Below, piece after piece: positions 1-64,000 of a DNA stretch of 64,000 bases. The notes beneath the pieces are model-generated. The model did not search any database and was not told where the DNA came from. It worked only from the letters and a program-made list of their open reading frames with translations. The stretch is from Styela clava. Lineage: Eukaryota > Chordata > Ascidiacea > Stolidobranchia > Styelidae. The translations under genes were made by a program, and so were the position numbers. The stretch is taken from assembly GCF_964204865.1 (NCBI RefSeq), contig NC_135258.1, positions 10,035,001-10,099,000 of the forward strand, in the 5' to 3' direction. Position 1 is the stretch's first letter; each line of letters starts with the position of its first letter.

Positions 1-2903
1 GGGGATTCACCTATTTTTGCTACCATTATTATTGCTTGACAATAATTGAAATTTTTATTGCAACTTTCGATTTTAGTATATCTTTAGCTTATAAAAAATA
101 TTTCCCTAATACTGTTCTTGCAATCGAGCATGACGTGAAAAATTGTTTAATTACAAAATTTTTAAATTAGATTTTACTGGTGGACAACATTATAATTAAA
201 CCAGTTTCCCGAAATACATTCAAATGATCCAATTTATAGTTTTTCGATGAAATTTTCTCCCAGTTACGTCGATTCATACTTCATCAAAACTAAAATTCTA
301 AAATTCAGATTCTTTTAACTTAAGCTTAATTTTTTGAGAAAATTTGCTCATCCTTAGTCTATCTATAACTCCAACAAGAATTTACAAAGAAATATCGTCA
401 TTTGTAAATATTGAAATCTACAAAATTTAGTTTACATCGAAGCATGTCACACTGTGACTGAAATGTCAACATTTCGTGCAGAGATTTCTGTTACATTTTG
501 CCGTATTTGACAATCGTCTGAATAGATATAATGAATTTAATGAACTCATATAGTTGTTAGGTTTGTAGCATGATTTTCAGAATAATTAATATTATTTATT
601 GGTATAACAAGTATATTTTATAATGCCACTTTTTATCTCATTATATGGGTGCTTTTGTACGAACACAGCAGTGATTTCCTTTTTTTTTACATATAATTAG
701 GTATACAAAATTCTTATAATAAACACGATTTATATCGACATCGCCATGTTGCTATTCACTTTAAAAAAATCATGTTTGAATATTAATGTGGAGTTTCATT
801 ATTTCAAACTCTCATCGTAACAATGGTATGATTGTTCTGTGACTTCTATTTAATGCGGTTTCTTTATATCTATCGTTTTATTTATAAATAATGATACGCT
901 GAAAGTTATCGAAATCCACGTTTCCAAGGAATATGCAACTTGAATTCAAATGAGTAATCGATTGTCAACATATGATTGTTAAGGCTGCTATAGCTAGATG
1001 GAATGATTTATATTTTACACTGAAACAAACATTCATTTAAAAGCTGATATATTGTTGTAATTTAATTATCCCATCCTGCCAAATTCAAACATGTTCTATA
1101 AATCAAGGAACATAGATATAGAAATGTAAAACTACTGAATGTTTCTATTCTTGGAAGAGCAATTACGTAAATACCTTGTAATAACATAAAAAATAATGAC
1201 TAAACACAAAACCATATTTTATTCACTTGTGTCATTATACTTCGCGTCATTTGTAATTGCAATTTACATAGGAAAGATAGTTATCATCGCGGTCAAGAAT
1301 AATCAACATTATGCATTTGGTTGTTTGTTCAGCCATTTTCTCTCAGGATTGCGTCATATCCTTAAATTGAAAACCAAATTGTCGAGCCAAGTTGAATCGT
1401 AGATTGGTGGGGTCCAGGCCGTAAACAACGAATTATCATTCTACCTATATATGAATTTCGATAAATGGCGTCATTCCGTATGATACAACATTCCTATTGA
1501 AGGAAATAAGGGAGTAAAGTTTATTGCAACTGATCGTCTTTCATCTTACAATAATCCTATACTATAGAAAACTGTATTCAGAATTGTATTTAGATCCAAT
1601 ATTGTACATTTTAGCAACATCTTTATCAACGACACTGTGTTCTATAAAATAAAGTTTCAAATATAATTTTGATACCAAGGCCAATTAATATACTAAGATA
1701 ACAAAAATATCAGTTACAAATAAATTACAAAACGCGCTTGTTTCGAATAAAAATCGGATATACTTATAGTTTTGTAATGAAATAGTTATTATGTATTTGA
1801 TATGATTCGTCACGCTAATAATCGAATTGCGTAAGTCATTTTTGGCAGTTTTGAGTTTTTTATGAAATAGGTATTTATGTAATGCTGCGCACCTGTCTGT
1901 TAACTCAGATTTTATTTAAGAATTCCGAAACCCATCACAAAAGCAAAATAACCTTGGCGAAGGATGGAGTTTTTGCATCCCAGATTCCAGCTTAGCGCTT
2001 ATAAATTTCAATTTATACTACAGTATAGGAAGGCGTGCACTTGTGATATTCACTGTCTGAGTTCAATTCACCTTGGTTGGCTTTTATATTGGGTGCATTG
2101 CTGTTTTATTCTTTATATTTAATCTTAGTCTTATTTCGGTGGATGTGCATGTTATGTTGATGAAATATATATTTTTAAACATAAAAAATAATGTAATTGA
2201 AATAAATTAGTTATTTTGGGGATTAGAATTAGACATCGTATATACTAAGAATTACATTCGTTTTTGTATTGTTTGGTTTTCAGGACAGTCAGTTGCAAAA
2301 TTGCGTATGTCCCCTAGTCATAGACACATTTCTGCCTAAGTCACTGTGCGCCATTATGACGTCACATGACTGCGTCATACAAATTAACTTAAATCCGGCT
2401 ACGATTAAAAAATTGAACTATGGCAAATTATTGACTCTCAATGGCATAGCAATATCATTAGGAAGTTTTTTACGTTTCCTCAAAACTGCTAAAAATGACT
2501 TACGCAATTCGGTTATTAACGTGATGAGTTACAATGATCGGGTTGAGTACTCTATGATAGTTGAGTTTCTTTGTTGTGGATAGGAAAATTCAAATTTAGG
2601 TTGATGCCATTTTTCACAAGGAAATGGCATTTTAAGATCTTCAAGCACCAGGGTTAAAATTGATTGATATGGGAAATCGTGTTTTTAATAGAAGTTTCTA
2701 GGTAACATAATATATAGTTTCATAAATATATTATACTAAGCTCTTTCTTTATTATAGGAGTATTTTGCTTATCCTAATTTCACAATTTCATCATTTTTAA
2801 TCTGACCGAACAGAAAAGCAATATATCATTCTCACACGCGATCATTTCTTGTAGTTGTCTCACAGTAAACAATATTTTTTCAAATATTACCAAAAAAGCT
2901 CAC
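1..2903. other. TBX20 intron, left part of window
   Basis: Lies 3' of the last visible T-box exon on the minus strand. It is AT-rich with no exon I can recognise; I looked for the remaining conserved T-box blocks and did not find them. It holds the TIR element at 1808-2526. The short plus-strand ORF around 1196-1402 has no recognisable features. Confidence 0.6.
1808..2526 (-). mobile_element. TIR element A, copy 1 (non-autonomous DNA transposon)
   Basis: Ends are inverted repeats of about 45 bp: the left end begins CGTCACGCTAATAATCG and the right end, read inverted, begins CATCACGTTAATAACCG, both running on through GAATTGCGTAAGTC. The interior matches the copies at 18201-19022 and 40661-41307 in the opposite orientation. 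No transposase is encoded; the 104-codon ORF at 2269-2583 is element sequence, also seen broken in the other copies. It lies in a TBX20 intron. Confidence 0.8.
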
Positions 2904-5145
2904 ATGTCCATTTTGGTCCAGCGTGTTATTAGTTAACTTCAGTTTTTCGAATGAACAAAGCTGCTTTGTAAGTTGATTTCCACATATCGGTGACTCCGTA
3001 TGAAAATATAAACGCGAGGGTACTGGTGGGTCTGCTTTACCTGATAAAAAAAAGAAAAACAAAATTAATAAAGCAATCGTGCTTTATATTATTATGTTCT
3101 GACATCAAATCAATAATATTTTTTTTGCAAATTTGATTAAGTCGCAGCTCAGCACATAGCTTTATATCAGTCGTGTTTATAAAAATGAAACTGTCACTTT
3201 CACGGACAACCAATTAAAAATGAGTAGCATGATTAATATAAGATTTTTTTGGAATGACAATATGGCATTCTTTTCTTAGGATTGAAACAACGAATGAATG
3301 ATATGTCGCTTTTATTGTGTTTCATGATCGCGTATTATACGCTGTTGACCAATTTAACGTCGTAATTTATATTTTAAACTTACGCCATTATCAGCACAAA
3401 ACCGAAAAAATACAATACTGACTGCGTTGATTATGATTTTGGCGAAAGACTCGGATCGTTTCCAAAATCATATATGATCAAAAAATAGGCTGACAGATTA
3501 TGATTGTTTTCAATTCAATTTATCACGATAGTATTCACCTGCTACCAGCCATGAAGACTTGTGATAGGCATATCTATATCTTTTGTAATCCACAGGAATT
3601 ATATCCATAACTACTATATATTTAGAATCTTGTAGGGCACCAGAAAACGAGACTCGTATGGTAGGGAACATTCGTCTAAATAGAGAATAAATATTAAATG
3701 AAAAAAAAAACATAAAAATATTGCGGATCCGATTACCTAGATTTAGGGAATAGCGGGTTGAATCTAGCTATGTTGGTTCTACATGCCATTTTGCTAAGGT
3801 TTATGATAAATTTGACGCAGGATATGGACGAACCAGATGAATTTCTCTTCCGTATCCGTGTCAGCCGCATGAGGCCAAGCGTAGATGATAACATTTGATT
3901 CGACCAATAATAAAAACTGTTCAATTTCAAGTTCACCTACAATTTTATTCTTATTTATTTCCAAAAATAACCTAATCATTATCCATAGATAAAAGCAAGT
4001 ATTGTAGACATGCTAGTAGTAACTTCAAACTGTGATAATATTTAGTTCTCTGAAGCATACACAAAATTGAATTGAAGTACAAAATTGCAATAATATTAAA
4101 TAAAAAGCATAAATCAGTTTTGACAACTCGCGACAATCCTTTTTAGACAGAAGGCTTTTTAGAATATATGATACATATCTATTGGCTCAAACAAGTCCAA
4201 GACGAACTGGATTATACCTGCTTACAACTGAGAATGTCAGTTCCAATCTACACTTTTTAATATAAGCTTAGTAACGTAAGATAAAAAAAATAATAAATTT
4301 TGGATCAACGAAAATTTAATATCCCCGAGGAGATTTTGAATATATTGAACATTAGATATTCCTAAAGTAGCACGCATATATATATATATATTATATGATC
4401 AAGGATGGCATAATTCATTTTTTAGAACGACTATATATATTATTCATTTTTAAATTTCCTCTATGCTGAAATTTTTAATTTGAATTAGAACTTTTATAAT
4501 TCATTACCTTCCAGTTTTTGTAATGATCATTTCTGTTCCCAAATCATGAAATTTCCGCCAAAGTTCCTTCGATTCCAAAGTACATTCCAATAGTTTTAAA
4601 TCTGGATGTTCCGGATTCTTTGACTCCTTCAATTCTTTTGCCACCACACAAGTAGTCGTTCCACCTGCTTGTACGTCGCATTCTTCATGGTCTAAACTCA
4701 AACTCAGAGATTGCTGCACGTTTTCTATGAATAGTTGCAGAACTCTATCATGTACTTCAACTTTAAATCATTACTCATTATCAAAATTGACTTGGATTTT
4801 GTCAAAGCATTTGTAAAAAATACTAATCAATTTTGGGCAAAACGTTTCACTTAGGCTAAATGCAAAATATTTTGAAAGTAACTCACGTGTTTCCTGTACG
4901 CATGGTGATACCGAAGGGCGCGGGAAATCAAGAATATTATCAGCGCCACCCGATGAAACTTCTTCCCGGCAGTGAAAATCGGCCATTTTGTCCTCCGATG
5001 TCCCAGTCAACTCTTCAGCCGCTGCAGAGGTGGCAATAATTGCATCTATGCTGAACGCATTTGCTTTCGAAGATAATTTTATTGCTACAGTATGACAGTC
5101 TTCCATATTTTCGCCTACTGGCTTATCTTTTGTGTGTAGGTCCAT
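2904..5145 (-). CDS. TBX20: TBX20-like T-box transcription factor, 5' part (partial at left edge)
   Basis: Nuclear T-box transcription factor; in other animals TBX20 acts in heart and motor-neuron development. Minus-strand exons: 5145-4887, 4724-4508, 3675-3539, 3040-2904; all junctions are GT..AG and the phases close. Exon 1 carries an eh1-type repressor motif, AFSIDAIIA, preceded by LSSKAN, close to the N-terminus I know for TBX20. Exon 2 ends with ELWRKFHDLGTEMIITKTGR, the start of the T-box; exon 3 continues with MFPTIRVSFSG, VVMDIIPVD, KRYRYAYHKSSWLVAG; exon 4 has GKADPPVPSRLYFH and FEKLKLTNN. The remaining half of the T-box (HKYQPR, TAVTAYQN regions) is not present between 1 and 2903, so the gene continues past the left edge across an intron of more than 2.9 kb. 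The start at 5145 is the first in-frame ATG (context gaaATGG); 5106 is an alternative giving a N-terminus more like vertebrate TBX20. The family assignment is secure, the exact start is not. Confidence 0.9.
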
Positions 5146-5512
5146 TTCTTCAACTCGAAATCTAACTGTAGAAATTTTAAAAGCTATTGCTCGTCGTATT
5201 GTTCCTTCAGTCGACTGTTCTTTACCGTGATCTACGTCAGCGGTCGAAGCTTTTAGCGATTCGGAGTGAGATACATTCTCTGTTTTCAATTTGCGAAATG
5301 CGACTTGATAAATAGATTATGCATTGATCCTTTCTGTTGAGAATTTGGCAAATATGATAATTTCGCGTTATAGCGTCGTCTAGCGGCAATGTCTGATCTA
5401 ACAACGGTTACAATTGTTATCCAATTCCGTAAGATTTAATGAATCCCCTTAATTTCTAATTAATGTGAATCATTGGCCATTCCCTCGATTTTTAACTTTC
5501 TAAAAATATGTG

Positions 5513-5577
5513 CGGTCCGCCACTGACTTGCAACCTTTAATTTTGCCCCGCGAAAGACAAAAGTTTGCCGACCCCTG
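5513..5577 (-). mobile_element. hAT-like element, one end only
   Basis: Read on the minus strand the segment starts CAGGGGTCGGCAAACTTTTG and continues into a GCGGGGC-rich stretch, the typical look of the terminal repeats of short hAT elements. No matching opposite end lies nearby, so this is a truncated relic. Confidence 0.5.
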
Positions 5578-5954
5578 CTTTAACCACATCTATCTAATAG
5601 GTAGAATATAACCAGTCATTTTAAATTTTATGCATCTAATTCTAAAGAAATTAACATCTCCACTATCCATACCCAATAGACAGACTGTCTTATCGGCTCT
5701 CCTCTGCCAATAACCAAAACAAAAATGCTACGCAGATCTACTTTTTCGTTTGCGCTAGAATGATTTTCTGTACTGGTATACAAGGGATTGGTAATGTTAT
5801 TGGTATCATAAAGTAACTTTAACATAACATGAAAATCAGGATATCACGTAATAATTATTCAATAGATAGCAATGTGATCCCCATCATTAATTCGTGATGT
5901 ATAGTAATTTATATACAATTAAGGTAATCTATGAAGTACTTCGTTCACCATATA

Positions 5955-6012
5955 ATTCAACCTTCTTATCGGTATTCTTAGCCGAGGGAATAAATATGTA
6001 AATCCCATTCTA
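5955..6012 (+). repeat. SINE 3' remnant
   Basis: The run TCTTATCGGTATTCTTAGCC followed by AATAAATATGTAAATCCCAT matches the 3' end of the tRNA-derived SINE at 29296-29550. Only the tail survives. It directly precedes the first exon region of the vWA-EGF-ZP gene. Confidence 0.55.
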
Positions 6013-6233
6013 AAAAGGTTGTGCTTTCCTCGGCGCTGTTCGAAAACAAACCAAATAATATTGCCTCCAATTATTACACTTTCGTCTGTTTACACGATGA
6101 TTATCAACACGCTGCAAGATACACCAGATGTTGTGTCTTTACCCTTGACAAATCATTCTGTTTCAACGGTGTTGTAGCTTGGTTGGTAGTTCGTTACGGT
6201 TTGTTATATATTTTGGTGAATCGTTTCATCCAT

Positions 6234-9200
6234 ATGTTTCATCCGGTTGCAATGATATATTTAAAGTAAGCACGTTTTTATTAAGTTTGGTGTCGTTTTC
6301 ATTTATTTATTTCGAAATGATTTCCCCACCAACTCAATATTAACGACTTCGCTGGTATTCCAAATAACCTAAAACATCGTAGTATAGTTAAGATTATTGT
6401 GCTGAAAGTAACCTCAGGGTTGTATCCCTCGTTCTCCGGGGAATGCTCGTTTCAAAAAGTTTCGCGTTCGAAGTTAAGTTCTTGCTTCTTGGTTATCCCG
6501 TTTGTTTGGGTCGCGTCGTACAATGGTCACTATGTATTTGTGGCGGTGGGGAAGTTTGATGGTCGCCGGAATTAAACTGCTTATATTACGATCTTGCCAT
6601 ATTGTCACCTAGCTGACATGATAAGCTGGGGTATATTTGCCAAGACTGCATTTTTGTTAAGTATGCTCTTTTTCATTTCGAGATTTATATTCTTGGCTAG
6701 TGATTAAAAAACAATTTTATGACTATGCTTTTTATCAAACAATTTTTTTTTCACAGGATTTTCATCGGTTTGGTTATTTGTTGTTCAGTTAACGGTGAGA
6801 GCATTCTTTTAAGTATACTTTGTTATGTTGATCTTAGCTAAGCTGTAAAACATCATTTATCGACATTATTTTTAGGTTCTTTGTACACCGAATATATATC
6901 GGGACGTTCACTTTACAGACCTTCCATGGAAAATAAGCCAATCATGGGCACAGGTATGTCTAAAATCGATGGTGATACAATTGCTCAACTTGAATTTCTC
7001 AATTCTTGCATGTTATCTGTTGAAGTCGTAATTGCAAAATATTTTTCAAATTAAAAAAATTTGAATAAGTGTTGAAATATATTGTACTTTTGTATGGGTT
7101 AAAAATGATAAAAAAAACTTGTTAATTTTTTACAGATGCAATAACTAAAAAAAAGTTGTTAGACGTTTTATTTGTTGTTGATATATCACGAGCCGCAACT
7201 ATAACAGACTTGAAAAACTTCATTATCCACACAACAAGAGTTCTTGAATTAGAGGCGACAAAAACGAAGGTAAACGACACAAATGATAACTTAAGCCTTT
7301 CCCCTTGAACTCGTAATAGAGCAATAAAAATCTTTCAACGACGTAGAAGCGACTTATTTTTTACAAGGTTTCATAAAATATGATATTCAATGTCCTTAAA
7401 CATTTACTGTTCATCCCATTAATCCTTGTATGATTATCTTTGAACGTTATGTCTTCCTGTCTTAATATTTATGTTTTCATATTATAAATAGATTGGCGTC
7501 TTATCGATTCCGTTAAATGGAGCAAAGCAAATCAAATTGAAAGAAGGCATAGACCACAAAATATTCATCAATTTGGTGAAGCAAAGACTCACTACGGAAC
7601 AACAATTGTTCGACCTGAACAATGTGCCAAAGCTCATTCCCATAAAAATGAGCGTGGCCGAAGGAGGACGCGCAGATGCAAAGAAGGTATCCGCTTTGTT
7701 GTGCAATAACTTATTATTTTTCCTCTCGTGTCTGGCTGTTCAAAAAAGCAGCACTTGGTACAAGGAAAAAGTTTTGGGAACGATTTTAATTTTATCCAAG
7801 CTGTTCTGTAATGATGGGTAATGCCCTTAACTGTGATTCGTGCAACTGTGTGCTCAATAGTTTTGTTTTGGTGTATTCACTTATTAATTGTAAAAATTCT
7901 ATGAATCGCATGTGGATAATTTGAACATTCGCAAGTTAAATGTAGATTGCGCTGTTTTTGAACAATGGATGTCACAATGTTATAGGATACATGTAGGCTA
8001 CATACTCTAGGCTTCTTCATCAGTCTGTGCGGAATGGCAAGAACACAGGTAGTCTGAGATAGAAACTAAACTAAGAATAAAAGATCATTTATTAGAATGC
8101 ATAACATCCTGTTTATTTTTTAGATTGTAATCATTGTGGCAGCTTCTTTTCCATCGCTCGCTGCTGTAAAATCTGATTTGTTAAGTCTAAAGAACAAAGG
8201 GTACATATTCTTCATAGTCGGTCTGACCCAAAATTCTGTTGCCTCTATTCCCGACCTTAAAAGTTTGGTAAAGGATTCAAAGACTGATCATCTTCAACTT
8301 GATGCATACCGTCTGCTGACCACAGATAAAATTAACGAAGCAATAATCAAGGCATGTGGTAGGGATCCCTGTCTACCAAACCTTTGCACTAATAGAGGAG
8401 AATGCGTTTCAACTGCCTTGCCACCGGGCTATAAATGTAATTGCCCTGTTGGGAGAAAAGGAACCTTGTGCCAATTGAAGGGTGAGTTTGTATTTAATGA
8501 AAGTAATAAAAGTCTTCTTGCGTACCCGTATTTGAGATTATAGTGGGCTTTAAAGCGAGTGTCTTTCTACGTTCTGCTAAATGAAAAGTCTGTGAGTGTC
8601 AATGTAAGCTGATCTATCCTACTCGACGTCGCTCAAAGATGTGAGGCAACTAAACTCAAAACTTGTGATGACTTAATACAGTGGCTAGAATCTAATTGTT
8701 ACCATGGAAAATATTTCATTGTGATTTTTATTAATTTGTTTCAAAATATGACTATGCGATCTTATATTTTGAAAATATTTTTTAATTTTTAATTTTTTTT
8801 ATTCTGAACGTGAAATCAATAGGTAATTCAATTGCATCTATATTAGTCATCGCGAGTCAGTCACGTCGAACATTCACCCTTTGTAGCATCTCATTCAGTT
8901 CGTTTTTTCAAATAAAGCGATGGGGAGGTATATAACCAATTGCTTGCACTTTTAGATAAATGCAACCCGAATCCATGCAACGGTGGGATTTGCGTAGACC
9001 CTCCTAACGATCCGAAAGTGGACTGCACATGTTTAGCCGGAAGAACAGGGGACTTTTGTGAGAAACTAACATGTACTCCAAATTATTGTAAAAACAATGG
9101 AAAATGTAACGACATATCAGGGTAAGATTATGTAGCATTTGTCAAAATCAAAATTGCTGCAGTCGTATTTCTAAATTTCCCGTTACTTATAATTGCGCAT

Positions 9201-12200
9201 AAATTCGTCCGTCGTCAAAGAACCAGACCTGAAATTGTTTCATTAAAACCCGTGGATTAGGTCGAACGTTAAATCGGTAATGATATAAAAAAAAAAAAGT
9301 CGTTGGCAAAGTATATTCAAATAAACCGAAATTGAAATTCAAGGCATAAATTTACAATTTTCATCACTAACCTTTTTTAAGGAAACCAATCTGCAAGTGT
9401 GTTACTCGTTTCCTTCCGCCGAGGTGCGAAAAATCGAGACCTAACCCGTGCAATCCTACAACTTGCAAAAACGGTGCAACATGCAAGCCTTCACTTGACT
9501 GGTATGTTTCCATAACTTTGTGATAGTAGATATATAGAGTAGCTCACTGACGTAGCTAAGTCAGCTTAAGTCTTCGTAACTTGAAACTGATCCAATTGCT
9601 TGGAAGTTACGTGCTCAAAAGTAAGCTGGTAATATACCGATAGCAATCTAACGGTTTCTATTAATTTTAGCCCGGTATCTCTTTGTCAGGTTTAATTTTA
9701 TTCCTGCTGTACCAGATGGACAGTGCCTATTATCAATCTATTGCAACCTATTGCGTATCATGAATCGTCCGGAATCAATTTCTAGAGTTCATACATATGT
9801 GGAGGGGATGCCACGTTACGGACTACGCTCGATAATAAAATTTATAAGAACGGTTTTCAAGTTATGTAAAATTACGCTCTTTTAGGAAGGTAATGATAAC
9901 TACTGAAGAAAATAACCTTACTGAGTATCATTTTTATTCTAGGAGATCTTACACTTGTCGTCCCTGTAAAGCTGGCTTCACTGGACGACATTGTGAAAGT
10001 GAGATATGCCTTATTCAATTCCATCTGTTGCGCTAGTTTTATATCAAAATATACAAGTATTTTTGTGATTAAGGAAGCCTAGATGAAATTGAAGACTTGT
10101 CTTAGTGTTTATATTTGTGTTGGGGAACTTCCAAGTTGTCATTCTCTGCGACGAAATAAAGATCCGCTTCATGGTAGCAATAAAATGACAAACTTAATAA
10201 AATTTGCCTCATAGTAACAGCATTGTCAGGGTTTTGTACCTAATTGGATGATTTGAATTGTATATATTTTGGTAAATGAATTCCATGCAAACATACTTAT
10301 ACTCGCATATTTTTAACTACTTAATTGCTTTTTCTTCGTATTATACAGCACCGGTTGTCAAGACATATTGTCAGTCGAATCCAACTATTTGTCAGAACAA
10401 TGGCAAGTGCTCAGACTGGGGCACAACAAATAACTTCATGTGCGATTGTTCCGGTACAAAATGCGGTGGAAAAAAATGCCAGATGTGCCAAAGAACGCCA
10501 TTGAATTCGTGTTCGCCGAATCCATGTAAAGGAAATTGCGTTTGTCAGTTGTCGAACACTCATGAGTCCGGCTATAAATGCATTAGTCCTTCTGGATTAC
10601 TAGGAAAAGACTGTACTCTTGGTAATACTTTTTGTGGCTTTTTGAGCCGCTGTTATCGAGACTCGTTAATTTTGGAAAAATATATGTTCTAAGATGTCTT
10701 TTTGTGTAGGTCGGCCCGCTATTCAATGTCTACCTACAAGTATATCTATAGCACTGTCTGCTCAAACTATCAATGGCTACCAACAAGGACAATCTAATGT
10801 GTTGTTAATTGTCGGACCTCAGTACAACCACCCAACTGCTTGTTCGAGTAAGTAATTAATTTCTTCGCAGGTTCCCAGCATAACAAAACTAGATGTTATT
10901 TCTAAAGTATTTTTCCACGACGCTGTAAATGTGTTTTCAGTGACAAGAGATGCTAGTGGAAATTACCAGACTACAATTCCTCTGAGCGGATGTGGTTCCT
11001 CTTCGGTGAATGGAAACAGTGGAATCACGGAAGTTTCAAACTATGTTTGGCTCAAAAGTGTCAATACAGCATTTGACTTTCCGATTCCTATCTTCAAATT
11101 CACTTGTCGATACGAGTTGAACGACTACAAAGTGATTACTTCCTTAAAACCCGGGTAGGTGATTTAAAGCAAATAGACGGCTAGTTATTGATAATCTTGC
11201 TGCGAAAAAATATTGATAATCAAACTACTGGAATCTGATTTTTTCGGTTGTTGTAAATACTGTGGAAAGGTCTGAAATAATAATTTCGTATTACATTATT
11301 TTATATGGCTGGGCTCCACAAAACTTGTTGTTTCACATATTATAATTCAGCACTATATTTTTGAAAATTATTGCTTTTTACGTAGTTTAGTCAGATTCTG
11401 AATAATAGCATTCTTTTGTTTTTCTCTCCAGTAGAAATTCAAATATGAAACTGAAGTATGTTCATTAAAATGGCCCTTAGTAAAAATTGGTTGCGAGTTT
11501 TTGCAATTCATTTTTTCAAGGTGAATAGCTTTTTAAAATTGATATTTCATTTCTAGACTGGCAGTCGCACAAACAATATCTTCCAAAAATTCGTTGAGGC
11601 CTACAGTCACGTTATGTAAATCTGCATCTTGTCCTCAGGCTTGTCCTGCGAGCCTGAAAGTTTCTGATCGGGCAATTTATACTGTTGGACAGAAGATACA
11701 TCTCGAACTTGCATTAGGACAATTGATATCTCAGGTAACTGCTTTTTTAACTAACTTGCATACTCGGATTCTATTTAAACTCGATTATTACGTGCGCAGG
11801 TCAGTGCCTCAGAAGTTACATCAGTGCATCAACTCACCATATCTTGTTCTTCTGTACCTAACGTTGGAACGCAAATTATACTCGTATCAGCTGGATGTTT
11901 GACGAATAGTCCAAAATTTCCGATCGAACTTCGTCGAAGTGGGATTTCAGACAAAGCTTGTGTATCGATCAAAGTTCCAGTCATTAAAACATGTTCTGAA
12001 ATCTACATACGAGCTCATTTACAATCGTGCGCATCCTCTGCACGGGAGGTAATTTAATCATTTATTTTTTGTGCGTAGTTGCGACTGTTTTTAGATTAAT
12101 AAGAGTTCTTATGGGAGAACATCGAATACATGAAACTCCAAAAAAGATCTAAAATGAGATGTAATGATATTAAAATGAATATAATTGTGGATATTCTATT

Positions 12201-12726
12201 CTGGGCGGCATATCGGTTACTTTGGTTTTGGTATGTTATATTCGAAATCTAGACTGTTTGTTTATAGGTTGTTTATAATTTGCAAAAAAAAACGTTTCAA
12301 AGCAGACCATTCATTGTTGTGTACAGTTGTGTCCTGATCGCTCGTCCTATTCATGTGCGACTCAAACCGGTAAGAGAAAAAGACGAAATACTGATGAAGA
12401 CGGTGGCACCATCCTCATTGGACCACTGGTGATTGTCAATGGCTCGAGAGGTCTCGCGTCCGTTGAACTGTACATGAACAACAAGCATTCGAATGTTTCG
12501 GTTGATAAAATAATTTTGCAAGGTAGTAAATATTTTGTATAATATTATTCACACTAGGATTGCTCGTACAAAGCATAAAAATTCCGTTTTTTTTTCAATT
12601 CTAGATGATTTTGAGACTTCTGCGTTTCCAGCCGTTGGAACAACAATGTTGTGGATTATCTTAATTGTTGTTGTCGGTTTATCTTTAGGACTTGTACTTC
12701 GTTTGTTAAGCTTGCGTCGTTGGTAA
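6234..12726 (+). CDS. Secreted/membrane vWA-EGF-ZP domain protein (egg-coat-like), complete
   Basis: Sixteen exons: 6234-6265, 6757-6794, 6876-6953, 7136-7269, 7492-7686, 8124-8481, 8956-9121, 9382-9501, 9943-9998, 10349-10621, 10710-10847, 10941-11154, 11557-11734, 11800-12048, 12327-12522, 12605-12726; together 2547 nt, 848 residues, phases closing throughout. Residues 1-24 form a signal peptide split across an intron (ends VICCSVNG). A von Willebrand A domain spans about 57-235 (LLDVLFVVDISRA; the DxSxS metal site is degenerate, reading DISRA). Six EGF-like repeats follow from residue 237. A ZP domain runs from about 487 to 750, then a furin-like KRKRR at 759-763 and one membrane segment at about 822-841 with a short RRW tail. 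ZP proteins of this layout are cleaved at the basic site and polymerise in extracellular coats; ascidian vitelline-coat proteins combine EGF and ZP domains. The egg-coat role is inference. ATG 6252 is an alternative start. Confidence 0.88.
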
Positions 12727-12875
12727 ATTGCTTTGGGGTTATTATTCTAGTGTACATAATTTTATTTGTATATATGTTTTTTCTCTTATACATAACTTTT
12801 GCTTATTTTACTATTAATATTAATTTACTATTACTATTTTATTTTAATGCATGTTGTATTGTACAACTAGCCGAG

Positions 12876-12881
12876 AATAAA
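12876..12881 (+). terminator. Polyadenylation signal AATAAA
   Basis: A canonical AATAAA lies 150 nt after the stop codon of the vWA-EGF-ZP gene and is the first one downstream. Confidence 0.6.
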
Positions 12882-12899
12882 GTTGATAACCACGTTTAT

Positions 12900-14698
12900 G
12901 ATTATTAAAGAATAGCGATCGTTGGAGGTACGTACTCTAATCTGGTATACAAAGCAGTGACCAAGTGCTCGTTTTGAAATAAAGTCGCAAAAGCTACATG
13001 GCTGAATATCGCGCAGATAAGCTTTGAAAAGTTTTTATTTGTAAGTTTACCATTCTCGTACAATACCCAAACGAGCGTCTCTGAACGTTTTGTAATATAT
13101 TTCATGCTTGATAATTTTCGATGGGGCTGTAAATTACCGTTCCTACTGTATTTCGGATCGTTTACAGCCCATGTTATTGTTGTAATCGATGGCAGACCTC
13201 ATATTTTATCAAAGGGCAAGTTTTTGAATTTTTTTTAAATGGCTCTGAAATATTGTGGTCTTCGCCACTGAATGGATTACTCGTCTTCGAAGAATAAAAC
13301 TTGCCATAATGGTTTGTGACCATGTGAAAATAGTGGCTTAATTATTGGCTTTTCGGAAGCGTCGTTTTATGGTAATGAACTACAAAAAATATCTTCATGC
13401 CGCTATGTAGAGGGAAGAGTAGGCCCTTACCCTGGCTTATTCACATCGATCTCTTGGAAGTTATGATTAGAATAACATTAGTGTATATATGTATTAAATG
13501 CAAATTTTAGATAATTGCCAGTTTTGTGGAACATGAAACTACATATTCGAGAAAATCTCATGACTAAATACAGAAAATAAATTATTGTTATATAAGTGAA
13601 AACACTGAGCGACCGCCGTGTTTTAAAACGGTGAGTTCACAAGACTGCTGTGTACATTAGAAACTTCTAACATCTTGGATATTTCATAAGACTGTGTTAG
13701 CCCCGTCGACTATTGATCCCAGTGTGTGGTGACCTCTACTGTTCCGAAAATTATTTATTATATAACGTTGCTTATGTTACGTATAGCTATAGCATGGTCG
13801 CATTGTTCATTGATTCCACCATGAGTTGTGTTACCGAACGAGTTTCTATGGCATCTCACGCTGATCATAAAAATATTTATTATATAACGTTACCTAAATG
13901 ATGTTTCTAGCATGATCGCATTGTTCATTGAAAACAACTAATCCCGATTTTAATATTTTATCTACGAACCAAGTAGGTATGTATATATGCGGGATCAAGC
14001 ATGAACCAATAAGAGTATAGGCATCACAGGTTTATGACTAACAGTGTAGGTACATTCGACCTTTTGTTTACCAAGATAACAAGGAGGTAAATGAACCAAT
14101 GAATTTATCTTATGTAACGTTACGAGACCCATGCCATACCAAAACACACGTACGGTTTTTGTTAATATTTAATTAGAATACTCGATCTGAAAATTTCATA
14201 TCGCAAACCACGTTCAGAAATTGGCCAACGCAACACTAGCATGTAGCGCTCTCCTGACTGTGAGTATCATGACTGGGGCATGGACGCTGTATTTGTTTTC
14301 CTATCGTTGACGAGTTGTCAAATAACTACGGGATATTATGTTACGTAATTTTTCACTCAAATGCTGTTTGATATTACTGGTCAGAGTTAGCTGTTTTGGA
14401 GTTTTATGTAACCATCCGTAATATTCAAAATTTAGAGACATAGAAATATGTTACGTAAAAATGGAAAAGTATATATGATTCATACCGGGCCAATTTACCC
14501 GTCATATTCATGGATTAGGATCTAGCAAGAAGGCTTGACCGTTTGGAGTCAGGGAGTTGGATTATAGTTTCAGAATTGAATTATTCACTATCGATTCATC
14601 CAGAAGAGTATAAAATTGAGTTGAAATACTTGCTTCTTTGTTGGCATTTTGTATCAAACGTTGTAATCATGTAATTTTAACTTTTTTTCTATCTGTAG
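12900..14698. other. Intergenic region before the ABCG gene
   Basis: No exon recognised on either strand. It contains a local direct duplication (13745-13930) and ends at an acceptor-like tract, CTTTTTTTCTATCTGTAG, at 14681-14698, which would be the 3' end of a 5'-UTR intron or a trans-splice acceptor for the ABCG transcript. Confidence 0.4.
13745..13930. repeat. Local tandem duplication, two diverged copies
   Basis: ATTTATTATATAACGTT followed by AGCATGGTCGCATTGTTCAT occurs at about 13750-13813 and again, slightly altered, at about 13875-13928. Confidence 0.6.
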
Positions 14699-14726
14699 AA
14701 ATAATAAGTTGCTAAACTCTACATTT

Positions 14727-17700
14727 ATGAGGTTTAGCAGTAAAAGAAAAAGCTACACTCTTGATCTCAGCGATATGAGTGGAAACGGTATAGAAATGGT
14801 CACAAGATTCAGCAGCAAAGTAGGAATGACTTCAGATAATGGAGTTGTTGAGGAAGGTCGACAAAACAACAATGAACGAGGAGCAGTGATCAGTTTTCAC
14901 AATGTGTATTATAGCGTTCAAACGAAAGAAGGATGCTGTACTACTTGTAAGGAAGGCACAAAAAAGGAAATTATAAAAGGAATCAGGTACAATACAACAA
15001 AAATATCTTATTTGACACAACGTGATGCGTATTTATTGATAATTGCATATCTTAAATGAGTGAGAGTGAATCTGTAATAGTGGCTAAACGTAAGTAATCA
15101 GGTTTAGTTTCAAAGTACAGTTTTTTCATGAGAGTTGATGCGATGTAAATTATATATGTGCTAAATATATATACATCTATTTGTTAGGCTTTGAAATAAT
15201 TCATATTTTATGTTCAATTATTTTTAGCGGAATCATGAAACCTGGGCTAAACGCAATTATGGGACCAACCGGAAGCGGAAAGTCATCGTAAGTGATTTTC
15301 ACAATACAAACACTAACTATCGTATTCTATCGTCCTCAGTGAATAAGTTTCATTCATCTCCTATTGTTTTTCAATAAATCAAATTGGGTTGTAGCAAGGC
15401 CTGCATTATTGTATGTATATATATATAATTTAGGTTGCTGGATATTCTTGCTGGCAGAAAAGATCCTGCTGGACTTGATGGTCTCCTATTGGTAAACGGT
15501 TCTCTTCCTCCGTCGGATTTTAGAAGAATTAGTGGATATGTAGTACAAGTAAGAGGCATAAGATTGTTAGACACAAAGGGAAATAGAAATAAATTTTGCT
15601 TATGTGGCGACGTTCGTTTTGTTGTTATTAGTTTCAATGACACAAAGATCTTTTTCTGCCTGAGTAAATATTTAATCCCTGACAAAAAAAAAACGAATTC
15701 AATATCTAGCTAGCTATTTATAAAATGGTTTCAATAAATAGTGATAGGTAACAATTCATTTGACTGTTCGATTTTAGAATGATGTTATAATGGGAACACT
15801 GACAGTTCGAGAATGTCTCTGGTTTTCCGCAAATTTACGTTTGCCAAGATCAATATCAAAACAGGAGAAGGAAAGAAGAATAGATAGAATTTTGAACGAA
15901 CTTGGACTGACAGAATGTGCGGATACCAAGGTAATTTTGAAAAATGATTATGAAGATTTTACTTATGGCATACATATATATATTTGTATATCACCCATGT
16001 AAACAACACTGTCATAAATTGTACTGCTATGTAATAATGTACCACAATTTTATCTTCTTAAACACTAAAAAGCAAGTAATTTTAGTAGGTAAATGCTAGT
16101 AAATTATCGTTATTTGGTTATTGTTTAGGTTGGTACCACTCTCATTCGTGGCGTATCAGGAGGCGAACGTAAGCGAACAGCTATTGGAATTGAACTAATC
16201 ACTGAACCAACTGTATTATTCCTCGATGAACCAACAACCGGTTTGGATGCTTCAACAGCCAATGCCGTTATGACATTGCTGAAAAGGTACCACTTTTAAT
16301 GCTTCAGAATGAAAGCTTTAGCCTAAAAATACGTCAGAACTCAGAAGTTCATGAAGCAATAAGTCAGAAGCAATAATGTAGTTACAATTCAAGCCAGACT
16401 ATGGCATATCTCTGAATTTTACATTTTTGTATTTCAGGCTTTCAGAACGTGGAAGAACGATTATCTGTTCAATTCATCAGCCGAGATTCAGTATTTATCG
16501 TTTATTTGATTCATTGACGCTCTTGTCTCTTGGTCGAATGGCTTACCACGGACCGTCAAGCAGAGCACTTCCGTATTTTTCAGAGCTCGGTAACAAGAAT
16601 CATGAAATATGTATATTGAATCAAAAATCACTGAATACGCACTTAGAAAATGACAATGCATGAGTTAAAGAATCGTTATCGGTTGTAAATGCTAAAACTA
16701 TCACCATGGTACAAATAAAATAATGGAAGTGGAATACAAATATTTCGAATTTAATAACTTTATATTCTGAGTTGAATTTGTGCTTATAAACGAACGCATA
16801 ATAATTACGTACTTCTTATCAAATATTCTTTATCAACGTTTTTATTTAAAGAGCTTATTTGTAAAATTGTACTGATGGTACTTGATTACTTATTCTGATT
16901 TATTTGCCATTCTTAGGGTTTCAGTGCGAGGAACATAATAATCCAGCAGATTTTTTCCTTGACGTGATTAACGGAGATTCGACAGCTATATCCGAATATC
17001 AATCTACAAAAGAAAATATCGATAATGGTAACTTATTCTTTGGACTTGATTTCAATACGCTTAGACTAATTCCCAACTCTAAATGAAATCTCAGCGGTTA
17101 ACATAGTACTTTTAGTTGTACGAAAGGTCAATAAAGGCAATTTTATCACATATTTTGGCTCTCTTACGTGGAGCGCCTTTGTAGACTCGTTGTTTGAATT
17201 TAATTTTTAACTTATAAATATTTCATTGAAAAATAACACAAGTTAATTTTATAACTGCAGATGGAATGGAAGAACCCAAATCGAACAGTACATCAGAAGA
17301 ACTAAGTAATTCCTTTGTGGAAAGCGATATTCAAAAAGAATGTAAAGCGGAATTAGCTGTGATAGAAAAGAGGTTTGAAAGTAAGATTTCATTTTTTACG
17401 TAATAATACTTTTTTGGGTACTCCCGTAGTATGTGTACCAGGTTAGGGTAAGGCCATAATTTTATTCCAATTTTCCGTATTTTAGTTCTATTAATAGTTC
17501 GGGGACTGTCTATGTTATCCAGGTGAATATATCCCTTGCCCATAGGTTTCAGTCCCTTTACGCAAATTGATGTAAAGTAGACGAACTAAATTAGAACTCC
17601 ATATTGGAATTCTGGAGCGCCCTTATTGTATTTCCTGGTTTAAACAACGCAGATCACTAGTGCATATAATGTAATAATATATAATTTGCATTGACGGTAA

Positions 17701-20700
17701 ATAATAATCGTATTAAGACTACCGTTTATATATATATATATATATATATATGTACATCATTTTTGCCCAAATGCCTGCGAGTTGATCAATTAATAAAAGT
17801 ATTTTTTTCGCCTAATTTGTTTTACATTTTTAATCCTGTAACATCTTTAAGTTCAAGAAATCCTTAAGTATTACATGATATTTCCTTCTTTTGAAGCTGT
17901 TGGTAAACATACTGTGAGAGGAGGCGATGCATACGTAACGCCGTTTTACTATCAATTTGGAATGTTGAGCCAAAGAGCTTTCAGAAATATAATCCGAAAT
18001 CCGATTGCTTCTGTGGGAAATGTAAGTTTAAGTATAAGTGTTTCAGTAATCCTGAGTTTCAATCACTTTACTACGTTTTACACACTCAAGGATAATTCAA
18101 AAGTGATTTTTTGCGTACTCAATTTTACATGTTTCTATTCCTTGTTCACATGTAATATAGCGTTTTTTTTTTATCTATTAACTCGGTTAAGTTATTATAT
18201 CGTCACGCTAATAACCGAATTGCGTAAGTCATTTTTAGCAGTTTTGAGAAAAACGTAAAAAACTTCCTAATGATTTTGTTATGCAATTGAGAGTCAATAA
18301 TTTGCCATGGTTCAATTTTTTGATCGTAGCCGGATTTAAGTTAATTTGTATGACGCAGTTAAGTGACGTCATAATGGCGCACTGTGACTTAGGCAGAAAT
18401 GTGTCTATGACTTGGGGACATACGCAATTTTGCAACTTCACTATATGCACCAGTCCTGAAAACCAAACATTCCAAAAACGAATGTAATTCTCAGTATCTA
18501 CAATGTCTAATCCCCAAAATAGCTAATCAGTTTCAATTACATTATTTTTTATGTTTAAAAATATATATTTCATCAATATAACACGTTCTGCACACCCACC
18601 GAAATAAGACTAAGATTTAATATAAAGAATAAAACAGCAATGCACCCAATATAAAAGCCAACCAAGGTAAATTGGACTCGGACAGTGAATATCACAAGTG
18701 CACGTCTTCCTATACTGTAGTAAAAATTCAAATTAATACGCGCTAAGCTAGAACCCGAGATGCAAAAACTCGAAAATACTTCGCCGAGGTTATTTTGCCT
18801 TTGTGACGTCACAATAGTCCCGCGGTAACAATGATAATTCATTATGACGAAACAATTGTACAAATGTGCATGTCATACTAAATCTCCATTTTTATGGGTT
18901 TCGGAATTCCTAAAATAAAATCTGAGTTAACAGACAGGTGCGCAGCATTACATAAATACCTATTCTATAAAAAACTCAAAATCGCCAAAAATGACTTACG
19001 CAATTCGGTTATTATCGTGACGATATTCTATATTTCTCGTGATTACACACACTACTGGTGGAGTAAATTAGATAATTATTAATTTGTTACCAATTTCATT
19101 TTAGCTTGTTCTCAACTTGATTATCGGAGTCATCTTTGGCGCTCTCTATTATCAACTTGATTACACTCTCACAGGTGTTCAAAACAGGTAGGAGGAACAT
19201 TTATTTAAAATGAAACAAAATATGAATTAATATGTCTATTATAAAAATACTTTTATTGAGATATAGACATAGCCACTCCTAATGTTTTGAAGAATGGTAT
19301 AGTCTTGTTTTGTTTGGTAAAATTATTTCATACCTTGAACACTTGTCAGTTCGTTATTTATAATTTTTACATTGTTTCCAGACTGGGGGTGTTATTCTTC
19401 ATCACAACTAATCTTTTATTCGGTGCCATCAGTTCTTTGGAGTTATTTGTACAAGAAAGAGATATATTTATGTAAGTATTTTAGTTAAGTCATCTGGATA
19501 ATAATTTCAATCGTATGTTTATGTCACATATTTTAAAAGCGTATTTATGTTGGTGAAAGAAACCTTGATTATGTTGGTTAGGTGCAGCATATCCAGAAGA
19601 AGGCTAGTTTTCTTGCAACTTCCAAACCTTTGAGTACATTCTGATAGCCATCATCAAGTAATAGTAGGGTGGGAAAGACTAAGCTGTTTAATATATCTAT
19701 AGATTACAGCAAAAACTAAGAGGTAAAACATTACCAATACTTATATATTTACTCCATTTATATTTCCAGCCATGAATACGTGTCTGGTTATTATCGTATC
19801 ATCGCTTATTTCCTCGCCAAGATGACAGCAGATTTGATACCAATGAGAACGGTTGCTCCCATTATCTTCTGTTCCGTTACTTATTGGATGGTTGGTAAGT
19901 ATTAGCCACAAATGTATGAGCTTGCACGATATTTACATCAATAAAATGAAACAATAATATTTTATTCATGATGCAGGTTTGAAACCCGAAGCAGGAGCAT
20001 TTTTCTTTTTCATGTTGGTCGTGTTACTGACTGGTTATGCATCAGTATCAATTGGATTGTTTTACTCTTCTTCATTCGAAACATTTGGTGTTGCAACGTT
20101 ATTCCTCACAATGACTTATGTATTTTCTATTGTAAGTAGAATCATTATTATTTTTGACAGTTGTAATAGCGCTTACTATTGTACTATTAGTTTTTATTTT
20201 GCTACTAGCAAGTGACTTAAACATATTATCGATTACTATTATTAGTTTAATAACCCAAAGTTTCGTGCAATATAAAATAATTATAAATATATTTCACTCT
20301 AGATATTTGCTGGGTTACTGGTCAACATCAATTCTATTTTTCCTTGGCTGGCTTGGCTGGAATATCTCAGTATCGCCAGATACAGCTTTGTGGTAAGTCG
20401 TTGTTTGCTTCAATCTGTTAGAATATTGAAAACAAAAGTTATTGTATGTTCAAAATTTATTACCAGGGTATGTCTATAAATGAACTAAGAGGTGAAAACT
20501 ACACTTCATGCAGCACAGGAGCTCTGGGTAACGAGGTTTGGTAAGTTCATATACATTTTTCTTTTTTCCGTGGCCGTTGAATGCCTTAAGAAATTAAAGG
20601 GCAAATATACCAATCTAGACAAAAAAAAATGAACTCCCGAAGTGTACAGAAATAGGTATGTAAGATATATAAAAGCAACCTTTGTCAACTATTTTCTAAT

Positions 20701-20959
20701 CAATTTTTCGAGGCTCTAGCTGTTTGTTATTTACGAAGTAGACAAAAAATGGCTCAAATCGACGATAATTTACTTTTATGTTTACAGCACCATTACAACT
20801 GGAGATGATATTTTGGTGAACAACTTAGCAATTGGTACGAAAGGCGAGCCAATCACCGACTGGGATCAATGGCAAAACGTTGTTGCACTCGGATCCATAG
20901 CATTGGGAATGTTTACACTAACATATGTGCAGTTAGTTCGAATGAAAACCTACACCTGA
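14727..20959 (+). CDS. ABCG2: ABCG2-like ABC half-transporter, complete
   Basis: ATP-driven exporter of the ABCG (White) subfamily: one N-terminal nucleotide-binding domain plus one membrane domain, working as a dimer in the plasma membrane. Exons: 14727-14986, 15228-15287, 15434-15548, 15778-15930, 16129-16286, 16438-16589, 16917-17027, 17261-17380, 17897-18021, 19105-19187, 19382-19471, 19770-19894, 19977-20131, 20303-20392, 20467-20540, 20788-20959; 2043 nt, 680 residues (ABCG2 is about 655). Walker A GPTGSGKS at 99-106, signature VSGGE at 205-209, Walker B VLFLDEPT at 225-232, H-loop His262 in SIHQPR. The block [17 protein letters not shown] and the loop Cys residues before the last helix are those expected of ABCG2 rather than ABCG1, 5 or 8. 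One intron (18022-19104) contains TIR element A copy 2. All motifs are intact, so an active transporter is expected; the substrate cannot be told from sequence. Confidence 0.93.
17731..17751. repeat. (TA)n microsatellite
   Basis: Short perfect TA run in an ABCG intron. Confidence 0.8.
18201..19022 (+). mobile_element. TIR element A, copy 2
   Basis: Starts CGTCACGCTAATAACCGAAT and ends with the near-exact inverse (..ATTCGGTTATTATCGTGACG). It is flanked by ATAT on both sides, a possible 4-bp target duplication. It is the longest of the three copies (822 bp) and lies wholly within an intron of the ABCG gene. Confidence 0.85.
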
Positions 20960-20986
20960 AATTTGAAAGTTGACCAACGCGGAAAA

Positions 20987-20992
20987 ATTAAA
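20987..20992 (+). terminator. Possible polyadenylation signal ATTAAA
   Basis: The variant hexamer ATTAAA occurs 28 nt after the ABCG stop codon. No AATAAA lies close by, so the actual 3' end is uncertain. Confidence 0.3.
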
Positions 20993-23627
20993 ATATTTAC
21001 GAGCTGCAATTTTATGGATTATTCAGAACCAGGTCGATATGGTTCGACTGTTTTCTTAAGCATAGAAGCTATTATTTTTACAATTTGAAAGCTACGATAT
21101 TGATACCCTATCAGTTTTAATTATTGGCAATCAAAACCATATTATATCATGTTTAGAATTTCAGTGAGATATTGAGACGCTTTCCGAGAAGTAATTTTCC
21201 TTTTGAGTAAATACTTAAATAGTGACAAAACCTTTCACGTCGATGATTCATATGTGACAACCCAACTAGTTTTAATTAAAACGACATTAGTATAGCTATG
21301 TCTGTTATTGTATGAATACTTTTTACCAATAGATATTTTTTATGATTAGTTTTATAATCTAACTTACTGAATTAAAAGAATTTTATACAATATATGCTTT
21401 GCATTGTTTTGAATTTTTACAAAATGGGTGATCTACTCGTAAAATTATTAGCTGCTTGAGTTTAGATGATAAAGCTATAGATGAATTATGAAAAACATTA
21501 CAGGTTGATACAATACAGGTTGTGGTGAAAACAACTTAATTTTCAGATTATTTATTGCTCCAACTGTGATCTTAATATGATATGTGTAATGTCCGCAACG
21601 TACGCTCAGAACAAATCCTCATTAGAGTTTAGTCAGTAATTTGCAATTTTCGCTTGCAAAATCTCTGGCAAAAACTTTGTTTGTTTCCAAACAAGAGCTT
21701 ATAAAGGTTTGTGATCTCTGAGATATTGCCAACTTGGCAAAAATTCCATAACCATTTTATGAATCCATTAAAGCTATCCTTCCAAGTAATTAAAAATATT
21801 TCGTAATATTTCGAGTTGTTTGGATAAAGTGCAAAGTTGACATTCAGATCTGTTTAGAAAACTACTTTGGCTGTACTGGGTGTACACATTCTTGTAATCA
21901 ATGAAAAAATAATTGCATACGGGCCTCCGTGACCATAGCTGTCGAATTACGGTATTGAAAGTAATTAAAATTTTTATAAATATTTTTATTGTATCTTGAA
22001 TATACTTTTGCGTTGCATAATTCTCAGTAGACAATTATATAAGTTACGTGAAATTAATACCGTATAATTTGCAAATGTCGTCCACAATTAAAATATGTTA
22101 ATATTCCGGTCACAGCTAACTTGCAGATTATTATAGAATGATATAACACAAAATAATAAATTTGGGACATCTTTCTCTCACAACAATACAGTCATGCAGC
22201 TTCAATTAATAATTTTCGAATTCATCACATCAAAATCAGCCTCTGGATTCTTGCTGACCTTAATATACAGCGTTCCAGTTTGTAGTGCCCCTGATCCGGG
22301 TGAGCCGTCATCTTATAAAAAGGGAATTTATGTAACAGCGTATTAAATAAAGCAAAGACTCGTCTAAAAGTTATATCGGATTTAGATATCTGACGATAGT
22401 CTCACAAGAGCTATCAATTACATTCAAATACTTTTATAGTTCTGCGTGATTCTCTGGAACCGTTCAAGAATAATAGAATATTTTGCTGTGTCATATCTCA
22501 AAGTTAATATTTACTTAGAATAGGCAACGTCATGACAAATCATTTAATAGTGAACTCGTCTCAAAGTACCACAGGCTTCCCAACACGAGCTGCAAGGAAC
22601 ATCTCATTGTTAGATACCGTTAGGCGGGCGCGAGACTCCAATGTTGTCCAGTCACATAATGGGGAGCTTTCGGAATGTAGGTGAACTTACCGCATCCTTC
22701 AAATCGTAGAATTGTAGCGCTGTGAGATATGTGTTGATGTGTAACAGCAAATAAAAAACGATCTGATATATGAGAATATTTCAATGAATGAGATTGTACT
22801 AAGATGATTTGCAAATGGAGCAGTTTGGCTAATAACAACTCGCATCAATCACTATATATGATCTTATATTATTCCGGTATATGACATATCGCTCAGAGAA
22901 TGAGGCGAAGCACATCTCTTAAATGCAAATAAAAGAACCAGTACTAGCCCAGTTCCTCTGCTGTTTTATATGTTTTACACAAAATGATTTGTGACATATC
23001 GTTCAATTAACACGAAATGACTCACTTTTAACCGTAACGCGACGATTTTTCAAAATACCAAATACCAATCGTTTGTTCATTTTAGGTGGACATATTAAAA
23101 ATTTTAGAATAGTAAAAGCAATCAGACTGAAGCACGTGGCTTTCTCCGGGGTCTTTGTTGAAATATTATCAACTTTCAAAAGTAGCCTATTGCGATAATA
23201 TAGGTCCATAAAATAGCGTCATGTGAGAGAAGATCGCCACAACCAATTTTAAAGGGCTGTCCTAAATAAACAAGTTGGTATGAATAAAGTGTTTTTGCTT
23301 ACTGCAGTCAGAAGTCAATTTGTCTACAACGATTCTTTCTTCGATACGACAAATTAGGTCATTTTGACTCTGTCGCTGTCGCAGATGGAACAAGGAATCA
23401 CATATGAGGAATCTTTCAATGAGGGGACGGAGGAAAGGTAAAGAAGAAATAGTACCGATAAAGAGCAAGGTTAAAAAGCAATGCATTTATAGTTAGACGA
23501 AAAAATTCACTCAATTTTACCAGAATATTGCATTACTATACCTAATCCCTTCTGATTCCAATATTCATTTGTAACTTGCTTTAAAATACTTAATTATAGC
23601 TAATACGTAAATATAGCTAATTGTAAA
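20993..23627. other. Intergenic region between ABCG and the sulfotransferase array
   Basis: About 2.6 kb with no convincing gene. The only item of note is a signal-peptide-like ORF followed by a donor at 22194-22299. The other short ORFs have no recognisable features. Confidence 0.4.
22194..22299 (+). other. Possible orphan first exon encoding a signal-peptide-like sequence
   Basis: ATG at 22194 opens 35 codons with a hydrophobic stretch (FLLTLIYSVPVCSA) and stops at CCG G|GTGAGC, a good donor in phase 1, as signal-peptide exons often are. I could not find a following exon. It may be chance. Confidence 0.2.
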
Positions 23628-25587
23628 ATGAAGGTAATCGTAGCTGGTTTTCCTAAAACCAGGACAAAAACATTGAATTCTGCATTGACGAAACTTGGAT
23701 ACAAAGTGTACGACTACTCAGAAAATGCAATTTATTTGGGAGACGAGTGGAAGAAAATTTTAACAAAACGATGAACAATGAGGATTTCAATAAAATGTAC
23801 AAAAATGTTGATGCATTTGTTGATTTACCAACGTGTTATTTTGGGGAAGAAATCCATAAGGCTTTTCCAGACGCGAAGGTGCGTGATTGTTTTGCGAATT
23901 TTTTATTACATCGTCTATTTAAATCCTTATTTATACATATTTAATATAAGTTGAAACATAGCTTGAGTATATGAATGCTGTAGTAATATAAATATATTTA
24001 TATAGTATGAATTGATTAAAATTGGTTTAGTCGAAGAATAAAATAATTATTTTAATCAGAGACAAACATACAGAGGGTCCCAAAAGTTAATTGATTAATT
24101 AATTTGTGAGTAATATCTGTTAGCCTACATTGGGACCACCCTGCATTGCATATGTATCATTTATTGGACACGTAGTGGACATAGCGATCGTTTCAATATT
24201 ATGTTGTTATTGTTATTTGTCTCCGTCATTTTTAAAAAATCGCTTTTCTCTTCGAATACAGGACCAATTGCTTTGAAATTTTCAGTGGTTAAAGATAAAA
24301 TTTTTCTCCAGAAGGCTATTACTTTTTTTTCGCTATGACGTCATCACAATTATTGCCATTGGGTGGCGCTACGTCTTCATATATTTGAGCATAGCTCTCT
24401 TGTTCAATAATCAAATTTTCATCCATGGACGTGTGTTGTTAATTGAAGTTGCCAATATTTTATGGACGATGGATAACTATAATTTATTGACTGAATCTAG
24501 ATTCTAGACCAAGCAGTCTAATTTCATCACCATTTCAAAATATAAACAAAGGTTGATGGGATTTTGTTGTAGATAATCCTCAGTACACGAGAAAATGAAG
24601 ACGTCTGGTAAAGAAGCCCTGAAAATCAATTTAGAATATCGGAGAATCTAATATCGTACGTAATTTTAATGATACTTTCGCCAACTGCACGGAAAACGTT
24701 GACAGACTGCACGTACCCAGCATGTAAGTGACAACAAGTATATCCATTTGACTTATTGGAAGTGGATCTATAGATCGCTGTTAGTATTATGTTGTTGTTA
24801 GAATTCTTTTTCACGTTCTTGTTGTTAATCAAATTCGATTTTCGTGTTTTTCGCTTCCGTGTCCATATAGTCCGTTTCCATGCATTTGTGTATTGCTCTC
24901 TTGTTACGTAATTGCATGTTGGTCCTGTTGTTCGAATGCCATCAATTTTACGTAATGTAAAATAATGATGCAGATTTAGCATATGATACTTTGTAATTTT
25001 GTGTATTATAGCTCGGATTATGTTCGCGATTCCAAATATGCGAACGATCGGGTATAAACCTTTTAATAGAGAACTGCTCAAGTTGAAATATCGTGCACAT
25101 AACGCACACGTTTTACAGGTATGTATAATGAATTTATTTGAAAAATATCTGAAAATATTTTTACTGCATTACTTTCAATGTACTATGTCATGTAATCATT
25201 GCTGAATGCTTCGTTGACGACGATCACAACATACTCCATTTAGGATTTTGAGATATATATGACTTCATAATTAAGACGAGTTTTCGTATGTCTTTCAAGA
25301 TAATATTTTAAATTAATATTTATTATTTTATACAGAATGCACCCAAAGACAAACTGTTAGTTTACAAAGTGACGGAAGGTTGGGATCCACTTTGTGATTC
25401 TCTCGGTGTTTCAATCCCTAGTGAACCCTTTCCACATAAAAACAAAGGCGGAGATATCACCCAAGAGATTATAAGCACACATCAAATTATGCCTAAACTC
25501 AAGCAAGAAGTGATGGCTTCATACATACTTTTGACAGCAGGATTCGGAGTTAAGAGGATATTTGTTATACAAATTTGGTCTGAATAA
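23628..25587 (+). pseudogene. ST1: Sulfotransfer_4-type pseudogene
   Basis: First paralogue of the array. All four exons are recognisable: 23628-23878, 24573-24723, 25012-25118, 25336-25587. Exon 1 starts MKVIVAGFPKT but the P-loop reads KTRTKTL instead of KTGTKTL, then has an in-frame TGA at 23772 and a one-base deletion in the GW..EDF segment; the FWEEIHK motif reads FGEEIHK. Exon 2 begins IILSTRENEDVW and then has TAA at 24609 where the paralogues have Leu. Exon 4 is frameshifted near 25551, so the GGY..YK part of the C-terminal tail is read out of frame. Splice sites are still consensus. Retained introns show that this is a duplicated gene that decayed, not a retrocopy. Confidence 0.88.
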
Positions 25588-26643
25588 AATTGCATTATTG
25601 ACTTGCAGAGCGTAACGTTGTAGTCTTACTTTATACCATGGTTATTAAAATCACATCCCTAACTAACTACAAGTTTGCATTATGTGTTTGAAACAACGAT
25701 TCGATTATTCTATCTATACTGACAAGTCACAAAAATCATGTTAAATGTTTCATAATAAAATGTTAAAAAGTATTATCTATTTTATTGGTATGTAAACAAA
25801 TGATTTATGATAAACAAAATGACGTTCTTATCGACAGTTGTTTATTGTTCACATGTGATTTATAGTTTTGAGTTTTATTACAACTTTGCTCCGAATAAAC
25901 CCTAGATCAGTTTTTTTTTTATTATTAATTTTATTTTATTTGGCTTCATCTGAAAAAAAAACGGATTATTTCTTCATGAGTTGCTGGATACCTACAATGC
26001 AATAAGTTCGCCAACAGATTCGATTTCTAGCCTTAGTCGTAAATCTCTCCGAAACTGACGCTGGAGTCCTGCAACAATGAAATTTCATGTATTACTCAGC
26101 ACACTGCTTTCCATGTTTTTAGGTAAAATTTCAACACTAGAAGCACAATTTTTGTAGTGACATTTATTAAAACTAACTATCATGAATTACACTCAATCAC
26201 TGATCGGATTCTAGTGATTTCGTGTTCATGGAACTCAGATTTGGGCCGCGCTCCAAAAAGATTTAAAAGCACTGCCCTAAAGTAAAGCATACAAGTGTAA
26301 GCATTTTCAGACGCAATGAAATTTTTTCTATTTTGTATAGCATATTACGAATCACGTTCTGCAAGCTTACATTTTACCCCGATTTTTCTAACCATCGATG
26401 CTAAATACATTTAGGTCAGTAACTCAATACCGAGTTATTCTGGCAGAGTGATATCGAAATATATATATATATAGGTGTCCAAATGCCTACCGAAGAGTAT
26501 ATTTCAGACAGCTTTTAAATGTGTATTTCATCGACAAAATTTGAACCAATATTAGCTTAATTTCGTAATGTTTGCTTACCACAGACGGCGTTATACTATA
26601 CCCGGAGGGCCAACTGCAATACCGTGTTGCAATAGCACTTAAG
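25588..26643. other. Intergenic region ST1 to ST2
   Basis: Apart from the possible tiny secreted peptide at 26077-26414 and a short (TA)n at about 26460-26474, I see nothing in it. Confidence 0.4.
26077..26414 (+). CDS. Possible tiny two-exon secreted peptide gene
   Basis: ATG 26077 opens MKFHVLLSTLLSMFL, a compact signal-peptide-like sequence, ending at 26122 with a phase-1 donor (G|GTAAAA). A pyrimidine-rich acceptor (TTTTTTCTATTTTGTATAG) ends at 26340, and a 26341-26414 exon in matching phase gives about 24 more residues (AYYESRSASLHF..) before TAG. The whole product would be about 39 residues with no cysteine in the mature part. No family recognised; this could be chance or a relic. Confidence 0.2.
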
Positions 26644-28848
26644 ATGAAGGTTATAGTTGCTGGATTTCCTAAAACAGGTACAAAGACCATAAACACAGTT
26701 TTAACTGAATTTGGATACAAGGTGTACGATTACCCTGAAAATGCTTTCGATTATGGAGATGACTGGGGACGAATATTTAAAGAAGGCTGGAGCGTAAGTG
26801 ATTTTCAGCGAATGTACAGAGATGTAGATGCTGTTGTTGACGTGCCATGTTCCTATTTCTGGGAGGAAATCCACAAAGCATTTCCAGATGCAAAGGTAAG
26901 ATTTGGAGAAATAATAAAGTAGGTGATTTCTTTCTTACATGCAAAAATGGGAGGGCCATTGGGTCAGCCACAGATCCAAGCTCGCGTTATTACATATATT
27001 TTTCTGTATGTGTTTTTATCTAAAAGCTAAATTTACGTGTATAGTCTTGAATGTTCACGCCTCTGCATGCATACCTGACGAGCTAACAACATGCGTGGTT
27101 CATTGTATCGGGATATGATATATTATAATGGTAAGTATATACCGATATATAAAGGAATACTGATGTAGATATATAAAAAGAGTTATAATATGTTTCTTAA
27201 TGATTTGTCATGAGTCAGTTACTGCTACTTAGCCTTGGGCAGTTGGCGAATGAAAGTGAAGAACATTAATATTTTTCAGTGATAAAACTTTCCTAACTTG
27301 AAAATGTATTGTACTCCTTTTTTGCGAAATGAATATTTTCAGTCCATTTAAAGGCAAAATTTGGTAGATGCTTCGCGAACCTTTCCGATTCCGATACGTT
27401 ACTCGCTGCTGCAATGAGTACGTATTTTGCAAATGTTGACGTTTCTAATAAAACAAGCTGCATATTTGTGTCATTCCATAAATGGTGCTAAAGGAAAAAT
27501 TAATCTTAAATCAAAACTCTATATAGTTCATTCGAGTAAACATTTAGGCTGCCACAAATCTCACAGACAAATGCGATAATCCCTGTTAACATGAAAATAA
27601 TTCATTCCGTAAATAGCTTGGCAAATAGTTGATGAGTATATTTAGGGTACTCGTCAGTATTTGTTGCCCGAATGAATAAATAATGCATGTGGCACGCATA
27701 TATTGGTACTGATCATAAACTTGAAATGGCTCGCTTATAATTAAGTTGTATTTTGTCGACTAAAAAATGCAAATCTTGTTATAAACAAAATAATTTTAAC
27801 ATGCCTGTCTGAACTTATCCATAATTGATTAAAAAATGGAATCAACATAATTCAGATCATTCTATCAATTCGTGAAAATGAAGAAGCATGGTTGAAAAGT
27901 TTAGAGAATCAAATGAAGATGATAGATTTTAACATGTTAGGATTAATGCAACACCTTTCACCTACATTCAGAAAGTTGGAACGTAATATGGATCTTAATT
28001 TCTGTGAGTTTAAAATTACACGGACCGTTGTACATTTTACGGCTAATAATAGAAGAAATAAAATAAAAAATCGAAAAAAATTGAATTATATATGGTTCAA
28101 ATCGGCAGATAACAAAATGCAAATTGAAAATCAATTTTTCATTTAGACCTATACGTATTGTTTTATTTGGAGTTGTTCTTTTTCTACAGCTCCAGCTATG
28201 TTTGGTATCTCAGACATACGAGATATAGGGCGTAAACCATACAACAAGGAATTGCTGAAGCTTAAATATCGTGCTCATAACGCGCATGTCATTCAGGTAT
28301 TATCATTTAGATTTTAAACAGCATGGAATATTTTATACATCTAAGCCGGCCCCTGTATCAATTTATTCACTCAATATCAATTTTACCTCACCTTTGCTAT
28401 ATCCTGCGCTTAAGTGTGACATGAAAATTTATACGAATCATTCAACTTATACTTTAAACGATACTGTATGTATTGAAATACCAAACACAGCCTGTTTTTT
28501 TTTTATCTGGCTCCAACAAACTTTTGTCTAAAAATACAGAATGCACCATCGGACAAGCTTCTCATTTACAAAGTCACTGATGGTTGGGATCCTATTTGTA
28601 AATTTCTTGGAGTTCCTGTTCCTAACAAACCATTCCCGCACAAAAATAAAGGTGGAAAATATGTTATTGATATTATAAACTCTCATCCATATGCTAGAAA
28701 GATGGAGAAAGAACTGTTGCTGTCATTACTAGCTTCTGCCACCATGATTGGAATCGGCGGTTATATGGTGTATAAAATCGGTTTCTCAAACCTTCGAGAA
28801 ACATCCATGAACTTGTTTACAAGTGCACAATCCTACTTTTGTGAATAA
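26644..28848 (+). CDS. ST2: Sulfotransfer_4-type P-loop protein with C-terminal tail anchor, complete
   Basis: Exons 26644-26895, 27856-28003, 28190-28296, 28540-28848: 816 nt, 271 residues, phases 0/1/0. The P-loop GFPKTGTKT (residues 7-15) is the PAPS-type phosphate-binding loop. VDAVVDVP, FWEEIHKAFPDAK at the exon 1/2 junction followed by IILSIRE match the layout known for Sulfotransfer_4 proteins (P-loop; aspartate-proline-FW; YPDAKVIL). Exon 4 has DKLLIYKVTDGWDPICKFLG and PFPHKNKGG, the other signature block of that family. Residues about 228-247 are hydrophobic (LLLSLLASATMIGIGGYMVY) and followed by basic residues, suggesting a tail-anchored membrane protein. The substrate and even the reaction of this family are not established, so sulfotransferase is a fold-level name. 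AATAAA at 28845 overlaps the stop codon. Confidence 0.9.
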
Positions 28849-29212
28849 AGTTTATCAACAAAGTAAATTCGAAATGATTTGTAGTATATCGCTTTTTTGA
28901 ACAAATTAAATTAATTTACCATTGCAACTTTGAGAGTATTGTCTTTTTACAGTGTTTTCGCCATAGTTGGCGCTTACAAACTGGCCCACTTGTTCAACCA
29001 CTTGTCACTTAAAAGTATTTTTGACGACACTTATTTTTGTCTTTTAAATGCTGTTATTTGATATTGCTGCTATATTTTGTATTTTAACGTTGGAGACACC
29101 GAGGGCGTTATGGCACTGTCAATCTTTTTTTGTTAATATGTTAGGCTCGGCTGAGGGTTGGCAGCAATGCAGCTGTAGTTGTTTTAGTTAGATGATCTAG
29201 AGCAGGGGTCAC

Positions 29213-30153
29213 CAATCTTTTCGAGGCCGAGGGCTACTTTCTGGGTACAAATTAAGCCGCGGGCTACCAATTCAATGTACACTTCTAAAAAAAAAGCGGC
29301 TGTGTGGCCATCGTTAGTGTGCTAAGTGTTAGATTCGCAGGTTAGAATCCCATGCATGGAGATTGCTGCCCCCCTCGCCGCCGTTGGGATGGCTTCCTTC
29401 GCCATCAAGTACATGCTTACAAAAAACTAAATAATCCCATATTCGACATGAAATGGTAACCGGACGAAAGGCCTTTGTTCGCCATATGGTTGAGCCGTCT
29501 TATCGGCTATCTTCTCCCCCGGGATAAATATGTAAATCCCATCCTATCCTGAGTTTATGTCAAAAATGTTGATTCACAAAGATAGGTTGAACGAAACAAT
29601 GGTCTCGTAAAATAGAATTGCTGTATGATTTGAATCGCGAGCTTTTTCTGCCCATATTGCGCTGACCAGTGGATAGTTAGAGCGGTAGATTGCGTGACAA
29701 GCCATGAAATATCTTTTTTGCTTTGCTGTCGCTCCATCGCCCCACAAATGAGACACGCGCAGGCTGTTTTCATGGTGGGTTTTTATCGTTTTTCAGCCAT
29801 TTTCTTTGGAATCAATAATTATATTATTGCTGCTCCACAGACCAACGGACAAGAAAAAGCGCGGGTTCGTGGTAAGTGATATCAGTGTGATGTCATAATT
29901 GGAAGAGTGTTAATTGACCCGTCACGTTACTGAGGTCAAATAAAAATCAGGTTGATGGCTATAATAATTAATATAGTGCCATTCCCGATTCCCATATAAG
30001 TGTGATTTATACAAGAATAGCAGGACAAAATTTAATTGATGTAGCTTACTCATAAGCGCCGTTATTAAGCTTAGTTTGGAACAGATCTGCGGGTGACTCA
30101 TATGGTCTTCACGGGCGACTTGGTGCCCGCGGGCAACGCGTTGGTGATCCCTG
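29213..30153 (+). mobile_element. hAT-like short TIR element with 8-bp target duplication
   Basis: Ends CAGGGGTCACCAATC and (inverted) CAGGGATCACCAACG; flanked by ATCTAGAG (29205-29212) and ATCTAGGG (30154-30161), an 8-bp duplication with one mismatch, as hAT elements make. Length 941 bp including a SINE at 29296-29550. ORFs inside are short and not transposase-like. It lies between ST2 and ST3. Confidence 0.85.
29296..29550 (+). mobile_element. tRNA-derived SINE nested in a hAT-like element
   Basis: A tRNA-like head (TGGCCATCGTTAGTGTGCTAAG then a B-box-like AGGTTAGAATCCC) leads into a body with CCCCTCGCCGCC, CGACATGAAATGGTAACCGG, ACGAAAGGCC and a tail GGGATAAATATGTAAATCCC. The same blocks, inverted, occur at 58429-58740, and the 3' half at 60430-60545. 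Confidence 0.75.
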
Positions 30154-32331
30154 ATCTAGGGTCTTTTAAGTCTGTAAAATTGTTTATGGTTCTTAAGTAA
30201 GTTACCGAGTGTGCTTATTTCGGATTTTATGACTATTAGATTAGGATAGGTTTAGATATTGTAATGTTAGTCAATACCTGGTGTACCGGATTTTCTGCCC
30301 TCTTTTGAAGTTGTCCTATATTTCAGGGTTTGTCTTTAGTTTTTCATTGTATATATTGTTTTCTTACATCGTGATGCCTCGTGTTTGATATTTTCATTGT
30401 ACCTTTCTGTTCTGCTAATTTGATTGGAGTATTTAGTTGCATTATGTTTTCAGATTGATAACACTGTTTTTTTTTTGTTCACATTTACGCATGTTAGAGC
30501 ATTTTAGAAGAAATAGGTAGAGGTAAAATGCTGTGTGGAATACGTTTTTTTTTGCTTATGGACCGGGTTAACTTTCAAAAGTGTTTGATCTTTAGTCATT
30601 GATTTATTTTATTTTTTTTACAATTCGTTTCGTGTAGAATCTTGCAATCTTGTTTGTTTTTTAATCATGGCAACGTGTTCGTTGATAATTTTGCCTTTTT
30701 GTTTATTCTATCTTCTGTGTAAGTTAATTGATGAATATTTTTCCTTATTATTCTTTTGTGAGTAAATGAGATGGCTTCATTTAGAAGACATCCATTAGCA
30801 ACAAAGATACCTCCAGTTTCAAAGGATATGAAGAAGGAGGAATGGATTTTGAAGATCATGCTCTACATCAATTTTCCCAAAGGGAGTTGAATGATTTAGT
30901 TCGCAACCTCAGATTGCCAAAAGACTCTGCCAAACTGTTGGCTTCCAGGTTGAAGGAAATAATCTCCTTTCTGACAGTACTTACATCAGCTTCTTCTGCA
31001 ACAGGCATAAAGAATACCTCCATTTTTTCTCGGAAGAAAAGTATTTGGTTTACTGTGCCGATCCGATATTGTGCAGCTTTTGCTCAAGCTTAGAGTGCCA
31101 CATCACGGTGGGAGGAACTGGTGCATTGCAAGGAAAGGAGCGTCATCAATAACCGTCTGGTTGAATACTCTTCCCTCCATTGTTCATTTAAGCTCGTAAG
31201 CTTCACTTACATGTGCCAGGCTTTTAACCTTAAATTAGTGCATGACACTTATGTGTAATATAAATATGGCTCTAATATGATTGGTCAGTAAGAGTTTATA
31301 TTTTTATGTATACGTCTTATCGTGGACGTATGTCAAAACAAAAGCAATAAGATATTTTTGCGTCGTTTTCAAGCATGATATATGCTTGTCCGGGCGTTTG
31401 TGACCCCGGTTGCGCTTCACTTTTCTTTAACATATTTTAAATTCTACGAGTTTTAAATCTGTAAGTATTCAAAAGCTAAGAAATATGCAATGAATCTGTT
31501 ATTACTTGAAGAAAGTAATTTGAGCGAGTTCACAATCGTTTTTGGCGCGTAAACAAGCTTGTAATCATTACCCGCACAGAAATAAACGAACAAAGAGTGC
31601 ATTCGCTCGAAACAGCTATAGCGAAAACATTCGCCCTTTGTATCTTGAATTTTTTGCGTTGCGTTTCGCTCCAGACGGCCACTCTTATCTCGTTGTCTGT
31701 TAGATGTCTGGTCCATCTGGCATGTATTTATCACTCCGATTTGAAATACAAAACTTTTTTCAATATTTTCCATTACTTTTCTTTTTCAATGTCCACCATT
31801 CAGCTTTTATTAATCGATGTTTCCATCTCGTAATCAATATATATTGTTGAACAACGAATTTTTTTCTTTTTTTAATATGTGTGCTGACAAAATGACGTCA
31901 TAATGACACAAAAATGTAATCAATTTTGTCAATCGGGCTGATTTTTTAAAACGCACAAACTTGACCTGATGGAGAGAAACGGATGTTATTCTCGGATTCA
32001 GCAGTGCCAAAATACCCCAAATCAGTTGCAAAAATTCAAACAACATTCGAAAAGTAAAAAAAAATTGGCCAGTGTAAATAATAAATCGCATTAATTGAAG
32101 GAAATATTGAGAAGATTGACATCAGACCATATCAGAAGATACTTTGGACTATTGGAAGATTCATTTATTCAGACGGTACGCTACATATTGATAGCTTAAT
32201 TTAGCCAACTCAATCGTCGATTTTTAGCGACTTAGATTTTGAATACGACAAGCATACTAAAACTAACTATCTATATCAAAACCACCCAAACCAGATATTG
32301 TTTACCATTACGCCCGAAAATCTGTCTGGAG
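30154..32331. other. Intergenic region between ST2 and ST3
   Basis: AT-rich; holds a degenerate repeat-type ORF relic at 30776-31150. No other gene seen. Confidence 0.4.
30776..31150 (+). pseudogene. Relic of a multi-copy invertebrate ORF (FSQ-ELNDLVR type), frameshifted
   Basis: From 30842 the frame reads HQFSQRELNDLVRNLRLPKD, SAKLLASRLKE; around 30955 it must shift by one base to continue as NNLLSDSTYISFF, RHKEYLHFFSEEKYLVYCAD. I recall this pair of blocks from a repetitive ORF family present in many copies in invertebrate genomes, of unclear origin. Here it is frameshifted and ends soon after, so it is dead. Confidence 0.5.
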
Positions 32332-32440
32332 CAGGGTTCACCAAACTACGGCCCGCGGGCCGGATCCGCCCGTGGCGTCCTTTCATTTGGCCCGCAATAA
32401 CATAAAAAAATGGCGCATTTTTTTCCAAGATATGTATCCC
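32332..32440 (+). mobile_element. hAT-like element, left end only
   Basis: Starts CAGGGTTCACCAAACTACGG and continues CCCGCGGGCCGGATCC, the characteristic start of short hAT elements. The matching right end was not found. It lies about 550 bp upstream of ST3, whose 5' end is missing; the two may be connected. Confidence 0.5.
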
Positions 32441-32887
32441 CGAGCATCGACTTCTTTGTTTATTTCGTAACATTGGCCAATCAGCGAGATGCAAAACTTG
32501 ACCTAACAATAGACCTTTTCGCATCCGCTCTAGATTTTCAGTTGTGGTTTCAAATAATATCTCGTTTTCGCGATTTTGAATGCTATTCGTTAGTTTTTGG
32601 TCGTGATTCAGAAATTTAAGTATTAATCAAATAAGTCAATCATTTTTTTTCCTTCATAGGAGTTGTAGTTTAATCGCGGTAATCAAAAATTGTCTAGAAA
32701 TAGTTGTGATAAAATAGGCTAACATTATATACCGGAACGCAGCGTTTCTGCAAAGGTTGCACTCGTACACTCGTGGCGCGTGCTTTCGTCGAAACTGTTG
32801 CTGTGTACGTTTCTCGTGCTGAAATAAACGTCGAACGTGCATTTTGCGCTAATAGTGCAAATCACATTAACTTTTGTACTTTAGTAA

Positions 32888-34225
32888 TTTCCCAAAACGG
32901 AAACAAAAATATTGAACGAGGCTTTATCCATACTCGGATATAATGTGTATGACCATCACGAAAATGCTTTTAATTTTGGCGAACAGTGGGGTGAAATATT
33001 CCGCAAAGGTTGGACCACTGATGATTTTAAGCGAATGTACAGTGGAGTAGATGCTGTCGTTGATGTACCATGCTGTTATTTCTGGGAAAAAATTCACAAA
33101 GCTATTCCTGTTGCAATGGTAAGAAAATACGTGATGTTTGTTTCTTCATTTGCGGTTCAACGGGTCGGCGTATAGCGAAACTTATAAATTTACTTTTTGT
33201 AACAGTTATCACACTTTAAAATAACCCCTTTTCTAAAGGCATTTGAGGGGTATAATAAGTCAGCAAATACGATTTTCTTGGTCGCACTTAGCTTGAAAAT
33301 GGTTTTCATGTTTTACAACATTATAAGATAATATGTACATGCGTGAAATCTTGCCATTTTGATTTGCCATAACTCGGAAATAGTGGGAGTTTTTTTTCAC
33401 AAAGATTTGTCTTCGGATTTGATATATTTTCACTAAGAATTTCTGCAGATTGTTTTGTCACTGCGAGAAAGTGATGAGGTTTGGTTAAAAGGTTTCGAGA
33501 ATCAGATGAAAGTCGGAGGAAACAACATTGTTCTAACTGTGATGAATTATCTCTCGCCGACATCAAGAAAAATGGGGACTAATGTGGGATATCCGTTATG
33601 TAGGTACTTCGTAAATTATATAGGCGACTGAATATCGTGAAAAAAGCATGTACATATTTGATTTGCATCCATATCCAACATCGAAATATACCAATAGATG
33701 ATACTAACGGCATTTCCGATTACTTTGAAGCTATCACAATATTCGGAATCTCAGACATACCGTACGTTTGATTGATGTCAACCTTACAATAAGGAGTTGT
33801 TGAAACTGAAATATCGTGCACATAACGCTTACGTAATGCAGGTAAATATTAGGAAATAATACCTTCTCATTTCTGACTAATTCTACATGAGTTTATATCA
33901 TCACTGTGATATTGAATATTTTCTAATGTAGAATACACCCCCTGAAAAATTACTTATTTACGAGGTGACGGAGGGCTGGAAACCTCTGTGTGATTTTCTT
34001 GGAGTCCCGATACCGGATGAAGATTTCCCACATAAAAATAAGGATAAGGGTGGAGAAATCCTAAAAGAAACTATGAAAAATCACCCAATTATGCAAAAGA
34101 TGAAACAAGAAATATTGATATCATCGCTACTTTTTACAACTTTTCTTGGCATCGGTGGATATCTTGTTTACAATAATGGTTTAATGAACATGTTCAATTC
34201 ACTAACTGATGCACTCAAGCGCTAA
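32888..34225 (+). pseudogene. ST3: Sulfotransfer_4-type pseudogene lacking its start
   Basis: Exon 1 remnant 32888-33118 begins at the P-loop (FPKTETKILNEAL) with no MKVIVAG and a TAA immediately upstream; P-loop Gly12 is replaced by Glu (KTETK). Exon 2 33449-33599 is intact (IVLSLRESDEVW). Exon 3 33731-33841 is 4 nt longer than the family's 107 and is frameshifted between about 33758 and 33780 before recovering as PYNKELLKLKYRAHNAYVMQ. Exon 4 33932-34225 is open (NTPPEKLLIYEVTEGW, PFPH-equivalent DFPHKNKDKGG, tail hydrophobic segment ILISSLLFTTFLGIGGYLVY). The loss of the start plus the frameshift make a functional product unlikely. Confidence 0.85.
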
Positions 34226-34565
34226 AACAATTTTAAAAAGAGTCATTTTCAGAGATTCACGCTAAGAGGTTCATGTAGCATGTGTTTGTTTGCCTCCTAA
34301 TTTCAGATCACATCTAATTTTAGATAAGATTTAGCAAATATGTGTATGAAGGAGTTCCCTCGACCGAGCGCAGCACGGCCTTTGTTTGGAGCACAATATA
34401 TATAATGGTTCTATATTTGCCTCCAGCTTTAATGATTGGGAGGAGTGTGGCCTATTGTATTCTATTCTGTTTCTAGCATATTTCTTGGTTATATTTACTT
34501 TTCTTGAAAAAATGCCATTTTCTTATAACTATATTTGAATTTGAATAATTCAAACGGATCACACA

Positions 34566-34599
<34 letters not shown>

Positions 34600-35375
34600 A
34601 GATGTCTGATTTTAAATGTCAAATCTAAGACTAATGATTACTTTCAACATATTATTATGTGAATGTTTTTCTTAAAAGTGAGTGAATATATTGAAAGAAT
34701 TTATTTAAACGCACGACAACAAATTGTCACAGATGTTGTAGTCACGTTCATCACGAATATTTCAATCAAGCACAGCGTTTTGATTTATTGAACTACATGT
34801 AAAGATTTCTAAAACAAGTGAATTACATCGTTACGGAAATGTAACGTTTCAGAAACATAGGCGGATCAAACAAAATTTTTGAAATATGTACAGCAGTGCG
34901 AAAGCTACTTAGTTCATAACTTATGTGTGAATGAAATCATATCAAATGTGTTCTTTGGAGCGAATTACGAGATTACAACGTCATAAGTAATTTTGTTTGC
35001 CCAATTCAGAAAGTAAAGGGAACACACCTGTAATCCCCATAGTTGCTCGTACAGTCTATTTCAAGCAAGTGTGTGAGCAAAGAACCTCTGTCGGCTATAC
35101 CGGGTTGTAGCCATTTTCAATACACCTCTCAGTGACTTGAATTGAAAATAATTTCAGAGAGGAACTCGTCGCCCGGCACAGCGAGTTGGTTTTGTACTCT
35201 GCATATAGCGCTTCCCCAAGCTATGCAACGATACCAAAATTTGAAAAAAAACATCAGCTGAGTGAATATTGTGGTCGGAAATCAAGCAAGTTGACAGCAG
35301 AAAATCAAGTTGACGACAGTTAGTTGAAGCCCAAATCTAATTAAATACATTTCAAAATTACGCACACTCTACAAT
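34226..35375. other. Intergenic region ST3 to ST4
   Basis: AT-rich, with a (TA)n microsatellite at about 34568-34598. No gene or recognisable element seen. Confidence 0.4.
34568..34598. repeat. (TA)n microsatellite
   Basis: Simple TA run of about 30 bp. Confidence 0.8.
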
Positions 35376-35947
35376 ATGAAAGTCATAGTATCTGGATTTC
35401 ACAAAACCGAAACGAAAACGTTGAATGAGGCGCTAACAATACTTGGATACAAGGTCTGCGATTATTTCGAAAATGCGCATGATTAGGCTGACGAATGGGG
35501 GAAAATATTTCTCGTAGGTTGGACTACTAACGATTTTAAGCAAATGTACAAGAAGGCAGAAGCTGTCGTCGATGTACCTTGCTGTTATTTCTGGGAGGAC
35601 AGTCCATTCTTTTATCTTATAATGTTTATTTCATCGAATATTTGTGAATACAGAACGCATCGCCAGATAAACTTTTAGTTTACAAAGTCACGGAAGGTTG
35701 GAAACCACTTTGTGATTTTCTCGGAGTTCCAGTGCCCAGGGATGATTTCCCTCACAAAAATAAAGGCAGAGAAATTTTCAAAATAAACATGGAGAAACAT
35801 CCGGTTATCCAAAAATGTAAACGAGAGGGGATTAGAACGTCGTTACTTCTTGCAACGACTGTTAGCGTTGGATATATTGTTCACAAATATGGTTTATGGA
35901 ATATTTATCGATCGGTCGCCGACGCAATAACTCTTCCGTGGATCTAA
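35376..35947 (+). pseudogene. ST4: Sulfotransfer_4-type pseudogene with internal deletion
   Basis: Exon 1 opens at ATG 35376 (MKVIVSGFHKTETKTLNEAL): P-loop Gly12 is Glu as in ST3 and Pro9 is His. An in-frame TAG lies at 35484. Exon 1 breaks off at about 35599 inside FWEE and the sequence passes directly into the intron that normally precedes exon 4, so the end of exon 1, exons 2 and 3 and their introns are deleted. Exon 4, 35654-35947, is fully open (NASPDKLLVYKVTEGWKPLC, DFPHKNKGRE) with a tail containing a hydrophobic stretch. The shared KTET change suggests that ST3 and ST4 descend from one already altered copy. Confidence 0.88.
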
Positions 35948-36109
35948 CTTGGAACTACACAATCTCATTGTTACTATCTGTTATTCTTTAAGATTTGGAA
36001 ATATTCAGATTCAGAATAATATAGTTCTTGTGTATATTGCAGCTTTACAATTTCGTGAATAGATATGGTCGTTTTCCGGATTTTTTTTATAAATATTATA
36101 AATAATACG

Positions 36110-36354
36110 TGTGATCAGAAGCTAATAATAAATCTATGTAAAGAAACATATCATACATACGAGTATATACATGGAGTAATGCTATTTTGAAGACGATATC
36201 ATTTATATTATTATGGTTTGTTCTTGATTTGTCTTATTCTTCTATTGAACTTCAGGAGTTTAGCAAATTATTGTTTAAGGTTGATTGTTAAATCTATATA
36301 TATTCATAACAAATAATACACATTGACATAGCCGTACACAAGCATTTGAAATGA
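36110..36354 (+). repeat. Repeat R, copy 1
   Basis: The segment AAGCTAATAATAAATCTATG .. TTGTTTAAGGTTGATTGTTA .. CACATTGACATAGCCGTAC recurs inverted at about 37785-37885 (last third, roughly 95% alike by eye) and directly, more diverged, at about 38895-39190. Confidence 0.6.
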
Positions 36355-36386
36355 ATATGATTGATATTCTTATATATCATCGCTCA

Positions 36387-36552
36387 TTAGAGTGGAGAAA
36401 CATTTCTGCAAGACCCAACAGGTAGCAGCCAAACTATTTGTTCGAATGTTTGGTCATCGGTGGTATCCACTCCAGCCTTTTTCGTTAATCCGCTCATGTA
36501 TTTTTCACTGTCTTCTGGTACAACCGGCGGAAAATAATGACCTAAAATTGCT
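36387..36552 (-). CDS. Possible terminal exon of an unknown minus-strand gene
   Basis: On the minus strand an acceptor (TATATATTACAG) is followed by an open frame of 54 codons from 36551 with a mixed, protein-like composition (GHYFPPVVPEDSEKYMSG, KKAGVDTTDDQTFEQI) ending TAA at 36389-36387. Its GC content is visibly higher than its surroundings. I do not recognise the family and found no preceding exon in the 280 bp before the divergent ST5 start. It may be a real last exon with distant partners, or a relic. Confidence 0.3.
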
Positions 36553-37302
36553 CTGTAATATATATTAAAATTAATTTTGAAAACAAATAGTATTCTCATT
36601 TTTCACTTTTTAAACCGGTTATATATGAGTTAATATTCATGAAGGCCGAAATCGTGCACGTTTATACTATTCCTATTTTTGTAGACGAAAGTCCAAAGAA
36701 ACTATTTGCCGACGTAATAGTTTTCTCGCTCAAAAGCGTGTCTAAATACACTTTGAAAGCAAACACTCAATCGTAGTTTCTCGATAGCACGGGACACACT
36801 ACACTTAGTCTTATAATTCGTTCGACCTTCAAGATGAAAGTTATAGTTGCTGGGTTCTCCAAAACTGGTACAAAGACTTTAAACTCAGCGTTAACTAAAT
36901 TAGGATATACGGTATATGATTATCCAGAAAACGCATTCATATTGGGAGATGATTGGGAAAAAATACAAAAATATGGCTGGACAACAGCTGATTTTAAGCG
37001 AATGTACGAAAACGTAGATGTCGTCATGGACGCACCGTGTTGCTGTTTCTGGGAAGAAATTCATAAAGCATTTCCTGATGCAAAGGTAAAATTTTTACTT
37101 TTGGTGATGAGGGATTAGATGTAGAATTGCTTAATGTTTTCTGAATGTATGATTTATGGTGGATGTATGATTTATGGTCAATACACAAACAATTGTCAGT
37201 TATTACTTTTCAAGTTGGAGGAAAAGCTTAATAAATGAACAGTATAATGTTTTATATCATTTATTTATAACCAGTACAAATTCATGCTATTAGCAATATT
37301 CT

Positions 37303-37461
37303 TCAACATTGTTCCCCGATTTCTGTGAATGATTCAACACAAGAATTTATAATTTTTTCAATACATGAACAATAGCAGCATTGATAGGTTATCTGGTCAA
37401 GTTTATCTTCACGTTGGTGAGCTTGCATTCGGATACCTCTAGCTACCTCATCTACCATTAC
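37303..37461 (-). CDS. Possible unknown minus-strand exon inside an ST5 intron
   Basis: After an acceptor-like TTGTTTCAAG the minus strand reads VMVDEVARGIRMQAHQREDK, then LDQITYQCCYCSCIEKIINS and a Cys-containing end before TGA at 37305-37303, with AATAAA about 35-45 nt downstream. Composition is protein-like and Cys-rich. No family recognised. It could be a last exon, a small gene starting at ATG 37458, or a relic. Confidence 0.28.
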   Translation of the reverse strand, partial: VMVDEVARGIRMQAHQREDKLDQITYQCCYCSCIEKIINSCVESFTEIGEQC

Positions 37462-37784
37462 CTTGAAACAATAATCAAAAAAGTAGCAGCAGTAAATATA
37501 TATGTTACACACTATAAGTATTTTTATGTGAGACTAAACAAAATCACTTGATTTTAATAGCATAATTAATTTACTGTTTAGATAATTTTATCTATTCGAG
37601 ATAGTGATGAACAATGGCTCAAAAGTTTGGAAAAACAAATGCTGAGTTCAGAAGGAAATTGGGCTGTCAAATTGATGACTTATCTCTCGCCGACTTATCG
37701 CAGTATTATGAACAAAACTGCATTACCAACGTGTACGTATCATTGTTTTTATAAAACGTACAATACAAGGAATTTAAAAATTAG

Positions 37785-37885
37785 AAAAGCTTATGTACGG
37801 CTATGTCAATGTGTATTATTTGTTATGAATATAAATTTAACAATCAACCTTAAACAATAATTCGCTAAGCTCCTGAAATAAATAG
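37785..37885 (-). repeat. Repeat R, inverted copy
   Basis: The inverse of 36250-36354 with only a few differences; it lies immediately before the acceptor of ST5 exon 3. Confidence 0.65.
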
Positions 37886-38577
37886 TAAAGTAAAAATCTA
37901 TTTATTACAGCTCTAATAATGTTTGGAGTTGATGACATCAGAGCAATTTGTTACAAACCTTACAACAGAGATTTGTTCAAACTCAAGTATCGCGCACACA
38001 ATGCTTACGTGTTGCAGGTACTGTATTGCCTACCAATAATAAATATTGCTATTCGTGATTCCTTTTACTGCACTTGCTTCATTATTTCAAAATAATATCA
38101 TTTTGTTTTTTAATGAATTGAGTGACCATGCTGGCGTTTTTGAAACTCCTCGATTGATTGATACTCCACATTCCCAATCGCCAAGAGTTTAAAACGTTTA
38201 CCGTGCGTAATTACATTGTCAATAAAATGATGACACGCATATGTTGATAAAATTCTTTTATACAGAATGCCCCACCTGATAAACTTCTCGTCTACAAAGT
38301 TACAGAAGGTTGGGAGTAAAGTTGGGAAGGTAAATTTCTCGGAATTCCTGTTCCGGATGAACCGTTTCCTCATAAAAACAAAGGAGGAGACATTATTCAA
38401 GAGATGTTGGCCACGCATCCGACTGTAATACGAATGAAAAGAGAAATGATTTTATCAACCGTAACCCTAGCAACGATGCTTTGTCTTGGTGGATATTTTG
38501 TGTACAAACGTGGGTGGAAAGATTTATCCATTACATCCATGATTGATTCAGTAAGAGGACTAACGTATTCAGAATAA

Positions 38578-39503
38578 TTTTTTATAATTTGTTGTAATAG
38601 TATCAAATACCCCGCTTTCTAACCATTCTAGCAAATGGTTAATTCAAATGACAACAATTGCATATCTCAATATAGGTCCTAGTAAATACATAAACGATAT
38701 TCTCTCTATTGGTCTTCTTCACTTTTGTTATTGCTGTTCTTATTCTTGATAAGAAATTAGAGCATTACGTCTGAGTACCACAGGAGTTGCAAACGGCCAC
38801 CGACACGATGATTTGTACTTGGATTTTTTCTTGCAACAGAGATGTCAGTCGTTTGAAGTTAATACCAAACTTGACAGTCTAGTCGACCGTTGAGAGGCTA
38901 ATAATAAATCTTTGGGAAAAACATATCATATATATATATATATACATAGAGTACTGATGTCCGTAAATCAAGTTCCTATGTTTTTTTTCCAAGACGCTAT
39001 GTTTTTTGAGAAAGAGATGTTTTGCAACAAGCATTTACATACCAAAGTCAGTTCTTGATATGGCTTACTCCTCTATTGAACTTCGGAAGCTTCGCAAAAT
39101 ATTGCTTAAAGTTGATTATAAAACTTTTATTTATAGCAAACGACAGAAAGATTAATACGCTTGGACAAAGCCGTAAGCAGGCCTTTGAAAAGAGTAAAGA
39201 TAGGCCTAGTAAATACAAAAACGATATTCTCACATTTGCTCTTCTTTATTTTTGTCATTGCTGATGTCAGTCGTTAGAAGTTGATAGCAACTTGACAATG
39301 AAAAAGATTTTGCAAGTCAGTAGTTCGTTCTAAATCAATCATATTCATAACCATCTTATATTTATAACTCATTGAAGCATATCAGTAATCAGATTGAGAA
39401 GCTTTTGTTGTAAATAGCAACTCTTTACTGACGGAGTAGATACTCGGTATCACAGCAACAGATTATATCAGTTAATTAGGTAATCCCAGAAGAGAGTTTA
39501 GTC
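38578..39503. repeat. Mosaic of local duplications 3' of ST5
   Basis: About 38895-39190 resembles 36110-36354 (repeat R, direct). About 38680-38890 resembles 39200-39300 (AGTAAATACA..AACGATATTCTC and GATGTCAGTCGTT). A (TA)n run lies at about 38927-38944. No gene seen. Confidence 0.5.
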
Positions 39504-40211
39504 CAGGGGTGGCCAACCTATGGCGCATGCGCCAAACGTGGCACATTGCATGATTAGAAGTGGCGCATTGCATCTTTAACCCTTTTCATGCCAAAATTGT
39601 TAATTGCACTTGGCTTCTCAAGCCAAGCCGTTTTTTTGCGATTTACATGGTGTCTTTTGATTGTACCTAAAATTTATTCTCCTTACTCCACGTCGCCCAC
39701 TTACGGCTTGTTGGAATTAGAAACAACAGGCGATTATCGACTTTAGCTTTTGGACGAACTTTATCACATTCATTCTAGACTTTTAGCAAAAATTAGTAAA
39801 ATTTACTATTTTTCCCTACTGAAGTAAAAAGTTCAGAACTTCTGGAAAAATAGAAAATCGTCATTTATCAGCTTGAAACATGGATTTTCCATTGCCCAGA
39901 CTTCCCAAATATCACCCAATAACCATTGAACAACCAGTTGAATTGCCCAAGCCTAAAAAAATTATTATAAATCAACCCACAACATGCTGAAAAGGACCCC
40001 TAAATACCACCTTTTTCATCCAAACTTCAAATGACCGTTGTCAACAAAAGCGAAGCGTAAAATACGTGTGTATATATGTGTGTGTATTATAAATTTATAT
40101 AATTTCAACAAGAAGCGGACATTAGGCGTGGGAATACAAGAGATTTACGGCGCATCTGAAACATTATGTTTAAAACGTGGCGCATGGTATGTGAAAGGTT
40201 GGCCACCCCTG
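39504..40211 (+). mobile_element. hAT-like short TIR element with perfect 8-bp target duplication
   Basis: Ends CAGGGGTGGCCAACCTATGG and (inverted) CAGGGGTGGCCAACCTTTCA; flanked on both sides by GTTTAGTC (39496-39503 and 40212-40219). 708 bp with no transposase. It ends 163 bp before the ATG of ST6, so part of that gene's upstream region is element-derived. Confidence 0.92.
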
Positions 40212-40374
40212 GTTTAGTCAGTCGTTTGTCGTTCATAGAAATCGCGTGTTTGTTCGGACGAGGTACTCTTGCCTGAATACACATCAAAAGCAAACATTCA
40301 AAAACACAGACCTGTGTGCGTGGAAGGACAGGATTTATTGCTCAAAGAGTAGCTTTGTTTCTCTGACCTTCAGA

Positions 40375-43300
40375 ATGAAAGTCATAGTTGCTGGTTTCCC
40401 CAAAACCGGCACAAAAACATTGAATGTAGCGTTGACAAAATTAGGATATAAGGTATATGATGCACCTGAAAACACGTACTATTTAAACAAGGATTGGGAT
40501 AAAATACTAAATAAAGGGGGATGGTCAACAGAGGATTTCAAGCGAATGTACAAAGATGTAGATGCTGTTGTCGATATGCCAAGCTGTTATTTTTGGGAAG
40601 AAATTCACAAAGCCTTTCCTGACGCGAAGGTAATATTAACAATTAAGAACGTAAATAAATCGTCACGCTAATAACCGAATTGCGTAAGTCATTTTTAGCA
40701 GTTTTGAGAAAAACGTAATAAACCTCCTAATGATATTGTTATGTCATTGAGAGTCAATCATTTTCCATGGTTCAATTTTTTGATCGTAGCCGGATTTAAG
40801 TTATTTTGTATGACGCAGTTATGTGACGTCATAATTGCGCACTGTGACTTAGGCAGAAATGTGTCTATGACTTTGGGACATACGCAATTTCGCAACTTGA
40901 CTATATGCAGCAGTCATGAAAAACAAACATTCCAAAAACGAATGTAATTCTCAGTATCTACGATGTCTAATCCCCAAAATAGCAAATTTATTTCAATTAC
41001 ATCATTTTTTATGTTCAATAATATGTATTTCATCAATATAACACGTTCTGCACACCCACCGAAATAAGACTAAGATTAAATATAAAGAATTAAATAGTAA
41101 TGCACCATTATATGAAAGCCAATCAAGGTGAATTGGACTCAGACAGTGACTATCACAAGTGCACGCCTTCCTAAACCGTAGTAAAAATCAAATTTATAAG
41201 CGCTGAGCTAGAATCTGAGATAGAATCTGAGAATCTAAATACCTACTTTATAAAAAAAACTCAAAACCGCCAAATATGACTTAGGCAATTCGGTTATTAG
41301 CCTGACGAAATGTATTTCATAGACATTTTCACAATGACAAATCTCAATATGAACTACTGATTTTTGTGGTTTTCACGACAACTTTTTATCCCAACTTAAA
41401 TGTTTATGATACACAGGTTCGAATGGTATTTTGTTATCACGTATTGTAAGTTAGTGTCTCTGATTGAGGCTGAGAAATTGTTTTAGCTCTCAATAAGCAA
41501 CAGTATAGCTATAGAGTCTATACTATAGACCAGGGGTGGGCACACCACGGCTCGCGAGCCGCATGCGGCTTTTCTCGCTAACATAAATTATTATCCAAAT
41601 TTTAACTAAGAGAAAAACGTTCATGTAAACTCTTTTAATTTATTAAAAAGCCGTAAAGAAGTTTTCGTCAATGATTAGGATAAATTATCTTTTAGTATGA
41701 AAATCGCTGTAGCGTTGAATTTTGAATTTAAGTCAGTCAAGCCACAAATCTTTCGTCACAATGGTCAATTGATGCGTCGGCGGTATTGCAGCTTGATTGC
41801 GGTTAGTCAGTCTAAGTTACTGTGCGATATGTCCTCAAACAAAAACGAAAGTACGAAGATGAAAACAGAGTTGTCAAGTCAGAATGGGAAGAACGTACGA
41901 ATTTACCAGTCAGCAGAATAAACCTTTGTGCTTAATCTGTCATAAGCTACTAAGTCAGAATAAAGTCAGCAATTCAATCAGCACCATGAAACGAATCATG
42001 AAAACTTCCTACGAGACTACTCTCGTAAATCAGCTATAAAGAAACACAAATTAAATGAGCTCAAATTGTGCATATATTTGAGTATAGCTGCCAATTGTTT
42101 ATCTATTTATTGTTATTAGACTCTTGTGTGAATTTCTTTTCCGTTCATGGTATTTTGATAGTATTATTAAATTCACAAATTTTCCGGCTCTTTTAAAGTT
42201 CTGACTTGCAGCATGCGGCTCTTATACTAAAAAATTGTGCCCACCCCTGCATAGACCCTCAGCGTTCAAACATAGACAATTTGTGTAAATGTGTACATTT
42301 CCGTACTGTAAAATGTGCGGCAGGATTCGCAAGTCAATTTCATGCTTGTTTGCTTAATTTGAGTTCTGAAAGAGGTTTACATATAAAACAAACAAGACAA
42401 CTCTTCAAGAGTCAACGATTCCAAAAAAAAATGCTTGCTTATCAAAACAAAATGACAGAAAGAAGGGTAAAATCAAAAATTTGTAGACTATCTGAAACAG
42501 GGTCGTCCAACTTTTTTGGTCGAAGGGCCACATGTAGTTTACCAATTATTGCGCTGGCCACTTAACATGGCATTATGTTCTAGTTTTGCTACACTGAGTA
42601 CAGGTTAATGGAAAAACAAACAGTACCTCCACACCAAACTTTCAGAATTATTTACCAATAAAACCAATAAATAAACCAAAAAAAAAGAAAATACGTGCTG
42701 ATACATGTGCTCGCGTACTCCAAACATCACATTGAAATAAATTTTTAAAAAAATACGTGGGTGTGTGGGGTCTAATACATTGTTTTAGCATAGTATATGG
42801 CAGGTTACCGCTTCTATACAGATTGAGTTCGAATATATATGCCTTTTTAAATTACACTTTCCACATTCTTGACAGATGTATGATTTTTCTCCAGTATGGG
42901 TTCGAACATGGCGTTTTAATTCTTCTGGAGTTTTGAAGGATTTCTTACAAACCAAAGGGTTTCTTGCCAGTAAGGATCTTTTCATGCTTCTGTAATTTTT
43001 GAGCCTGAAGCGCCCACCACAACATTTACAAGCATATGGTTTATCTCTGTCATGTATTTGTGTATGTGTCCGTAGATTACTTCTCTTTCGAAAATATTTT
43101 CCACATTGATCACAAAAATATGGTTTTTCTCCAGTATGGATTCGAATATGGTTTTTCAAGCTAGAATGACCGGAAAAACCTTTTTCACAATATTTACATT
43201 TGTATCGTTTTTCTCCAGTATGGGTTCGAATATGACATTTTAAATCAGTTTTATTATTGAAGGCCTTCTTGCATTTTTCACAAACAAAAGGTTTCTCTTC

Positions 43301-46214
43301 AGTATGTTTCTTTTCATGAATCTGTGAGTTATTTTTGTGACTGAAGCGTTTACCACAATGTCTGCAAGCATATGGTTCATGTCCATTATGCATTTGCATA
43401 TCAACCTGTAGATTACTTTTTTGCTGAAATGATTTTCCACATTGCTCACAAGAATATGATTTTTCTCCAGTGTGAGTTTGAACATGTCTTCGTAAGTTAG
43501 ATTTTTGCTTGAAACGTTTTCCACAATATTTACATATGTATGGCTTTTAACCAGTATGGGTTCGAATATGAGTCTTCAGGTTCGACTGCTGCGAAAAATA
43601 CTTCCCACAATGATAACAATGAAACGTTTTTTTTTCTGGTGTGGGATCGAATATGTAAATCTCGTTTCGAATCCAATGACTTATGACATTCTTTACACAC
43701 CAAAGGTTTTTTCCTGTATGGATTCTTTCATGCGCTTGTACATGACTTTTTCGCCTGAAACACTTGCCACAATGTTTACAAACGTACGGTTTATCTCCAC
43801 TATGGATTTGTGTGTGTACCTGGAGATAACATTTTTGTCGGAAACATTTTCCGCGCTGTCTACAAGAATATGGTTTTTCATCAGTGTGGACTCGAATGTG
43901 ACGCATATACGCCCCTGTGGTTGTAAACGATTTTTCACAACTTTTTGTCTGCAGTTTGGTTCTGTGACTACCTTTATGTATTTCCAAAGACACTCCTTCT
44001 ATAAAGAACCTCTCGCTGGGTTTTTTCGGTTTTACTTTTCCATCGGATTTCTCCATATTAGAAGTTTGTGTAAATGTCTTTGACAAAGATGCAATTACTG
44101 ATGAGACCCATGAATATGTCCGATGTCCGCTAGATATCCTTTGTTATTTATGATATATATTACGCACATTGCAGATCACTCCATATATATTACTGCACTA
44201 AAATTTTCTTATGTTATCTGACCCGGAGCCCCAAAAAATGGTAACGTCAGTACTTTATATTTCGAATTGCCGGTAACACTTGAGATATGTAGAGTGTTAC
44301 AGTATTCAACGGAGCAGCATTTTATAAACACTAGAATGAAAGTATTCACAAAGGAGTTCAATATTTTATTTTGATTTTATTACATTTAATGAATATGCAT
44401 ATAAATTATTTACAAAAACCATACTATAATTGAATTTCGAATCTTTTCTAGTTCAAAGTCATCAAAACTGCCTAAATAAAAATAAGATCCACCTTACTGA
44501 AAATGCAACTACTCGTCTTTTTCAGAACGATTCAAAATAAAGCTAATCATAAACTACTAACTGCGGCTATAATTTCCTGTCTAGTTCCCAGAATTTACGT
44601 CGCGCTTAAACTTATTGTTTGAATTGTTAGACGCGTAGTAATTCGTTAATCGTAGTATTCATAGCCTTTTCCCAACAGGCTCCACACACACACTATGACA
44701 GATTATCATTGAATACCATTTATAAGATCATGCCTGAAACTTTACAATAACCATCGTGTATAGTCTACTAAAATGATATTGTATTCTACATATGGTCGAC
44801 TGGTACAGATAGAAATGTTGCACGGTTAGCATTAATCTTGCTATTTCGGTTTGAAACACCGGATAGCTAAAACTAACATAAATCGCTGGGAACATTGTAT
44901 GTGTGGGACCTCATAATTTAGAATTTAGTTTGCTATGAAGTGTAAAACAATGGCATATATCAAAGCCTGAATAATCCAATTCTTTTTCAGATAATTTTAT
45001 CCTTGCGTGAAAGCGATGACGAATGGCTAGAAAGTTTGGAAAAACAAATGAAGACATCGGGTGGCATTAGGGCAATAAAATTGATGACATTTCTTTCTCC
45101 AACTTATCGTAATATTTTGATTAAAACTGGTCGACCGGCATGTGAGTAATGAGAATAAAATATTGACATTTTTTCACCTCGAAATATTGAAATTATTTTC
45201 CGGAAAATCAAATTACGAAATTGTAGATTTTTGCAAATTCAGTTCATATATCCACACCATAGTATATTGTTGAATTTGGTCAGTGAACTCCAAGTCAGTT
45301 TTATTTTTCAACTATGCATCACAATATGCTATCGAAGCTATTAAAGGAAATGAATCTGATACAAAGTTGAACTGTTTGCTATTTGTTTGAAGACTACCCA
45401 AATTTTAGTCGGAGCCTAACAAAAGCACTATAGCAGTGAAACCTTTATTACTGAATATCATCAACTTTTGCAATCCTATATTTTTACAGCCTTAATCATG
45501 TTCGGTATGGAAAATATCAGTTCAATAAGCCACAGGCCTTACAATAAAGACATGCTAAAACTCAAGTATCGTGCCCATAATGCTCATGTATTGCAGGTAA
45601 TTTTGAATATATATATATATTGTTCACTAAGATTGATAGACTATTGAGCAATATGATATTTCTGTAAATTATTCTGGCTTTCGTTCTCCGGGTGGTCTGA
45701 AAGTAGCTGAAATAAAGCAGATAATGTGCCGGAAAACAACATTCATTGGATAGAAAGATTCAAAAAGCAAAATACCTGCTTTTTGGTCGCTCTCATTTTC
45801 TACTATGTATATATTATATATTTTTATTCACAAGACTAGTTATGATTATCAATTAGTTGTTTTTGTTCCGATTATACCTAATTCAGTTGCAAAATTTTTA
45901 CTCAGAACGCACCTCCGGACAAGCTTCTTGTATATAAAGTCACAGAAGGATGGGATCCCCTTTGCAAATTTCTTGGAGTTCCTATTCCTGATGAAACATT
46001 TCCTCACAAGAATAAAGCAGGAATTATTATTCGTGAGATGTTGGCAACGCATCCAATTCTTATAAAAATGAAGAGAGAAATGTTGATATCATCTGCAATC
46101 CTGGCAACTTCACTTAGCATTGGCGGATTTTTTGTTTACAAACGTGGCTTCAGAAATATAATTAAACTTATCATCAATTTTGTTCAAAATATATTTCCAA
46201 ATAATTACTTTTGA
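40375..46214 (+). CDS. ST6: Sulfotransfer_4-type P-loop protein, complete, with a nested gene in intron 1
   Basis: Exons 40375-40629, 44991-45141, 45490-45596, 45906-46214: 822 nt, 273 residues. P-loop GFPKTGTKTL at 7-16; FWEEIHKAFPDAK ends exon 1, which has one extra Gly (NKGGW). Exon 2 gives IILSLRESDDEW and LMTFLSPTYR; exon 3 LKYRAHNAHVLQ; exon 4 DKLLVYKVTEGWDPLCKFLG and a hydrophobic tail (MLISSAILATSLSIGGFFVY) followed by KRG. Intron 1 is 4.36 kb, far longer than in any paralogue, because it holds TIR element A copy 3, a hAT-like element, another hAT end and an antisense zinc-finger gene. A pyrimidine-rich tract ending TTCAG lies directly before AATG, which may be a splice or trans-splice acceptor. 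Tail AATAAA signals occur from about 46329. Confidence 0.9.
40661..41307 (+). mobile_element. TIR element A, copy 3
   Basis: Starts CGTCACGCTAATAACCGAAT, ends ..ATTCGGTTATTAGCCTGACG, flanked by AAAT on both sides. Same orientation as copy 2 and shorter (647 bp) through internal deletion. It sits just inside ST6 intron 1. Confidence 0.85.
41531..42249 (+). mobile_element. hAT-like short TIR element
   Basis: Ends CAGGGGTGGGCACACCACGG and (inverted) CAGGGGTGGGCACAATTTTT; subterminal GCATGCGGCT near both ends. Flanks CTATAGAC and CATAGACC share an offset match, so the target duplication is blurred. 719 bp, in ST6 intron 1. Confidence 0.8.
42498..42570 (+). mobile_element. hAT-like end, partial
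   Basis: CAGGGTCGTCCAACTTTTTT followed by GGTCGAAGGGCCACATG has the form of a hAT terminal repeat. No opposite end found. Confidence 0.4.
42785..44056 (-). pseudogene. C2H2 zinc-finger gene, antisense in ST6 intron 1, with nonsense codon
   Basis: One continuous reading frame on the minus strand from ATG 44056 to the stop at 42785, made of about 13-14 C2H2 finger units joined by TGEKP-type linkers, broken once by TAA at 43549-43547 exactly at the Glu of an HTG(E)KPY linker. Between about 43725 and 43640 one finger is garbled by a base lost in one A-run and regained in another, so the frame recovers. Several fingers have lost ligands (a CxxC reading CRQR, an H changed to D in LQVDMQMH, and a collapsed pair near the C-terminus). 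Well-formed units include YKCKYCEKGFSGHSSLKNH and FVCEKCKKAFNNKTDLKCH. C2H2 arrays of this kind bind DNA in the nucleus. As it stands it encodes two truncated pieces and looks like a decaying gene; an upstream exon is possible before 44056. Confidence 0.8.
44090..44990. other. Remainder of ST6 intron 1
   Basis: AT-rich with nothing recognised. The zinc-finger promoter or a further 5' exon, if any, would be here. Confidence 0.35.
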
Positions 46215-46846
46215 GATCAATACAACTGGAACGCAATTATCGTCCTCAAATATATTTTATGCTCTGTTTTGAAAATGAGATTTTTCATGTTATTTTGCAA
46301 CAAGGTACTTATGCACTAAAATGACAAAAATAAAATAATTTTCTTTTGTGGAAAATAAAGTCATTGAGTTTTATTTTCGTATATATATATATAAGTAAAT
46401 ATCAGTTTGTCGTTTTATACCTATACTGGAATTTCGATTTTGGAGAAGCGTGGGCATATATATATATATATGAACTTTCCCCTACCTACCCGCGTGTACG
46501 TAGCTTGTTTGATCGTTTCGCAATCTAATACTAGCGATCAAAACGATATTTGCTCAGTTTTGTACAGACGAAACGACGTGGAAGAAATAGCACAGAACAG
46601 TCTTATAGAACAAATACGCTAATCACGTTTTAAATCCCGCGATATCATTCAAACTGGAGATATGAAAAGGTTCTGTAGTTAGTGCTGTAGAGTGGTTGGC
46701 TGATGAAATATTTATTACGCTTACATTTCAGGACAGTCTCACTCAGTTGATCTCAACATGCTAATTTTATATATTGTATATATACGTAGAGACTAATTGG
46801 AATTTATTTTGATCTGAGTTTGCACGTACTCATAACGGCGTTTACA
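46215..46846. other. Intergenic region ST6 to ST7
   Basis: Contains the ST6 polyadenylation signals (AATAAA near 46329 and 46353) and short TA runs. No gene seen. Confidence 0.4.
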
Positions 46847-49400
46847 ATGAAAGTCATTGTAGCTGGAATGCCCAAAACGGGCACGAAAACTTTGAACGAA
46901 GCTTTGTCAAACATGGGATTCAAGGTATACGATTATATCGAAAATTCTGTATACTTACGAAATGAATGGATGAAAATTTTGAAAACAGGATGGTCAACCG
47001 AAGATTTTAAACGGATGTTTGAGGACGTTGATGCAGTTACAGATGTTCCTAGTTGTTATTATTGGGAAGAAATCCACAAGGCATTTCCTGATGCAAAGGT
47101 ACTGCCATAAATTCAATCCAATTACCGAATAGGTTGTCCCAATTTAAATAACAATAAACAATGAATATCATTGCTGCCCTATTTTCGCTCATCTATCTAC
47201 CGCACCAATTCAAAGAACGAGATATATTTCAGTTGTGAGCTTCAACAAAGATGGTTTGTGGGTTCAATGCCCCGAAACAATCATAACTCGAGTTTGTCAG
47301 TGCAAAATTTATGATTGTTCCGGGACAATGAACCCACAAACCATCTTTGTTGAAGCTCACAACTGAAATATATCACGTTCTTTGAATTGGTGCGGTAGAT
47401 AGATGAGAGTACACGTCATCTTACCGATTCCTTAATCAATTCTGTTACTGCTTGATGCCAACTTGTGATTGACAACATAAGATCTCTGAAAACATATATT
47501 CGTAATTAATTTATCCATCCATGGGTCTTTTTTATTTTACAAAAATTTCACTTTAGTCGTCCATTGCGATTACTTCGAAAAACATCCCTAGCGTATAGTA
47601 TTTTAATATTATATGTTACGTGTGCTCTCCCGATGTGCTAAAAAGACATATATATGCTAAAAAAAAATTGGTACATGAAAAAACGAAGTCCGAGTTGGCA
47701 CATTTAATTTGTGTTTTCGGTTTGCGCAGAAACAAAACATGCTCTACCCCCAACAGGCTTGATAAAAAGTTATTCGGATCTCATTCGTATATATACAACA
47801 TAAAGTGGTATTGCCTTTCTGTTACTCGATGTGCTTAAGCAATCTCCGCGAGTAACTTATTTTAATTCCCACATCCCTATTAAATATTTTAGTTTTTATA
47901 GACAAAATTTAATAATGCAAATGTTATATGACTTTTTGTAGATAATTTTAACTCTTCGAGAAAATGACGAAGTTTGGCTTAAAAGTTTCAAGAATCAAAT
48001 GAAAACGTCGAATGGAAATACAATGGTTACTTTGCTGAGCTATCTTTCTCCAACTTTTCGAAGATCTGTTTTTGATATTGGATTTGCTATGTGTAAGAAA
48101 TCATATTTACAGGACATAACAGTAACCTTAGCTTTGTAAAGATTCAGTGAATATTATGCTTAAATACAAGTCGGCAACGCAGAGGTCATTTGCAACATAA
48201 TCTAGAAAAATCATAACTTTTGTGCAAAGCGTCGTAGATTACTGAGACTTTTAGGAAAAATTCACACACAAACAGAGTTTAGGTGTGAAAAATAAATATA
48301 TATACATTTTTTCATTTTTGTTCTGTTTTTGGGGTCACCCTTTGTATACGCAATAATAAACAGCATGTTATCGATGCACTCACGTCGTTTTTTCATTATG
48401 TTTTTGAACAGCAACCGATGACAAGCCTCTAATCAGTTTATGAGTAAAATCACGTAAAATTACTAGCGACATCGCAGTAGTCTTAATGCTCTTAAATGCA
48501 TATTTCATTCTCTGAGACTTGAAATTAGTTATGCTGTTTTCAGTCTAATATTATTATTCATTTTTTTTTCTATAGCACCGGTAATATTTGGATTAGCTGA
48601 TGTGCGCCATATAGCATATGACAGCGTGAACGGTGACATGCTGAAACTGAAATACCGAGCACACAACGCTCATGTTATGCAGGTAAATAATAATTTTATT
48701 ATCTTTCGATTATACTGTTCTCAAGAAATTGGTCATTAACATTTATCCTACACTTGTAATAAATTTGCGCGCAGTCGTATGTAGCCTATTACAGGAATAA
48801 TAAATACGTACATATATACAGTCTTTTCAAGTAATTCTTGATCTCTTAGCATATTACAGTCATTTTTCCACTTTTGTACAATATCTGTAATATTTATCTC
48901 TTATTTGTATAAGTATACAGGAACACTCGCAATCCTGACCACTCATGCACAAATCATCCAACAAGCACTCAATGTTTATATATTTTTTGTGCTTCAGTTT
49001 TAGCTGTTTTATTCTAATTTTACGCACCTTCCAGCACTATATAGTTGCACCTTTGATTTCTTAAATGATCTCTGTTCATTGTGCTGTGATTAAGATTCTA
49101 TAACGAGATTTTCATGTATATATGGTTTCTATGCTCAAATTCTACAAATAGAATGCACCACCGGACAAACTTCTCGTTTACAAAGTCACGGAAGGTTGGG
49201 ATCCGCTATGTAAATTTCTTGGCGTTCCTGTCCCTGATAAACCATTTCCACACAAAAACAAAGGCGGTGCAATGATTGAGGAACATTTGAAATCGGATCC
49301 AATCGTACAAAAGATGAAAAGAGAGATGATGGTGTCTTCTATTTTGTGCACAGCCTTTCTTGGTCTTGGAGTATACTTTATCTACAAACGTGGAATTTGA
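46847..49400 (+). CDS. ST7: Sulfotransfer_4-type P-loop protein, complete
   Basis: Exons 46847-47098, 47942-48092, 48576-48682, 49152-49400: 759 nt, 252 residues, the shortest intact member. P-loop GMPKTGTKTL; FWEE reads YWEEIHKAFPDAK; exon 2 IILTLRENDEVW, LLSYLSPTFR; exon 3 LKYRAHNAHVMQ; exon 4 DKLLVYKVTEGWDPLCKFLG, PFPHKNKGG, then a hydrophobic stretch (MMVSSILCTAFLGLGVYFIY) ending KRGI and stop, so the tail after the membrane segment is only four residues. Intron 1 contains a large hairpin (47188-47407). Confidence 0.9.
47188..47407. repeat. Near-perfect inverted repeat (98-bp arms, 24-nt loop)
   Basis: Left arm 47188-47285 and right arm 47310-47407 are inverse copies with about four differences in 98 positions. 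The arms begin CTCATCTATCTACCGCACCA and converge on TATGATTGTT. Transcribed in ST7 pre-mRNA it would fold into one long hairpin. It may be a very short foldback element. Confidence 0.9.
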
Positions 49401-50229
49401 CTTTTAGCTTAATTGTAGTTGATGGTTTAAAAATATAAATGCTTAGAATACAAAACTCTTCTAACTTAGTAGATCAGTGGATACCACATAATTGAAACAG
49501 TAGGAGAAAGTGGGGAACGTTGTGACTCTTTTTTTCTTCTTTTGCATATTTTAACCCCTTTATTCTGCACATTCATTTCACTTTACGGGGATAATGCCGA
49601 GAGGGGTAAATGTAGTATTTATACATCGGCTAAGAAATTCCCTAGCGACACACATCTTTTCACTGAAATGCTTAAAAAAACGTCTTTCAAGTGTCCCACT
49701 GTACCCCACTTGTGAGGCACATTCGGACAGGCCCTGGGGCACATTGAAAAAAAAAAACGATAGCGTCGATGCATTTATCTGCCCAGGTAATAGAAGTTAG
49801 TATTCGTAAGCTAAGCATTTGACAGTGATCTAGCAATATTAAATGATTAAAAAATTAACACTCATTATCATATTATCAATTTCATAACTTGTCATTGTAC
49901 CAGTGTATTCAATAACAAGCCGTGTCGGCAATTGCTGTACAATGGAAACAATCACCCTTCATATGATATGATAGAAACATATATCAAGATTCAAGACTAT
50001 ATAAATTTTACAAACTTCGGCTACATCAATGAGTAACCCCCATTGCAATTTGAAGTATTATTATTGCCTGTGAGGACTATCGCTAATTGGCGATTTAAAT
50101 TACTTTTATTCGACAAGCATCGGTTGCGAGCTGCGACTGATTGGCCAATCAATAAACCTCAATGGGATGTTTAGCCGTATAGCATAGCCCGTTAGCAGTT
50201 GAATTGCCCTCTTCAACGTTATACGTTGC
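49401..50229. other. Intergenic region ST7 to ST8
   Basis: No gene recognised; one ORF at 49594-49800 has no family features. The ST8 duplication unit begins at about 50230. Confidence 0.35.
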
Positions 50230-50385
50230 GAATAAATATGTGACACTGACGCTTGAGCCTCGAGCCATGACGAGATAAGTAAACATATCACAGCGAGCAA
50301 GTAGCAGTACTTGTTTTTAATTTCGCGCAGCGGCGTAGTACTAGGGTGAAATCTTTGTCAGGAAATAAACCACGGACAGGTTACC

Positions 50386-53300
50386 ATGAAAGTCATTGGT
50401 GCAGGATTATTGAAAACAGGCACGAATACATTACATGAAGCTTTTACTATTCTCGGTTACAAGTCCTACCATTATTTTGAGAGTGTATCATATCATGGAG
50501 AAGAACGGTCAAAAATATTGAATAAAGGATGGAAAACAGAAGATTTTAAACGGATGTACGAAAATTTAGATGCTGTATTTGATGGCCCGGGGCTCTATTT
50601 CTGGGAGGAAATTCATAAAGCTTTTCCTGAAGCCAAGGTGAAAGTCTTGATATAGAAAATATTAATACTACATTTTAATTTTGCTCTCCGTCTCGTTGAC
50701 TTCGAAATTATATATATATATTGCTGCGGCTCGTCTAGTATGTAACCAGAAGTATAAACTTATAGTGGGCGTGATATTTTTCCGTATTTCATTCGCGATT
50801 CCGCCGTCCCAAAATATGTCACTGCGACGTCACCACAATCATGTAATAGAGCTTACCAAAGACGATTGGAGACGATTACCCGCAAGTGTAAAGGTTTGCC
50901 GAAATAAGGAAAACGAGACAATGTTTGAAAATTTGTCCGAGTGAAATAAGTTCTTGGGCGACTTCTGAAATTTCAATTGTTCCGTCACCATCACGCAATT
51001 TTTGATTGGCCATTTTTATGACGATAAACAAGGAAGTCAATATCCATAGAAAGGTGGAAATTGGTCATAAACTATTTCCTCTTTTTCCGTATTACCATAA
51101 AAGTTCGTTTCAAAACTCCGAACCCAGTAAATCATATTTGTACGCTCTTTGCTCGTGTGAATTTCCCTAACTCTAAACTTTGGGACCAAAGGCCAATCTG
51201 TTTGAATATTATTTAGGGAGATTGAAATAATGATTTCATTTTTAGATTATCTTGACTGTTCGCGAAAACGAAGATGTGTGGCTTGAAAGTCTGATTAATC
51301 AAATGAAAGTTATGGAAAGCAATTTTCTATTTCGACTGATGGAATATCTCTCTCCATCTTACCGCAAAACAATCATCAACATCATGCTTCCCTTGTGTAA
51401 GTTCCATTTGTTCAATAAATAACATACGCTACGAACCAATACTTATTCAGTTGTATAACACCTATATCACGGACGATATCCAAGAAACTGTTAAATAAAG
51501 AGATAACAAAACAGTCAGCGCTAGGGATGTAAGTTTCGAATATTTCATTTTCGAATCGAATCCCGAATCTGATTCTATTTGGTATAGCACATTATCGTTA
51601 ACTTCCTTTAATTTGAAAGAGCAATAGCATAAATTGTAATTAAATAACAATAAGGAACTTGAAGAATGATTAAGTTAGTAGAAGAACACCTTGAATTTAT
51701 GCTTCAACTAGATAACATATTTGAGAATATTCATTTTTGTTACATAAAGTTACACTCAGTTATATTTACTTATTACCTAACTTTATGTTCGCAAATATGA
51801 CCCAAAGTATATACCGTAGATCATTTCTTCTAAAATTAAACTTCAAAATTCATCAAAATGATAAACGCCAGTGAAATATGCGTTATTGGCCTACCGCCTG
51901 CGCCGCGATTTTAATTAAAGAAAGAAAATGATAACGAAGGAAGCATCGCAGATCTATGTTTTTAATGAGGAATAATATTGTTATTACAATGACATCACAT
52001 AGGTAATTTAAAGACACGTTTATATAATGAGATATTTGTAAAACTTTTTTAGGATTTTAAATAGTCTAAAAAAAGTAACGAAACCTTTGGTCCCTCTAAA
52101 GCTGTGACCCATATGAAATTTAACAACCCTCGGAGTGTCACGACTTAGAAACGTTGTAAACGTAGGGAAAATAAACGCTTTTGGTCGGTGAGGAGACAAC
52201 GCCGCTGTGTCGTGCAATGGCCTCGTGTTATCTAAATTCTAAATTATTATTTTTTTAAAAATAGAATCAAGTCGTTTTTTTCAAATTGCTTCGAGTTTAT
52301 GTTGATTTGAATTGCTTCGATTCGAAATTCTGAAACTTACATCCCTAGTCAGCGCACACAAAGTGATAACGTCTACACGTTGATGATTAATTTATGACGT
52401 TTGGTAGGCCTAATTGAAACAAATGTCGATATTCGCTCTTAGGAAGAAAATTCCATGACTTAAGATTCGAAGTGTAAATAGAGCTTGAATTGAATGAGCA
52501 GACAATTTCAACTGGAAAACTGCGTGATATGAACACTATTAATTATCTTTTTAAGCCTAATTCTGAGTCTGATAAAACAGGGACGAGTCTGGACTTGTAG
52601 GTACATATATATTTGTTACACTACGAACATTCCTGAAGAGATTAAAGCAAAGCCAATGCAAAATGCTATGCTGCGATAATGAACTTAAAATTAAGAAATC
52701 GTTTCACTTTTTCAGCGAAAATATGCTTTGGAATGGATATCCGTAAAATTCGCTGGGAAAATCATCTTAACAGGGAATTGATCAAACAGAAATATCGAAT
52801 GCACAACAGATATGTGATGCAGGTTGTAATACTGTTGTAAACTTACCTCACAGAGTACATAGCCAAGACGAAATTTTGTAATTTTTTTTAAATGTAATTA
52901 CATATTTGGCCCCTACAAATAGGGAAAAGCCTAGCACACATCTCTCTAAAATAAATGTAATAACATTCCATAATCGAATAAAAGCAAAATCATAAATTAA
53001 TCACCCTTTGGTCAGTTGTTTTGGCAGTTATTTTTACATATCTGTTTCTTAACAGTATGTACTAGAAGCACATCAAAATTCTATTATTTATTGTCACCTT
53101 GCAAAACATATTCATGTGTAACTCTCAGCGCTTTCCATAGTTACTATAATCTATGTATTTCAAAGTTTGAGGTTAGGTTTAAACTATATTTTTTATTGTT
53201 AAAATAAAATCGTAAACATTACAGAATGCACCCAAAGACAAACTCTTAGTTTACAAAGCTTCAGAGGGATGGGAACCACTTTGTAAGTTTCTTGGTATTC

Positions 53301-53518
53301 CTATTCCTGACGAACCATTCCCACATAAAAACAAGAAAGGAAAAATCATCAATGAATATCTACAATACAATCCATTGGTGATTCGAATGAAAAGAGAGAT
53401 GTTTGTATCCTGTACTGTTCTGGCAATTGTGGTACCAATTGGTGGATATCTTCTGTATAAACGAGGAGTAAAAAATTTATATGAATCCTGTTTAAAGTTA
53501 TTTTGTGACTATGTTTAA
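50386..53518 (+). CDS. ST8: divergent Sulfotransfer_4-type P-loop protein, complete
   Basis: Exons 50386-50637, 51246-51396, 52716-52822, 53225-53518: 804 nt, 267 residues. Together with ST9 it forms a separate subtype: P-loop KTGTNTLHEA (Lys14 to Asn), Y-H-Y in place of Y-D-Y, AVFDGPGLYFWEEIHKAFPE, exon 3 IRWENHLNRELIKQKYRMHN, and KASEGWEPLCKFLG in exon 4. The PFPHKNK block and a hydrophobic tail (MFVSCTVLAIVVPIGGYLLY, then KRG) are kept. The exon 3 donor is GTTGTA, weaker than the GTAA donors elsewhere but shared by ST9. AATAAA at 53556. ATG context TTACCATGA is good. Confidence 0.88.
51522..52347 (+). mobile_element. hAT-like short TIR element in ST8 intron 2, perfect 8-bp target duplication
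   Basis: Ends TAGGGATGTAAGTTTCGAAT and (inverted) TAGGGATGTAAGTTTCAGAA; flanked by GTCAGCGC on both sides (51514-51521, 52348-52355). 826 bp, no transposase. The equivalent ST9 intron reads AACAAAACAAAGCGCAAACG without any insert, an empty site in the paralogue. Confidence 0.93.
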
Positions 53519-54019
53519 AATATCACATCTCAAAACCTTATATCTAAGTTTGTAAAATAAAACTGAATCGTCTCCGAAAATATTTCGTTATTAATGTCAA
53601 GACAGAGGGGAAATAATATTATTTATGTAGACGTTCGTCAAAACCTTATACTTTCAACCAGAATTGACCTCATGGTCACAAGAAATGGAGATGATTCGCC
53701 CCATAATCTTAATCACAAACAGGGTTTTTTGACATATATGAATTACTTTTGTGTCTGAAGATTTTCTCGGGTATCATAGCTAGTCGCATAGTTAACACGA
53801 AGCCGCCAATCCTGATTCGGGAAGAGATGCAACGAGCTGATAACCATTTATAAGTCTCTATGTATATCTGCTATCGAGTTTACACAACTGCTACAAACTA
53901 TTTCTGATTGAATATATTTATTACAAAAACACTGCTATATAAACATCAAGATTCAAGTCCTAGGAAAAAGATTAAATGCAAAAATATTTCACAAATCATA
54001 CAGACACCAGCATAGAAAG

Positions 54020-54140
54020 TGAAGCGCTTGTCTTTTGCGGTTGTTTCAAATTGAAGCCACCTCCTGCAAACCTCGCTCCGTCTGTACGTTTTGATTGAAT
54101 GATTGGCGCACTAGATCGAGCTAATGCAGGATCGCGTTCC
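54020..54140 (-). pseudogene. Orphan copy of the last exon of CFAP58
   Basis: Minus strand: acceptor TATTTTTAG then GAACGCGATCC.., reading RTDGARFAGGGFNLKQPQKT, the same as the real terminal exon at 57661-57781 with several substitutions (APIIQSK for APIIQPQ). The stop TAA has become TCA, so the frame runs on. It was carried along when the ST8/ST9 unit duplicated. It lies beyond the genuine last exon and has no other CFAP58 exons beside it. Confidence 0.88.
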
Positions 54141-54204
54141 CTAAAAATATACAAAATAAATGGTATAAACTGAGCACCGAGGCATGCTTGTCAATATGAT
54201 TGTC

Positions 54205-57200
54205 AATATGTGTGCCACTGACGCTTGAACCTCGCGCAATGAGGATATAAGTAAACATCACAGTGAGCTAGTGGCAGTCCTTTTAATTTTGCGCATCGGC
54301 GTATGTAGACAGTCTAGTGTGAAATCCTTGTCAGGAAATATACTACAGACAGGTTATCGTGAAAGTCATTGGTGCAGGATTATCGAAGACAGGCACCAAT
54401 ACCTTACATGAAGCTTTTACTATTCTCGGTTACAAGTCCTACCATTATTTTGAGAGTGTATCATATCATGGAGAAGAATGGTCGAGAATACTAGCTGAAG
54501 GATGGAAAACAGGAGATTTTAAACGGATGTACGCAAATTTAGATGCTGTATTTGATGGCCCGGGGTTCTATTTCTGGGAAGAAATTCATAAAGCTTTTCC
54601 TGAAGCTAAGGTAAAAGTGTTAATGCACAAAATATTAGCACTACAATTTGATTTGGCTTTCCGTCTCATTGACTCGAAAATTATGTATGTATGTTTGTTC
54701 ATTTGCCTCAAAATGTAATAGTATCTGTATAATAATTAAAAGTGTAAAAGAGACTGGATACATGTTCAAGACCTTACTGGCCTAAGACGCATGTGCGACA
54801 TGTACCCCTAACGAGTATAACAGCAGTTTAGGACTGCTGCGTTATATTAGGACAATATATATACATGAAATATGCTACAGGGCCTACAAATAAAACTCCA
54901 TTACAATACACAGGGCAAGAGTTACGGCACAACGACGATATGTACAATAGTTAAGTTATGGCACGTCCATGTCCTAGAATTCAGTGTGAATATATTTATA
55001 TGAATATTGCTGTGGCTCGTCTAGTTTATAACAACAAGTATATACTTATAGTGGGCGTGACATTTTTTTCGTATATATATCATTCGTGGCCCCCTCGCAA
55101 TTGCGCCATTCAAAAAAAAATACGTCACTGCGACTTCACCACAATCACGTAATAGAGGTAATACCTATTGCCAAAGAATGGGGACTATTAACCCAATCAT
55201 TGCGAAGAGCTCAAATGTATATGAATCTCATGCAACAAAATTCAAATCAAATTTCAACCACGAAAGCTTTTTTTATTCAATATATACCGGTATTTACGAC
55301 ATATATACAACTGAAATCTTCAAAATCTTGTCGAAATGATGAAAAGGAGACAATATTTGCAACCACGTTTGATATTTTGTCAGAGTCAAATATCTTCTTG
55401 AACGACGTTTTAAATTTTAATTGTCCCGTCACCGTTATGTAGTTGTTGATTGGCCATTCTTATGACGATAAACGAGGAAGTCAATATCCATAGAAGGATG
55501 GAAATTGGACATAAACTGTCGCCTGCTAAGCGTATTACCATAAAAGGTCGTTTAAACACTCCGAAACGAGTAAATCTCTCTCTCGCTTATTCCTCGTGTA
55601 AATTTCTTCAACTCTAAACTATGACACCAAAGGCCGACCCATTCAAATTTTGTTTAAAGAGATTGAAATAACTTATTCTCATTTTTAGATTATTTTATCT
55701 GTTCGCGAAAGCGAAGATGTGTGGCTTGAAAGTCTGATTAATCAAATGAAAGTTATGGAAAGCAATTTTCTTTTTCGACTGATGGAATATCTCTCTCCGT
55801 CTTACCGCGAAACAATCTCCGGCATCCTACTTCCCATGTGTAAGTTCCATCTGTTAATTAAATAAATAACAAACGCTGATAACCAATTTTTATTCATGCG
55901 TATTTAATTACACACCAAATGTGAAACACCCATATACAGGCAATATCCAAGAAGCTGCTGAATAAAGAGAGAACAAAACAAAGCGCAAACGAAGTGATAT
56001 CTCGTCTGTACAAGTTGATAATTGATCGCTTTTGGTAGGGAGAATTGAAATAAACGGCGCTTTTCGTCCCGACCGTAGGAAGATAAATTCATGATTTCGA
56101 ACCGGAGTTGTAAGTAGGGTTTGAATTAGCAAATAATTTTTACGATTGTGAAGCGGCGTGATATAAAACACTATATTCTTAGCCTACTTCTGACTTCGAA
56201 AAAGGGGTGTGTGTACTCTAGATCCCTTATGCTGCGATGACAAACTCAAATCTAATAAGTCGTTTCACTTTATCTTCAGCAAAAATATGCTTCGGAATAC
56301 CAGATCTCCGTGAAATTCGCTGGGAGAATCATCTTAACAGGGAATTGATGAAACAGAAATATCGAATGCACAACAGATATGTGATACAGGTTGTAATACT
56401 GTAAACTTACCTTGCCGAGTACATAGCCAAGACGAAATTTTGTTATTTGTTTTAATATAATTACATATTTGGCGCCCACAGATAGGAAAAAACTAATACA
56501 CATCTCTACAAAATAAACATATATATTTGCATTTCAGAATCGAAGGAAAGCAAAATCATAAATTAATGACTCTTTGGTCAGTTGGTTCGGAAGTTATTTT
56601 TACTTATCTGTTTCTTAACAGTATGTACTAGGCAAAAAGAGCAGGCTACTTCAAAATCCTGGTATTTTTGTCCTCTTGCAAAATATATTCATGCGTGACT
56701 CCTAGTGCTTTCCATAGTTACATCAATCTATATGTTTCAAAGTTTGAGTTTAGGTTTGAACTCTATTTTTCATTGTTGAAATAAAATTGCAAACATTACA
56801 GAATGCACCTAAAGACAAACTCTTGGTCTACAAAGCTTCAGAGGGATGGGAACCACTTTGTAAGTTTCTTGGTATTCCTGTTCCTGACGAACCATTCCCA
56901 CATAAAAACAAGAAAGGAAAAATCATCAGTGAGTATCTACAATACAATCCATTGGTGATTCGAATGAAAAGAGAGATGTTTGTATCCTGTACTGTTCTGG
57001 TAATTGTGGTACCAATTGCTGGATATATTCTATATAAACGAGGAGTGAACAATTTATTTGAATCCTGTTTAAAGTTGTTTTGAATATGCCTGAAATATCA
57101 CATATCAAAACCATATATATAAGTTTGTAGAATAAAACCGACGAATCTCCGAGAATATATTTATTATAAATGTCAAGACGGGGTAGAAACAATGTTATTT

Positions 57201-57830
57201 ATGTCGCGCACGCTTATGACGTAGATCCGTGCGTCAAAACCTTATACTTTCAACCTGAAATTTATATCAGATAACAAATATGTTACCCTGGATATAGAAA
57301 ACTTGAGATGAATCACCCCAAAATCTTAATTACAAACAGAGTTTTTCGCTTTCTATGAACTACTTTTGTGTCTAAAGATTTCTGTAGGTATCACAGCAAG
57401 TCCCAGATCTCATAGGAAACATATCATGAAGCCGCCAGTCATGAGTCGGAAAAACATGTTATTGTGCCATTACATGCCATTCATAAGCGTTTATATATAT
57501 TATCCCATCTGCTCTCATATTTGCACTACTGCTACAAACTATTTCTAATTGAATATATTTATTTCAAAAACAGTGCTATAGAAACATGAAGATTGAAATC
57601 CTATGAAAAAGAATGAAAGCAGAAATATTTTACAAATTATTCAGACAGTAGCATAGAAAGTTAAGCGCTTGTCTTTTGCGGTTGTTTCAAATTGAAGCCT
57701 CCTCCTGCAAACCTCGCTCCGTCTGTACGTTGTGGTTGAATAATCGGGGCACCAGCTTGTGCTAAAGCACGATCGCGTTCCCTGTAATATTTGCAAAATA
57801 AATTATATAAATTGAGTATCGGAGCATGCT
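54205..57830 (+). repeat. Segmental duplication, unit 2 (ST9 plus the genuine CFAP58 last exon)
   Basis: Direct copy of about 50230-54190. Its right end lies just upstream (in CFAP58 terms) of the CFAP58 last exon, near GGAGCATGCTT, after which similarity stops. Confidence 0.85.
54359..57083 (+). CDS. ST9: Sulfotransfer_4-type paralogue with GTG in place of the start codon
   Basis: Exons 54359-54610, 55689-55839, 56280-56389, 56802-57083: 795 nt, 264 codons open throughout, with splice sites intact. The only defect is at the start: GGTTATCGTGAAAGTC where ST8 has GGTTACCATGAAAGTC, so ATG has become GTG. The next in-frame ATG falls at about residue 57, after the P-loop. P-loop KTGTNTLHEA, FWEEIHKAFPEAK, LMEYLSPSYR, QKYRMHNRYVIQ and EGWEPLCKFLG are kept. 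Exon 3 is one codon longer than in paralogues. The tail is hydrophobic (MFVSCTVLVIVVPIAGYILY, then KRG). It is either a newly silenced copy or initiates at a non-AUG codon. AATAAA at 57131. Confidence 0.75.
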
Positions 57831-60800
57831 TTTGCTATTGTCAGATAATGACGTCCATCCAACTTTGGGCACTTGGCCATGCCACCCCTTGCAAACTGAA
57901 AATGGGTACCGTAATCTGAGGTAACAAATTCACGTTTTCTGGTAGACTACTATGGCGATTTATTACAGCTTTTGGCATTTCAAATTCGAGTTATACTTGC
58001 TTGGAACTGCAATTTTATACATAACTCAGAATTTAAAAAAAATAAGTTTACTTCCTTCACAAAGGAACACTTTTTTGTAATAAACAGTCTTTTATAAAAA
58101 AAAAAACGTGGAGACAGTCGGCAGATAACCAAACATACTTGAGTTGCTGTTCTTTTTTCTTTTGAATGAAATACTTCTTCTTTATTTCTTGTAATTCACG
58201 AGCTAACCTTTCAATTTCATATTTATATTCTGAGGATTGAGCTTCGTACATGTTCAACTCTGATGCCAAGCGCTGGAAAAATAACAATAAGGATATATAT
58301 GACATTCAATGTAGTCAAACAAATACCAGAAATGTCTCATAAATCAAAATTAAAAACAAATAAAATGATTTAATTCAAAAACACTTTTACAATGTTTAAA
58401 CATATAACACATTATTGAGGAATGAGTTAGGATGGGATAGGATATATTTATCCCAGGGGAAAAGGAAAGTCGATAAGACCTCTTAATTATATGTTGAACG
58501 ATGGATGGCCTCTCGTCCAGCTACCAGTCAATATTGGGTATGAGATTAGTTATCCAGTCTTCGGATGCATGAATTCGATGTTAGAGGAAGTCATAACCGA
58601 CCACCCTGAGGCGGCGAGGAGTCCAGCAATCTTCTCGCACATAACTATCCCCGCCTAGGATTCGATCCTGCGAACCCAAGCAGGGTAATCAAAGGTGCGG
58701 TGGTGATCGTATTTCTAACACTTGCGCAACACCATCGAGTTAATGGTTTTTATTTGAGTGTAGTATTTGTTGCATTAGTCCAGTATAAATAATGTCACAC
58801 TTAGGTTATATCTTAATTCCTAAGTTTCTGTTGTGTAGTGTAGAGTTGCATATCAATTTGACTGCGATTATTGTATAGTTGGTAGCCTGAGAAACTGAGG
58901 GCATTCAGCTATAGTGCAATGAATGTCGATTTTAAAATCTTCAGTTATTTCGATTCCTGATCAAAACAAGTTAGATAACCAAAAACTTTCACATTAAACA
59001 GCCATGCATGAGAAGTGAATGTGGGTATTCTATCAGATAATAGTATCAGCACGATGGATGGCACATCATGACAAGAAATAGGAAGACGCTTGTAGTTGCA
59101 CTTCTTATTTCCCTGCATAAGTTCGCAAGGTCGAAACCCACAGAGGTTAGTAATTTGCAAGAGGAGTTCTGGACTACCTGCCGCCATCGGGTGGTTCACC
59201 TAACTACTGAACATTCACAACATCAAGTTTATGCATCATAAACAAATAGCAGGTCAACTATTTTCATACCTGTTATGGACTGATAACGGGCCAAGAGGTC
59301 ATGACCTATGATCAAGATGTATTTAGGATTTCCTCTCCCCGTTATAATTATAAAATTATTATCCTATTGATTCACCTTCATTTGCTTTGTTTTATCTCTC
59401 AGTGTTTGTTGATAAATTTGTAATTGCTCAGCAACTTCAGGACCTGGTTGTCGAGCTAGAATGTGTTTCAATTCAACATAAAGTTTTTCCTTCTCCTGAA
59501 TCATGAGTTCTTTTTCAACAACTTCTTCTGTCTTCCCAATTAATCGTCTTTGTAAAGCCTGAGAGGACAGAATTGACTGAAGTTAGATTGTTAATGTAGA
59601 TTGAAACTATCTTGATTGGAATTATTATATTCATTTTTTTACATGAAAGTTTTCGCCATAAATTAGCAAAATCCAAACTGACTTTCGTTGAGTATGAGAC
59701 TGAGGGAAAAAGGAAATTTTGGACAGACCCGTAGATTGCATAATATTTCTTGAGTTCCGTTAACTAATTAGCACGTGGTTAGAAACAATGATCTTGACTT
59801 CCAATCAAGCTTCAGATTAAAGCGATGACTTTTAACTACTCGCTATCAAACAAGTTGATAATACATCGCTATTTATACTCAATAAATATTTTGTAGTTCT
59901 GAAGAGCCCATACGAATAAGATATTTTAAATGGAAACAAAAAAAATTTAAAAAAGAAGAAAAACTAACCTGTATTTTTTGTATCATTTCATAAGCACTCG
60001 GATCCGATCCTTCTAATTTTCTCCATCTGTGAATATTCATTGGATTTTCAAGTTCTTCCTCCAATGCTTTACAACGTGTTCGTTCCCGAAGTAGTTCACG
60101 TTGAATGTGATAAACCTCTCTCCTGCGAATTAAAATAAAATATAAAGTATCTCCGATCCGAACACACATAATTATGTGCAAAAGAATTGATCGAATCTTC
60201 TTAGACGCCACAGGACCTTAAACCACTGGCCGGTCACGGCTTTTTCCACTGTTCAAGTATATGTATGTGAAATAATAGCTGGTACCAATTTGGAATCGAG
60301 ACTGGTTACCGAACAATATGGTTTGTCATGTACTGTTTTATCACCCTTTCATAATATATTTGTTGTCTGATTAAAATTATAACTTGGTTCTGTGTGAATA
60401 CGAAAGAGTATTTTCCTCACCGACCTATTATTCTCATACACGACATGGAATGGTGACTTGACGAAAGGCCATAGTTTTCCATATGACTAAGCTGTGTTAT
60501 TGGATTTCTTTTTCCCAGACGGAAATACAAAAATCCTATCCCTACTCAATATGAGAAGTTTTACCTCAAATCTTCCACACTTGCAACACTCTTTGTAAGA
60601 ATGGTTTTCTCACGACGTAATTTTTTAATCTCCAGTTTCAAAATTCTGATATCCTCAAGTCGTTGACGATATTGAATTTCTCCCTTGTTAAGAGTCGATT
60701 GTTGTATCTTGATTTTTTCGTAGAGAAGTGCTAACTCATCATTACGACGTACAAGTTGGGTTCCGAGAATGTCTCTTTCACTGATGACCTGTCCATCAAG

Positions 60801-63800
60801 AGAAACAAAAAAATGATGTTTATAAAGAATAATTCGATTTATTTTGGAGCATAATATATATTTGAATATAAATTAACTGAATAATCTTCAGCTAATTTGC
60901 ATATTTTTACCAATAAATTCAATTTCACCATTATTATAAACCAATAAGCTATGAATAATACAATTTCTAGAAGTGATATCATCTTTTGTGCAATTATAAC
61001 ATTTATTGAGTTTACTATATATACCAATATATATGCTAGACAGATCACCAAATACAAATATATACATCCATACAGAAACAAATCATTAGGTCAGCTTAAA
61101 CATAAAAATAAAATCCGATCACTATCTATTACAAATGTCTAATGGATAATAAAATAATAGGCATTCTCAATTTTCAATTTCTGAATCATTCATTATTCAT
61201 TCTGGACGCCCAGAAATAGACCAAACGGATAGACATTTTCTCAAATCATAACATAAAATCAACTGTTAGGAAAGGCATTTATATCAGAGGTGTGCAACCT
61301 GCGGCCCGTGGGCCAAATGCCGCCCACAAGGAAAAATTGTAAGGCCCTCGGTGAGATGCCAATTTTATATGGTGTGTGGCTCGCGAAACGAGTTTTCAAT
61401 TGAGTTTTATCTGGTACGTGCAATTAACTACAATCCCTTTGCGTTGCAAAGCCTCTACCTGAGTCCAATTTATTATCTATGCCTATGATGTTACAATGCC
61501 GTAACAGCTAGCTCGTGCAAAGTGAACAACGCATGTCATAAGATCAATAACCAAAATTTTTGAGTCTGCAACTACTAGAAAGCCTATGTTACCGTAAAAA
61601 AAGGTGCGGCCTGCAGTTTCACCCAGTTATTTGTATCTGGCCCTCTTGTATGTATTAAAGGTTGCACACCCCTGATTAAACATAATGAGCAATATCATTT
61701 AGACATGAGGTATTGATCTCTGGGTAATACAATACCCAGTAAAAACAGGATTATTATTTGGTTACCCTAAACAATTATACTGATCTGATTGCACCTATAT
61801 GGAGATAGAGAAAATTGTGTACCTGATCCAACTCTTTCATTTGTCTTTTTCTTTCTGCATCAGCTTCTCTGATGACTTGTTGTAGTTTAGCAACTTCTTT
61901 TTCCATTTGCTCAAGCTGAGTTTTGCTTTCCGCAGCTTGTTGTTTCATTCTCTGGAGCTCAGCCTGAGAAAGAATAATTAATATCATTGCTGTCATCTTA
62001 GTTCTGGTCATTCTGAGAAACCTTTGACTGGCCAGATATGATCTAATCAAGAAAGTGGCTCCAGTGACATTACATACATATGCCATACTTGACTTAATAT
62101 AATGGGATAAATTCTCCTTCGAATGTGATTTACTTGGGGGCCTGGAGATTATATGAAAATTATTGCTTCACAATTTCATATATTTTATTACCCTAAACTG
62201 CTTGTCTGAAAAAATCTGACTTTAGTCAGACAAAACGTTTAAAAAATAATGGTTGTAAACTATTTGTCGGATGACTTCACTCACATGAGATGCTACAAAA
62301 TATATTTAGAGAACGTGTATGTAAGACTCTTGAACTATTCATTACAGCCATTCTGATTCTTGTGAACAGTGCATACATATGCACTAACACAACAGGAAAA
62401 GGAGGAGCAGCTAGGCTCACACTACTATAATCAATCATACAAAAAAGTTTAATTTTCAAATTTTCACGATCAATGAGCATCAGTTGTTTGCATTGATCAA
62501 CTTGATCACAAAAATTCGTTCTGATTCTTTTTTTATCTGTCCACTCAAATGAAAACTCATGTGTTTTGATGTGCAACCTAACCTTGAGAGATTCTTTTTC
62601 TTTCTCCACTCTGGCATGATCAAGATTAACTTTAACGAGAGCCGCTTCTTTTGTTGTAATTTCTTCTTTCAACTGATCGATTTGATGATTCATAATCTTT
62701 AGTTTCCTTTTCATTTCTGTGATTTCATCCTGTAAAAAAGTGAGAAAAAAAAACACCTGTTTATTTTAATAAAACTAATCGGAAGGTCTAAAGCAGTAGT
62801 TTCAATCATTAGGCTTCGGACAAATACAGACTTATACAGTTTTATCCCATTTCTTGCATTTTGACTCCCTGAATTTAAAAATAGAGCAATTTTTAACACA
62901 GTTATGTTGACTAAATTAGGGATTGCCAAACTTTTCAAATTCAGGACATATTTGCTCTCTGTAATACAAATGTGGCACATGGAAAATAAATTTCTCTTTA
63001 ATAACATCAAATTACGACAAAGAAAAGTTTCACAATACACTGAACTTCACCATGGTACAGAAAATGTCAACGGACAGGCACACACGCACGGCAAAAATTC
63101 ATAAAAGTTACCAAAACCTCAAATGAGGTTTATTGAACAGACAAAATAAAAGTGGTACGAGGGCAATTTCATCCTGGGATTTAGTATATAAGTGACAAAA
63201 TTAGATTCGAAAGCATTGTTAACAAATGAATATAAGATAAAAAAAAAACTATGATATTAGATGTAATCAAATTTATCTGCCTGATTTACTGATAACTTGA
63301 TATCTTTCGATAAGAATAAATTTATATATAGCTCCAAGCTTGACCATGGTTGCTTGAAACTTTCTATCGAAGGAATGGAACCTCGCGTTGAAACTTTTTC
63401 AAAATATCATAACATGGCATCTCCTAAACACAGTCATTTCTCTATCTGTATGAACCTTTGGGAGTCCATTTTGAATAGAATTTAGTATGAAGTTTATACT
63501 ACAGAATGTCTATAAACTCCTTTTACAATTTCAATTTTGTTATGAAGTCAGTTCTCAATATATTTTAACCAGGTTTGTCGTTTTTATATCAGTAGTAGTT
63601 TTAAGTATTTTCACTTCATTTAATATATCTGTTAGGGCCAAAACAATATACGGTATCGATAAATTTCATTTGCAATTTTTAAAATTTTCCAAGACTTTAG
63701 GATAAATATTAGCAAGGATTAATGAATATATTACCTGTGCTTCAATTAGATTCTTGCTGTAGAGATTACGATCCGATCGAACAGCCTCATACAGATTCTG

Positions 63801-63896
63801 TTGTTGTTTTAATTTTGTTTCAGCTTCAGCAATTTTCTTTTTATAATCGAAAATCTGCATTTCCCGTACTTTTACATCTTCCATGTGTTGTAAAAC
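57661..63896 (-). CDS. CFAP58: CFAP58 (CCDC147), C-terminal half, partial at right edge
   Basis: Coiled-coil protein of cilia and sperm flagella, needed for axoneme and midpiece assembly in animals studied. Minus-strand exons in the window: 63896-63735, 62729-62583, 61963-61823, 60788-60565, 60122-59969, 59558-59376, 58272-58139, 57781-57661 (stop TAA); 421 residues, phases closing. Nearly all is heptad-rich helix: EDVKVREMQIFDYKKKIAEA, LKIMNHQIDQLKEEI, RTRCKALEEELENPMNIHRW, RKLEGSDPSAYEMIQKIQ, ILARQPGPEVAEQLQIYQQT, and the conserved C-terminus RFAGGGFNLKQPQKTSA. The vertebrate protein is about 870 residues, so roughly the N-terminal half lies beyond the right edge. Introns hold SINEs and hAT-like elements. 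AATAAA on the minus strand at 57563-57558. The gene converges on ST9. Confidence 0.95.
58429..58740 (-). mobile_element. tRNA-derived SINE
   Basis: On the minus strand: A-box-like TTGCGCAAGTGTTAGAAAT, B box GGTTCGCAGGATCGAATCC, then CTCCTCGCCGCCTCAGGG, CTGGACGAGAGGCC and a tail GGGATAAATATATCCTATCC. This is the most complete copy of the family. In a CFAP58 intron. Confidence 0.8.
60430..60545 (+). mobile_element. SINE, 3' half
   Basis: CGACATGGAATGGTGACTTG, ACGAAAGGCC and a tail ending AATCCTATCCC match the 3' half of the SINE at 29296-29550. The tRNA-like head is missing. In a CFAP58 intron. Confidence 0.65.
61285..61674 (+). mobile_element. hAT-like short TIR element
   Basis: Ends CAGAGGTGTGCAACCTGCGG and (inverted) CAGGGGTGTGCAACCTTTAA with GC-rich subterminal CGGCCCGTGGGCC. 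390 bp. The flanking 8 bp match only weakly. In a CFAP58 intron. Confidence 0.75.
62918..62990 (+). mobile_element. Degenerate hAT-like end
   Basis: TTAGGGATTGCCAAACTTTT followed by AAATTCAGGACATAT resembles a decayed hAT terminal repeat. Weak evidence. In a CFAP58 intron. Confidence 0.25.
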
Positions 63897-64000
63897 CTGT
63901 ATTATAATACATTATAAATATAATTCTGCCTAAGATCAAGTAAAAAGGATTTTCCTATTTATTTCATGAGAGAGGAAATCTGATGAGGTGACCTAACCAT

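Follow-up and report, generated by a model that had tools for sequence, protein, structure and literature searches.

Tandem Sulfotransfer_4 paralogues with putative C-terminal membrane anchors

Introduction

The closest described relatives of the genes reported here are the schistosome SULT-OR enzymes (SmSULT, ShSULT and SjSULT; structures 4mua, 5tiv, 5tiz and others, where the species labels of some chains are our assumption), which InterPro names 'Sulfotransferase, S. mansonii-type' and which, like our array, belong to Pfam Sulfotransfer_4 (PF17784). The same domain and motifs are found in bacterial proteins, namely SgdX2 (8y9p and 9kf1, both of which we take to be bacterial) and relatives from Streptomyces (L001) and Ilumatobacter (L002). 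Among other PAPS-dependent enzymes, cytosolic SULTs are soluble and carry Sulfotransfer_1 (PF00685), while the Golgi carbohydrate and tyrosylprotein sulfotransferases are lumenal and anchored N-terminally.

For SULT-OR a crystal structure and a drug substrate, oxamniquine, are described, and its natural function is given in the same account as not known (PMC7405262). The preliminary description of the present DNA had called the family one with no established substrate, which is correct for the natural function but not for the drug. RNAi in adult male worms is reported to cause oxamniquine resistance with otherwise no evident phenotype (PMC7405262). Like our copies, SULT-OR sits in a multi-copy locus, stated to hold six paralogues, and the family is expanded in trematodes (PMC7405262). 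Asp91 of SULT-OR is described as hydrogen-bonding the acceptor hydroxyl (PMC4618941, PMC12414012), and PF17784 proteins are classed as phase II detoxification enzymes in a report from the fluke literature (PMC11812014).

Results and discussion

Exon-by-exon tblastn and exon HMMs located nine sulfotransferase copies, c1 to c9, arranged head to tail between positions 23,628 and 57,083 of the window, that is, the whole 64-kb stretch of DNA that was analysed. The HMM scan covered the entire window in six frames, with the reversed window as a control; all copies lie on the + strand, and beyond them just two weak exon-2-like matches beat the control. The six copies that could be spliced (c2, c5, c6, c7, c8 and c9) have exons of 252 (255), 151 (148), 107 (110) and 249–312 nt, with GT donors and AG acceptors.

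Four copies are spliceable open frames that run from ATG to stop without interruption: c2 (26644..28848, with exons 26644–26895, 27856–28003, 28190–28296 and 28540–28848; 271 aa), c6 (40375..46214; 273 aa), c7 (46847..49400; 252 aa) and c8 (50386..53518; 267 aa, loop GLLKTGTNT). Intron 1 of c6 is 4.36 kb long and contains a repeat and a zinc-finger ORF pair. In c9 (54359..57083), a recent duplicate of c8, a start lesion alone is visible: GTG replaces the ATG of the other copies, an in-frame stop lies upstream at 54,320, and there is no in-frame ATG between that stop and the GTG, nor any in exon 1 before codon 57. The remaining four copies are broken. c1 (23628..25587) has a frameshift in exon 1, a stop in exon 2, a Gly to Arg change in the loop and an altered tail. 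In c3 (32888..34225) the start and the first part of the loop are absent, the loop Gly is changed to Glu, the expected acceptor of exon 3 lacks AG, and a stop lies inside this exon. c4 (35376..35947) has a stop in exon 1 and the Gly to Glu change in the loop, and exons 2 and 3 of this copy were found by neither exon tblastn nor the exon HMMs. c5 (36834..38577) is broken in exon 4 by a stop and 6 extra nt. The nine paralogues, four-exon plan and division into intact and broken copies of the preliminary description were thus all borne out by tblastn, exon HMMs and spliced models.

We also considered whether the third introns of c8 and c9 each contain a relic of exon 2; there the exon-2 HMM gave E values of 0.059 and 0.0011, respectively (best control, 0.26). 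Aligned as DNA with eight exon 2s, these candidates scored z of −1.4 to 2.4 in 16 comparisons; they were rejected and taken as chance.

All five spliced models searched (c2, c6, c7, c8 and c9) match PF17784, with a best E of 3.3e-59; for c6 the match spans residues 2–209 at 190 bits (E 6.6e-56), against a curated cut-off of 22.8 bits. Of eight pieces of the broken copies, six score above this cut-off, and c1, c3, c4 and c5 are each represented among them; exon 4 of c5 is below it (20.2 bits), and exon 2 of c3 gave no match. Every one of the nine copies therefore matches, and the assignment to Sulfotransfer_4, made at first from the letters alone, stands after the Pfam HMM search. PF17784 outscores by far Sulfotransfer_3 (PF13469), for which all five models give weak hits (best E 6e-06; c6 at 21.5 bits, against a 27-bit cut-off), and c6 has no match to PF00685 at E up to 1. 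NCBIfam gave no credible match (one of the five members at E 0.042). A weak match to AAA_18 was seen in one member, and viral contigs gave a single 25-residue match (L003).

Against solved structures, the five-model profile found nine distinct sequences at E 8.9e-27 to 2.2e-22, including SULT-OR 4mua and SgdX2 8y9p and 9kf1. About 210 residues align between the SULT-OR group and the array and, at low sequence similarity, the PAPS loop, the Arg/Ser pair and the acceptor-side Asp are common to both. The best segments of the Streptomyces and Ilumatobacter relatives are 31% and 30% identical to the array. The PAPS-loop Lys and the Asp aligned with SULT-OR Asp91 (Asp67 in c6 numbering) are present in all nine copies, and Arg91 and Ser100 (c6 numbering), a pair that presumably serves the 3′-phosphate of PAPS as in other sulfotransferases, are invariant in the five spliced models. 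The loop proline is substituted in c8 and c9.

The tail is the less expected element of the array. It consists of a 19-residue hydrophobic segment followed by 5–25 residues to the C-terminus; exon 4 of c7 (49152..49400), for example, encodes the C-terminal catalytic core, a basic linker and the segment. The best 19-residue Kyte-Doolittle mean is 1.79–2.44 in the six spliced copies, which include c5 and c9; these values were reached by 4 to 79 of 2,000 shuffles per copy (26, 40 and 79 for c2, c5 and c6), and the tails of c1 and c4 are weak (1.51 and 1.12). Outside the last 75 residues, the best window is at 125–127 or 176, with a mean of 0.74–1.49 (five copies). Among the segment residues of seven of the nine copies, 131 of 133 lie outside the set D, E, K, R, N, Q, H and P, a low polarity that is partly built in, because the segment was picked as the most hydrophobic window; the segments of c8 and c9 each have a proline. 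Mean identity of the segment in these copies is 0.35 over 20 pairs. Net charge is positive immediately before and after the segment in all six copies tested, and the residues that follow it are YKRG in c5–c9, YKIG in c2 and YNNG in c3. Hence the hydrophobic C-terminal segment first noticed is present, weakly so in c1 and c4, and the basic residue after it is found in most copies, c3 being the exception.

As judged by hydropathy, this pattern of one hydrophobic segment near the C-terminus and no N-terminal signal fits a tail anchor, and the earlier term 'membrane-anchored' is consistent with these sequence features. No N-terminal signal anchor of the Golgi type II kind was seen, the domain starting at residue 1–2. 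The Golgi enzymes are membrane-bound users of PAPS, as we propose for the array; with its domain at the very N-terminus and its strongest hydrophobic segment C-terminal, however, the array would place its enzymes on the opposite side of the membrane. They would then resemble cytosolic SULTs in being cytosol-facing, small-molecule PAPS enzymes. Unlike the array, the Streptomyces and Ilumatobacter relatives have no hydrophobic tail (Kyte-Doolittle −0.55 and −0.58 in these two), and the published descriptions of SULT-OR that we drew on mention no C-terminal anchor. The papers returned by our literature search, as far as their retrieved text goes, describe no tail-anchored sulfotransferase. Under the targeting rules given in PMC5450235, the charge of the tails, 0 to +4, does not discriminate between ER and mitochondria.

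The copies could, alternatively, be ordinary soluble enzymes of the SULT-OR type, in which a hydrophobic C-terminal helix packs on the domain or dimerises and anchors nothing. Consistent with this, relatives have been crystallised (chains of 212–263 residues), hydropathy is moderate in c2, c5 and c6 and poor in c1 and c4, and dN/dS of the tail (0.15–0.62; 13 of 15 pairs computable) indicates weaker constraint than in the rest of the protein. We nevertheless consider it unlikely, as the segment is located C-terminal to the Pfam match, which ends at residue 209 in c6, is nearly without polar residues in seven of nine copies even at 35% identity, has positive charge on both sides wherever tested, and in c7 is followed by a stop codon after only 5 residues.

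Among the six spliced copies dS is 1.32–2.87 in 12 of 15 pairs, saturated in two and 0.153 for c8/c9; values this high yield no age, and a duplication rate needs sister species. The description of the lineage as rapidly duplicating was not upheld, since dS is at or close to saturation in 14 of the 15 pairs and c8/c9 is the one recent pair. dN/dS is 0.09–0.20 in those 12 old pairs for which dS could be computed. Such low dN/dS at saturated dS, together with intact splice sites in four copies, points to long purifying selection, and argues against a decaying, mostly non-functional gene graveyard in which the four open copies are merely not broken yet; that picture, which draws on the lesions in five of nine copies and the long, repeat-containing intron of c6, appears improbable. 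All three trees (exon 1, exon 4 and full-length) star the c8+c9 pair, and the full-length one also stars the separation of the copies from two bacterial sequences. In the exon 4 tree alone, c3 groups with c4 (86/86) and c1 joins them (66/78); the remaining branching is unresolved. We read the array, from its sequences, as an apparently old set of paralogues pruned by pseudogenisation, to which one recent duplication was added.

Within the catalytic domain, the paralogues vary most in the helical block 109–158 of c6, where mean identity is 0.40, against 0.62 and 0.81 in the flanks. By position, this putative acceptor block contains 6 of the 17 listed oxamniquine contacts of SULT-OR, the other 11 falling outside; SULT-OR Asp91 was mapped with confidence, and Asp144 and Thr157 fall within the loosely aligned block. 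The variability and the contacts in this block suggest that the array comprises enzymes with different acceptors. The linker (identity 0.45) and the segment (0.36) are as variable as the block.

Taken together, we think it fairly probable that the genes of the array specify S. mansoni-type, PAPS-dependent sulfotransferases, predicted to face the cytosol, to be tail-anchored C-terminally at an organelle membrane and to have diverging acceptors. In each intact enzyme, the loop GxxKTGTxT and the Arg91/Ser100 pair would hold PAPS. With Asp67 in the position of SULT-OR Asp91, the enzyme may then transfer sulfonate to an acceptor close to the membrane surface, a hydrophobic alcohol or a phenol, and the product, now anionic, would be released, while the tail anchor would hold it at the membrane with the catalytic domain toward the cytosol. 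It is highly improbable that these are former sulfotransferases, now without that chemistry, which bind PAP/PAPS or nucleotides as regulators at a membrane, given that the four intact copies and c9 all retain the loop Lys, Arg91, Ser100 and the counterpart of Asp91, even though the loop proline is substituted in c8 and c9 and enzymatic activity is itself a prediction.

Upstream of the array, on the same strand, exon pieces of an ABCG2-like half-transporter gene lie at 14667..20956 (extent approximate); ABCG2 was the top solved match for all four pieces searched. BCRP/ABCG2 is described as transporting many sulfate conjugates (PMC8793843). This adjacency, that of one locus, hints more weakly that products of the array are exported by the neighbouring pump. 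A still wider proposal, which we put forward as doubtful, is a conjugation-and-export cluster in an animal genome: membrane-tethered sulfotransferases, in architecture a third class of PAPS-dependent enzyme, would trap lipophilic compounds on the cytosolic side, and the adjacent ABCG2-type pump would expel the sulfates.

Diverged, constrained and possibly membrane-tethered paralogues offer another handle on the natural function of SULT-OR-type enzymes. With the acceptor profiles of the four intact enzymes, an organelle-targeting signal and the exporter-like neighbour, the candidates could be narrowed to lipophilic molecules that are conjugated on a membrane and then exported. Should the anchor prove real, a third class, tail-anchored and cytosol-facing, would have to be added to the soluble and lumenal ones into which eukaryotic sulfotransferases are usually divided.

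CFAP58 exons were also identified in the window. Together with the ABCG2-like exons they make the animal origin assumed in the preliminary description likely; EGF and zona-pellucida matches were seen as well, below cut-off.

Nine copies of a sulfotransferase gene

Exon-level tblastn and exon HMMs placed nine copies of one gene (c1 to c9), all on the forward strand, at 23,628-57,083, so that the array reported in the preliminary description is real and was well described. The exon HMMs were run on six-frame translations of the window, with the reversed window as the control. Beyond the nine copies the control was beaten only by two weak exon-2-like matches, which we judged to be chance. A common plan of 252(255)/151(148)/107(110)/249-312 nt, with GT-AG introns, is found in c2, c5, c6, c7, c8 and c9. 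Reading frames run from ATG to stop in c2, c6, c7 and c8; c9 has GTG at the position of the other copies' ATG, and the first in-frame ATG of its exon 1 is codon 57. Lesions are present in c1, c3, c4 and c5.

All five spliced models (c2, c6, c7, c8 and c9) matched Pfam Sulfotransfer_4 (best E 3.3e-59), and so did pieces of each broken copy, six of the eight pieces scanned across the four copies being above cut-off. A profile of the five models, searched against solved structures, found nine distinct sequences, every one named sulfotransferase or SgdX2. The array is a new set of members of a known family, whose InterPro name is given in an excerpt of PMC11625862 as 'Sulfotransferase, S. mansonii-type'. 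The lysine of the PAPS-binding loop (GxxKTGTxT) is present in 9/9 copies, and Arg91 and Ser100 (c6 numbering) in the five spliced models. In the schistosome enzyme SmSULT, Asp91 hydrogen-bonds the acceptor hydroxyl (abridged text of PMC4618941); Leu92 directly follows it, and its SjSULT counterpart is Asp87 (PMC12414012, in part). The c6 equivalent of Asp91, placed by alignment to schistosome chains other than SmSULT itself and to two additional proteins, is Asp67, and every one of the nine copies has Asp there.

The loop glycine is replaced by Arg in c1 and by Glu in c3 and c4. The Gly-to-Glu change is common to c3 (32888-32902) and c4 (35376-35411); since these two cluster in exon 4 (86/86), it may be older than their split, the altered copy then having been duplicated.

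Age of the array

We calculated dS and dN for 15 pairs from six copies (c2 and c5-c9, with the c5 stop omitted). The dS was 1.32-2.87 in 12 pairs, which shows just that they are widely separated; two pairs were saturated beyond calculation, and c8/c9 gave 0.153. The dN/dS was 0.09-0.20 in those 12 pairs and 0.34 for c8/c9, whose duplicated units span about 50,236-54,189 and 54,208-57,831. The dS values and the c8/c9 duplication indicate an old array with a single recent event and no visible burst, and the earlier wording 'rapidly duplicating' is not supported.

The C-terminal tail

Past the Pfam match, a basic linker leads in c2 and c5-c9 to a hydrophobic segment of 19 residues, which is followed by another 5-25 residues. 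Against 2000 shuffles of each copy's own protein, segment hydropathy was unusual, not extreme, in c6, c5 and c2 (reached by 79, 40 and 26 shuffles, respectively), and was reached more rarely in c7 (13), c8 (7) and c9 (4). The two bacterial relatives tested lack such a tail (1885/2000 and 1854/2000 shuffles reach their best segment). In seven copies (c1 and c4, with segments poorer or containing charged residues, were omitted), 131 of 133 segment residues lie outside the set D, E, K, R, N, Q, H and P; each segment had, however, been selected as the window of highest hydropathy, and Ser and Thr did not count as polar. Mean segment identity is 0.35 over 20 pairs, the c8-c9 pair omitted. Hydrophobic character apparently kept despite low identity is a stronger argument for the tail than the shuffles.

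The tail is the less expected feature of the array, and we treat it as a variant within the known family. Its dN/dS is 0.15-0.62 (13/15 pairs computable), and this weaker constraint favours soluble enzymes like SULT-OR (the oxamniquine-activating SmSULT), with no membrane anchor. With it taken into account, we consider cytosol-facing, tail-anchored PAPS-dependent sulfotransferases with diverging acceptors somewhat probable; the soluble alternative we consider unlikely. For the putative anchor, a tail charge of 0 to +4 and hydropathy of 1.8-2.4 do not discriminate between mitochondria and ER by the rules excerpted from PMC5450235.

The acceptor side

Among c2, c5, c6, c7 and c8, mean identity goes from 0.66 (exon 1) and 0.62 (residues 86-108) down to 0.40 at residues 109-158 and up to 0.81 at 159-208. 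For the linker it is 0.45, for the hydrophobic segment 0.36 and for the residues past the segment 0.51. PMC12414012 (partial text) lists 17 residues that contact oxamniquine; by position in a loose alignment, six of them fall in block 109-158. Given that looseness, we only infer that acceptor specificity may have diverged among the copies. The SULT-OR locus includes six paralogues, and the family expanded in trematodes (PMC7405262, from an extract).

Neighbouring genes and repeats

Upstream on the same strand lies an ABCG2-like half-transporter gene (14667-20956, about 14.7-21 kb), identified by structure matches: ABCG2 was the best solved match for all four pieces searched (E 6.4e-23, 2.9e-11, 3.5e-17 and 0.001). 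Three upstream pieces matched ABC2-type membrane families in Pfam, one of them below cut-off; two other pieces had no Pfam match. BCRP/ABCG2 carries many sulfate conjugates (PMC8793843, in excerpt), and conjugation beside export is an attractive idea, though one based on a single locus. Gene pieces at 8124-12054 (forward strand) gave an EGF-like and a weak zona-pellucida match, both under Pfam cut-offs, and exons of the ciliary coiled-coil protein CFAP58 lie downstream of the array at 60564-62765 (reverse strand).

Intron 1 of c6 contains, antisense to the gene, a C2H2 zinc-finger array (42785-44143, reverse strand) in which an in-frame stop codon separates two finger runs; it looks like a decaying zinc-finger gene. 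A three-copy repeat family, up to 94-95% alike, is probably a mobile element (1807-2527, inverted, on the reverse strand; 18191-19026 and 40651-41311 on the forward strand). One of its copies lies within c6 intron 1 and one within the ABCG2-like gene. Intron 1 of c7 holds an inverted repeat (47188-47407) with 99 nt arms, 96% complementary, and a 22 nt spacer.
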